Position numbers and translations under genes: made by a program. The notes below the pieces were generated by a model. It worked only from the letters and a program-made list of their open reading frames with translations. It had not been told where the DNA came from and made no database searches. DNA of 64,000 nucleotides from Heterotrichella gracilis (lineage: Eukaryota > Sar > Xanthophyceae > Tribonematales > Xanthonemataceae). Where the stretch lies: assembly GCA_032358255.1 (NCBI GenBank), contig JAULBX010031813.1, positions 1 to 64,000 of the forward strand, written 5' to 3'. This document shows positions 1 to 64,000 of this stretch, in pieces; position 1 is the stretch's first letter, and each line of letters starts with the position of its first letter.

Positions 1-538
1 CCTAGCTGGTTGGCTGGGATGGTGGCTAATGTGTGGACTGCTGGGTGGTGAAGGAACTTTTCATATGCATAGCTGGGCCAGTGGGGTTAACAGAATTCTG
101 TTTTGAAGTGGACCTGCTGTTTGGAACATGCTCGTTGCTCACACGGTGCAGCGTCTGGGGATGCAGCCTTAGCACGAGACCTGGCAGCATTCACGACAAA
201 ACCCTACTCGTCTGTCCCAGCACCCGGTGCAAAACTCGAACCAAACCTCCAAGCATCTTCATTGGACCCATATTGTTTTCTGTGTGGCAATCCCATCCCC
301 AATCCCCAGAAGGATCCAGTCCCTTGATACTCTTTTCCTTTATCCCATGACTTGGACGTTGCCCTCCAGCACTTTTGTTGCTGCTCTCCACAACAACACA
401 GTTACTTGTGGCACTGCTACTAGCACTTCGCTATTTGAAGCCGACTAGTGAACACCGCTAAGTTGTGGATCTTATCTGCTTTTGCACAAGCAGCCACAAA
501 AAGCAAGCCGTGACTCAGCTTGCAAAGAGTCGGTAGAA
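1..538. other. Left flank, no gene recognised
   Basis: No reading frame here has family resemblance or convincing splice signals. The right part is probably promoter and 5' untranslated region of the gene that starts at 539. The left part may hold the end of a gene lying outside the window. Confidence 0.4.
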
Positions 539-3500
539 ATGGCACGCAGCAGGAGCAGAAGCAGGAGCCGGGATCGAGACAGGAGGCGGAAACGAAGCAG
601 GAGCCGCAGCAGAGACCGGCACCGAAGGTAAAGGTTGCACGCCGTAGAACAATACCTGCGAAGCGAGAGGGACAGGTATCTGCATTGTCGTTTGCATTTT
701 GCACGAGAAGTCGACTAGGTTATACGGTATGGGGTTGTCAGCGAGTGTATGCATGCAAAGTTGGGATGCATATTGCTTATATGCATGCATATGGCATGCA
801 TCCGCAGTTCGTTTTTTGACCTGGCACAGCGGCAACTTCTGCAACTAACGCATATCAATGGTACCGTAAGGTTCGTGAAGTTGGTATTTCGATTCCACTG
901 TGGCTGGTGCTTTGCCAGGTATGTCCAATACCTGGTTTACAACCCCATCGTTGGCGCTTGCTTCTCATACAAACGCCTCCATGCCTCAACCTGTGGACAA
1001 CTCTTGTTTGCTTATGCCCACCAATATTTGCCACCTTCCACACTTGTACTGGAATAGTGTCCCATTATCCACCGGGCGCACACAAGTTTGCAAACCCTCC
1101 TGCATTCCCTAGTAGGGTTGGTTTCTTTATCTCGGCTTGTCAAGGACCATAGGGCTGGGGCTTTGTAGTATTTGTGCAATTAAATTATTCCTTGCATGTG
1201 CGGCACATATCGCTGCTACATGCCTCGGGAACCACTCACGGAGGTGGCCTACAATCCTACTGAAAAGCGACGGGCTTTTCATCGTTTCAATTTTTTTTGT
1301 CTTCACTGGTTGGCCATTAATTTCGCCAGATCTGACTTCTAAAACCATTTTTTGTTGCAGTACCATACCCGTAATTGTGTTCCACCTTCCCCCCCTTGCA
1401 GGCGGCAAGACGACGACAGTGGGGATGAGCGGCGGCGGCGGCAGGGGCGCAGGCGGTCAAACAGCAGGGATAGACACAGGGACCGGAGTCGAGACAGGGA
1501 TAGGGAAGGGGACCGGGATAGGGAGAGGAACAGGGACAGGGGTGGGGACAGGAACCGGGGCCAACAAAGCCCACCACCAGATGCAAACAGGTCCGCCCCT
1601 GCATGCAGCACGTGCACCCAATTTCTGCTGTTGGCGTATCATAACTTTGTCCATCATGGTTTGTCGGCACATCGGTGGCAGCTGCATTCTACTTCCGCAG
1701 ATGGATAGCATTTCTCATACCAGCTGACATGACATCCCCATTGCTGAACAACGCCTCCATCCATTGCAATGATGGAGACCCCGTGGCACCCCCTGCCTGT
1801 ATGGTCCTCCTCCCCCTTGATCCCACATGCATGCACTAAGCTTTAAACCGTAACGTTCCCACAGGGCGGCGTCTCCACCTCTAGACAGCGCGGAGGAAAA
1901 GAAGCGGGCCAGGCTTGCCAAGCTGGCAGCGTGGAAGCTGCAGCAGCAACAGGCAGCGGAGTCAGCCACCGAGGCAGCGCTAAGTGGCAGCGCGGATGCT
2001 GCGCCCGAGGCCCCCAAGCAGGAAGCATGGTGGGTGATGCAGACAGTGGCGCCGGCTGGTTATTTTCCACGCTTGTGCACTGGTGATACAGCGCTACATG
2101 CAGTGCATAGTTACAAATATAAATAAACAATTAGCTAGGTCCACGAAGGATTCATTTGCAACTAATTTCCAATGTAGGGGTAAGTAGCATAGTTTATTGC
2201 ATGGTTTATTGCTATGGATTGCAGGCGAATGCAGGTGTTGAGCCATGGCTGGGGGCATGGCTTCCCACGAGGATGGCGGCATCCTCGCAATTTCCTATCT
2301 GCATGACCTTCACCTTCCCCTGAATGCATACAATAATTCCATGAACAATGCATACATTGGTTGCACAATGGATGCATGTTGAATGGGTTCCACACATGCG
2401 CCTGCAGGATGCCCTGGGATTGACTTTATACTTTAAAACCACTGTTATTTCCCTATATTCGTCACAGTTGTTGCTACACCCACCATGATCCCCACATACG
2501 CACTTGCAGGATGCCCTGGGATGACCCCAGCACCATGGCAGCTGCAGCACAGGCGGAACCACCTGCGCATCACCATGCCCCCTCGCCCTCCTCCTCGCCA
2601 GAACCAGACCCCACCCCTGCGCCTGTGGCCCCTGCGGTCTACTCAGTCCCTGCCGAGATCCTTGCGCACAAGGCCAAAGCCGCTGTGGCTGAGGTGGAGA
2701 TGATGTATAAGCATCGGTACCAGGTACGGGCACTTGCAGAAACCTGGGATTAACCCTAGTTTACCCTAAACCCTCAAGCCCTGAACATTCTTTTGGCTGA
2801 GGTGAAGATGATGTATTAGCACTGCCAGGTGTGAGCTTTACCCTAAGCCCTAAGCCCCACCCTAAAACCTTGACTGTAGTGACTGAGGTCCAGATGATGC
2901 ATGAGCACCAGTATCAGATTTGGGATTTGCCATAGATCTTACAATCCCTATCTGCACATTCCCTCCCCTCGCAGGACGACGATGCCATTGACCCCCTTGA
3001 CGCCTTCATGGAGGCCGCTGTGCTGCCCGAGGTGCAGGCCAAGGAGGCGGAGGAGGCGAGGCAGAGGGAGGAGGCAAGGAAGAAACTGGCGCAGGACATT
3101 GCGGTATGTGGGAACGAATTTCCTGGATTCATCTGAATTGGTGTTTTGATTGATTCCAGGTGCTTGTCGCCCCTGCTGTCTAGAAGCCTGAAGCCTCGAT
3201 ACTGTGCCTATACCACCTATCCTTGAACCCGAACCCTAATCCTGAACCCAAAGCCCTGTGTTCCAGGCTGGCAAGGCGCCTAAGATCGATGTGGAGGAGA
3301 GCGATAGCGAGGAGGAAGCGGATGAGGAGATCCAGATCCCTGAGAACAAGATCAAGCTCATGGTGGGCGCGGGGGGCGAGAAGATCAAGTGGATACAGAG
3401 AAAGTCAAAGGCCAGGGTGCAGGTGGGTGGGTGGGGAAAGAAGGGGGGGCAACAGCCTGCTTGTGCTTCTTGGCGCCTTGCTGCGATACAGGGGGGTGGC

Positions 3501-5053
3501 CGTTCGTCATCCTTTGGGAGTGCAACAGGGGTTTGCGACTCAACGGCCACATGTTTAATTCACGTGGTCGTAAGCCCACACACTCTGGCCTTGGCCTTGT
3601 TACCCACAGCCCTAATACCCGTCGCCACAGTGGAAGTTTTGCGGCAAACAAAAGAGTCCATCCCCCTCCCCCGGGGCACACCGTGATCAAGAAGAAGGCC
3701 ACGATCCCTGCTCCCCCTGACACTACATATTCCCCCCTTTGCCTCCAGATCAAGAAGGATGCCAGCGAGCTGTCCAAGGCCTGGGGCACCACACTGGTGG
3801 ATGACGTCATTCGCAAGGTGGGCGAGCGCGCGGAGGGCACCCGCAAGATGGTGACTGTGCAGCTGTTTGGGGGGCCAAAGGAGCTGGAGGTGGTGAAGAA
3901 GCTGATCGAGGAGGCGATTGACAATAGGTGGGGTGTGTGTGTGGTGGTGGGGGGGTGGGGTGGTGATGTGGTGGGGGGGGGACGTGGCGGGTAGACGGTG
4001 GGTGGCAGGTGGGTGGTGTTGTGGCGGGGGGTGGGGTACAAGAGGTTGGGGGCGGTCAAGAAGCTGATTGGGGGGGTGGTGGACAACAGGTGGGGGTTTT
4101 GTGTGGGCAGTTGGATGTGGGAGGAGGGGTGGTTGTAGGTAGGTGGGTACGAGCCTTGCCGGATACTCAATATTATCTGGCAATTTAGTTTTTATATGTT
4201 TTTATATTGCTCGCAAAGTTTCAGCCCAGATATTGTATTCAGTCTTGCACATGCGGTGCCAAGCAGGTTCTGTCACTGTTTATCTCAATTGTTGACCTTG
4301 CGCAATATGATGTAAATTACTTCAATCCAGCGTATATTTAAATGGTGTGACTTGGCGGGGGGCATGTGAATGGGGGTGAAGTGTAAGGTGCAATTGTATG
4401 GGGTGCATTGAGGGACGGCATTGGCTGCGGGCTGCTGACAAGGTGCTCAAGCGGTGGGTGTGGCTTGCAGGGAGCAAAAAGCAAAGCAGCGGGAGAAGCA
4501 GTATGAAAAGAAGAGGGATGACAAGCTGCGCCTGCGCCAGATCTACCACTTGCGGCATGCACATGATTACGAGGTGAGATTCCGCTGCATTGCATACAGG
4601 GATGGTAGTATGAGGTGCACCCTTGGGCATCCCCCACTCCATGCGTGCATGCGTGCCCCCATGTATATCCCCCACCTGGTGTGTACATGCGGCCATTGCA
4701 TCCCCCCACTTCAACCCTCACCCACCACCCACCACTGCCGCCCACCCAGGTGCTAAAGCTGTCCATGGGCGCCCCATTTTAAATTTAGTTGTCCACTTTG
4801 TTCTTATCTCAATTCACACCATTCACTCCCCACCCAGGTGCTTGAGCTGCCCATGGGCGCCAGCAAGGACGACGTGAAGAAGGCGTACCGCAAGATGGCC
4901 ATCAAGTGGCACCCAGACAAGCACCCACACAACGCCGAGGAGGCTGCCAAGCGCTTCCAGGAGGTACAGACCGCATACCAGCGCCTGATGACCAGCGACG
5001 AGGACGAAACCATCCAACAGCTGGAGGCGGGGAAGAAGGGGGCCAAGGCGTGA
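539..5053 (+). CDS. SR-rich, KH- and J-domain protein (putative RNA-binding co-chaperone)
   Basis: Nine exons: 539-627, 1402-1590, 1865-2029, 2510-2723, 2975-3103, 3267-3422, 3749-3927, 4471-4573, 4838-5053; 479 aa, one frame throughout. Residues 1-90 are Arg/Ser/Asp-rich like splicing factors. Residues about 95-260 are Lys/Ala/Glu-rich and include DPLDAFME, a stretch also typical of the N-terminal region of Prp5/DDX46 helicases, but no helicase follows. Residues about 285-373 look like a KH RNA-binding fold with the GxxG loop GAGG. Residues 409-465 are a J domain with HPD at 433-435, so Hsp70 stimulation is expected. A nuclear role linking Hsp70 to RNA or spliceosome complexes is inference. 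The donor after exon 2 (gtccgc) is weak, so that junction is the least certain. Introns carry copies of exon edges. Confidence 0.8.
2390..2424 (+). repeat. Intronic copy of exon 4 acceptor edge
   Basis: Near copy of 2490-2525, including the TGCAG acceptor and the first exon bases (GGATGCCCTGGGAT). It lies about 100 bases upstream of the edge used in the model. Confidence 0.8.
2795..2917 (+). repeat. Two intronic copies of exon 4 donor edge
   Basis: 2795-2834 and 2880-2917 resemble the end of exon 4 (2688-2728): both keep the GCTGAGGT..AGATGATG core and CAG. Telomere-like CCCTAAA words lie between them. Copy one contains a stop codon in the exon frame, so these are decayed copies. Confidence 0.75.
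4052..4093 (+). repeat. Intronic copy of exon 7 donor edge
   Basis: Resembles 3890-3930: TCAAGAAGCTGAT, then GACAACAGGTGGGG matching GACAATAGGTGGGG. The segment between the copies is G-rich (GGTGGG repeats). Confidence 0.7.
4741..4774 (+). repeat. Intronic copy of exon 9 acceptor edge
   Basis: CACCCAGGTGCT..AGCTG.CCATGGGCGCC repeats the start of the J-domain exon (4831-4862). The copy has a usable-looking CAG but diverges into AT-rich intron after about 30 bases. Confidence 0.8.
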
Positions 5054-6056
5054 GGCAGTGGGGGCGGTGGCATGGTGGTGCGCGTGGGGTGTTTGGTGAG
5101 GACCTCAGGGTATGTGGGCTTCTGCCTCTGGGCTCAAATTCTGGTCCATATTCTGGTACCTTCTGCAAGCTGTGGCTGTTAGCTGTTGTGCATGCGCCAT
5201 GTGTAAGGCATGCAGTCCCCAGTGTGGTTGGTTGCCGGGGTGTGGGCGGTTTGGGATGGGGGGGGCCTGATGGGTTTGGGGGTCCTTCTTGGTTTGACCT
5301 GTTTATATTTATCGTTTTGCCATGTGGGTTTTGCGCTGGTGCGCAGCTGTGGCTCCTTTGCCATGCGTTATGCGGCACTCCACAAGGGTTATATGGGTGT
5401 GGGCGGTGCATTTACATATTAAAATGGGCTGCCCACTGTTTGTAAACGCAGCAGTGTTCACATTTGGTGTGGCGCGTTGCGCCACAGTGGGGAAGGGCAG
5501 GTCCTGGTCGGAAAGTATTTCCCAGGGCAGCTATTGTATCAAGGTGCAAGGTTACAAGAATAATAATAGTAGTTACAGAAGGCTGTGACCCCTGGCGTTG
5601 CCTTGATTGAGGCAACAGAAAAGCACTATGATTTGGCTTCAGCTGGTGATCACAGTGAAGATGCACATGGCACTGAACAATGCCATCCACGCCGAGTCTC
5701 AGTTGATACGAGATTTTAGGCAAAACCTCCACAAGCTGGATTGAAAAAAACAAAGTTGAGAGTGGGGGTCATTGCTATGCAAGGGGCAACAACTCATAAC
5801 CGAGTTGCTGCGACGGGGTGGGCAGGATGGAAGGCATTCAAATTTGAACAGCGGGGGCGTCACGATCTGGCCTCAGTTTTGGACGAGCTCGCCAAAGTTT
5901 TGCTGCAACAAAGCCCGCTGCTTGCACGAACAAGCAGGCATTTCTTCTCGTCGTCGACCCGGTTATTTGCCAACCATGGTTCCGAACGACTGTGTGTTTT
6001 GCTTGGGGTAGGGAGGCGCTACCCGTGCACTGATCTCCCTAGGGGTTGTATTCACC
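5054..6056. other. Intergenic, SR-KH-J gene to PPR gene
   Basis: About 1 kb between two same-strand genes. No coding signal recognised. It should hold the 3' untranslated region of the first gene and the promoter and 5' leader of the second. Confidence 0.5.
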
Positions 6057-9000
6057 ATGAGCGGAGTATGGGGCAGTCCCCTTCAATCCCCTGGCAATCT
6101 GCCGCTATTAGCCCCTCAGCCCGAGGATTTGGCCTATGGGGTCTTGCCTCCTTTCCCCAGGGCTCAGTCCAGCGCCTCTATGTCGTGGACCGGCTCGTTC
6201 CACGGCCCAGACGACCTCGACTCGATGCTCTCCAGCATGGCTCTCAGCAGCAAATCCGAAGGTACCACTGATACCACCTGCAGCTCGCCCCTACCACCGC
6301 CACTCCCCAGGCACCACCACAGCCGCTCCGCGTCAGCATGCAGCGAGTCTCTGCCTTTTTGTCCAGAGGAGGAGTTCAGCTTGGGTATGGGCCAACCCCT
6401 CGACAGGGCCTATTCACTGGACACATTCGCTTCAGCGTCCGCCAGGGCACCAGTCCGGCGAACCAACTCGATGCGCGGCCCCAGCGACTTCAACAGCGGC
6501 TACCCAGATATGCAGGCTTCAAGGGGCAGGTTTGGAGCGAGCAGGGGCAGGGGCGGCTACCAGGGCAGGGATCCGCGGGCGATTGGGCCCGCTCCGGTCC
6601 CTCACTCCCCCCTCGCACCCAGCCGAGGGGGGCCAGCAGGCATGGGGGGCGACCACCGCAAGGGCCAGGGATACAGGCGGCTTTGGCAGCAGGTGACCCA
6701 GGTAGGCAGGGGGCAGCGGCTCGGGGAGGGGGAGTCAGTCCCCTTCTCTGAGATGACGGTCGAGGATCTGCTCAAAATCGTGCGGGGGCTTTCCCCTGAT
6801 GCATCTGCCGTGAAGGCGATAGCACCCGGGCTATTTTACCTGGACAGCGGAGCACTGGCAGCGCTACTCAAGGAGCTTTCAAAGGGGGGGCACGCCAAGC
6901 GGGCGGTGGAGGTGTTCGACTGGCTGCGAGGGCTCGACCCCAGCAACGAGCTGCACACCCTTTGCGACGTCTACACATACACCACCATGATATCCCAGTG
7001 CGGCTCGCACCAGCAGCTACGGCGGGCGCTGGAGCTGGTGGCCGAGATGCGCAGCAGGGGCATCCAGTGCAACGTCCACACGTACAGCGCCCTGATGAAC
7101 GTGTGCATCAAGGCCAACGAGCTGGAGCTGGCGCTGGATGTGTACAAGCAGATGCTGCAGGAGGGCTGCACCCCCAACCTCGTCACCTACAACACGCTTA
7201 TTGACGTGTACGGCAAGACGTCGCAGTGGGAGGAGGCCGTGAAGGTGCTGGATGCGCTGGAGCAGCAGGTACGTGAATGATGCGTTGCACCCCTTGCAGT
7301 ACAGGCTCGACTCTGCACTCCCCCTGCACCCTTGGCATGTTTCCCCTCTTCACTTGCCACCCACATGCCAGTCCACACGAGGGGCATTACCAGTGAGACA
7401 CCAATGTGTTAATCTGTTAACCAACTCTTGCCTTTCTCTTTTCTCGTTGTGGGACGATACATTAGTTTTCCTGCACGTCGTTTTAGGGTTGCATCGACCT
7501 CGAAACATCGACCTTGTCCCTCCCACGGCATGTGCCTAGGGGTTGAGCCTCATATCAGGATACACACGCGCCCTCATCACCGCCTGTAACGCGAGCCTGT
7601 ATCCTGTCTCCGTACTGACCTAGTCCCCTGGCATGTGCAGGGCATAGAGCCCGAGATCAGGACCTACAACACCGTCATCATCGCCTGCAACATGAGCGGC
7701 CAGGCCCAGGAGGCCCTCAAGGTATACGAGCGCATGCTATCCTCGGGAGCCCAGCCCACAGCCACCACCTACACAGCCCTCATCTCAGCCTATGGCAAGA
7801 ACGGGCAGCTAGACAAGGCGCTGAACATCTTCCAGGATATGGTCCGGCGGGGCTGTGAGCGTAATGTCATCACCTACAGCAGCTTGATCAGTGCGTGTGA
7901 GAAGGCTGGGAGGTGGGAGCTGGCGCTGGAGCTGTTTAGCGAGATGCACAGGGAGGGGTGCAAGCCCAACGTGGTGACATACAACTCGCTCATCGCGGCC
8001 TGCGCGCAAGGTAAACCCTAAACCCTGAACAGTCCCAGCCGCTGGTGGTTAGCAGCTGGCCCTGCCTGCTGGCCACATCAGTAGCCCCAGCTAACCCAGC
8101 CTGGCTGGTTTGCTATACCCTACCGCAAGCCCTCATCATCCATGTCGTCTGATGTTGCTGTCGCGCAACCGGCAGACGCCCAGTGGGAGATGGCCAGGGA
8201 GCTGTTTGAAATTAAAACCCTGCACACAAACATAAATTCCAAGCTCAAACCTTAAAAACCTACACCGCAGGCGCCCAGTGGGAGAAGGCCAGCGAGCTGT
8301 TTGAGCAGATGCAATCCCGGGGGTGCAAACCCGACCCAGTCACCTATGGCGGGCTCATCGCAGCATTTGAAAAGGGTGGCCAGTGGCGCCGCGCGCTGTC
8401 AGCCTTCGAGCAGATGAAGCACAACACCTGCAGGTAGGAGTGCTGGCCACTTGCCCATAAATAAAACAGTAATAATGAATATACGTCATGCCATCCACAA
8501 GGGCGGCGCTCGCACTTGCGTCGCCAGGATGCAGATCTTCTTAAAGCCCCGGGAGTCTTGCTGTTTCCGGGGTGCCGTTGGTAACTTGCCTCCCTGTTCC
8601 ATCTCCTATCGCCTTCCACCTGGGAAAGGAGCCTAGGGAGGGGTTTGGCGCTGTCCCCTTTGTAACCACCCTCTATCGACACCATGCGTGCATACTTGAA
8701 GCGCTAAACCCTAATACCTTTGGCATAGCCCGTTTTGTGAACGCCCCTCTCCCGTCGCCACTCCTCCAGGCCCGACAGCGTCGTGTACAACACCATCATT
8801 GGCGTGCTGTGGCGCACTGGAGTGGTGTGGGCGCAGTCCCGCGCGGTGGCCATCTACCAGGCCGCCTGCCGCCAGGGCCACTTCAGGCTCACGGTGCACA
8901 CCAACAATGAGCAGGTGTGCGCGCTTGCGAAACCCTAAACCGTAAACATTAAACATTAAACATGGCCACTTTAGGCTGACGGTGCACACCAACAATGAGC

Positions 9001-11888
9001 AGGTGTGTGCCTTTCTCACATGCTACATTGAATGCCTTGTGTGCACGTGTGTTCTTGCCGGCCTGGGGCACTTGTAGTAGTAATCATTAATTCTTAACCC
9101 TAGACCAGGGCCTAGGGGTCTCGTGAGCTGGCAGCCCCTTGGGCTGTGCTGTGTAACTGGGCATTGCCAGGCATGGCGATGAGTTACATTGCAAAAGTAA
9201 TGCTCAAACTCATGCTCCGTCACCAAGCAGGGTGTGGTAAGTTTGGGCTGCACGCCTTCACCGTGGGCGCAGTCATCATCAGCCTGCTGAGGTGGCTGGT
9301 GGAGCTCATACCCAAAACCTAAACTGTAAACCCTACATCATTACAGCCCTCAGGCACAAAGGCCAGAGGAGCACTCAGCCCTAAACCTTAAACCACTGCT
9401 AATGGACATGCTTTCACCGAAGCAGGGTATAGTGGAGTTTGGGCTGCACGCCTTCACCGTGGGCGCAGTCATCATCAGCCTGCTTAGGTGGTTGGTGGAG
9501 CTGAAGGAGAGGCTGCCCGCTGAGGGCCCAGGCATGCTGCGCCACCGCGTGTGCCTCATGGTGAACCGCAGCAAGCCCAGCCGGGACCACGCCTATCCCC
9601 ACATCAGGGCGGCGGTGGCCTCGCTGATGGCTGGCAGCAAGTGCCCGCTCAGGTGTGTGATTGGATCCCCGTGTGTGTTTTTGGGCTGTGTAGCCTGGCC
9701 ATAGTGCCTCACAACATTCGATCACCTGTACCACACTGTACCTTTACTAAAATGAAAAGCCAGCAATGCCTTGCCTTTTGCCCTAAAGCACAAACCCCAA
9801 ACCCCAAACCCTGAAGCCTCTGCACCCCCACTCATGCATCCCCCACCCTCCACCCCTGCAGCATGATGGAGGTGCCCCAAGGCTTCAAGCTGGAGGGCCC
9901 CTCCTACGAACTCTCCGAGTGGCTGCGCACCAAAGCCCTGGAGGGTGCCGCGCTGCTGCACTACCGCGGGGAGGGTCCAAGGGGTGCGCCCAAGGATGTG
10001 GTGCTAGGGGAGGATGAGGCGGTGGAGAAGCGGTGTGGGGAGGCGGTGGCTGCGGTGCGGCGATTCGAGGAGGGGCACCAGGTGGAGGCGCAGGTGGGTG
10101 GGTAGGCGATTGTGGTGTGGGTGGGGGTTTGGCGGTGGCGGTGGTGGTGGTGGTGGTGGTGTGGTGGTGGTGGTGATGGTGGTGGGGAGGGGCGTCCTGG
10201 CACTGTGGGTTCCATGGTATGGTGCAGCGGCATGCTGGCTGTTTAACCATCAACCCCCACCCTCGCTTCGTGTCACTACGTTACATCGTAAACCCTAAAG
10301 CCCTCCCACTGCCACCATCCTCCTCTCCTTGCCACAACTGTGTGCACTGTGGCGGGACGACCCACTGCCCCTCTCCCGTCCCTTCCATCACCCTAATTTA
10401 CTCTCCTCTCCTCCCCTCCCCAGGCCCTGGCCGCCATCTTCCCCACCTACCTGCAGCATCGCAAGACCTGGATCGGGGCGGCAGACAGCTACAGCAAGCG
10501 ATTTGGCTTCAAGGAGGAGGTCCTGTTTGACGCAGTGCTGCTCATTGACAGGGCGGTGGCAGCAGGGGTGCCCCAGGAGAACATGCTGCTGGTGGTGGCA
10601 GGCTGTTTGCTCATCTCTGCAAAGCAAGGTGCGTGGGGATGTGGTGTGTGTGTGGTGGGGTGGGGGGGGAGGGGGTGCCCATCTCGGGTTGGCAAGGTGT
10701 GTGGGGACTGGTGGAGAGTGGGTTGAATATCGCCATGTATTGGATGGACAGCGTTCCATTGGTTATCTGCAACCTTGATTGGATGGACCCTGCAGGGTAT
10801 CGACGCCCTAACGGCTGCTGCTGCTAAGATCCGGCAATGTACTGCTGCTGCTGCAGCTAAGCTCTTGTGGTGGACTGCTGCTGCTGCTTATTCGCTGCTG
10901 CTAACCTGCACCTGCTAACCTGCTGCTGCCGCTTGCCGTAGGCGAGCACCCGGACCGCCTGCCCTCACCCGCGCAAGTCGACCTGGTCTTCGCCAGGAGC
11001 GTGGCGGAGGTGGAAGCCATGGAGGCGCTGGTGCGCCAGAAATTGAACAACGACACCTCAGCCATCTCTGCCCTGCGCTGCCTCAAGCTGTTTTTGGAGC
11101 GCCTGGGGGCCAATTTCGGGGACCCCGAGATGTTGGCGGTGGTGGGGGGCAAGAGCCTGGAGTTTATGTTGGATGCTGTGGGGGACCAGTATTTGTTCCA
11201 CTACAGCCCCTCGGTGGTGGCGGCGGCCATGCTGTACGCCTGCAGGCGGCTGCGGGGGACGGTCCCGGCGTGGCCCCTGGCCCTGGAAACCCTCACAGGT
11301 ACGGCATGCGATGGGATGGGGTGGGTTCAGGTGGGATGGGATGGGATGCAGTAAGTACGCATATGCGAGATCCCTCAGGCTGAAGTAGATGATAGTGTTG
11401 CTGTGTGTACTCGTGCTTGAAATGGCATACGCCAGTGGGGCAGCGTGGAAACCATTCTTGTGAGTGGGTTTCCATGGGAACCCTCACAGGTAAGGAATCA
11501 CCTCACGTTTCACTTCACATTGAGATGGCATCAGGCTGGGTGTTGAGCTTGGCATTGACCTTGTGCGTGTAATGGGAGACGAAACCCTAAACCCTAAACC
11601 CTAAACGCCTCAATGGTGGGCATGCCTGTATGCCGTGTACACCCTGTACTTGGGCCTCTACACAGCACATAGGTATATACACCTGAAAACCGTCAGGTAG
11701 GGGATGCATGTGGGTGCACACCAGCATTCAAACCCCTCATGTCCTCACCCCTCCTCACAGGGTTCAAAGAGGACGAGCCAGGAGAATTTGCAAATGCGGT
11801 CAAGGCAGCCGACCACCTCCTCCTGCAGAAGAAGGTGTATGGCAGCCCGGTGTCTTCCTTTGACTTTGACAACAGCGAGCATCAGTGA
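6057..11888 (+). CDS. PPR protein with SMR-like and C-terminal cyclin-fold domains
   Basis: Nine exons: 6057-7268, 7641-8010, 8271-8433, 8770-8914, 9426-9652, 9862-10093, 10424-10628, 10942-11298, 11761-11888; 1,012 aa. Residues 1-300 are Ser/Pro/Gly-rich and disordered-looking with an RG-rich patch. Residues about 304-620 form about nine 35-residue PPR motifs (NVVTYNSLI-type helices with alternating Asn/Asp/Thr-Tyr patterns), which bind organellar RNA in known families. Residues about 633-775 resemble the SMR region that follows PPRs in GUN1-like proteins, but the usual DLHG core is degenerate (GLHAFT). Residues about 790-1000 look like a cyclin box (AVLLIDRAVAAG..LLVVAGCLLISAKQ, then a second helical repeat). 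A role in plastid or mitochondrial RNA processing is likely; no clear transit peptide is seen. The first ATG of the long frame was taken as start. Confidence 0.85.
8171..8210 (+). repeat. Intronic copy of PPR exon 3 acceptor edge
   Basis: GGCAGACGCCCAGTGGGAGATGGCCAG.GAGCTGTTTGA matches the beginning of exon 3 (8267-8305) with few changes. It then runs into AAACCCTG-type sequence before the real acceptor. Confidence 0.85.
8963..9007 (+). repeat. Intronic copy of PPR exon 4 donor edge
   Basis: Repeats 8876-8919 almost exactly, including the CAG/gtgtg donor. The two copies are separated by AAACCCTAAACCGTAAACATTAAAC. Either donor could work; using the first keeps the reading frame. Confidence 0.9.
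9224..9307 (+). repeat. Intronic copy of PPR exon 5 acceptor edge
   Basis: About 84 bases nearly identical to 9418-9503, from the AAGCAG acceptor through GTGGAGCT. Most base differences are third-position synonymous, but a small indel near the start breaks the frame. CCCAAAACC/AAACCC words follow. Confidence 0.9.
10128..10192. repeat. GGT/GGC trinucleotide tract in intron
   Basis: Imperfect (GGT)n with GGC and GAT variants, inside the intron between exons 6 and 7 of the PPR gene. Confidence 0.9.
10810..10935. repeat. CTG trinucleotide clusters in intron
   Basis: Several short runs of CTG/CTA (GCTGCTGCTGCT) separated by unique bases, ending just before the TAG acceptor of the second cyclin-fold exon. 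Confidence 0.85.
11477..11495 (+). repeat. Intronic copy of PPR exon 8 donor edge
   Basis: GGGAACCCTCACAGGTAAGG matches GGAAACCCTCACAGGTACGG at the end of exon 8 (11284-11303). It is short but contains the full donor. Confidence 0.65.
11582..11606. repeat. Interstitial telomere-like array
   Basis: Three and a half perfect AAACCCT units inside the last intron of the PPR gene. This is the plant-type telomere heptamer. Confidence 0.95.
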
Positions 11889-11951
11889 ATGCATCACTGG
11901 CTTCAAAATGGAGCACCAGTGAATGCAGCACTGGCTTCGAAATGGAGCAAT
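11884..11951 (+). repeat. 34-bp tandem repeat spanning the PPR stop codon
   Basis: Two units, 11884-11917 and 11918-11951, differ at only a few bases (AGTGAATGCA.CACTGGCTTC.). The TGA stop lies inside the first unit. Confidence 0.85.
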
Positions 11952-14321
11952 GGGGAATGCAATCCTCAGATTTTTTATCTTCGGCTACGTCAGCTATTAT
12001 CAGCGCTGCTGGCGTCTTATTGTGCTACCAAGGGGAGGGGAGGGGAGGCAGGCTGGGGCAGCCTTGGGAGGGGATTGGATCTGATCCAGCACTGGCAGGT
12101 GTGAAAACTGCCACCATAAACGAGGTCATTGTGATAGTCAAGCCCTGTAGGTAGATTGCCCTGAAAGGCATAGCATAGCAAGTTTTCATTGTGCCACCCC
12201 CTAGGGCCCTGTAGGCGCCTGTACTGTTGGTAAAGGACTGTTCCCACATTGATACCTGAATGAACGACGATTTCAAAACACTTTTTTAATGTGCTCATGC
12301 CGATTCCGAGGCTGGTTGGAAGCAAATGACAAGCACGTTGAATATCATATTACAAACATCTCTGTACACCGGCAGGACACTGCTGGTGGTTGCGCTGCAC
12401 GATCAGCGACTGTTCTTTCTAGCCAAACCCCTTTGAACCCGTGCCTATGCGATTTTATATCCCAAAAGATGCTGCTGGCTGCGATTGTAGGCCTGCACGC
12501 TTTTGTGAAGTTATCTTGCGTTCAGGGCCCCAGCTTGGAAATAGGCTCCTTTCCTTACTGAATCCACCTGACAACCAACAGACTAATATTTGATAGTATC
12601 TATCTAGCTGAGCAGGTTGTTTCTACCTTTTATTGCCACTAGCTGCAGCCGGAACCTGTCCCTTGGATAGTTTTTTTTAGATGAGTCTCTGCACTTCAGC
12701 ACACCTTGGCTTCAAACAAGCACCACCTGAAAGCGCGGAGCGTTTGCCACGCTTCCACAGCTTTAGATGTGGTGTCTGTTTTTGGCTCTGCTTGGAGTGC
12801 TGTTGGCTTTGTTTTGGTTTTGACAGATTTCACAGCATTGATTCAAGCCCGTTGCACTTGCACCACAGCCCACTAGTACAACACTTTGAACTTTGTACTG
12901 GTGCCCTCGACTGCCACAGTGCTTAGGGTTTAGGATGTGTCCACCGCTTCCAGAAAATCAGACTTAGGTCAATTGCCGTGTGCCAATTTCATTTACAATA
13001 GTATGTGGGCAGTGCTGTGTTTTGCTGGTGACGTTTTATATTGTTAGGCAACACCTGAGCAGCATGCACTCTACTTCTGTTCCATATGCGACTCCCCACA
13101 TGTCATCCATTGGTTTACAAGTCTGCCCGGGGTGAACAAAGCAATGCAGCCCTGCTCGATTGTTGATTCAGAACGAACCTTTCCACCAGAACTTTTCAAC
13201 CAGAAAGAATGGCATGCGTTAAATATAGTTATGGACTGTTGGTTGATTTTGACGCTGTGTGGTCTCACATACGGAAAGGGGGGTGACCGTCGCTTGGTTA
13301 TTCCTGTCAAAGTCATAAATATTGCTGTGACCTTGAATCCGGTGGTGGCCCAACTGCTGCATGCTACATGGTTGAGAACCCTTCAGCAATACTTGTTGGC
13401 ATTGAATACTCCTTGCTTGAAAGGCTTCAGCAAAATTCGTGTAACATTGTAATATCGATTTACATCAGCAATTCCTTTCAACTTGCAAGCCACGGCAATT
13501 GGACATTCAAACGGTAAAAATATCATATTGGGCCAGGCGCGTCTTGGCCCAAATTGAATGGGGTATGTCCCCCACACTAAATTTGAATTAAAAATCTTCA
13601 ACAACTGTCGGCAAGCGCTTTTTCCCTTTCACCTCAACTCACTGAGTCTCAGACCTGAGAGCTTGCATTGTGAGTCAAATTCCATCAAAACTGCGCTAAG
13701 CAGGCAGCGCTGTAGCGCCGCTCGTGTAAGCTGCTATTGCATGTGTGCAGAGACTGCAGCAACAAAACACTGGCCAGACTGAGTGCGCGACCACCAAATT
13801 TATGGAACTTTCCACCCAACTGTACGCCCCAGGCACTTTTCACTATCCCAGGTGATCCAAAACTGTTGCTGATCGCCGAAAGCCGCAGCAAAGCGCCCCA
13901 AGGTGCCGATACTGCCACGTGGGCTTTCTCACTGTCCCACATTTCTGCACAGCTCAATCTACTTGCACCTCGAGCGATCGCTTGCTGGCTCTCAACGGGA
14001 AAGCACCTTCAGAGCTTTCTCCGCGGCCCTGCAAAGGCACACGCAAGAGGGCTCAAGGCTTTGCACCCAGTTTCCAATGCGGTGACTCCGGTATGGAATC
14101 AGTGCACCCACACTGGCATGGCACAAGCCATTGTTTAGCCTCAATACCTTTCTTGTACTAGTAATCCTGGGCTCCTTACTAGTCCATAACAAGGTTTTGC
14201 CACTGCTGAAATGCATGCAAATCACTCCCTCATTCCTACCTGCTGGGGCTCTGGTGCATCTCAATACCTCCTCTGACACCATCCCCCGAGGAATTCTGCA
14301 CTAGGCTTTAGGGTTTTCTAC
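11889..14321. other. Long intergenic region between convergent genes
   Basis: About 2.4 kb between the 3' ends of the PPR gene (+) and the fibrillin gene (-). Apart from the tandem repeat at its left edge I see no family match, RNA gene or clear repeat. It is less GC-rich than the genes. Confidence 0.5.
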
Positions 14322-17300
14322 TCACTTGAGCTCCTCCTTGGCCGCCTTGACCACCTCAGCGGCCTCCTTCTCCTCCTCCCGAGCAGATGCCAGGGCAGCT
14401 TCCTCCTCAGCAACCAGCTCCTCAGCCGCCTCGATGGCGGACACAGCGCCCGACCCCCGCCGGGCCACAGCCACTGCGCCACGCTCGGCATTCCTGCAAC
14501 AAGGGCGCCATTTACGGCACCGCACTTGACAAGGGATATGGGAGGGCACGAAGGTGTGCGGGTGGAGTGCTGAAAGCCATTTGGTAAGGCCTGTAGGCGT
14601 GCTGATGAATGTATGAGCGCCCCAGACCCTATGCCTGCCACAGGCGCACCACCCACTTCGCACATTACTCAACCAGTACCCTGCCCTGCACCGATACAGC
14701 CCCTCAGCCACGCTATCAGCTGGGGCCACTGACGATACCACTCCACCCCTGACCCTGGCCCCACACCGTACGCACTTTTAACTCCTGCACAGCGCTGATC
14801 GCCTCGGTGGTCGCCTCCCGGCAGGCAACGGTCAGCTAGCCACCCTTGCACATACCCACCACCCACACCACCCACTACTCACCCATAAGCCTCCAACCCC
14901 CACAAATCCCACACCCAACATCCATCAACCCCCCCGCTGCCCCCATTCCCACCCCGCACGCACTTTGCCTCCTGCGCAGCGCTGCGCGCCTCGGTGGTCG
15001 CCTCCCTGTATGCCGCGGTCAGCTCCTCCAGCTGCGCCCGCACGGCGGCGCGGCGTTCCAACTCGGCTGCCCGCTCCTCCTCGCGGCGCTCCTTCTCGGC
15101 GGCGGCCTCAGCCACGGCGCGCTCCTGCAAGAGGAAATTTAGGGTTGGGGTTTTAGGGTTTACTTAAGGTTTAGGGGAACAATATGATATAAAAGGCAAT
15201 CTAGCTACAGCACTAGCACAGAAATCTCAGAAATCGCTCCTGCAAGGGCGGGGCAATATCAAGGAAATATCTTAGCCTGGGTTTCAATTCAAAAAATGGA
15301 GATACCGTATGGATCCAAGGACAACAAATAAAGGTAACATGTTTTATTTGGAGCCGCCGACAATAGGCGTGCGTCGAGCCGCACCTTTGCCAGCAGGGCC
15401 TCCTCCGCCCTGCGCTGGCGCTCCGCCACCGCCTCCTCCGCACGCTGCTTGCGCTCAGCGGCGGCCTCCTCAGCGGCGCGCTTGCGCTCTGCAGCGGCTT
15501 CCTCTGCGCTGCGCTTGCGCTCTGCGGCGGCCTCGGCGGCACTGCAGAACGCAAACGGCAATAAGTAGAAATGTTTTAGATGAATAATATTCTTTGTTAC
15601 TACTTGTATTATTATGTAGCCTCGGCGGCGCTGCAAAGAGCAAGCGTGATTTTTTAAATCCGAATGAATGTGTTACTATGCGGCCTCCTGTGCAGAGTTC
15701 CGCTCGCGCTACAATACAAAATAGTGAGGGTTGTCTGCAACAGCCACGGAAATAACTGAACTCAATTTCCTATACTCAAGTCCCTACAATAACAGTATAA
15801 TAACGATGAACAGCCCACCGCAGTCCAAAGTCCGTATGCTCACCGCTGGGCGCGTGCAGCACGTGATAAGTTAATCGTGTAAAAATATAAAAATAGCCCT
15901 ATTGTAATACCTTAATACCTTTGACGCAAGTCCCTACACTCACCGCTGGGCGCGTGCAGCACGTGGGTCCTCCTCTTCGTCGTCATCCTCTCCCCCCCTG
16001 GAGGCCTTTGAGCCCCAGCGGGGCAGAGACACAGCCTGGGTGCCCTTGGACTTGCCCACAACCTGCATACCATGGCCAGGTTTATGTACAATCAAGTGCA
16101 ACGAAACCTTTAATTCAGGTTCATTAGATGGGTAATCACATGACAGCAATACAGCCAGATTAGCTTCGAAACTGGAAGGTACAATGAAACAATTGTGATG
16201 GCTTTGGAAACATACGAGTACAGATATGACCCAGCATAGCAACATCCATCCATTACAAACATGGCTGAAGCTTAGTATTCAGCCCCAAAACCCTAAAAGG
16301 GTGCTTGCGCCGACCTGTGTGCCGGCGGTGGTGGCAGCTGTGCGGCTTGAGGTGGTGACTGCGGCCAGCCCCCTGCGGATCATCTGGGTGCCGGGGAGGG
16401 AAAAGGCGGGGCGGCGGGCAGGGGCCTGCGGGCGGGGGGGACGAGCCAATCGGTGGCACAGAGAAGGGAATTGCTCATACAAGGACTCAAGGGCGCCTGC
16501 TACTTGGCACTGCATGTCTAATCTCAATGTGTGTTCAATGACGTCATGGCAAGCCCGAGCATTTGCCTAAAAGCCATGCTTGCAAGCACTTTATTTGATA
16601 ATTACTTTCCACCATACCTTTCCTCTTCTCCCACCACTTGTAAGTAAACTTCCTCCTCCATGAGGGTTTTTGACATAACTAGGGTTTGCATCAGACCGCT
16701 TCCTCGTTACGTTTGTTACACAACTAGGGTTAGCAGGTAGGGTTTGCAACAAGGACATACTTCAGAACCTCCTCCCTAGACTGCACCCACCTCCTGCTCT
16801 TCTTCCTCCTCCTCCTCATATTCCACCTCCTCCTCCTCCTCCTCCTGCTCCACCAGGCGCTCAAAAACAATCACCTCACCCTCGCCATCCGCAGAGTCCT
16901 CCTGGGGGGCTACGTAGGCAACGCGCACCTGCGCCACACACAAAAAATGGTTATAAAATCATTAACAAGGTTTACAGCATGTACTTGACAGGTTGCTCAG
17001 CTGCCTCAAGTGCCACTACATCCACACACACACAGGAAATAAACAACAGACAATAATCAATAAACAACAGTGAAGTCCACTCCGTTCCTGCACTGCTGCT
17101 ACAAAGGATACACAAACAATAAAACACACTGAAAGGCATCCCCAGCCGTCATTGGCTTATTGAGGGAAATAGAAATATCCTAACATACTTGCTGTTGGTA
17201 CACTACTGTACACCTGCCGCTACCTGTCCTTCCACATCCAAACCACGAGGAACCGCACCTGCTCATCCAGGTACAGGATCTCAATGATCCTCTCCCTGGG

Positions 17301-19183
17301 CCCACCCTTGGCGGTGGTGTTGATGCCGGTACCGGTGCGGACCTCAGCAGGGTCAATCAGCACCTGGTGCACGAAATTTCAATTCAGGGGATTAGGGACT
17401 AGCTTCTGGCAGACCTCGTGCATGTGGGTGGGAGTAAGCACGCGCTGAGAAGGTTTCAGCATCGTGGCTATGTTGGATGGGTGATGGTGTGCATGCATCA
17501 TGAGATTCCCCTACAATTAAGTAGGTTGCCAAGGTGACATCGCAGGGGGATTGGCTGATGCAAGGTCATGTCCAGTGGATACTCGCAGGGGGTTCAAGGT
17601 GATATGCAGCGGACAGTGGGTATGCATGGCAACCTCGTGGAGTTTTCCTGTGCAATGATGGCATAATGACGAAATCACAGCAGCGTGCAATTGTGTTAGC
17701 AACCCTTGTTTGGGTGCAATTACAGCCCGCACCTTGAAGGCTGTGGAGCTGACTGGCTGGATCTCGCCAACCTGCTTGGCGCTGCCGGGCAAAAACCCTA
17801 GGGTCTTGAAGTCCACGGTGTTGATCAGGATGTTTGGCTCCTGGAGGGTTTGCGTCAGGCGCTGCCCAGGGAACACTACGCGGCCTGCAGCACAGGGCCA
17901 GCGGCATGGGAATGATGATGATGATGATAGTGATGGCCTGGCTGATGATGATGACGGTGACCATGTTGATGGTGATGTGGTGATCACGATGATCATGCTA
18001 AATGATGACGATGATCATGCCCCTGCCGTTGCTGCTAATGGCGATGATGGTGGTGGTGGATGATGGTCATGCTGATGGTGATGGCATGGGTGTTCCTGGC
18101 TTACATCTGTATTTCCATAGTGATGGTTACGGTGGACCCGGTTTTAGTGAAGGCGTACCTGGTGTGCTGCGCAGCGGCCCTCCTGGCGTGAGTGGCTTGC
18201 TGCAGTACAGCACCTCGTACTCCCCCCACAGCAGCGGGCTGCGCAGCGGGTTCTTGGGGCTGTACTGCTGGAGCTCCTCAACCTGTGATAAAGTCAACTG
18301 CATTACGCAAGTATGGCTATATGGGTATGTCGGTTTTCATACTTGAAGGCGAAAAAGCATCTGTGAGTTTAAGGAGCTGTACTGCTGGGGCGTAGCCAAG
18401 AGGAAGAGCGGGTTGAAACAATTATCAGCGCACCCCAGTATTTGCCGGGCGCGAGCTAACTAAGCAGGATACAAATGGACGAGCGTGTGCACGTGGCTGG
18501 TTCCTGGCTGCGCAATGGGAACCTCTTCGCCAGGCTCTCAGCAATGTCACTAGTATTATGCATAGCTAGTTGGGTGAATTCAGATGCAACACTGCACACA
18601 GTACACCTCGCAAAGGTGTGCGTTGTGGGTGGTTCAAGCAGTTGTATTCCCGCCATGTCTTGAGCTTCTACCAAGAAAATTCCCTTGGTGCAGCCGGGGA
18701 GTGGGTCTAGGGGCTGCCTTACCAGCTCCCCAATCTCCTCGCGGCGGGAAGCGGACGCCTTCAGGCCCCCATCGGTGCCCCTGGTCAGCTCCAGCAGCTG
18801 CTCCACCAGCTCAGAAGCCCGAGAGCTCTTGTTGGGTGCTGAGGCCCCTGATCAAGCAAAGCAGGACAATAACTGGGCTCACATGCACAACTGCACATAT
18901 GTCTTGTACTTATACACTGTCATGGCTCACACAAACCATAGCCAGACCCACCCACGCGGTTGAGCTGTTGCTAGCACTACCAGTGTTGTGATCCTGGAAG
19001 TTGCTGTGATGAACCCAGTTCACCAGCCAACTGGCAATATGATCCACGTATATTTGCCTTACCTGGCTTGAGGAAATCGAACAGGCCAGCCCGGGTCACC
19101 AGTGGTTGCCTCCTGGAGTGCCTGATGGGGGTGCGTCCTGGTGTGGCCTTGAAAGCCACCCGGCTGTGCTGCAGAGACTGCAT
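14322..19183 (-). CDS. PAP/fibrillin-domain plastid protein with acidic and coiled-coil C-terminal extension
   Basis: Eleven exons, in gene order: 19183-19063, 18838-18723, 18282-18159, 17884-17733, 17363-17259, 16928-16791, 16425-16315, 16062-15944, 15541-15385, 15124-14964, 14493-14322; 491 aa. Residues 1-40 are Arg/Ser/Thr-rich and look like a chloroplast transit peptide. Residues about 45-240 are a PAP/fibrillin domain (LLELTRGTDGGLKAS, WGEYEVLYCSKP, NILINTVDFKTLGFLPG), a lipocalin-like fold of plastoglobules and thylakoids. Then come a Glu-run (about 236-252), an Arg/Ala segment, a second acidic patch, and from about 330 to the end an Ala/Glu/Arg heptad-like coiled coil built from AEEAAAERKR-type repeats. 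Ordinary fibrillins lack such a tail. The last exon could instead splice on at gtgagt 14328-14323, so the C-terminus is not certain. Confidence 0.85.
14766..14838 (-). repeat. Intronic copy of coiled-coil exon donor edge
   Basis: On the minus strand it repeats the end of the exon at 15124-14964 (GAGGCGACCACCGAGGCG, then GCAGGAG and a gtgcgt donor), about 80% alike. Either donor would keep the frame to the last exon. Confidence 0.8.
15619..15865 (-). repeat. Intronic copies of two coiled-coil gene exon edges
   Basis: 15619-15641 copies the acceptor edge of the exon starting at 15541. 15839-15865 copies the donor edge at 15940-15964 (CTCACCGCTGGGCGCGTGCA on the plus strand). AAGTCCCTACA words also recur at both donor-edge copies. 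Confidence 0.75.
17908..18065. repeat. ATG/GAT trinucleotide-rich intron
   Basis: Imperfect (GAT)n/(ATG)n tract filling much of the fibrillin intron between exons 3 and 4. It probably explains the open but meaningless frames seen there. Confidence 0.85.
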
Positions 19184-19995
19184 AGCTGCTAGGTGTGACG
19201 CTTTGTAACGCTATACAGCAAACCAGTGAACTGGGTTCACCTGTACTGTTGATATCAATAGTAGTACCACTGGTGGTGGGTATCCAAGTGTGGGTGGTAG
19301 TAGGTGTGCGATTAGCGAGAGCGCCTGACCTCCTTACAGCCTCCAACTAGCTGTGGGTTGTATTCTTGTAAGCAGCTAGAGTCAGTTGCAGGTGCTGGGC
19401 GGGGCTCTGTTTACAGAGTGTCTTGCGAAACGAACTTCGCCCAGCATGTATGAGGGTACCAAGCACTTTCGGGGAGTGTGCACTTAACTAGGAGCCACCA
19501 CCCACGTCCTGTACTGATAGAGCTGCACACAAGTCTGCTTGTAGAGCAGATGAACTGTCGCGGTGCCACTTTTCTGCTGTTGTATCACTGATATCATATC
19601 AGAGGTGCCCATGTTCCTACGAGATAAGAGCAGGCCATCGAGTGTGCCGCGTGTCAGCTCAACAAACGTCGAGAAAATCACAGGGTCAAGGTGGAAAACA
19701 GACCATTAGCTGCAATTGGGGAGGTCACTCAAGCCAATGTTTGAATTCAAATCAAAGCGACGACGGCCAAGTTGGTTTCTCACAAACCTTGGCCCTTCTT
19801 ACGCCAGATTCCTGCTCCAATTCAACCTCACTGCTGTATTTTCGTTCACCCAGAACACCCACTTCCCATCCATACGCGGCACTGCCCAGCATCAACTTGT
19901 GAGGGGCACTCTCGTGCACACCACCCGAAAGCGTAGTGCAATTGAACACCTGAACGAGGTTCCTAACCTCACGCGTTCCTAAACCGCCTGGCAGC
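19184..19995. promoter_or_regulatory. Divergent promoter region, fibrillin / MCM4
   Basis: 812 bp between the start codons of two head-to-head genes, so it must hold both promoters. No TATA box stands out. I looked for E2F-type TTTSSCGC sites expected near replication genes and saw none. GTGAACTGGGTTC at about 19226-19238 has an inverted partner at about 19012-19024 inside fibrillin intron 1. Confidence 0.55.
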
Positions 19996-27675
<7,680 letters not shown>

Positions 27676-29120
27676 GCGGATCCGTGATCTGTGGGTCGAG
27701 CTTGGTGTGTGGGTGTGGTTTTCTTGTTTGATGGATGGCTGGTGCGCTGTGTGGATGGCAGGGATGGGGGTGGGGTGGGGGGAGAGGGGGTGCAGGGGAA
27801 GCAGGGATGGGGGGACTACAGGCAGGGGAGCCTTGAAATGTGTTTTAAATACGAATTGCCACGGATGCATGCGTCTCGTGACCTTTTATAATTTTATTTT
27901 GGCAAGACACTTTTGTTGTGGTTAGGTTGCAGCAACAAGGAGCAGCAGCTGCAAGGTTGGAACAACAATACGGTTTGTGCGTGTGGCTTCATAGTTGCTA
28001 CACACCAAGGCTGGTGAACCTATCCTTGTGGAGGTGTTTCAAGGGGTGAGAGGGTGCCCAGCATGGCAATTTCAAAGCAGCATGCATGCCGCGGCACCAG
28101 TGGGGGCGCTGCCTGCCATTCTGGTTGGAATGCGTAATACTATTATGTTGTTCCCCCATTGGCAAGGACATCCACCTGGTGTACACTGTAGAGGCAGCAA
28201 GTTGCACCTTGCAGCAGTGTGCACATGGCGTCTGTATTGCCCCTTGGCAAGCCTTAGACACTGCCAGCGTGCCTTCAGATTGGAGATTCATGTCGTAACA
28301 TTGACCAGTCATAATTTTAGCACCGAAAATCGCCATAAAATCAGCAGAGCTGATCACCTATATCATGTACATTATGTGCAGCTGAGATTGTCTTTGTAAT
28401 TCATGCTATTACTGCAACAGTTGCTCCCTTCAACTTGAATCAACAATTACCAAATTTGTCCAACCACTGGTTCAACCAGTCTGGGTTCTGAGAACCAACC
28501 CTGTGACAGTCAGCTTCACCCTGAGGCATGAAAAATTTTCATGCCTCAGCTTGAATATAATATTCAATGTTATTATCAAATCATGCGCACGCAGTCCCAA
28601 AAGCCTTGCGCTTGGTGCCAATGCTTGCCAAAAGATAGAAAAAATAGTAACACCGATAGATAATCTACAAACGATAACACCGCAAGTTTCATAAGCTAGT
28701 AAGAAAGAAAGAAGACGGTGAGCGCATACTCATTGTGACGGCAACAGGGTTCTTCTGTGTACGAGTCTCGGCAATACAACACGCCTTTGGCACCGGCCCG
28801 ACTAGGCACCTTCAACATATCTGCTCGAACAAGGCGTTTCTGGATTAACCAGGTTCATCCCACACTGGCCCGGGCCATCATCACTGTTTGCCGCGATGGT
28901 GCTGCTCAGCGAATGCCGCTTCCAGTGCGTTCCTCCTGCATACACACATGGTGTGGAGTCCACTTACAAATGATTGAAAGGCCCCTTGAACAGTTACATG
29001 GATCTGCCAGGTGTCAAAATGGAGGCACAGAACGGGGCACAATGGCTGCGTGGAGGCACATAATTACCTATGCCGGAGCAAATGTGACGGATGTGCAGCC
29101 ATCGTTGTACTTGAGATTCA
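27676..29120. other. Intergenic, MCM4 to unrecognised minus-strand gene
   Basis: Convergent 3' ends. It holds a perfect palindrome at 28521-28549. I see no other coding or RNA-gene signal. Confidence 0.5.
28521..28549. repeat. Perfect 14-bp-arm palindrome
   Basis: Arms CTGAGGCATGAAAA and TTTTCATGCCTCAG are separated by one base. It could form a very stable hairpin in DNA or RNA. It lies in a region without recognised genes, near the presumed 3' side of the minus-strand gene. Confidence 0.9.
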
Positions 29121-30191
29121 CTAGATTGGTACTACCACGATTAGCAGTGTAGGTGATGCAACACCATGGTCAGCGTTCTTGCATGCCATGATACTGTCCT
29201 CATGCAGCAAAAGCATTAAAATTGCAACGCATCCACGCTGGCGTTGGACATCTGTGCTATGGTCTTGTAGCGCCCTGCATATGAGCCAATCACTGTCATT
29301 GTGGTCCGGTAACTGCGCTTTTTTGCAAACCTGCTTCCGCCACACCCACCTCCTCAAAAAAGTCTCGAGCATTTCCACTGGGTCATCCGTGGGCTCTGTC
29401 CTGTATGGCCAAGAACAAGTAAAAGTGAAACCCCGCTACATAGCATGCTCACTGTGCTTCATAGGCCACGCCCTTGGAGCGTTGCCACAATAACCATGCT
29501 ATGATTAGGTGCACAGTGCGCTGCACGGCTTCATGCCTGCCACACTCATGTGCCTGCCACTCACCACAGCGCGATGGGCAGGGCCAGTTGCGGCAGCCTT
29601 GGTGTGGACCTGGGAGAGATAGGCGTGGCGCTGGGCTCGCCACCCACCAGGCTCAGCAGCCTGCGCAGCCCAAACTGTGTGCGCCCATCTGCCCTAAAGG
29701 CAGCGCTCCCACCCACAAGCAGCCCGCCGGCCTACACGCATCCCGCCGTCAGTTGGCTTTCCGCAAAGGGCAGTGTGTTGTGGGTTACAACAGATGACGG
29801 GAGAGGCACTGAGGAACGGCAAGCAGCTGCCTTGTCAACACCCGCATACAAACCATTGGTTATCCCAGTGCTAGCACATTGCTGGGACAACCCAAGACGC
29901 CCAGGGCTAGAACAGTGCTAGAATATCACTGGACTCCAGTGCTAGAAAGTGCTAGGACAACCTCTGCGGCCAGGTAGAGCACTGGGGGGTCAAAAACGTC
30001 ACCTGGTGGCGAATGACCAGTAGCAGCAGCTCCTCCGGAGATATGAGGGGGGTGGACTCTACGTGGACAGGCTTTTGGACTTTGTACGTTGCAGCTGCCA
30101 CCTCAAGGGACGTTGCAGTGAAGCAGATCCCAACCAGGTTCAGCAGGGGGTCGATCCGCCCAATAAGCTGCTGAGGGTTGGTCAGTATCAT
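29121..30191 (-). CDS. Partial model of an unrecognised gene
   Basis: Three minus-strand blocks splice in one frame: 30191-30003 (NPQQLIGRIDPLLNLVGICF, then ISPEELLLLVIRHQ), 29731-29565 (AGGLLVGGSAAFRADGRTQ and a Pro/Ser-rich stretch ending ALPIALW) and 29400-29350 (TEPTDDPVEMLETFLRR). A last block 29274-29121 with a stop keeps the frame but looks less protein-like. All junctions have GT and AG. The first block begins with ATG right after an AG, so it may be an internal exon and the true start may lie to the right, up to about 31 kb. I do not recognise the family. Codon choice and amino-acid pattern in the first two blocks look like real coding sequence. Confidence 0.5.
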
Positions 30192-31443
30192 CTGTCAGTA
30201 TTATTCAAGTTTGGAAACGTTGCTCAAGGCTCATGAGATTGCATGCAGCGATGCGCTGCACCCAGCACACTGGTCGTCACTTAAGTGGGCAAGAAGGAAG
30301 GGAAAGGTACACGGTCTGCAGATTGCATTAAAGATGGGTCTTGGACCAAGGTGGATTATTGTAGACATGCGGTGGGTGCAGGCTTCGAAATGGAAGTAGT
30401 TGTGAGTCTATTGATTTCTTGACGGTTGGAAAGTCACTGCAGAGCAGCCAGCGGCTTATAAAAAGGGGTTATAGGCAGAGAGCTTCGTTTAAAAGAAGAT
30501 GCATGCAAAAACGCAATGCATGCGAAACGGCGGTGACAGGAGGCGGCGACGGCAGGCGGGTGGACGGCCTTCCTTTCCTTCCATAGATCTTTTGCGACGT
30601 TCTTCTTTATTTTACGGCGCGATTGTAACAACGGTCCCAACGGCTTGGCAATCTGTTGCTTAGCTGATACCTTTTATCACCACTGGGAGCTGCAAGCTGC
30701 GCATGAGGCGCCACAATTTTCGAGGACGGCCGCTGATTACTGCTGCCCTTTGTATCTTGTATCTTCTTCAGCTGTAATGTGTAGCAAGCTACACTGAAGA
30801 ACGATCTTCACCTGATATTTAAAGCGCACAACTGTTGCACTAGAGTACACTAGAGGCTGAGCGAGTGCCCATGAAGTCCCTGCTTGTGGGCAGTCAGTGT
30901 GGTGCACAAGGGTTGGCCAGCCAGGGTAAAACCCGACATGCAACTGCAAACGCTAGGAGCGCACGGCGAAGCACGTACCATGGCAGACAGGCGGCAGTAG
31001 TATGCGAGGTAACTGATTTGTGTGCTTGAGCTGTCCTGCAGTGTGGAAACCTTGCTCCATATCTAGGCCTGAGGCGGCCTTCCTGGTCGTTTAAAACGGC
31101 CCAAAGGAACTACCTCCATCGGCACGACCGCAACGCTATTGGGTCTGGGTTAGGTTAAAGGTTCTTTTCCCTTTCTTAACCCGAACGTGCTCTTTTTGCT
31201 GCTGTGCGCTGGAGCACCAAACGTCCTTGACAATGGGTTCACTATTAGTAATAGTAAGGAGGCAGGATCAGGCCGACCGTCCACGCCACTGCATACCTTG
31301 CGATCACTACCGGACGTGCACCATATTTGCGCTGACAATGCTATGCCTCCAGCCGCTCCTTTTGTGCGTTCTGGAAAGGAAAAGGCTCGCTGCATGCATT
31401 CGCCCACAAAAGGGTCCAATACCTTCCATTTGGAAGGTCTTGG
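30192..31443. other. Region between divergent genes
   Basis: It should hold the missing 5' end and promoter of the minus-strand gene and the promoter or leader of the phosphatase gene. TGCATGCA words occur at about 30498-30525. No exon could be fixed here with confidence. Confidence 0.45.
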
Positions 31444-34344
31444 ATGCTGCGACCGCAGGATCTTACCATCTCCCGCTGCTTACAGGTCCGTGACGCTGCG
31501 CTCTCAAGTTCTTCGCTCCCAGTCGCGCAGTCCAGCCAGGCGGACACCCAATTGAACCTGAGCACACGATCATCCAGCTCCAATGGGGCCTCCCCCAGCG
31601 GGCATGAGACAGTCACACTGTACTACCTCACCACCTGGTCACAGCCCCTGCTGCACCACTCCCTGTGTGGCAGCTCCTGGGAAACCCTCGCCATGGAGCA
31701 GGTAGGCTGCAAGCTGCAACCATGTAGCTAAATCCTATGCTTACCTCCCGCCCTTGGCTGCACACAGTCTCACAGCTTGGCAAGCATACCTGTCTGTTGC
31801 TCAGAGCACGATGAGCGGAGGTGGCTGGAAGAAGCTGTCTTTTGTGGTGCCACGCCATGCCAGCAGCGTCCCTGTGCTGGAGTTTGTGGTAACAGATGGA
31901 GGGCAAGCCTGGGATAAGCTGGCAACTGGTGAGTGCAGTTGTGCAGCCCAGGCCCGGTGTTGATCCTTGTCGTAAGTGCAGCGCTGCCCGTGAATTGTCT
32001 GGTATGCCCTTATCCTGCTTGCATGTGCATCTTCACAGTCCACACAAACACGCTAGAGGCAACGGCTGACCCACAATTCCAGTGACATTGCACCCCAGTG
32101 GGCAAGTGGGCTTTGACACCGTGATGGGACCTGAACAAGCCTTGTCCCCCTTCTTCCTCGCAGGGGAGAACTACCAAATAGCTGAGCCGGGGTCCTACTA
32201 CCTCACAGACGGAGTGCTCACCCAGGTCTTTGGCGAAGCCCTCATGCTGGTCAGCGACCTGGATGACACCATGATCGGTGACGACGCAGCCACAGCCGAG
32301 TTCAAGCAGTATTGGGAGACGTGCGCGTGCTTCCGGGGGAGCAAGCTGGTGTACAACACGGGGCGCGCGCTGGACAAGTACCTGCAGCTGGTGGTGGAGA
32401 AGGGGTGGTGCATGGCCACGCCGGACGTGCTCATACTGTCGGTGGGCACAAAGGTAAGCAAGTGTGGGCGTGTGGGCATCTTATCATGCCGCTAATGTAT
32501 ACACCTTCTCAACCATGTGAAAGTGGGGTATACTAGAAATTTATAATAGCTGGGATGCACGTGTGTACCTCCCAGCTTATGGTGGAGAAGGGGTGGTGCA
32601 TGGCCACACCAGACGTGCTGTTACTGTCAGTGGGCACAAAGGTAACCAGGGGGCAATGCATGTGTGCGCATGTGGGCATCTTAGAGGCCGCTAAGAAAGA
32701 AGGAAGGAAGGGAATGCACAAGCGCTGCGTTACGGGGCACTGGCTCGTACCATTGACCAGGCAACGCGTGAAAGCCAGGGCAGTACATGTAAACTCGTGA
32801 ACAGAGGGATGTGGCATGCCCGCCACTGGCTGGTGGTGAAGCTAGGTGCTTGGTGCTGAGGAGGCCCCGCCACCATGCAGCAGCAGGCGCCGTGACCTGC
32901 CCGCCCTGTTTCCGCCATTGATGGGATACCACCCACCGCCCTGATCATCATGTGAAAGATTTGTGAACCTCAACACCACCTTTGCCGCAGGTGTTCAACC
33001 AGTTGGGTGGCAGTTGGGTGGAGGACGCTGGCTATGTGCAGCGCCTCAACCAGGGCTGGAACCTGGAGGTGGTGCGGGAAGCGGCCTACGCCACGCTGGC
33101 CACTGTGGGCAAGGACCTCATGCACTTCAGGCCGCCTGACGAGCAGAACCAGCACAAGGTGGGGGGTGGCGCCTGGACAATTGAGTAGCAAAAGAAAAGT
33201 AAAATTTGCAATAGACAAAAGCCCCGCAGCATAAAGTTTACAGTGCAATCTTGGTTACTGCTGGCCTCATGGTGATGTAGTGGCTCAGTGCCCTGTGTCA
33301 AGAATTCCATGCAAATCACGCATGGGATGAAGCCACCAAATCACAAAAAAACTGGTGTAGCCTTAAATTTGGGGAGGACCCGGGGATGGCCTTGGCGTTG
33401 CCACCCTCATGACATGGTGTAGGATTTAGTGTGTAAGCTAAGCAGAAGTCCTTACCCAGTGTGACGTGGCCACCTTGTTATGGTCCTTCCCCTGCCCTGT
33501 TCCCAGGTGACGTGTGGGGTGCACACCAGCGTGGTGGAGCAGGTGCAGTCGCTGATCTCGGGTGTGCTGGATGACAACCGAGTAACCGCCAAGCTGATTG
33601 TGAGCGGCAAGGGGGACTGGCGGTACCTGGACATCGTGCCAACCAACGCAGGTAGGGTGAGGGTTTGAGGTCTAGGGTCTAGGGTGTAGGGTGCCTGGAC
33701 ATCGTGCCTACCAATGCAGTGCGCGAGGTTTTGCTGGGGCGGGATATGGGATGGTGGGGTATGGGAGCAAGGCGGCGTATCAAGGATGATGGGGTACCGC
33801 TGGTGTCCGTGCGCTCTATGTTCTGCAATCCATGTCGTTGCATTGGGCGCTTGGGCTTACCGTCCCACATATGTGCTTGCATGCAGTTATTGGCTGCTGG
33901 CATGCGGTTATCGCCGGCAGCAGGTGTGTTAAATGTATCGCTCTCACCCCATCCACGTCTGCCCCCCCTCCAGGCAAGCTGCAGGCCCTGGAGTAAATCA
34001 AAGTATCAATGTTAAATATGGCGCTTGTTAAATGCATTGCTCTCACCCCATCCCCGTCTGCACCTCTTCCAGGCAAGCTGCAGGCGCTGGAGTACGTGCG
34101 CGAGAAGTTTGGGTTTGACCACACGCACACCGTGGCGTGCGGCGACTCGGGCAATGACAAAGACATGCTGGCGGGGCCCAACAGGGCCATTGTGGTGGGT
34201 AACGCGCAGCCCGATCTGGTGGAATGGGTGAACAACATGCAGGAGCATGAGATTGGCAGCAATGGCCACCGGCGCCTGCTGACGGTGGAGAAGCACATGG
34301 CGCACGGCATCCTGGAGGGGCTGGAGCACTGGGGCTTCATGTAG
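31444..34344 (+). CDS. SPP: Sucrose-6-phosphate phosphatase with N-terminal CBM25-like domain
   Basis: Six exons: 31444-31701, 31805-31928, 32164-32453, 32991-33158, 33507-33651, 34073-34344; 418 aa from the ATG chosen. Upstream ATGs are possible, so the N-terminus is uncertain. Residues about 55-145 resemble starch-binding CBM25 modules (VTLYYLTTW, WKKLSFVVP, LEFVVTDG, AWD, NYQI, PGSYYL). Residues about 150-418 are a HAD-type phosphatase: motif I SDLDDTM with nucleophile Asp158 and Asp160, LVYNTGRALDKY, GDWRYLDI, and motif IV GDSGNDKDM (Asp353). The family hydrolyses sucrose-6F-phosphate in the last step of sucrose synthesis, in the cytosol. The C-terminal domain usual in land-plant SPPs is absent; the protein ends with the HAD fold. 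Carbohydrate binding by the N-terminal module is inferred from pattern only. Confidence 0.85.
32576..32641 (+). repeat. In-frame 66-nt duplicate of SPP exon 3 end (possible cassette exon)
   Basis: Copy of 32388-32453 with an upstream CAG and a downstream GTAACC donor. It encodes LMVEKGWCMATPDVLLLSVG plus TK, against LVVEKGWCMATPDVLILSVG plus TK in the exon. Seven codons differ; five are synonymous and two conservative. Its length is a multiple of three and the phase fits, so inclusion would insert 22 residues. Confidence 0.85.
33692..33719 (+). repeat. Intronic copy of SPP exon 5 donor edge
   Basis: GTGCCTGGACATCGTGCCTACCAATGCAG repeats 33624-33651 (GTACCTGGACATCGTGCCAACCAACGCAG). The stretch between them is rich in TAGGGT words. 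Confidence 0.9.
33941..33995 (+). repeat. Intronic copy of SPP exon 6 acceptor edge
   Basis: CTCTCACCCCATCC, a pyrimidine tract, CCAGGCAAGCTGCAGG and CTGGAGTA are repeated at 34040-34095. The copy runs into a stop (TAA) directly after the shared part. Confidence 0.9.
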
Positions 34345-35972
34345 GGTGGGTGGGGAGGGTGGTGAGGGGAGCTACAGAGGAGGGGGGTGGGTGGGGGCAG
34401 GGCGCATTTGATGGGCATATCAGGAGGGGTTCCAAAGGTTGCGCAATTTGTGGGCGTTGCCAGGCGGGCGGCAGGAGTGGTCCCCATCACAAGCCACTGG
34501 TAACACCCCTTGGGTAGCAGGGTCTGTTGTGGGTGTTTGCCAGCAACCAGAGCTCGCCTGGTGTGATCTGTGGGGGCGGGGTTGGCCTCTGGACTTCATG
34601 GGCAGTGGTGGGTACCGTAATGCGGTCAAGAGCAGGGCGCAGTGGGTCCGCTTTTCCCAGGCCTGTTTCCCATAATGACCGCCTGCATATAAGCACAAGG
34701 CCCACATCGTGCACTTGTGTGGTTTGTTAACCCTTAGCGGGTATTTTCTCATTTATCTTGCCCCTGCACTTTCAGAGAGGTGTTCAGTTTCAGCGTAATG
34801 AACCGTGTAGAGTGCTGCAGGAGCCAATTGAACACACTGCTGCTTCAGTTGGTGGAGCGATGCGCCCTCATGCGGTGCACCCAATTGATACCATTTCCTT
34901 ATCCCGTGGCGGGGTGCACCTGCATATACCGCCTCCTAAACCATCCAGCGGCTTTACTTCCGTTGGACAGGTTTGCTATGTGGTCGGTTGCGGTATGCTG
35001 TGTCTGCACCTGCCTGTGCACCAACGCCAATTGGAAACCAGTCAAGCCTTCAAATGGCATATCATGGTATCAATGAAATGGTTGCCACATGTGCTTTTTC
35101 ATGTCAGCTAAACCCTAGATTGGCTAGCTTTTATTGCCCTCCATATGTCTTTTATAGATGGTAGTTATTTTACCATTAGGTCCATTAGGTTGTGGGTGAG
35201 ATCGAGAGTGCGAATCTTGGTATGTCATCGAATGTCATGAATTGAAATTTCATGATCTGGTGTAGCTTCACATGGACGTCGAGCATGCTCTGAATTATAA
35301 AGAGTGGGATCATGATAGTACTGACATTTCACTTTTACCATTTTATCTCCCCCACTTTCATTGGCCCGTAGTGCGTTCTATACAGGCCGCAAACTGCCGC
35401 ATTAAATGCGGCAATTGGTTGGGCCTGTGCATCCAAGTTCTGCCAAAGCTGCTTCATGAATGATGCCGTTGCCTGTTGGCAACTTCATACTGAAACTTTG
35501 CAGATCCAAACAAGCCGCGGGATACAGTACGTTTGAATATTACTTGTTTCCTTCAAGTTAAAAGCTTAATTTAAAGGTCATTTGTCCATGCAGCGCACAG
35601 CTGCAAGTAGAGCTGTAAATCCTCAATCATCTTGGTCAATTTCTGACGAACCATCATGTTGGCTGGTATTGATGATGCAGCATCCACGCTTTGAACGATG
35701 GTTACACAAATATTATGCTGTCATGGTACGATGCTTTCCACATGGCATATGCCTGGAGCTCAGACGCACACGCTGCGCCCACTGACATGATAGCACATGC
35801 AGAGCCGCAACAGCAAAACTAGGCTGGGCCGTTTGCTCCCCTGCCCCCACGCGCACTGTATGCAGGCATGACAGACTGTAGACATAAAGCCATGCTCCCC
35901 TGCTGATGCCATAACATTTACTCTTGCTGACGTTACTATTTCTAAAGTTACTACTTATTTTGTTGCACCCGC
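34345..35972. other. Intergenic between convergent SPP and HAS1 genes
   Basis: About 1.6 kb holding two 3' untranslated regions. No further gene, RNA or clear repeat was recognised. Confidence 0.5.
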
Positions 35973-38900
35973 TCACGCCCGCACAAACTGCCTGTTGTCC
36001 CCATCCCCCTTCTTCCCGTATGGGTTGTCGGCGCTGAAGGAGTGGCCCGACCCCTTCCCCCGCCGGTAGTCTGCGCCCCCTTGGCCCTTGATGGCCTTGC
36101 GGGTGTTGCGGGCCTTGCTCTCCAGGTTGAGGTTCACCTTGGGGGGCACACTGAATCCAAAGGATTTTGCCACCCCCTGGAGGTCCAGCGTGTGCACATT
36201 GAAGATGTCCTTGAGCTGGTGGGAGTTGTAAGCCAGGATGTAGGACCTGGGGGGGAAATATGATTATTTGGTATATGTGTTCCATGCGAACCATACATAA
36301 GGGTTTACTGGCGCATGTCCTTGCTGGTGGGAGTTGTAGGCCAGGATGTAGGACCTTGGGGGTGTAAGAGTAAGATGGGTTATTAGAAAACATAATTTTC
36401 ATGAGAACCCTACATAAGGGTTACTGGCGCATGTCCTTGAGCTGATGGGAGTTGTTGGGCCAGGATGTTGGACCTGGCGGGTGGCATGGATCATACTTGT
36501 CAAAAGTGGGCCCCTAGACTGTGGCCAGCCACCCTATATTGCCATCATCGCGTGCGCACCTGTATGCGTCCCTTGCACTTGTGTGCAGGTAGTAGTTCTT
36601 CTCCACCAGGCGCTCCAGCTGTGACTGCACATTGGCCACCTTGGTGGTGGGGAACTCGTACTCGTTCAGGGGGACCTTGGCGGCCTGGGAACGGGGAGGA
36701 AACACAGCGATTACACAAGACTAAACAAAGCTTTGCTAAAACCCACAACCCTAATTATCCTAATTCATGCATTTGCTTTAGAGCTGCATTGGCAGGGTAC
36801 ATTCCTCGCCCTTGGGCAAAGGCAATTTTTATTGAGCAAATGACGGGCAAATTGGCAGTACCAGTCTCAGGTTCAGACCACTGTTTGAGGGTTTTGTAGC
36901 TCACCTTGAGGTACTTTAGGAACCCTAGCTCCTCCGGCAGCAGCATGAGCAGCCCCCGCCCCTTCCCGTTGCGCCCACGTGCGGTGCGCCCCACCCGATG
37001 GATGTACTCCTTAGGGTCATCTGGCGGGTCGTACTGGATAATCCAATCCACCGCTGCACAGCAAAGGGTTGAGGGTTTAGGGTTATGCAACATGTGATCA
37101 TTTGGTGCGCGTGATTGGGTGTACTCCTTGGGTTCATCTGGAGGGTCGTACTGGATAATCCAATCCACTGCTGCACTGCGAGGGTTATGGTGTAGGGTTA
37201 TGCAGCATGTAGAATGCAACTGACTCTACATTACGCCTTGTATTGCATCACACCAAGCACACTTTTACCATCTGTACCAACCGAGCCAATTCTACTGCGG
37301 GGGCACAATAAATCACTACACCACACACGCACGTGCGGTGGATGCAACTACAAACAGTGGCTGCACGCCATGCGCTCTGCCTTTCCCAAGCCGCCGTCAA
37401 GTGCCAAGCCCATCAACACCTAGCAAGTTGTGTCACTGACAACCTCGTTTCCCCCTGATTTCACACCACCCACCTGGGATGTCCAGGCCGCGCGCCGCCA
37501 CGTCCGTGCACAGCAGTATGCCCTTGTCAGCCTGGCAGAAGTCAAAGAAGGTGGTGGTGCGCTTCTGCTGCTTCTGCTTGCCATGGATGTCCTTCACGCT
37601 GATGTCGATGTAGTTGAGCAGCTCCGCGTAGTACTTGACGGCGTTGCAGGAGGAGAAGAACACCATCACCTGACAGGGGAGGAGACGGGAATGGCATTTG
37701 GTGGGTAAGACTGGGGAAGGGTTTTAAAACTGTAGGCTGATCCGGACGTTTTGAGACTTCACATCCATGTCATTTCTATAGTTTTCTCTTACCACAGCAA
37801 AAACCCAACCCCAACCCCTGCCGTCCAAGCCCCATTGTCTGCACCCATTTCTACAGCTGTTCATTGCGCCAAATTGAATCCTTTTCAACACAACCCACCC
37901 CCGCAGCCCAGCCCCCGCGTTCTCAATCAGGAACATGAACAGCAGCAGGAAGCGCTCAGGGGTTCTCAAGGTTTAGGGCTCATAATAAAGGGTTTCTTTC
38001 TTTGCCCCCACCTTCTTGTTTGCGTTCTTCTTGAGAAATGTGAACAGCAGCAGGAATCGCTTATCGCTGGGCACCACGCAATAGCCCTGCTCCAGGCCCT
38101 CGCGCGTGCTTGCCACCTGGGTGTCGTCCACCCCCACGTACAGGGGGCGCGACTTGAAGGACAGGCGGGCAAGGTCCTCCACCTGGCGGGGGGTAAGTTT
38201 CACAGTTAAGAGGCGGGGAGGCACAATGCAGATTCGCATCACGAGCATTGTCCGCCTCGGGAATGCAATGAATAAAAATCCTTTTAACCTTGCCGTGTGT
38301 AACCTGGTCTGGTTCTCCAAAGTATGTGCGCTACCCATGCTCACGCAGTGGTCGATGGTAAGATCGGAAAAATCAATGACAAATTACAAACGCCCACCCT
38401 TCAGCCACCTCAATCACCCAAATCCGGCTTCACCATCAATCCACACATGTTGCTAAGCCCCAAACCCTCACCCCACACCCACCCACTTTGATCGTCCATA
38501 CAGACAAAAACCCTAAACCCTAAACCCTAAACCCTCCACCGCCCACCTTGGTTGTCTGCGTGGCCGAAAACAGCATGGTCTGGCGGTCCTTGGGCAGCAG
38601 CTTGATGATCTGGCGCATCTCCTCCTCAAACCCGATGTTCAGGATCCGATCCGCCTCATCGATCACCAGGCAGGCCAGGCTCCGGAAAATGAACCCCTTT
38701 GTGTTTTGGAGGTGGTCCAGCAGGCGCCCAGGGGTGGCCACAACGACGTTCACCCCCTTGACTAGGCGCTCGGCCTCGGAGCGGCGGTTGGCTCCCCCCA
38801 TGATGAGGCCTGAGGGTCATGTGAGGGCAAAATTTAGGTATGGGGTTTGGACCAAGGTTTAATGGAGTATAGATTATCTATACTCCACCAAACCTCTAGA

Positions 38901-40951
38901 GAAACAGGTTGTCGCTCTGAATTAAGGCTTGAGAGTGGTTCAGGTGCAGCCATGACCAGGCCTGACGATAAGACGGCGCATCGGTAAGGAATCGGTTTAG
39001 AGTTCAGGTCATGCAACTACCCACCCGCAACCCCACGCCTTTTGCTGGCTCCCCCTGCTGCCCATGCATGCATACAGTTACGCATTAAACCGCTGGCATG
39101 AAAGCTAGCCCAGCGGCCCCCTGGCAGGCTGCCAGTGGCAGCCCGTGCAATACCGCGTAGCCAGACCCAGCACCCTTCAGGGATTAACCCAAGAAGAGCA
39201 CTGGCGCATGGCTGTGGTGCTTCAGCAGGGCGCGCACCGCCTCTTAGGGTATTCAATGCATGTACCACGGGATCAAAACCCTAAACCCTAAACCATGAAA
39301 GCGTACCGTGCGTTTGGCTGTGGTGCTTCAGCAGAGCGCGCACCACCTCGTAAATCTGCAGCGCCAGCTCACGCACGGGCGCAATGACCACCACCCCCGT
39401 GCCGTTGCGCGGCATGAACTTGGCCCGGTACAGCAGCTCCACGCAGGGGATGAGGAACGCTAGGGTTTTGCCGGACCCCGTTTTGGCTGCGCCCAGGACG
39501 TCCCTGCCTGTGAGTAGGGCGGGGATGGTGCGCGCTTGCACCTCCGTCATGTGCACAAAGCCCATCTCCTGGATTGCCTGCGGGCAGTGTGGGAAGCAGC
39601 GTGGGAGGCGATCCAGGGCAGCAGTGTGTACCTCATGCACAGGGCACTGCACATGAAGCAATGCCAGGACAGGGATATTTGCCGCGAGGCATGTAGACTG
39701 ACTGCTGATCCAACTGTTACTGCTGGAACCCACTTAAGGAGTAAGGATTGAGGGCAAACTCCACCCACCCACCGTGCGCGTGTTTTCGCTCAAGTCCAGC
39801 GAGTCAAACTTGGTCTGGCTCATGATACCGCTCACGCCCACCTCCACGCGCTCAAAGGCAAGCTCGCAACGAGCCTTCTTGCCCTGCAGCAGAGGGAAAT
39901 TGGCTAAGTCAACTCCACAGCCAAGGATTAACCCCCCCTGCAAACTTTTAAAACCTTGAAAACCCTAAAGAGAGCTGGCGCCGCCACTGGCGGCCGTGTC
40001 AATCCAGCCATACTGGGTCGCGATCCCGTCCCCCAAGCTGCGAGCTTGAGGGACTGCCAGGTGCACCCACTGTGCACTCGCATGGGTTGCACCAAGCCTA
40101 ATCATACCTTCTTCTCATCGCCGCCAGCCTCTTCTTCATCCCCATGCTCGTCTTGCCCACTGGGCTCTGCCACCTCCTCCTCCTCCTCTGCCTGAGCAGC
40201 TGGGGCCAATGCAGGTTGGGGCGCCTTGCGCTTCTTGGCTGACTTTGGTTTCTCCCCTGGCGCTTTTACGTCGGCATTGGCAGGCGGATGTGGTGCTGCT
40301 GCTGCTGGCGGGGCGGGGTGTGGTGCAGGCGTGGCGCTAGGGGGAGCTGCACAATAAGGTTTTAGGGTTTTAGGGTGTCCATAGTCGCCATATGAGGCAG
40401 GCAGGTTGCTGCGCGTGCTTTATCCGAGGATATTGCGTCTTTATAATTCTAGTGCGATATGTGTGCGGGAGGAAAAGGCCGCGTGGCTTCAGGTGAAAGG
40501 TGTGTACCATGCTGTGCAGACTACTGCATATGCATGCATGTGCACTGCGCCATAAACCAGGTACAGTCGACCAAGACCGGCGGCTTCATACTTTCAGCAG
40601 CCCGTTCGCGGCTTCACAAGGTGTGGTGGCGTTCGCTGTGCCGAAAGGGACCTCGGCGACGGCTAGTGCCAGGCAGACGAGTGCTATGGCGGCAACTTTG
40701 CAGCGTTTTCACACTGAAAGAACCCCAACCCAGCACTGTCACAGTCCACCGCACACGAATGCCAGCACCATAGTTACACTCATACTTCCTTGCGAGATCC
40801 CACGCACTCCTGAAAACCCCGCCACACCCACCCTTGCTTCAGTGCGGGCGGCTGTCGTACCTGGTTGGTATGTAGGCGCTATGAGTCCTGACTTGCTCTT
40901 CCTCTTTTTCTTCTTCTTCTCCATGCTGACCACAGGGTCAGTGGTCGTCAT
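35973..40951 (-). CDS. HAS1: ATP-dependent DEAD-box RNA helicase HAS1/DDX18 (ribosome biogenesis)
   Basis: Ten exons in gene order: 40951-40861, 40346-40108, 39883-39773, 39577-39307, 38809-38547, 38182-38012, 37669-37474, 37053-36905, 36684-36560, 36246-35973; 629 aa. The start is the first true ATG; an upstream in-frame GTG was rejected. Residues 1-110 are Lys- then Ala/Pro- then Glu-rich. The helicase core has Walker [10 protein letters not shown] (177-185), DEAD (288-291), SAT, and motif [11 protein letters not shown]. The C-terminal block with [12 protein letters not shown] and VPPKVNLNL is the HAS1/DDX18 signature and sets it apart from other DEAD-box proteins. The family works in the nucleolus on early 60S and 40S precursors. 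Motif Ia reads PVREL where PTREL is nearly universal. Introns contain copies of neighbouring exon edges. Confidence 0.93.
36308..36478 (-). repeat. Two intronic copies of HAS1 exon 10 acceptor edge
   Basis: 36308-36358 and 36421-36478 both resemble 36200-36250 (TGGGAGTTGTAGGCCAGGATGTAGGACCT on the plus strand matches the used edge closely). Each carries the reverse-strand AG acceptor. Each copy is joined to ACATAAGGGTTTACTGGCGCATGTCCTT-like sequence. Confidence 0.9.
37113..37178 (-). repeat. Intronic copy of HAS1 exon 8 acceptor edge
   Basis: Matches 36996-37060 over about 65 bases (GTACTGGATAATCCAATCCAC on the plus strand). Three of five codon changes are synonymous. The copies are separated by GAGGGTTTAGGGTTATGCA. 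Confidence 0.95.
37912..37956 (-). repeat. Intronic copy of HAS1 exon 6 donor edge
   Basis: GAACATGAACAGCAGCAGGAAGCG resembles GAAATGTGAACAGCAGCAGGAATCG at 38035-38059. The reverse strand reads RFLLLFMFL against RFLLLFTFL in the exon. Confidence 0.85.
38508..38536. repeat. Interstitial telomere-like array
   Basis: Four AAACCCT units end 11 bases before the donor of HAS1 exon 5 (exon ends 38547). Confidence 0.97.
39203..39294 (-). repeat. Copy of HAS1 exon 4 donor edge plus telomere-like array
   Basis: 39203-39243 resembles 39311-39350 (GGCTGTGGTGCTTCAGCAG.GCGCGCACC.CCTC on the plus strand). Between the copy and the real edge lies AAAACCCTAAACCCTAAACC (39275-39294). Confidence 0.9.
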
Positions 40952-41528
40952 GGTGCACGCGGGTTGCCTCGCTGTCCTTCGCCGCTGCACCTTCACCGCT
41001 CGTTCTCAGTGTATGAACTGTACAAACGAGACACTCGTGGAGGAAGTGTCAAAGTGACCCAAGGTAGCGAGGAGTAAGGAGTTGCTAGTTGTTAATAAGG
41101 GTATTTACATGCAGCAGAACCCAGGTGTGTGTCGCAGCTGTGTGTCTTCAAATGAACTTCTATAGTAAACACATATCTGTACCATTCTTTTGGCCAGCGC
41201 CGCCGGCCGCAAGCCGCATGCCGCAGGTGAGACAAAAGTCACGGGAAATCCCATTTGATGACACTTGTTGTCCTTGATGCAGAACTTATCACACGCAACT
41301 CCCCACCATATCTTCTTATCTACCATTTGTTTGAAGCTCTGGCCTAGTACGCCGCTAATCCTCACCACAGCAAAGAGCATATTGGCCGCCTGTACTCGCA
41401 CACACCTTGCCCGTAATTACTGGTGCCTTAAAGCGGTTTCCTGCTGCAAGTGTGCTTGCACTGTCTAACAACAAGGCTGCACATCTGCCTCTGAATAGTA
41501 CTTCAGTGGTCTCAAACACAGACCAGGG
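40952..41528. promoter_or_regulatory. Divergent region, HAS1 / Cys-rich protein gene
   Basis: 577 bp between two head-to-head start codons, presumably both promoters and leaders. No specific element recognised. Confidence 0.45.
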
Positions 41529-42264
41529 ATGGTCCAGGCATGGTGGGCAGCTGCCGTGGCAGTACCCGCCATAGTATTCAAGGGGGTTCTGGGCGGTGGC
41601 AAACCGAAGCCAAAGAGGGATGATCTACGTGACAGGTGAGTCAGAGGGCTTTTTATCTGAATGGCACAAACATGGAACCCTGTCGCTTTGGTTCTGTAAC
41701 ATGCATGCATATGCCATATTGTGGCCTAAACCACTGCGAATGCATTTGGAGAGGATGTGCTGGTGGTGGCTAGTGGGTTTTCGTTTACCAGCTGTGTTTG
41801 CTTGTAACCTGGTGCGACTTGTGTTGTTTGGACCCCTGCAGGCTACAGGATGGCACGGACCCAACCTTTGCATGCGAGCGGGTGTGCACTTCGGACCGGC
41901 TGTTGAGGCGAATGGGGGGCTTATCCAAGGTAAGACCTTCTATGGCACTATGTTTCTACTGTCACACGCTGCTGACCTTCTTGTATCTTTCTAGTTTCCA
42001 CAAGCCTAACAGGCAGTCTGCCCATGCCTCCACACCGCCATTTACAGGCCCAGGCCCAGCCGCCCCCTGACTTGAGCTGTGCTTTGCTGTTTGCAGGACC
42101 CTACCCACAACACCTGTGTGACGGTGTGTGGCGTCTCCTCCATTGACGCGTGCACAGACGCATGCCAACGAGCGGTGTGCACCAACATGCACCAAGTGCC
42201 GGCGTGGAACGAGGCATGCCAGAAGCGATGCACAGCAGAGTGTTTGAGAGGAAAGACGGGTTGA
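41529..42264 (+). CDS. Small membrane-anchored Cys-rich protein, function unknown
   Basis: Three exons: 41529-41635, 41842-41929, 42097-42264; 120 aa, ending TGA. Residues 4-22 form a hydrophobic segment (WWAAAVAVPAIVFKGVLGG) that could be a membrane anchor, then a Lys/Arg patch. The rest has ten cysteines in C-X3-C pairs and related spacings: CERVC, CVTVC, CTDAC followed by QRAVC, CQKRC followed by TAEC. This regularity suggests disulphides or a metal site with paired helices (CHCH-like spacing would be C-X9-C, so it is not that family). I do not recognise the family. The pattern of splice phases and cysteines supports a real gene. Confidence 0.75.
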
Positions 42265-43567
42265 AAGTGGGCATGAACAACCAGGCTCGACAGTATGGGT
42301 CGTGGTTTTGTCTACAGGCATTCCCACCACCCACAGTGGCTGTTTCTACCTTTTATGTCAAGATATGCCAGGCAGACCAGGAATTTTTCACAGCGTAGCG
42401 AATTAGAGTAGAACGTTGACAGTGTGCCAAAGTCTTAGTGAGACTAACTGGTTATCTTGCAAGTCATATGAACTGGTCTGTCTTCTTGGCTGCGCTGAAG
42501 CAAGATGTGTGGGCGTTAACAACAAAATTGTAAAAATAACACTAAATGCACCGCAAGCATCACTTTGCTTTCAGCTAAATATCACCCTTTGCTTATATTG
42601 TTCTTCAGTGAACTATTATTTCTGAACTGCAATGGCCTGTTCAGCCGTTGGCTTGTTGGGAGGGGTGAAGGTGTCTTACAGCCCATAAACAATATGTATT
42701 TTGAGACTGTAAAAGAAGAAAAAAATATTTGTTTGCTAAAGTATCCCCGCAGAGTCTGCAGTTCATATGAGTTAAAGACTCAGACGATGAACAAGCTAGT
42801 GACTTTCCCACGCATGACTCTGCCATAGGTTACACAGGCCACGCGGCGCTTTGATAAAGACCACACAACCGGCATGCCATCAGATTGTGATAAACCACTC
42901 GATCGTACTAATAGGCGGGGACTCAAGGGTTGTACTGTGGCAAGGGAATGAAAACTTGATACAACTTGCTGATACCGTAGCACTGGAGTAAACTGGTAAG
43001 TGTGCACCCGGCGTGAACCTGTCCAGGACAGCAGTATGCATGCATGTGGAGAAATGCATGCATGCTTTGAATCGGTTAATTGCACGCATAAAGCCCGCAC
43101 TGCAATTGCCCATATCCACCATACTTCCGAATCAGTCGTTGGACACATTCTAACAGACTTCGGGCAATAGGTCACAGAAGCCTCCTGGTGAATTGGGGCC
43201 CATCTCATTCCCAACATCTTCGCAGCACCAGCAGGGGACGTGGCAGCTGCTTCTCGGCACCTCGTTGAGTTCACTTTGCAACAAATCACTCTCGCACAAA
43301 GCCACCACTGGAATGCTACACTGGTGACCACCTCGACCAAGCTCCTGCCTGCACCCTGCCAGAAAGGAGCCTCTGCCCACCTCGCCCCAATAGCTCTCCC
43401 TGAGTTTACCACCCACGGAGAGGCAGTGACACAGTCCACATGGTTCCACCATCCCCTGATCAATCGGCACCACGCGTGAAGGCAACCAGCTAGCTTCCAG
43501 GCTTAGCCCAGCCTGTATTTGAACCCGACCAGGGTCCACAGATTCTGCACTCGGGTGGCAAACAGCC
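42265..43567. other. Intergenic upstream of TAF7
   Basis: 1.3 kb, AT-richer than the genes in its first half. Two TGCATGCATG motifs at 43035-43065 lie about 500 bp before TAF7. No gene recognised. Confidence 0.45.
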
Positions 43568-45321
43568 ATGGCAACTTCCAGCAAGGAGGATAAAGAGGAG
43601 CAGTACATTCTGCGGGTACAGGACCGCCAGCTGGCGGAAAGCATACGCGCAGAGCTGCAAGCAGACCCCGCACAGGCCGCAGCAGCGACCCCCCTGAACC
43701 TCACCTTCTATGGTACGCCGCTGGTGTGGGTGCCGTAGCCGTGTGGTAGAGTTGTTGCTCTGTGCTGCTGCTGGTGCTGTGTGCCAAGACGGCGCAAGCC
43801 TTACATGCATTGATGGGCGCAAAGCTGGGGGGTCGCAGTTGCCCTGTGGATACCCTGGGGGGCAATGCTAGACAGACTTAAAAATTTTGAATGTCTCTTT
43901 CTCTGTGCATGAATGAATGTTGTGGTAGGTTAGATTAACTCTCGTCTCCCCTTTCCTCCTCATCTTCCTCATCATATACTTCTTCCTTTGGACGTACAGA
44001 GGATGTTACGAGGCTGGGTAGAAGGGATCGGTCTGGCTGCAAGAGGGCCTTGTTATCTTTTATGTCACCCTGCGCGGAACACAGTTTAAGCCCTGCCAAG
44101 ACAGGGTTGTGTGGCGCAAGTTGTGCAAGGGTGGCTGCCCACCTAGCTTTACTGCAGCAGTGCTTGTACTAAACAACTACCTCTTTGACGGTGCAGAAGA
44201 TGACCGGCATGGCGTGTTCAAGTTTGGCGAGCAGGAGTTCCCCACCACAGTGCTGGACCTACCCACGCAAGTGGAGAGCTACAAGTCGTATGATGACGTC
44301 AACCTGGTCAAGATCAACGACATCTCACAGGTGGGCTTGTGGGGCTGGGTGTCCTGTGTGCAATGGGCAGAAACCCTGGTACCTTCAGCAAGAACTACTT
44401 CCTAGGAGGGTGCATCATGACTGGGGGTGTTGGAGTTCTGGCAAGCAATATATGGGGATTTACATGGACGGTCATGCGCAGTCATTTCCCTCCAGATAAT
44501 CAGGCAGTGGGTACAGCTCATGTGCAACGCTCATTGCAAGGAAAAAGGAAGGAAGAAGGGGAAGGCATTTGTGCGCTTTGGATCACAGTGATGTATCCTG
44601 CTGGCCCCAGCACAATCCTCCTGGTGCATTTGCCAACCCAACAGTGTTAAGTCCTGCTTTCGTTGATTTTCCTTGATTTTTCCTGCAGGTGCTGGTGGTG
44701 CAGACCCCAGGCAGCGAACCTGTGCGGGGCACCGAGGCCCGGCATGGCGTGACCCCAGCCATGCGGGATGCCCACAAGCGCCACTTCCGACCGCAGCCTG
44801 TGCCAGACCCCGAGGTCATGAGGAAGGTCGAGGCAGACCTGCTGCGCATCCTGGCGGTGAGCGACGCAGAGCCCTAAACCCGAAACCTTGAATCCTGAAC
44901 CCTGATTTAAACCCGAGGTTATGAGGAAGGTGGAGGCAGACCTGGTGCGCATCCTGGCGGTGAGTGATGCAGAACCCTAAACCCCAGGAAATCTGGCGGT
45001 GGATTCGTATCGTACCACTGATGGAGGTGGTAGCGACAAAAATATTTCTAGATTCGGTGCGTTTTGACTTTGGGCTGAGGCAGATGAGCTGCAATACCTG
45101 GTGGGGGTCATGCAAACCCCCAAATACTAACGAACCATTAACCTGGGGGGGTGATAGCAGACGTGCATTTCCCATCCTTCTGTGTATAACCACGTGGCTC
45201 AAGCTGCGCATGTGGTTTGCAGGGCCATGCCCCAGAAGGGGTGGAGTATGCCGACTACGAAGAGGAGTTCAAGGTGGACGAGCAGGGGAATGGCAGCTGG
45301 GTGGCGTGCGCCAAGCGATGA
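43568..45321 (+). CDS. TAF7: Transcription initiation factor TFIID subunit 7 (TAF7)
   Basis: Four exons: 43568-43712, 44197-44330, 44689-44856, 45223-45321; 181 aa. The N-terminal two thirds are the TAFII55 domain: EEQYILRVQD at the start, then RHGVFKFGEQEFPTTVLDLP and TYDD-like KSYDDVNLVKINDISQ. TAF7 binds TAF1 in the TFIID core and restrains its acetyltransferase activity in other eukaryotes; it acts in the nucleus. The protein ends soon after the domain, near the length of plant TAF7 and shorter than the animal form. A duplicate of the exon 3 end lies in intron 3. Confidence 0.92.
44911..44984 (+). repeat. Intronic copy of TAF7 exon 3 donor edge with telomere-like tail
   Basis: Repeats 44808-44882 through exon end, donor and CAGA.CCCTAAACCC. 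The duplicated unit therefore includes the exon edge, the splice site and the telomere-like word together. Of three exon differences two are synonymous. Confidence 0.95.
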
Positions 45322-46748
45322 CTACTGGGGGCAAGCAATCTTGCCCACTGAAGAGTTTGCGTGAGGAAACCAGGTGTTCATGGCACTGGGGAAGCAGTCA
45401 GCGCTAGCCAGGGCACTGCTAGGCATGCGCTGTGCTGCTAGCCAGTCATTTCTGTGGCAACAGACTGGTATTTGCTACCTACGCAGAGTATTTATTGAGG
45501 GAAGTGGAGTGTATCTCAATCTCCCTTTTTCCAAACATGTTGACAGCCCACCATGTCAAAATTACAGCGTTCATAGCAGGATCAGTGGCTGCACCACTTC
45601 CCAGCCAGCGTGACCCCTTTCGATACGGTACAGCAAAGTATAATACCTTACCTTGTGCCACTTTGACAGAAACATAACTCCATCGCAGTTGTATTATCTG
45701 CTCTCCTGTGATATCGTGGTTTGTGGTAGCTGGGCTTTGCACGTTTCTGCAAGAAAGGGTCATGTTTTCGCGTTGTGACCATCTTTGTGGGGTGTCTAGG
45801 ATGGCACAGGTGTTTGTTCACCTTAAGAAGATTGGTTTGGAGAATTACTCCAGTCTGGTGCGAGGCACCAGGATACCCTGATTGGGACACTTAGGTCGCC
45901 TGCCAACTAAGTGTTGACCAGTTTGTGCATATATCTGCTGGCAAACGGCAAGAGCAGCTAAGTAAGGCATATATGTGCCAGCGCCATCTGTTGGTGACGC
46001 GATACTGGCTTGGTGGTGTGTGGGTTGAGCAAGTGACAACTTGGCTACAGGCGTTCTCATTCCCCTCCCAACAACTTGCAAAGCTGAACTTTTGGTCTGA
46101 AATATAAGGGGCCTAGATAATCAATTCGTGTGGAAATGTTTGTCAACAGCCCAAGTTGCATTAGCGCTAGTACGTACAAGTGCAGGATCTAAACCCCCCA
46201 GATAGTATATCGTCAGTTTGTACAGGCAACTTCGTTTTGCAACTTCTTAGTGCGCTCTCTATGGTGTTACCCCGTCACCATTGCCCTTGCTGGTTGTCTC
46301 TCATCAGCCTGACTGATAGCATGCACGCCATGCCCGTGTGTTGACCCGTTGAAGCTAAAAAGTTGTGGTGAGGAGGCCCTTGCACCCACGCAGCCGTTCT
46401 TGTTCGTATTCTGAGCTGGGTTCTTGCTTCAAAAACAACGACATCAGTGGGCAGTGAAGGGCTTGACGAACCACGACTGCCGTGAGCTTTTTTCCTGCTG
46501 AATTTGCACTACTCCAGCTGGTGAGTTAGTTCCGAACGTTACCCACAAGTTGGTAGCAGGCAATACGTCTGTTCAACAGAGGCCAATATGCATGCATCAA
46601 ATTCTGCAGATGCATGCATGCATAACGCATCACCACCAGCTTCTCATCCAGTGTTCGTCTCAACCACTGCAGGTCAGGTGTTGGGTGTGGACGATGTTGG
46701 AGCCACCTTTTGGAAACCTATGACGAACATCATCACGCTGTGTCCGAT
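45322..46748. other. Intergenic, TAF7 to GT49 gene
   Basis: 1.4 kb. TGCATGCA-type motifs occur at 46588-46598 and 46610-46624, about 150 bp before the next start codon. No gene recognised. Confidence 0.45.
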
Positions 46749-49700
46749 ATGAGTCCCTGTCGGGCCCACCCTACAGCAAAGCTCAGGGCCCTACACTTCC
46801 TGGTCCTTGTGGTGACAGTGATCAAGGTGCGTATGTCCGTGCCCACCAATGCCCATAGATGTGTCACCTGCTCTTATCAAGTCCAACCCACCAGGGTGCA
46901 TGCATTGCACAATACCCGCCCTTGGGCGTCTTGGGTCTTTGGTCAACCACAATTGCCAGCCCAACGTCTCAGCCCACCCAACTCAACAGTGTTTACCCCA
47001 TTGCACCACCCTTGCACAATATGCGTGCCTAGATCCACCGTTCTGCATCTTTGGGCGCAGGTGTGTGTGTGCCTCTCTGAGGAGTCTTGCTACCCCAGCC
47101 TGACAGAGTGGCCCTATGTCGAGGTGTTGGCCAAGTACGAAAACGCCTCCAGGCCTGTGCGGCCAACAGACTTCACCGCGGTCACACAAACCTCCTTCAG
47201 CAGGTGCGCAGCAGGCCCTAGCTGCGCCCCGCTGGGTTCACACACAAATACCCTAGCAGTGAACCCCTGTGGTTCAAACACATTGCCAAGGGGGTCACGG
47301 CAGCTGCTAGTGAACAAGCAGTGCATTGCTGGTGCCTGCGTGTGGGAGGCGATGGTGGCAACATATGATGGACCCCACAGCCGGGCTGCTCACCGAGCTG
47401 CTTGCATTTCCTCATCTAACTGCAAGTTCCTGGCCGCAGCCGCACCCCTGGCTTAGAGTTTAGGGTTGGAGGTCACATCACCTTGCGCCCTTGCACACAA
47501 CACACAACCTCCTCATTGCCCTCATAGGTTGGACAGGCTGTCGGAGCTGTGCAACGCGTGGGACGGCGTGGTCATCGCTGCGGTGTACTCCCCCTTGGTG
47601 ACTGGACAGGTGACATGCTCTTGCATTCTTGAGGACCAGTGTCACAAAATCCAATCACTGAGTTTTACAGCTAAATACTGTAACGAAAGTGGGTAGCATG
47701 AAAGTGCAACCATCCGCCATTGTGGAAACAGCCCTAGGTCTTATTTTGGACGAAGCGTTCTACAGTGCGTGCTTGGCATTAGTGCTTGACTGCACGTATC
47801 CACTTATTGTGCTCCCATTTGTTTATTGCCTAGGTGGTGACTGTGTTCACCGGCAGCCGCGAGCCGCAAACCCTAGGGGACCTGAAGACCCTCCTGCTAG
47901 GGTTCCACAGGGACCACGAGGCAGCGCGGTGCAAGCTCACCCTGCTGCTGTGCGCCTCCAACGAGATGAAGCAGGAGGACACCGCATGGTACCCAATCAA
48001 CGTGCTGCGCAACCACGCGCTGTGGCATGCAACTACTGAGGTGGGTGCACTGGATACTGGAAGCTTGGCAAGGGTTTTCTTGTTCGCTGAGAAGGGTTTT
48101 ATAAGAGGACGAGTGTGCTCACCTGATGGGAAGGTGTCTGGGTAGCATGTGGTGCACAAATCCAGTGAACATGTTTAATGTCATCCAATGAGATGAAGCA
48201 GGAGGACACCGCGTGGTACCCAATCAAAGTGCTGCGCAACCACGCGCTGTGGCACGCGACCACCGAGGTGCGCCGGGGTGCAGAAAACCTTTGTGGAGGG
48301 AAATGCTGTTCTTGGAAACAACGAATAGGGTGGTACCTTCTGTCACAATACGGGTGGTCCCCAGGTGCACGCAACATGGTAAAGCTGAAATCGACACCAA
48401 TGGTTATGCAATTTTGAAGTGCTGTTGACCTTACAAAACCACAATTTCACCCATGCAGCTCGTGTTTCTCCTGGACATTGACTTCCAGCCCAGCGCCTCC
48501 CTCAACTCGCTCATGGCCAGCCAGCCAGCCTACCAGCGCCTGCACCAGCTGTTGACGCGCACCCGCACAGCGGTGGTGATACCCGCATTTGACCTGCTGG
48601 GGAGCCACAATGATGATAAGGTCATGGCGCTGGCAGCCAGGGTGACGGCAGGTGCGCTCAGGGTTTGTAGGGTTTTGGCGGTGCTGACTGCAGGGTTTTG
48701 GCAACCCGCCGCCTGCTGTGGTTGGTTTAGGGTTGCACTAGGGTGTTGGGGTGTGTGGACATGCAGCAAGGAATACATACAGGCAGGGTTGCGCATGGCA
48801 GTGGCTTGCTTTAATCATAATCCCAATAGGCAAATTGTTCACTGTGTGTTGCATAGTAAATGGTACCCACATGGTCAGAGGCGCTTAAACCTTCGTTTTG
48901 CCTTGTGATTGCAGGAGGCAAAGCCGAGCTGCAGCACCAATGGAGCGAGAAACGCATCAAGCCATTCCATTTTCAGACCAAGGAGTACTCCGAAGCTGGG
49001 CACAGCCCAACCAACTACACCCAGTGGAATGCAGGCAGCAAGGCGTACATTATACCCCCTGTGGAGGCAACTGAGATGGGCATGGTGAGCGCGGTTGGGT
49101 GGGGCATAGTTTTGAAAATGCACACCCTGCATGCATGATGATACTGCCATGCCATGCCATGCAACAGATCCTTTAATCTGCGTTACTTGATACTCGACCC
49201 CTGTACTCCACATCAGCAAGCCACACATCACCTACTAGGGAGTTCCTGGCTATCCTGTACCCGCAACACTTGCCAGGCTAATCGAAACTGCATATTCATA
49301 TTGCCCCTGTCCCATCCCATGCCTCAAACTGAGCGCTCACCCTTCCAACCGCCCATGTCCCCAGCGATTTGAGCCCTACACCATCCTGGCGCTAAAACAC
49401 ACCCCTTGGTACGACGAGAGGCTGCGGGGCAGGTACCGCAACAAGGCCATCCACACATACACCCTGCAGACGCACGGCTTCACGTTCGTGGTGCACCCCT
49501 CGGCATATGTGCTGCATGTGCCTCATGCCAAGGCCATGGAGCTGTCCACCTATGGGCGCCAGGTGTTGAAGACGATGGGGAAACGGGTAGGTCACATTAG
49601 GCAACCGGTGGAACATGAATCTGCAGTTGGAACTGGTCTACTCAGCATAGGTATACCTGGCACATGTATTTTGTATATTTCCTTGAAGGAGGACCCGGGG

Positions 49701-50196
49701 TTCCTGGAAACCTGGACAGCTCTGCCCATTGAGCTGTCGCATGCAGAAGCCCATCATCCCGTTAGTCAACAAAAACAACACAATTGATATGTTCTTCTGC
49801 ATGGCGCCGTTTTGTTCTAACAATCCATGGGCCCGCCCTTCCTGTCCTTAGCATTGGCGCATTTAGCACACTGGTGTCTGCATTGTATGTGCCACCTCCT
49901 TGTCTCAATACACCCGGGCGGCACTGCATGTCCACAGAATTGGCGCATCTAGGTCATGTGCACTGCCGTCCATTCCGCATGTGCCACCTCCCTTTGTTGC
50001 CCAACTCTCTTTCGCCTGTCCACAGAATTGGCGCATCCAGCAGACCATCATCCACAAGGATCCTGTTGAGCCCCTCTCCCAGTACACCTGCAGCAACGCA
50101 GAGGCCAAGTTTGGGCCCCGCTGGAACCCAGTGCCCGTGTCGGCCCCAGATGCAACACATTTTTCCACTATCAACGAGCTCATGGCGGAATTGTGA
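46749..50196 (+). CDS. LARGE/B4GAT1-like glycosyltransferase (GT49 family)
   Basis: Eight exons: 46749-46826, 47061-47203, 47528-47609, 47834-48040, 48459-48651, 48915-49084, 49365-49586, 50026-50196; 421 aa. The start is the first in-frame ATG. Residues about 13-25 (LRALHFLVLVVTV) can be a signal anchor, giving the type II topology usual for Golgi enzymes. Family marks: NVLRNHALWHATTELVFLLD with the metal-binding DxD as DID, VVIPAFDL, FEPYTILALKHTPWYDERLRG, and HGFTFVVHPSAYVLHVPHAKA. Known GT49 enzymes add glucuronic acid or N-acetylglucosamine to glycans; the donor and acceptor here cannot be told. Intron copies of exon edges are present in introns 4 and 7. Confidence 0.85.
48187..48272 (+). 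repeat. Intronic copy of GT49 exon 4 donor edge
   Basis: About 80 bases match 47961-48044, from the CCAA.GAGATGAAGCAGG region through the GAG/gt donor. Six codons differ; five changes are synonymous. Confidence 0.95.
49846..49953 (+). repeat. Two intronic copies of GT49 exon 8 acceptor edge
   Basis: TTAGCATTGGCGCAT at 49848 and TCCACAGAATTGGCGCATCT at 49931 repeat the used edge TCCACAGAATTGGCGCATCC at 50019. ATGTGCCACCTCC also recurs in each repeat unit (about 85-90 bp). Confidence 0.9.
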
Positions 50197-51575
50197 CGGA
50201 TTTATGCAAATGGATGCCAAATGGGTACACAATGTGCTGGCTAGCTAATGGCCCAGCAGCAGAATAGGCGCAGCTGTGATTTCACGAGGATGTCATCAGA
50301 CTTTTGCAATGCCAGGTCTTTGTATCACGTTGAGATGACTTATGCCAGTCTTTAGTCATTGTGTGTCTTCCGCGATTGTGTTACAAAACAATGTTGTCGT
50401 CCCTTTGCCGCCAAGGCTTGCTTTTGCCCCATGGTAGCATTTGCCAGGAGCGCCGGGCTGTGCAGCGAGCGATTCAATGATGCTGACTAGGGATTATATG
50501 TTGGGAATAATAGTGATGGCATGCCCTTTTCTGCTGAACTAGTTGGCTGAAGCTCGATTTGCCATTGGCGGAATTCCCTCACCTTAGGCACTCCAGGTAT
50601 AGGGCGTCGTGTAGCGGCTCGATTTTATTGTTTTCTTATTTTTATTTTGTCGTTTGTCTTCCAGGGCATCCGCAACCCTGAAGGATGCTGCCTAAGTCAT
50701 CTTGAAGTTTGCAGCACCTAGCTGCTGCACAATAGTGCAGCCATGAATTGATGGAATAAAGCAAGGGTAATAAGATAATAATAGGTCCTATTATTATCTT
50801 ATTACCCTTGAATAAAGTACCCACAGGTGGCAATTTGCTTTTCACAGGGTTGTAGCACGCACAGCTGAAACCAGCTTGCCATTCAATGACATGTTGAAGC
50901 TTCACGGCACGGCGCCAGCTGAATCTTGGGTACATAGGTGTGAATGCAGAATGTAGATACCATTTGTCTATGCCATCAAATGGTTCATTATATGCGTGCT
51001 GTAGCACTGCCAGTGGGTTTTAGCCTTCAACAGTCATGGCATCGCGCAAACTCCATCACCGAGAATGAAATCCTAGAGTTCACGCTCTAGGGTTTTCTCC
51101 AACAGAGTTGTTGACCCAGTTGCTGTCACGGCACGGCGAAACTAGAAGATAAAGATCCAAAGGCTTTCATGTTGCTATAGCGTGTATCCACAAAAAAGCT
51201 TGTACTGTACGTAACGGGCCTGCGGCTGGTATCTCATATGCATGCATGCATTTCAATGCACAGTGGTTGGCGTCGGTTCAAAGGGAACGGAAACTGCCCT
51301 TACTGAAAAAGTTGTAGGTGATAAAGGATACTGTTCTCTTCACTTATCCAGGCATCAATCCCTATGATCCAGCTTTCCACCTCAGGCATACAGATGCCAG
51401 AGTCACAACCACAGCAGTACATCAGCTGCACCTGCTTTTGATAATCACAGGGTCATCCCAGCTTCTGACAGACCGATGTGCACCTAATACCACTGCCTCT
51501 GACAGGAGGGCAGGTCATCGCAAGCTCACGTCTCACACATAGACTGTGTGACACAGCCCACAGCGGTGCATAGCC
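50197..51575. other. Intergenic, GT49 to SRT1
   Basis: 1.4 kb containing the perfect fold-back at 50762-50810 and a TGCATGCATGCAT motif at 51237-51251. No gene recognised. Confidence 0.5.
50754..50817. repeat. Fold-back element, 24-bp perfect inverted repeat with flanking direct repeat
   Basis: Arms 50762-50785 and 50787-50810 are exact reverse complements around one base. GAATAAAG stands at both outer ends (50754-50761 and 50810-50817), which looks like a target-site duplication of a tiny MITE-like insertion. It could also act as an RNA hairpin; AATAAA words flank it. Confidence 0.8.
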
Positions 51576-54495
51576 ATGGCCACGTTCGACTATGCAGCGC
51601 TGCTGTCGGAGAGGGAAGACCTGGGTGGGCAGCTGGGGGACACCGAGTACTTTGAGGCTCCTGAGGAGTACACACCAAAGGCTGAGCAACTGACGGAGCT
51701 GGTAAGTAGACTGTCTTGGTCCAAAATTAGACCAAGTCTGAAGCTGTGCATACAGTGCAAGTCAGCAGTGCTACTTGGGGAGCACCTGCACGTGCATCGA
51801 CTCAAGCGGACTTTGAGGCTAATTTTGTTTGGCTTTGGGCACTATGTGTGCATGGTGTGCCGCTTGTCTTGGGCGTGCTGCGCCATGCTGTGTGTCAGCA
51901 CTGTGTAAGGCACTGCATTGTATTGCAGATTGCACAGAGCAGGCGGATTGTTATCTTCACCGGCGCTGGCATCTCAACCTCCTGTGGCATACTGGACTTC
52001 AGGTGCGTGTGCCATCCCCTGCCTTAGCAACAGTGCCCCCCTAAACAAAACCCTAAAACCCTATCCCGTGGTACATACCTGCGGGTCACTGTCTCGCTTC
52101 TCCAACTACCAGCAACCAGCTGACTTTTACAGTAGCGGTTGGGTACTCATTCTTATCCTTATTCTCGTTTAATTTTGTGGTGAGCTGACTTTGGTGATGT
52201 GGTGGGCAGAGGGCCTCGCGGCGTGTGGACCTGCAAGAAGGCAAACACGCAGCCTGAGGAGGTGAAAACCCCAATGGAGCTTGTGAAGCCCTCCCTCACG
52301 CATCAGGTAGGCTGCCCGCTGGTGTGGTATTGGTGCATGACCTGTTGCTGCTCATCTTGGCACCCAGAGGACGTGGACAACCATTTGGCTGAACAAAATT
52401 TGTATTTTGACAATTTCCCTTGTATAGCATGGTCATCGAATTCCTCCATTTTCAGGGCTGCAATACCCACCTTCCCCACTCAGCAGGTGCATACGTTGCC
52501 CTTTTTCACCTCCATTCAATCGCATGTCACAGGCCATCGCAGCGCTTGTGGGCTCAGGCAAGGCCACCTGGGTGGTGAGCCAGAACGTGGACAATCTGCA
52601 CCTGCGCAGCGGGGTGCCGGGCTGCAAGCTGGCGGAGCTGCACGGCAACTGCTTCATGGAGGCGTGCAGGGCATGTGGGCGGGAGTACCAGCGGGACTTC
52701 CCCATCCAGTCGGTGCGCAAACCCTAAACCTTAAACCCTGCATCCATTCAGGGTGCATGGGCTGGATCACCTGCTGGATTTTTCAAACAATTGGTGTGTA
52801 GGCTGTTGAGTTGCTGGGCGCATGCATGGACCGTTCGTAAGGCACTGTGTACACATGTGTGCATGTGTACAATTGCAATCACAAGAAAGGTGTTGAAGCC
52901 CGACACAGCGCACACGTACCCTGCACTGCCGTTGATATTACCATGACAGCAATGCTGACTGCCTGCATCCCCCTTCCCTCAAAACCCCTTAACGAGGGTT
53001 CAACCACATTTCCCTTCCCCAAAACGCTCAGGTAGGGTTCAAGCGCACCAAGCGCAAGTGCACCCACTGCGGCGGCCCCCTAAGGGACACTGCACTGGAC
53101 TGGGAGGACCCCCTGCCGGAGGACAAGTACCAGGCCTCTGTGAGCCACGCCCAGGAGGCCGACCTGTGCCTGTGCCTAGGGACATCCCTGCTCATCACCC
53201 CTGCATGCGACATACCGCTCAAGACGGTCAAGAAAGGTTCGGCCATGTGGTGATGGCGTTTTGTTTGGTTTGTGATGCTCATGAGATTGTTTATTGGCAC
53301 ATTGGCATCGGATTGAGTAAATATATTGGGTACAGCAGCCACTGCCATTGGCTGTCAAGACCCTCACCCTTTTCCCACTCCTCACAGGGGGGAAGATGGT
53401 GATCGTCAACCTCCAGAAGACCCCCAAGGACCGCAAGGCAGCCATCGTGATCCGCCAAAAGTGCGACGTGGTCATGCAGATGGCCATGGCCAAGCTGGCC
53501 CTGCCATACCCCCTGTACACACGCCAGGAGCGGGTGCAGATCGGTTGTGAGCAGCTGCCTCCTCGGCCCGTCAAGGCAGGGCTGTCCTGTGTGGCCACCC
53601 TGTTTGTGGAGAGCGTGCACGGGAGGGAGTGCAGCCTGCCGATGGTGCAGTCGGTGGAGCTGAGCTTCCCGGTAGGGTTTTTGGGTCGTAAGAAGGGGAT
53701 TTTTTGGCCCTTTTGGCTGGTTCTTTTGCCCTGAAAATCTCGTCAGCAAACCAGTTGGTGCATGCATGGAAGCATTTGCTTGTTAATTGTTGATTACTAG
53801 TGGTGTCTCACTCATTGCGCACGCCAGCCCCTATCCATAGGTTTCAGATGCAATGAACAGGCATATTATTTTATTATTATTTTTTCACTTTGCCTGCCTG
53901 ACCCTTATGGAACCCGCAATATCCTACCACCCCCAAATGTCTGTCACAGGGCCTGCCAGATGTCCCTCCAGTACACCTCATTGAGCCTCCCTTCAAGCAC
54001 CGACACTCCTTCTCCTCCCCCGGTCCTTTGATTGTAGCATACACACTCCACCTGCACCCCGCGTCGGACCCTGATAAGGCCACAGTCAGCGGCCAATGCA
54101 CCCTGGACATCCTTGATGCAGCTCAATTCCAAATCGAGTGGGAGGATCAGCAGAAAGCGGCTGGGGAGGAACAGAGGCACCAGGCTGCAGCGCGACAGGC
54201 TGCAACTTCTGGGAAAGCAGACCCGGAGGTGGCTGAACCAGGTGCTTCAGATGCACCCAGCACGACGACAGCAGAGCCAAATGGAAATGGTGATCCTGTG
54301 GGGAGTGGTGACGATCCCGGGGAGGCAGGCAATTCCAGCATGCCGCCTGGGGCAGCCAAAAAGGAGCGGCAGCGGGTGCTGTGCACACGGGAGGTGTGCT
54401 TCATCAGCCAGCAGGTGGATTACAATGCGGCAGAGCCAATTGCACCTGGCGTTGGGCACTCAAAGCCGCGCCCTGCCAAGCGTGCTAAGCGGTAG
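51576..54495 (+). CDS. SRT1: NAD-dependent deacylase, plant SRT1/SIRT6-type sirtuin
   Basis: Seven exons: 51576-51701, 51929-52002, 52210-52306, 52533-52712, 53032-53236, 53388-53671, 53950-54495; 503 aa. The sirtuin core has the NAD site GAGISTSCG and [21 protein letters not shown], the catalytic His in ELHGN, and a zinc site [30 protein letters not shown] and [10 protein letters not shown] match the SIRT6/plant SRT1 branch. The region after the core (SVELSFPGLPD, then EPPF) resembles the extra C-terminal domain of plant SRT1, which supports orthology. The last 120 residues are polar and low-complexity. SRT1 proteins remove histone H3 acetyl marks and act in the nucleus. The usual GIPDF reads GILDF here. 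Confidence 0.93.
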
Positions 54496-55295
54496 CAGCT
54501 GGGCTTGAGTAAGTCTCGTGACGCTGCAGCGGTGATCATCATCACTTCTGTTTATATGAGCCAATCTGGCATGCATGCAACATTTCAATAGTCTAGGCAT
54601 GGCAATGCGGGTCAAGGTAAATCAGGAAGTTTTACATGCTAATAGCATGAAAACATTGTCAAGATTCATATGGTTGGAAGTCATGTTCGTAGTTGCGCAG
54701 TGCTAGCTGTTCATAGCGCTCACGTGCACGTGCGTGGGGTGTAGTAACGTTTGCCCTTATTTTGGCCACATTGGCTTAGCCTGCTGTAGCAGCCCTGGAT
54801 CACTCGCCGCGACAAAATCCTCAGTGATCTTTGAGAAATTTTCCGTGACAACGCCATTGCCGGTCAAAATCTTACAATACTGACGTTCAACAACAATCAT
54901 CCTTTGCATAGTGTACGTCAACCATCAAATGATGCAAATGCTCCTACTGATTGCCTGCCCGAGCTCACCTCAGCTCTGCCTGACAGTGTCTGTCACAGTA
55001 TTTTTCAAAAAAAAAGTTCATAATTGCTGGCTTGTGGTGTGCCACCTGGCGCCATGTGCGAGGGCACGTTGTTTCCTTGAGGAACGTGGTATATTTTCTA
55101 CTGGGTCAGGCTATGCTTGGTTTTATTACGCTTGTTCAACCTAATAAGCCTACTTGAGAAATGTAACCGCAAATGAACATCATGGCGTCTTGTGGCAGAT
55201 ACACATGGAATAAAACAATCGAGTGAGATGCGCCACAAGTTTGCTCTATGATATGGTGAGTTGTTCATCTCCATCTAGCCAAACGCACAGCCCCA
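54496..55295. other. Intergenic between convergent SRT1 and DJ-1 genes
   Basis: 0.8 kb, AT-rich, expected to hold both 3' untranslated regions. No other signal recognised. Confidence 0.5.
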
Positions 55296-56872
55296 TCAGG
55301 CCAGTGCTGACACCACCAGCTCCGCTGTCTTCTCGGAGCTCTGGGGGTTCTGCCCGGTGACCAGGTTGCCATCCGACACAGCAAACGCGGCCCAGTCACC
55401 AGCCTTCTCGTACTTGCCCCCCAGCTCCTTCAGCTTGTCTTCAAGCAGGAACGGCACCACCTGCACAAAAGTTACAGTGTCAGGCTGGGTTCAAATCCTA
55501 TGCCAATAATTTATCCGCACCGAAAAGGTTCATCAATTTAGTGATTTATGTTGACCAATGCATTTCCCAGGCTCTTTCAACTATTGTTCACTCTACACTA
55601 CTGTGCGCACGCATCAGGTGGCTTTAAGAGTACATGACACACGCTGTGCAGGCATGTGGTGTAGCCCTGCGGCGCTGCGTGTGGCTTTGTGGGCTTTGTG
55701 CACAACGTTCCATGCAGAGGATATACGAGTGAGTGAACCCATAACTACCCGTTGCGCCTGCCTGCTCATACCTTGGTCTTGCCTACTGCCTCCTCCTCTG
55801 TGTTTGTGAACCCAGTGACCTTCTTGCCGGACACCAGGGGCTTGCCATCGGGCTGCTTAGCATCTAGGAGCCCGTTGGGCCCATGGCAGACAGCCGACAC
55901 AACCTTGCCCGCGGCATATGCTTCGGTGAGCAGAGAGGCGAGCTTGGCGTTGCCTGCAGGAATTCACGGCTCCGGTTAGCATGCAGTTCACACTATTAGG
56001 ACGTCACTAGCATATATTCGGACGCCATTCATGATAGTCCAACAGGTGCTGCCAAGTATTGCATAATCGCCCATTCAATCTAGCCCAACTGCTGCTGCCA
56101 AAGCATTGCACAGTCACACTGTCTTCGTTAAGACCCTGTTGTTGCATCAATGCAAGTAGGCATCAGAATCCCACTAGCATTCACAGTCCATGCTACAGAT
56201 CCAAGGTTGCAAAAAAGGTAGCTAGATGGTAGCTAACAAGCAATCCGCACCTGGTAAGTCGTAGCAAACGCCGTGTCCTCCAGGAATGAAGATAGCAGCG
56301 TAGTCATCGCTGCTTGCAATCGTCTCCAAGGGGGTGGAGTTCTCGATTTGGGCAACGGCATCAGCTGCAATTTCAGTGTGCACCGGGTCAGAGACATACA
56401 CGGTGGAACAAAATGTGGGGTCGAGCCTGCTGGAAGAAAAAAAGAGAACGTACCGTTTGCTAGGAAAGCATCAACGTCTGCAGTCTTAAACTGGTCGCTC
56501 ATGCTCGCAGCATCGAACGGTATCTTGCCACCCTTAACCGAGGCAATTTCGACGTCCAGGCCTGCAGCCTTGAACACGCGGTAGGGGGCAGCTATCTCCT
56601 CGTACCTGCGACAGGCAGGCAACGGATAATCAGCTACACGCCCACTTAAAAGATATCCAAGGACGATGCAAGGGAGCGCAGGCTGGTTCCAAGGCCTCAT
56701 GTGCACAGGCTGTGGTGGCATGCCATGTCTAGCATTGCATGCATGCATCTGCGCAGGCGTCAACCGATGGCATACCACGCAGAAGAGTAGCCACCTACCA
56801 TGATCCTGTGAGCTCATCCGTGTCACCCAGCTTGGAGTGGGATGTAGCGATGATGAGAACCTTCTTGACCAT
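55296..56872 (-). CDS. DJ-1/PfpI-superfamily protein (Hsp31/glyoxalase III-like)
   Basis: Five exons in gene order: 56872-56799, 56605-56454, 56364-56251, 55953-55772, 55460-55296; 228 aa. It starts MVKKVLIIATSHSKLG and carries TGSWYEEIAAPY with the conserved Glu (27/28), IPGGHGVCYDL, and the nucleophile elbow AVCHGP with Cys136 and His137. Glu, Cys and His together match the Hsp31-type class whose members convert methylglyoxal to lactate without glutathione. No transit peptide is visible, so it is probably cytosolic. Full length for the class, single domain (plant DJ-1 proteins are usually double). Substrate is inferred from the class. Confidence 0.92.
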
Positions 56873-57926
56873 TGTGTGGTCGACAGGCACCGAGTAAGAT
56901 GCAGGCTGGCGGGAATGCAGACACAGGCTGGGGACCAGGAATACCTTGGAGCAGCAACGAGTTTGAGCAAGACAGAGAGTAATAGCGCTGAAGTTGCTCT
57001 AGCCACGCTTATGTATCGAGGAGCGCTCCAACTCGAGGCACAGTTTGTTGATGTCAAGGGGTGGTGCATTACAGTCAGGCAAAGTGCCCAGTTTAGGGTT
57101 TAGGGTTTGCCGATACGACGGTGATACTCGAAGATGGATTTGGGTGTTGCGACCAAGCAACTATCATGTTAGCCTATTATACTCGTCTGTCTGATCACCC
57201 CAAGCTTTGTCTTTGACTGGCAAACCAGACATGCTGCATGTGACTCCAAAATTTAACGTGTAACATAACTTCTTTGTCCCATGCGGCAGGCTTGCTGCCA
57301 TGTACTCGATAGTAGATGCTTGGGACTGTGCCAGGAAGAATGAGAGATTACGAAATGTTTGGCAGAAAACTGCTGCCCATTATCAGCATGACAATGCTGG
57401 TGCCTCAGTACTGGTTTGCAGCAACCAGGACCAGGACCCAGCCAAGAGGAACAGGGCTGCAGCCGCTGACAATGCAATAACAGCTGCTGCTCGCTGTAAG
57501 CCACTGGCTAGCAGGTTATATCTAATACCAACTCGGCGAGTGTCCTGTCCAAACACGCTATGCAGTCTTTACCACACTCCGCTGCCCGTGGGCTGTTGGC
57601 ATGGGCACTTGCTGGGATCTGTGGAATTATTGTTTAGACCCCACGCTGCACACAACTTGAGAAAGAAGTGGCCGCTCTTAATCCGCATTAATGTTTAGGT
57701 CTTCTGTCGCAGCTACTGGCTTTGCGTCCAGCTCGACAGACTCTTGTGGCGTTGTAAATTCTGTAGCGTTTGCCAGCACTAGTTGTGGCCCCTTGCTGCT
57801 GCAAGCCTGGGGGTGGGCGCCCACTGCCATCTGTAAAACTGATCAATGAGATCCACGGTATGAGACCCAGGTTCTATGTATAGTTGTGTTGGAGGAATGT
57901 GGTGGCAGAGAAAGAAGTCACCGCCC
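56873..57926. other. Intergenic, small basic protein gene to DJ-1
   Basis: 1.05 kb between two minus-strand genes. A telomere-like TTTAGGG array is at 57091-57109, about 220 bp upstream of the DJ-1 start. No gene recognised. Confidence 0.5.
57091..57109. repeat. Interstitial telomere-like array in a promoter region
   Basis: GTTTAGGGTTTAGGGTTTG: just over two heptamer units upstream of the DJ-1 gene. In plants such telo-boxes occur in promoters and bind transcription factors. Confidence 0.85.
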
Positions 57927-58432
57927 TCATTCCGCCATGGTGTCTTGGTCTCCTGTCGCAGCCACTGGCTTTGCGTCCTGCATCTGCAGCTCCCGAGTGC
58001 CTGACTCCTTCTGCTGCTTCTTCAGCTGCTCCTGGACCTTGTTGGAGGCGGCTCGCCGCTGGTTCCGCTCCACCTTCTTCGCGTGCTTGCCCGTCCGGAT
58101 GCCGCTCACCAGCTTGACTGCCTCCTTGTGCTTCTGTTGCACAAGGCAGGGGTTGTGTTTGTTATGGAAGGAGACAAGGAATATGAATATGCACACTTGG
58201 GAGAGTCTTCTATGTTTCTGTGGTGTGTTGCTGCAAGGCGGGTTTGCACGCAAAAGCAGACAGTGGAGCGGGATATGCATGCATTGTTTCCGCAGCAGGC
58301 GCTCAAAAGAGCTGTGTAGTTCACTGAGTGCCACACCTTCTCAGTCCCATGCAGCTTCCTCTTGACGCGAATTGCCGCCTTCTTGTTTCGTCTCGGGCTC
58401 TCGTGCTTCTTGTTGATGGCTGTGAACTTCAT
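57927..58432 (-). CDS. Small basic protein, possibly nucleolar
   Basis: Two exons in gene order, 58432-58337 and 58133-57927; 100 aa. The first ATG was used; an in-frame upstream GTG was rejected. It starts MKFTAINKKHESPRRNKK and is Lys/Arg-rich throughout, with a helix-prone KKVERNQRRAASNKVQEQLK stretch and a polar tail. Composition resembles small ribosome-assembly factors, but I do not recognise the family and this role is a guess. Good splice sites (AAG/gtgtgg, CAACAG) and matching phase support the gene. Confidence 0.65.
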
Positions 58433-58951
58433 TGTGAGGGCACAGCTCTTGAAGTTGGGTGCAGGCACTCAGTTAGCAGTCAATAGGGCGTGGCTCTACT
58501 CTTCTTAGGTATCAGCTACTATGTTAGCCCTTTGAACCACTTGTCTATCCTTGTCGTTAGCTGGGCACGGTGGGTTTTCTCGACAAGCAGCCGCCAGCAC
58601 GTTGGTAAAGAACCAACTGGACGCGCAAGATCGTTACAACACAACACTGGACGATATAGGAGGAAGTCACCCTTTAATTGGCGTGCATATCAGAGTGATA
58701 CTGTCGCCACGCGTAACGGGGTTCTGCATATGCACCAAACACGATTGGTAAGAGCACTGTATAACCAGACCGGGTGGGTCACTGCCCAGTGAATACATTT
58801 TATGTACAGTGTCAGACAAAGAACTGGTCACTCATATTCGAAACCCAAAGAGCACTTGTAGCGAGGCGCATACCGTTTCTCCACACCGCCGCCTAAACTT
58901 ACGCTAGAGCATGCATGCAAGGGATTGTTCTCGGTACCCGTCGGTGGAGGG
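58433..58951. promoter_or_regulatory. Divergent region, small basic protein / pseudouridine synthase
   Basis: 519 bp between head-to-head starts. GCATGCATGCA at 58909-58919 sits about 35 bp before the pseudouridine synthase ATG. Confidence 0.5.
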
Positions 58952-61743
58952 ATGAACAACAAACGGGTCGTGGAGGAGTCGTCTACACTACCGAAGGCAG
59001 AAGACTACGTCAAGCTCAATGGGCTGCGACTGGTAAGCCGTTAGAGCGCTGGCATGCGCCGGGAAGAGGATGCATGCAAAGCGTATTTTGCAGGGAATGC
59101 ATGCATGCATGCGTTTGCACCGTATCGTGGGATGTAGTTTGGTGGCTGACGCTTTGTAAGCATACAATCAAAAACATGTAAATGTCACTCAAAACACATG
59201 GAAGCGTCTGGGTATCCAACATATCGATGCATGCACGTGCACACTCCGAAGCCCTTGAGCAAACCAATACACTCCTGGCCTCAGGTGACACCCTACTACT
59301 TTGACTTCATCTGCAACGTGAAGCAACGCTGGGCTGGAAAGAACATTGTTGACCTCTTCAGCCAGGTATGAGCCACTGGCATGTGTTTCAACCTCTACAG
59401 TTGGACCTTGGTCACCCAGATGTGCTCGCTGGGGCCTCAAGTTGCTTACCTGTTTGTACCAAACACCCTGCCTACAACAGGGGTGTATGCAAGGAGCCCG
59501 CCACATCAATTCGCCCCCACTGCTTTGTCCGCAGGAGTTCCCTGGCCGCGACAGGCAGTACTATCAGGAGGCGTTTCGGGATGGGCGGTTACGCGTTCAG
59601 GGATGCCAGGTGTCGGAGCAGCAGCCGCTCAAAGAGGGTCAGACCATGCGCCATTTTGTGCATCGCCACGAGCCCCCCGTGATGGACCAGGAAGTGCAGG
59701 TGGGTGGCGGTGGCGGTGGCGGTGGTGGCGGTGGCGGTGGGGCGCGGCGGTGGCGGTGGTTAGTGAATTTACCAGGCGATGCACACCCGCCTGCATGGCT
59801 ATTTGCCTGCATTTGGTGGGTCGTTTTTGTACTTATTGTGATGCTGGAATCTGAGCTGCACAGTATTGTGTGCACCACTGCTTCCAACCCCGACACAGAC
59901 CTCACACCATAAGGGTTTAAACCCTCCTAGCATTTATCCGCCACTGCCGCCCCTGCAGGTAGTGTACCAATCGGAGCACATCGTTGCAGTCAACAAGCCG
60001 CCCAGCATGCCTGTGCACGTGTGCGGCCAGTATCGCAAGAACACAGTGCATGCGGTGCTTCAGGCGGAGCATCCCCAGCTGGGCCAGCTGCTGCCAGTGC
60101 ACCGATTGGACAAGCCGGTCTCGGGGGTGCTGCTGTTTGCTCGGTCATCGGCGGTGGCCAACCAGCTGCGCACACAGATACAGGTGGGTGGGTGGTGTGT
60201 GGGCAGCAGATGTATGCGGATTGCTACATGCAGTGTTGAGCCTCATGACGTAGTGGGGCTGCTTGCATTGCCCAATTGTTTGCTTTGCACCCCAAACCCT
60301 ATGGCGTTTGATCAATGCTTCTGGCACTGTTGCACAGCTCCTTCATTAGTGCACCATGGCTTTGCCAGTGCTGCCATGGGCTACCCTTTTGCTACATGGC
60401 ATCACACACCACCCCGGACCCCTCGTTCTGACCTACCCAGGCCTGCGAGGTGGAAAAGGTGTACCTGGCACGAGTTGAGGGGGTGTTCCCCGAGGGCCCC
60501 ATCACTGTGGATGCCCCCCTTGCATGGGACGCCAAATCCAACCATGTGTGGGTGGTGAGCGATGGGACCGCTCCGGCCAATGGCATTGCGCCAGGTGGCA
60601 AACGGAAGGCAGAGGGGAAGCAGGCTGTGACGAGCTTCAGCAGGCTGTGCATTGCACCAGATGGAGCTACAAGTGTGGTGGAATGTAGGTGGGTGCTGCG
60701 TGGTACAGTCTGCCCATATTCTGGATGAACAAAGCATTTAACGTGCGCCTGTACATGCAAAAAGCACATTCCATTCCAATTACTTCATGTCAGGTTGACT
60801 GTCACCACTGTGTCACCACTTGGTGTGAGGGGGCATGCGCCCTGTAAGTGTGCCTGCGGCGGCTCCTTGGACTGGGGTTGGTGCCAAGTTCTAGTGCCTG
60901 CTGTACTACGTGTGATACCTTACATGTAGGCGATGCCGGGTGTCCGTGCACAGTCACTGTACTCCATATGTCATATATGTAGATGCCATGCGCTCATGAG
61001 CATTGTCTACCACTTGCAGGCCGCAGACAGGCCGCACGCACCAGATTCGGGTACACCTGCAGCATCTGGGCCACCCAATCGCAAATGACCAGCAGTATGG
61101 CGGCACCCACCCAGGCCCGCTGCCTCCTCGGCTCCTCGGAGCAATTCCTTCAACCAGCAGCAGCCAGGTGGCGGCCGACCAGCCCCCTGCCAAGCGCATG
61201 TGCACTGGTGATCAGGCTGCTGTCGATGGGATGCATCAACCAGCTGAAGTGCCACAGGGGCGATTACATGACCAGGCAAATGAGGGTTGCAGTAGGGCTG
61301 AAGAAGCAGCAGATGCCGCAGCGGATGCCGCCCAAAAGCCCTCCAGCCAGGCATGCGCTGCTGCTCCACCTAGGGCTGATTGCGCATGTGCTCCATCTCA
61401 CAGCCATGGAGTCGGTGCTCTAAATAGCAGCATCGTGGAGCCACCTTCACAAGATCCTGGATCAGGTGCCGTTGCCATGCCGGATGGTGGATGCCCAGTG
61501 GATGAGTATGCGGCCACTGCACGAATAGACAGCATTGCCCGCAGCCTTGAGGTTCCAGTTGAAGCCCGGGATGAGCTGTGCATGCATTGCCCACATTTTC
61601 TTCCTTGCAACTACCCTGCTGATGTTCTCCCCTTGTGGCTGCATGCGCTGCGCTACTCCTGCGCTGACTGGGTAATCGAAACCCCCAGGCCGGATTGGAG
61701 CGCACAAGACTGGGCACCGCCCAGAGTGCCTCATCTGGCTTGA
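58952..61743 (+). CDS. RluA-family RNA pseudouridine synthase (RPUSD-like)
   Basis: Six exons: 58952-59032, 59285-59365, 59535-59699, 59959-60183, 60441-60688, 61020-61743; 507 aa. Residues 1-100 match the eukaryotic N-terminal part ([25 protein letters not shown], then an S4-like RV stretch). The catalytic domain has HRLDKPVSG with catalytic Asp160, KVYLARVEG, and [17 protein letters not shown]. The C-terminal 100 residues hold a Cys-rich [22 protein letters not shown] segment as in plant relatives. A 125-residue Ala/Gln-rich insert separates it from the catalytic core. The family turns uridine to pseudouridine in tRNA or other RNAs. No transit peptide is evident. An AATAAA lies at 61865. 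Confidence 0.92.
59697..59760. repeat. GGTGGC hexanucleotide tract at a splice donor
   Basis: Starts immediately at the donor of exon 3 (CAG/gtgggtggcggt) and runs as GGTGGC/GGTGGT for about 60 bases. G-rich RNA here could form quadruplex-like structure and influence splicing. Confidence 0.9.
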
Positions 61744-63052
61744 CTTTATTGCAAGTTTTGTTCTAAATGAATTTTCTTTTCTGTTCAGTGTGGCAATTGA
61801 TCAAGGTCGGCCCGAGCAGGTGCTGCCCAATTGCCTGCCGCGCTACTCACATTCACGTTCGCTGAATAAACCAATGAACATCAACACACATTGATTGCGG
61901 AATGAACTAGAGGAGAAAGGAAGAAAAGAAATGCCCAAGGCGTACATGAATTTATTTTCGCACCAGTTACATGGTGCCGCACCATGTGGCATTCAGTGAG
62001 TATGCGCCCCTCTGATGCGGCCCCTGATGGGGCCAGCCCTACCGCCTAGACTACTACTAAGTAGACAGCGTGGTGTTGCTTCAAACCAAGTTGCAGGTTA
62101 TAGGTATATCTCAACCGTTGGTGATCGCGATGATTGTTACATTTCTTTGCCTATCCGAGGTACAGCAATTATTGTGTACACTTGCGCACGCTGAGTGCCT
62201 GACATGCGGCATCATGATGCCACGCCTCTAGGTCAGGCCCCCAGGTGCCTAAAGAAGCATCCATCACATGAAGTGGCAGTGCTGTGCAGTGTTGGCAATT
62301 GTCAGAAGTGCAACGGCAGCTTCGGTCTGCAAACTGCTACAAATAACTGCACGGCGCCTGCCACAACATCTGTCATGAAGTCCAACCTGCTGCCATTGAC
62401 AGGCTCTCAGACGCTCAGCCACCACCGCTAGGTATTGTACACTCACACAGCTGTGGCAACTAGAAAAAGAATGTAGGAGTTGTGATACCTAGTAAGATCC
62501 TAAGCTGTCTGGTTGTGGAGCAAGCAGGGTAAAATTTCCACTCTAATTGCGGAACCAACCCATCATGCTGTCCCATGCAGCAACAACAGCGCAGGACTAT
62601 AGGAACAAGGCACACAAGTGTGGCCTTGGAGTTAGCCTAAGAACGAACGCAGAGAGTTTAACCATCAATGAGGAATGCAACACGGACCATCCTGCTGCCT
62701 GCGCTAGCTACAAGGGGCAGGCTGCCAACTGGCACTGTATGCAGGTCAATGTGTATGATATCAAACAACTGTGACAGTCCCCCCCTTCCCCCCCAACAAC
62801 TGCTGTCAATTATAAAAGTTCCAAGGCATGCTGTTCATCACCAGTACTGCGTTGGACAAGATGCGGCAGCAGCAGCGAATACCAAAATAACACACCTGCC
62901 TCACTCAAAAAGAGTAAAAGGATTGCACAGACGCCATTTCCGAGACCTGTGAATGGCGTGCAAGGGTCTCCCTGGCGACACAGAGGACCGACACAACAGC
63001 CCCTGAACAAAAAAGCTAACTTTCCCGCCCCTACACACTCTCCGCTGCCCCC
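61744..63052. other. Intergenic between convergent pseudouridine synthase and MAPK genes
   Basis: 1.3 kb of lower GC with both 3' untranslated regions. No further gene recognised. Confidence 0.5.
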
Positions 63053-63976
63053 TCACTGGAAGCTGTTGGACCGGAGCAGCGCCTGGTTGGCGCGCAGCAT
63101 GTCCGCCGCCGCCGGGTGCTGCGGGCGGTAACCCCCATTCTCCACCACCGTCATGTTCTGCACCGAGGACTGCAGCCGGTCCACCGCGGTGCGCTGCTGC
63201 TGCGCGTTGCCGTGCTGGTCGTACATGGGCGGCCCGGGGTACTGCGTGGGCGCCGGCGCCGGCGGCGCCCCGGGCGGCGCCATGTGCGTCTGCGACTGCT
63301 TCTGCAGGTACCGCTGCGCCTCGTGCTGGAACTCGCGCACCCGCTCGCGCGGCAGCGAGGTGGCCTGCCCCAGGTTGCTGCTGGTGGTGCCGGGCTTGCC
63401 GCCGCCCTCCAGGTGCGCAAACTGGCGCTTGAAGTTGTCCACCGCGCTGGGGAACACAAAGGTGGGCTGGCGCAGGTTGGGCCCCGCCAGGTACTCCGCC
63501 AGCATCTGCGGGTGGTACTCCAGGACCTCGCGGTAGATCAGGTCGCGCACCTCGTCCACCGTCAGCTTGTGCCGCTCAAAGTCGAAGGACAGCTTGCTGA
63601 TGGGCTGCGCGGTGGGCTCCCTGGTGGGCTGCGACAAACCTGCAAAGCCACACAAAGTCAGCGACGCGCAGTAGACGGTGGTGATGGACCACGCCACGGC
63701 TTCCAATATGAATCGCCGCAGATATTGGCCATATATCCAGGACTTGCTTTTATCATGGTAATACGTTCTGCACAAAGGGGTGGACTTTTGCTCACCTATG
63801 AAGTAAGGGTCCGCAAGGGCCTCCTCGGACGTGGGCCTGTCAGCCGGGTCAAAGGCAAGCATCCGCCTCAGCAACCGCAGCGCGCCCTGGTCTGCCTTGG
63901 GGAAGTACTGCTCCAGCGGCACGCCGGGCTTCTTGCGCATGTTGAGCAGGAACCTCCTGGCCTTCTCGTTCCGCAC
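63053..63976 (-). CDS. Mitogen-activated protein kinase, TDY-class, C-terminal part
   Basis: Two exons are visible: 63976-63796 and 63639-63053; the gene continues past the right edge of the window. The first exon encodes the end of the kinase domain (RNEKARRFLLNMRKK, then LRRMLAFDPADRPTSEEAL and DPYF). The second begins LSQPTREPTAQPISKLSFDFERHKLT and DEVRDLIYREVLEYHP, the conserved extension that marks the plant TDY-type MAPK group, followed by about 130 residues rich in Gln/Pro/Ala. The catalytic residues and the TDY loop lie outside the window, so activity cannot be judged. It is expected to phosphorylate Ser/Thr-Pro sites in signalling. Confidence 0.9.
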   Translation of the reverse strand: MRNEKARRFLLNMRKKPGVPLEQYFPKADQGALRLLRRMLAFDPADRPTSEEALADPYFIGEQKSTPLCRTYYHDKSKSWIYGQYLRRFILEAVAWSITTVYCASLTLCGFAGLSQPTREPTAQPISKLSFDFERHKLTVDEVRDLIYREVLEYHPQMLAEYLAGPNLRQPTFVFPSAVDNFKRQFAHLEGGGKPGTTSSNLGQATSLPRERVREFQHEAQRYLQKQSQTHMAPPGAPPAPAPTQYPGPPMYDQHGNAQQQRTAVDRLQSSVQNMTVVENGGYRPQHPAAADMLRANQALLRSNSFQ

Positions 63977-64000
63977 CTGTACAGGGCAAGCAGTGAATTG

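Follow-up and report, generated by a model that had tools for sequence, protein, structure and literature searches.

The window, meaning the whole stretch of 64,000 nucleotides analysed here, contains ten genes supported by Pfam (DnaJ with KH, cyclin, PAP_fibrillin, S6PP, DEAD with CTE_SPB4 (HAS1-like), TAFII55_N, GT49, SIR2, DJ-1 and pseudouridine synthase), the S6PP match identifying the 'SPP' gene of the earlier note as sucrose-phosphate phosphatase. The labels MCM4 and PPR rest on evidence other than Pfam, protein matches among it: the PPR protein matches Haematococcus lacustris at 74% over 41% of the query, and the MCM4 region matches Myrmecia bisecta at 55% and a metagenome protein at up to 82% over 30% of the query, the best three MCM4 matches by E-value being a fungus, a sturgeon entry marked as contamination and an entry with a eukprot algal-style identifier. 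Taken together, the protein matches fit a green alga whose named relatives are all distant; a search for rbcL gave no match. Twelve gene models with 83 introns and 166 exon edges were analysed. This set was curated by hand with knowledge of the copies described below; 24 decoy intervals were masked, and small or unsupported exons and the whole predicted genes at 28881-30191, 57927-58432 and 61462-63976 were likewise removed by hand. The intron at 8915-9425, which carries both a donor and an acceptor copy, sits between two models and is therefore outside the 83.

Many introns contain a further copy, in direct orientation, of their own adjacent exon edge. With shuffles as the null and a cut-off of z>5, such copies were found for 32 of the 166 edges (15/83 donor and 17/83 acceptor edges, spread over 28/83 introns), as against 0/73 exon-interior segments in the same test, and a chance origin is therefore rejected; when edges are instead scored by having at most one of 200 shuffles as good, the counts are 34/166 and 2/73. 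In the edge alignments, 32 period-0 rows were self-matches left by incomplete masking and were dropped, and rows lacking exon bases were not counted. Removal of the weak z>5 cases (four score <30, and the match in intron 23501 involves a single exon base) leaves a conservative set of 27 edges in 24 introns, holding 34 copies when arrays are counted and the copy at 33690-33719 is included. The figure of at least thirty introns or intron parts put forward in the earlier note was thus about right, and its description of acceptor-edge copies lying upstream and donor-edge copies downstream is borne out on both strands.

On the forward strand, the SR-KH-J gene has an acceptor-edge copy at 2390..2420 (used edge 2492-2522, period 102, filler 71), a donor-edge copy at 2794..2821 with an older second one at 2879-2917 (periods 108 and 194, telomere-like filler), a donor-edge copy of the KH exon at 4047..4133 (used edge 3885-3964, period 162) and an acceptor-edge copy of the J-domain exon at 4741..4773 (used edge 4829-4861, period 88, filler 55). 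The PPR gene, on the same strand, has a weak acceptor-edge copy at 7521..7578 (used acceptor 7641, period 103, score 31) and another acceptor-edge copy at 8172..8209 (used edge 8267-8304, period 95, telomere-like filler of 57), while a donor-edge copy follows exon 8770-8914 at 8961..9010 (forward strand, period 88, filler with AAACCCTAAACCG). In the cyclin-like gene, also on the forward strand, an acceptor-edge copy lies at 9220..9306 (used edge 9414-9502, period 194) and a donor-edge copy at 11472..11498 (period 191). The fibrillin gene, on the reverse strand, has a donor-edge copy at 14760..14837 (used edge 14948-15024, period 187-188) and a weak acceptor-edge copy at 15619..15646 (period 89, score 31). 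Its region also holds a candidate gained intron (15828..15965, reverse strand), a 98-nt intron at 15846-15943 with the same 38-bp segment at both ends; strong mutual similarity of donor and acceptor edges, the mark of intron creation, was seen in this intron alone of 82, and its reading-frame bookkeeping is uncertain.

A further series lies in MCM4, on the forward strand. Three acceptor-edge copies (the TASFTCDRC edge) with CCCTAAA tracts occupy 21527..21808 upstream of the used acceptor at 21880 (periods 119, 224 and 328), a donor-edge copy of exon 21880-22051 lies at 22100..22186 (period 112, TTTAGGG filler), a small acceptor-edge copy with 8 exon bases at 22342..22358 is followed by a CCCTAAA tract (period 70), and two donor-edge copies with TTTAGGG tracts lie at 22631..22799 (periods 108 and 196). 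Further acceptor-edge copies are found at 23040..23154 (used acceptor 23227, period 115, open in frame), 25353..25394 (the LHEVMEQQT edge, used acceptor 25482, period 115, or 110 in the edge alignment, CCCTAAA filler) and 25930..26007 (used acceptor 26090, period 115, open in frame). The sucrose-phosphate phosphatase gene (forward strand) has donor-edge copies at 32565..32694 (used edge 32378-32495, period 187) and 33690..33719 (period 68, G-rich filler) and, in the same intron as the latter, an acceptor-edge copy at 33927..33995 (used edge 34026-34094, period 99, filler 30). HAS1, on the reverse strand, has two acceptor-edge copies at 36315..36481 (used edge 36205-36254, periods 117 and 227), another at 37116..37210 (used edge 36999-37095, period 115-117) and donor-edge copies at 37917..37956 (used edge 38022-38061, period 105) and 39209..39246 (used edge 39315-39352, period 106, TTTAGGGTTTAGGG filler in the sense direction). 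On the forward strand again, TAF7 has a donor-edge copy at 44912..44984 (used edge 44809-44881, period 103), and GT49 has a donor-edge copy at 48184..48270 (used edge 47957-48043, period 227, 140-bp filler) and an acceptor-edge copy at 49926..49952 (used edge 50014-50040, period 88) with weaker ones at 49841-49871 and 49722-49759.

Self-BLAST of the window, covering direct repeats, gave 41 local pairs at distances below 3 kb. When 29 of these were compared with the gene labels, 25 touched an exon edge, two were confined to introns (23825/23961 and 25667/25829), one was a coding 33-bp repeat at 15397 and one, at 57659, was uncertain; of the remaining 12, one is a PPR-motif match and the others either belong to arrays that had been counted or link separate telomere-like tracts at distances above 600 bp. 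Edge pairs and intron-only pairs stand at 24:2, with 31% edge pairs expected under uniform placement, so that edge matches are commoner than other intronic repeats. Introns with copies are also longer (median 395 nt versus 252 nt without), which partly supports the proposal of intron growth made in the earlier note, although mostly not by plain tandem duplication.

The copies themselves have a characteristic architecture. Across 25 pairs the duplicates measure 27-118 bp; in 22 of them the copies are separated by 18-140 bp of filler, and in three (22523/22631, 23040/23155 and 36205/36315) they abut. The idea of tandem duplication across a splice junction therefore holds as regards a placement that splicing tolerates, but most pairs are not plain tandems. 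Duplicate and filler lengths compensate for one another (r=-0.92), and their sum is 102.8±12.2 bp in the 20/25 pairs with a sum below 150, a cut set after inspection of the data. Three pairs at other loci, at 131, 138 and 148 bp, are too long for the main cluster and too short for the 2-unit group and count against a step that is sharp everywhere; the nine periods compiled from outside the window omit the 77 bp of L044, the telomere-array pairs of L015 and the second- or third-unit pairs of L005 (387 and 389) and L007 (204).

Copies and used edges are 92% identical in their exon parts (991/1075) and 85% in their intron parts (494/584), divergence being about twofold higher in the latter, in which neither copy is constrained. 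By codon position the differences number 17/357, 20/362 and 47/356, a 2.6-fold excess at third positions that is within error of the ∼1.8 expected if one copy is constrained and the other free. This pattern fits an intronic copy that drifts freely. That the copies generally serve as coding sequence is rejected: of 13 acceptor copies tested, taken from genes other than HAS1 and fibrillin and without the weak PPR copy, 2 give an open in-frame product and 11 introduce a frameshift or stop.

Copy density is local and patchy along the genome. Within the window, 28/65 introns before 50.2 kb carry copies and 0/18 after it, the SIR2, DJ-1 and pseudouridine synthase genes (51576..61423, no strand assigned) providing an internal negative. 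Automatic models, obtained by self-trained labelling without homology checks and with exons <30 nt and introns >1,200 nt dropped, gave copies in 0/61 (C607), 5/36 and 1/19 introns at other loci and in 20/98 in the window; two loci fetched by telomere pattern (L014 and L015) are biased and were kept out of this tally. Edge copies are also present on contigs C901, C206 and C237. Local repeat pairs number 34 in the 64 kb of the window, one in 40 kb of C607 and two in 200 kb of C1; the last, at 35% GC over its 200 kb, was rejected as representative of this genome and serves as contrast only. The high density reported earlier thus holds before ∼50.2 kb of the window, but most sampled loci elsewhere have few copies or none.

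Part of the filler resembles the telomere unit of this genome, CCCTAAA/TTTAGGG, which forms long perfect arrays at contig ends (e.g. C70, C140 and C607) and a few long interior ones (C109 and C120). The share of telomere-like bases is 6.4% in introns with copies, 2.0% in those without and 0.01% in exons, and exact AAACCCTAAACCCTAAA occurs 2,731 times in the assembly versus 0 in a reversed control. Over all genes, a telomere-like tract is present in 13/28 introns with copies versus 13/55 without (p=0.046); in genes before 50.2 kb the counts are 13/28 versus 10/37 (p=0.12, not significant), and this, together with the many fillers that are AT-rich and not telomere-like, counts against the break-repair reading given below. 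Among the first 100 listed places on other contigs, 7/76 gaps between telomeric tracts measure 84-126 bp, all on the same strand, where 0.19 were expected.

We consider it probable (roughly 0.6) that the copies are the scars of many separate small insertions, left mostly by error-prone repair where the DNA broke within or beside exons. A break at such a site would be repaired by re-copying a short local stretch of 27-118 bp, mostly with the addition of non-homologous, in part telomere-like filler, to a total near 100 bp in 20/25 pairs. Duplicates spanning a junction would survive because they are harmless if splicing picks the copy that is continuous with the remainder of the exon; the other copy would then become intron and drift, and some units may have been re-duplicated later into arrays of two or three. 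We infer a bias of breaks to exons, selection acting by way of splicing, and use of the contiguous edge in splicing; the gain of a unit is likewise the presumed direction of change. Introns are likely to have grown stepwise by similar-sized additions of ∼100 bases. The near-constant total length, the run of 18 introns free of copies and the 0/61 of C607 are not expected from a plain break-repair model and count against it. A more specific and rather speculative version is that telomere-maintenance enzymes act at exon breaks, the 3' overhang being extended with telomere-like sequence to a regulated ∼100 nt, filled in and joined.

The constant sum would follow directly if a ∼105-bp unit were duplicated in plain tandem across junctions by slippage or unequal exchange, the filler being the decayed intron half of that unit; the filler-free pairs and the random-looking exon share per copy (8-84 bp) agree with this, and the mean z of ∼0.95 over 22 filler-flank comparisons, above zero, allows some filler to be decayed flank. 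However, alignable intron parts remain 85% identical, yet in 20/22 testable pairs the filler does not match its flank at z>4 with mononucleotide shuffles as the null (2/22 do), even at 8172, 48184 and 39209 beside exon parts more than 90% identical, and we regard this explanation as unlikely. Slightly less so, though still doubtful, is a filter imposed by splicing on mutations of any size and position, whereby spacings below ∼85 nt would lead to use of the wrong site and larger insertions would seldom occur, so that only sizes in a narrow range near 100 bp would persist and edges would seem to be preferred. Acceptor-side filler (9 fillers, 511 bp) is poor in G (11%) and has 1.37 CTRAY/CTAAA motifs per 100 nt versus 0.46 in introns overall, and could supply a branch point below the decoy. 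Donor-side filler, on the other hand, has just 0.62 per 100 nt, copy-free introns share the strand polarity of copy-bearing ones, and the same spacing occurs at donors, where there is no obvious lower bound, and among telomeric tracts on other contigs. Moreover, uniform placement predicts 31-35% edge pairs where 24/26 are observed, and doubling the detectability of edges still yields only about half.

Insertion of introner-like mobile elements as ∼100 bp introns would account for an increment near small-intron size, and introners are said, in the available text of PMC9860276, to occur for the most part in lineages that evolve fast, green algae among them. It is nevertheless very improbable here: of the two fillers searched, one of 140 bp (GT49) and one of 71 bp, neither has a match in the 68.5-Mb assembly other than itself, telomere-like sequence is the sole recurring component, and the duplications are far from the 3-9 bp quoted for introners in that text. 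An assembly artefact, or collapsed or duplicated haplotypes, is the least credible of these explanations. The draft assembly has 903 contigs and is of seemingly mixed origin (C1 at 35% GC); the graded divergence of the copies, which differ by 8-15% with codon-position asymmetry, speaks against assembly duplication, as do their recurrence on three further contigs and the preserved open reading frames of recognisable proteins.

Intron lengthening and the origin of new splice sites have so far mostly been inferred from single cases. Here, 50 kb hold dozens of events whose source, breakpoints and decay can be read from the sequence, which opens rates, repair signatures and the splicing filter to direct measurement. 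If telomere enzymes are involved, duplicate plus filler should be constant, and introns would grow in ∼100-bp quanta wherever splicing hides them, acquiring reserve splice sites and branch points on the way. Neither the mutual compensation of lengths nor the increment of ∼103 bp nor the link to telomeres was to be expected, and all three can be tested.

A tandem genomic duplication model of intron gain has reportedly been developed by Rogers (1989), Hellsten (2011) and Gao and Lynch (2009). Unlike Rogers-type gain, the process seen here mostly enlarges existing introns, with a candidate new intron bounded by copies in 1/82, and it departs from the tandem-duplication model in its filler (22/25 pairs), near-constant total size and concentration (28/83 introns in one window). 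As far as the available text of PMC4974935 goes, tandem genomic duplication in potato RdRp draws on the splice signals of an intron-exon junction that was already there, and our case resembles it in that local duplication across or near splice signals alters intron content. The mass addition of intron-sized DNA recalls introners (PMC9860276, in part), although no repeat family appears among the two searched fillers and no 3-9 bp target-site duplication is present. The accessible portion of a Coccomyxa genome paper, on introns, repeats, tandem sequences and telomeres, mentions nothing comparable, and in the parts of the open-licence literature covered we found no account of intronic exon-edge copies at such density or of a telomere link. 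In mammals, the repair of breaks can insert telomeric repeats, sometimes together with a duplication of the target site (PMC2246262, in the text available; a further paper on interstitial telomeric sequences at double-strand break repair is PMC7215372), and our short telomeric tracts are like those at ancient break sites there, although that portion of PMC2246262 ties them neither to exon edges nor to a fixed increment. In mammalian cells, CST-guided fill-in of overhangs at breaks by Pol alpha-primase gives small tandem duplications (PMC8355091, in the sections available); its text does not use the word filler, and those sections give no fixed ∼100-bp total or intron link, but the likeness is that small duplications arise from staggered breaks through a fill-in complex that is also telomeric.

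Copies of exon edges with their splice sites are real components of introns in the window. Gene models were obtained by reading the MCM4 structure by eye and using it as the training set for a small exon–intron model, which was re-run after masking 24 visible decoy copies; from its output, 12 genes with 83 introns were selected for analysis. A Pfam family above cut-off was found in all 10 window proteins submitted (of 12), and the MCM4 and PPR assignments draw on evidence other than Pfam, including protein matches. When each donor and acceptor edge was searched within its own intron against a background of 200 dinucleotide shuffles, 15/83 donor and 17/83 acceptor edges (32/166, spread over 28 introns) exceeded z = 5, compared with 0/73 control segments at least ∼105 nt inside exons. 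Matches equalled by at most one of the 200 shuffles numbered 34/166 for edges and 2/73 for exon-interior controls, and a stricter count, which drops four matches scoring <30 and another that includes just one exon base, gives 27 edges in 24 introns. Some edges are repeated further, with an array of three copies of one acceptor edge in an MCM4 intron and two-copy arrays of one MCM4 donor edge, one HAS1 acceptor edge and one SR-KH-J donor edge. The duplication of exon edges into introns proposed in the earlier note thus holds when counted against shuffled controls.

The same note expected edge matches to be more frequent than other intronic tandem repeats, and edge pairs do outnumber intron-only ones. 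With segments of the observed lengths placed uniformly on these genes, counting edge or wholly intronic ones, the expected edge share is 31% (35% for longer segments), compared with 24/26 pairs observed (25 by gene-label check; p = 9e-11). Since edge pairs are visible for about twice as long, the expected share rises to about half, and the edge excess persists after this correction. Its simplest reading is that breaks occur in or beside exons. Other repeats in the window include a coding, in-frame 33-bp repeat of the AAEAAAERKRSAEEA type at 15391–15534, within the fibrillin-like protein's tail, and a pair at 57659–57732 and 57908–57981 (spacing 249 bp), which lies between DJ-1 and a gene predicted to encode a small basic protein and cannot be assigned to an exon edge. 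Both ends of the fibrillin intron 15846–15943 fall within two copies of one 38-bp segment; it may be a gained intron, though no more than a candidate, since the pre-insertion reading frame does not resolve simply.

Duplicate and filler (the DNA between two copies) together span 68–119 bp in 20/25 pairs and 162–227 bp in the remaining five, the cut at a sum of 150 having been set post hoc, once the gap was visible. In the 20 pairs, duplicates of 27–115 bp are compensated by fillers of 0–80 bp (r = −0.92), giving a sum of 102.8 ± 12.2. With nine pairs from other loci added to the 25 of the window, 23/34 periods lie at 70–125 bp, three of the nine being intermediate (131, 138 and 148 bp). Only 2 of the 22 fillers long enough to test matched the corresponding flank at z > 4 (mononucleotide shuffles); with a mean z slightly above zero, decayed flank may account for a few of them. 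When two fillers were searched assembly-wide, each matched only itself. Acceptor-side filler (n = 9) contains 11% G and 30% C and donor-side filler (n = 12) 34% G and 15% C, a polarity seen more weakly in copy-free introns (31% G and 22% C in the first 100 nt; 20% G and 31% C in the last 100 nt). Branch-point-like CTRAY/CTAAA motifs are also more frequent in acceptor-side filler. We take these features, in small numbers, as probable fitness for splicing.

Over 25 pairs, identity is 991/1075 in exon parts and 494/584 in intron parts, a two-fold divergence gap about as expected for one free and one constrained copy in the former and two free copies in the latter. Differences at codon positions 1, 2 and 3 (17/357, 20/362 and 47/356) give a 2.6-fold third-position excess, roughly consistent, within count error, with the ∼1.8 expected if the used exon alone is constrained. 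Splice dinucleotides are intact in 29 of the 30 copies aligned over them (∼25 expected at such divergence), but alignments favour intact sites, so the difference carries no weight here. Two of 13 acceptor copies tested (MCM4, 23110 and 25976) would read open in frame if used; the other 11 would give no open in-frame read-through.

The claim that duplication is widespread stands in part: copies occur in 28/65 introns before 50.2 kb and in 0/18 introns of the SIR2, DJ-1 and pseudouridine synthase genes beyond it, and are few or absent at most of the other loci sampled. By automatic models used without checking (score ≥30), introns with copies numbered 0/61 in 40 kb of contig C607, 5/36 at five loci fetched by MCM homology and 1/19 at four fetched by kinesin homology, compared with 20/98 in the window under the same procedure. 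The window also holds 7 exact telomeric 17-mers, compared with ∼2.6 predicted from the assembly mean, and is a copy-rich region. An MCM-family gene at C206:14459–17668 has many edge copies, with ∼190-bp tandem units that seem to contain nearly whole small exons.

The assembly (68.5 Mb, 903 contigs), in which the window covers the opening 64 kb of contig C898 (166,766 bp), seems to be of mixed origin. Protein matches of the window are consistent with a green alga, with no close named relatives, and its GC content is 54.6%, compared with 35% in 200 kb fetched from C1, probably a contaminant. This 894-kb contig is sparse in telomere-like motifs, and its fetched 200 kb (loci L019–L038) contain 2 local repeat pairs. 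The MCM-domain gene at C24:312655–315984, one 726-aa open frame where MCM genes on other contigs are multi-exon, may come from another organism.

Long perfect arrays of the telomere unit CCCTAAA/TTTAGGG stand at the start of some contigs, C70 and C140 among them, and at the end of C607; a few are interior (C109, C120). Coverage by telomere-like 14-mers is 6.4% in introns with copies and 2.0% in copy-free introns, compared with 0.6% in other DNA and 0.01% in exons. The per-intron contrast is weak, such sequence occurring in 13/28 introns with copies and 13/55 without (p = 0.046), or 13/28 and 10/37 before 50.2 kb (p = 0.12). Sequence of this type is therefore a feature of introns here, enriched, though not exclusive, in those with copies. 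Exact AAACCCTAAACCCTAAA occurs 2,731 times in the assembly and its reversed control 0 times. Among the first 100 matches listed (92 merged tracts, 16 contigs), 7/76 consecutive tract gaps measure 84–126 bp, all same-strand, compared with 0.19 expected at 70–130 bp and 0/76 found at 21–69 or 131–160 bp, which shows that ∼100-bp spacing exists beyond the window, independent of gene models. Telomere-like content differs sharply between regions: C607:100001–140000 (L039–L042) contains no CCCTAAA or TTTAGGG in 40 kb, despite the telomere repeats at the end of C607. This segment is predicted to be intron-rich, with similar codon use.

In the probable mechanism, a break near an exon edge, followed by fill-in and end joining, would duplicate the overhang, and additional synthesis at repair would supply the filler. 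An insertion wholly within an exon would mostly spoil the protein, and a duplicate spanning a splice site would be masked by splicing. In mammalian cells, CST-Pol alpha-primase fill-in yields small tandem duplications (PMC8355091), and telomeric repeats are inserted at break repair in mammals (PMC2246262); we infer that both may occur in this alga. Speculatively, the fixed total of duplicate and filler might reflect an overhang of regulated length.

Introners, as characterized in PMC9860276, fit these copies poorly, and the two fillers searched assembly-wide showed no repeat family. Tandem duplication is an established model for intron origin (PMC4974935); in contrast to that model, the copies described here are set apart by their filler, their compensating lengths and their density.
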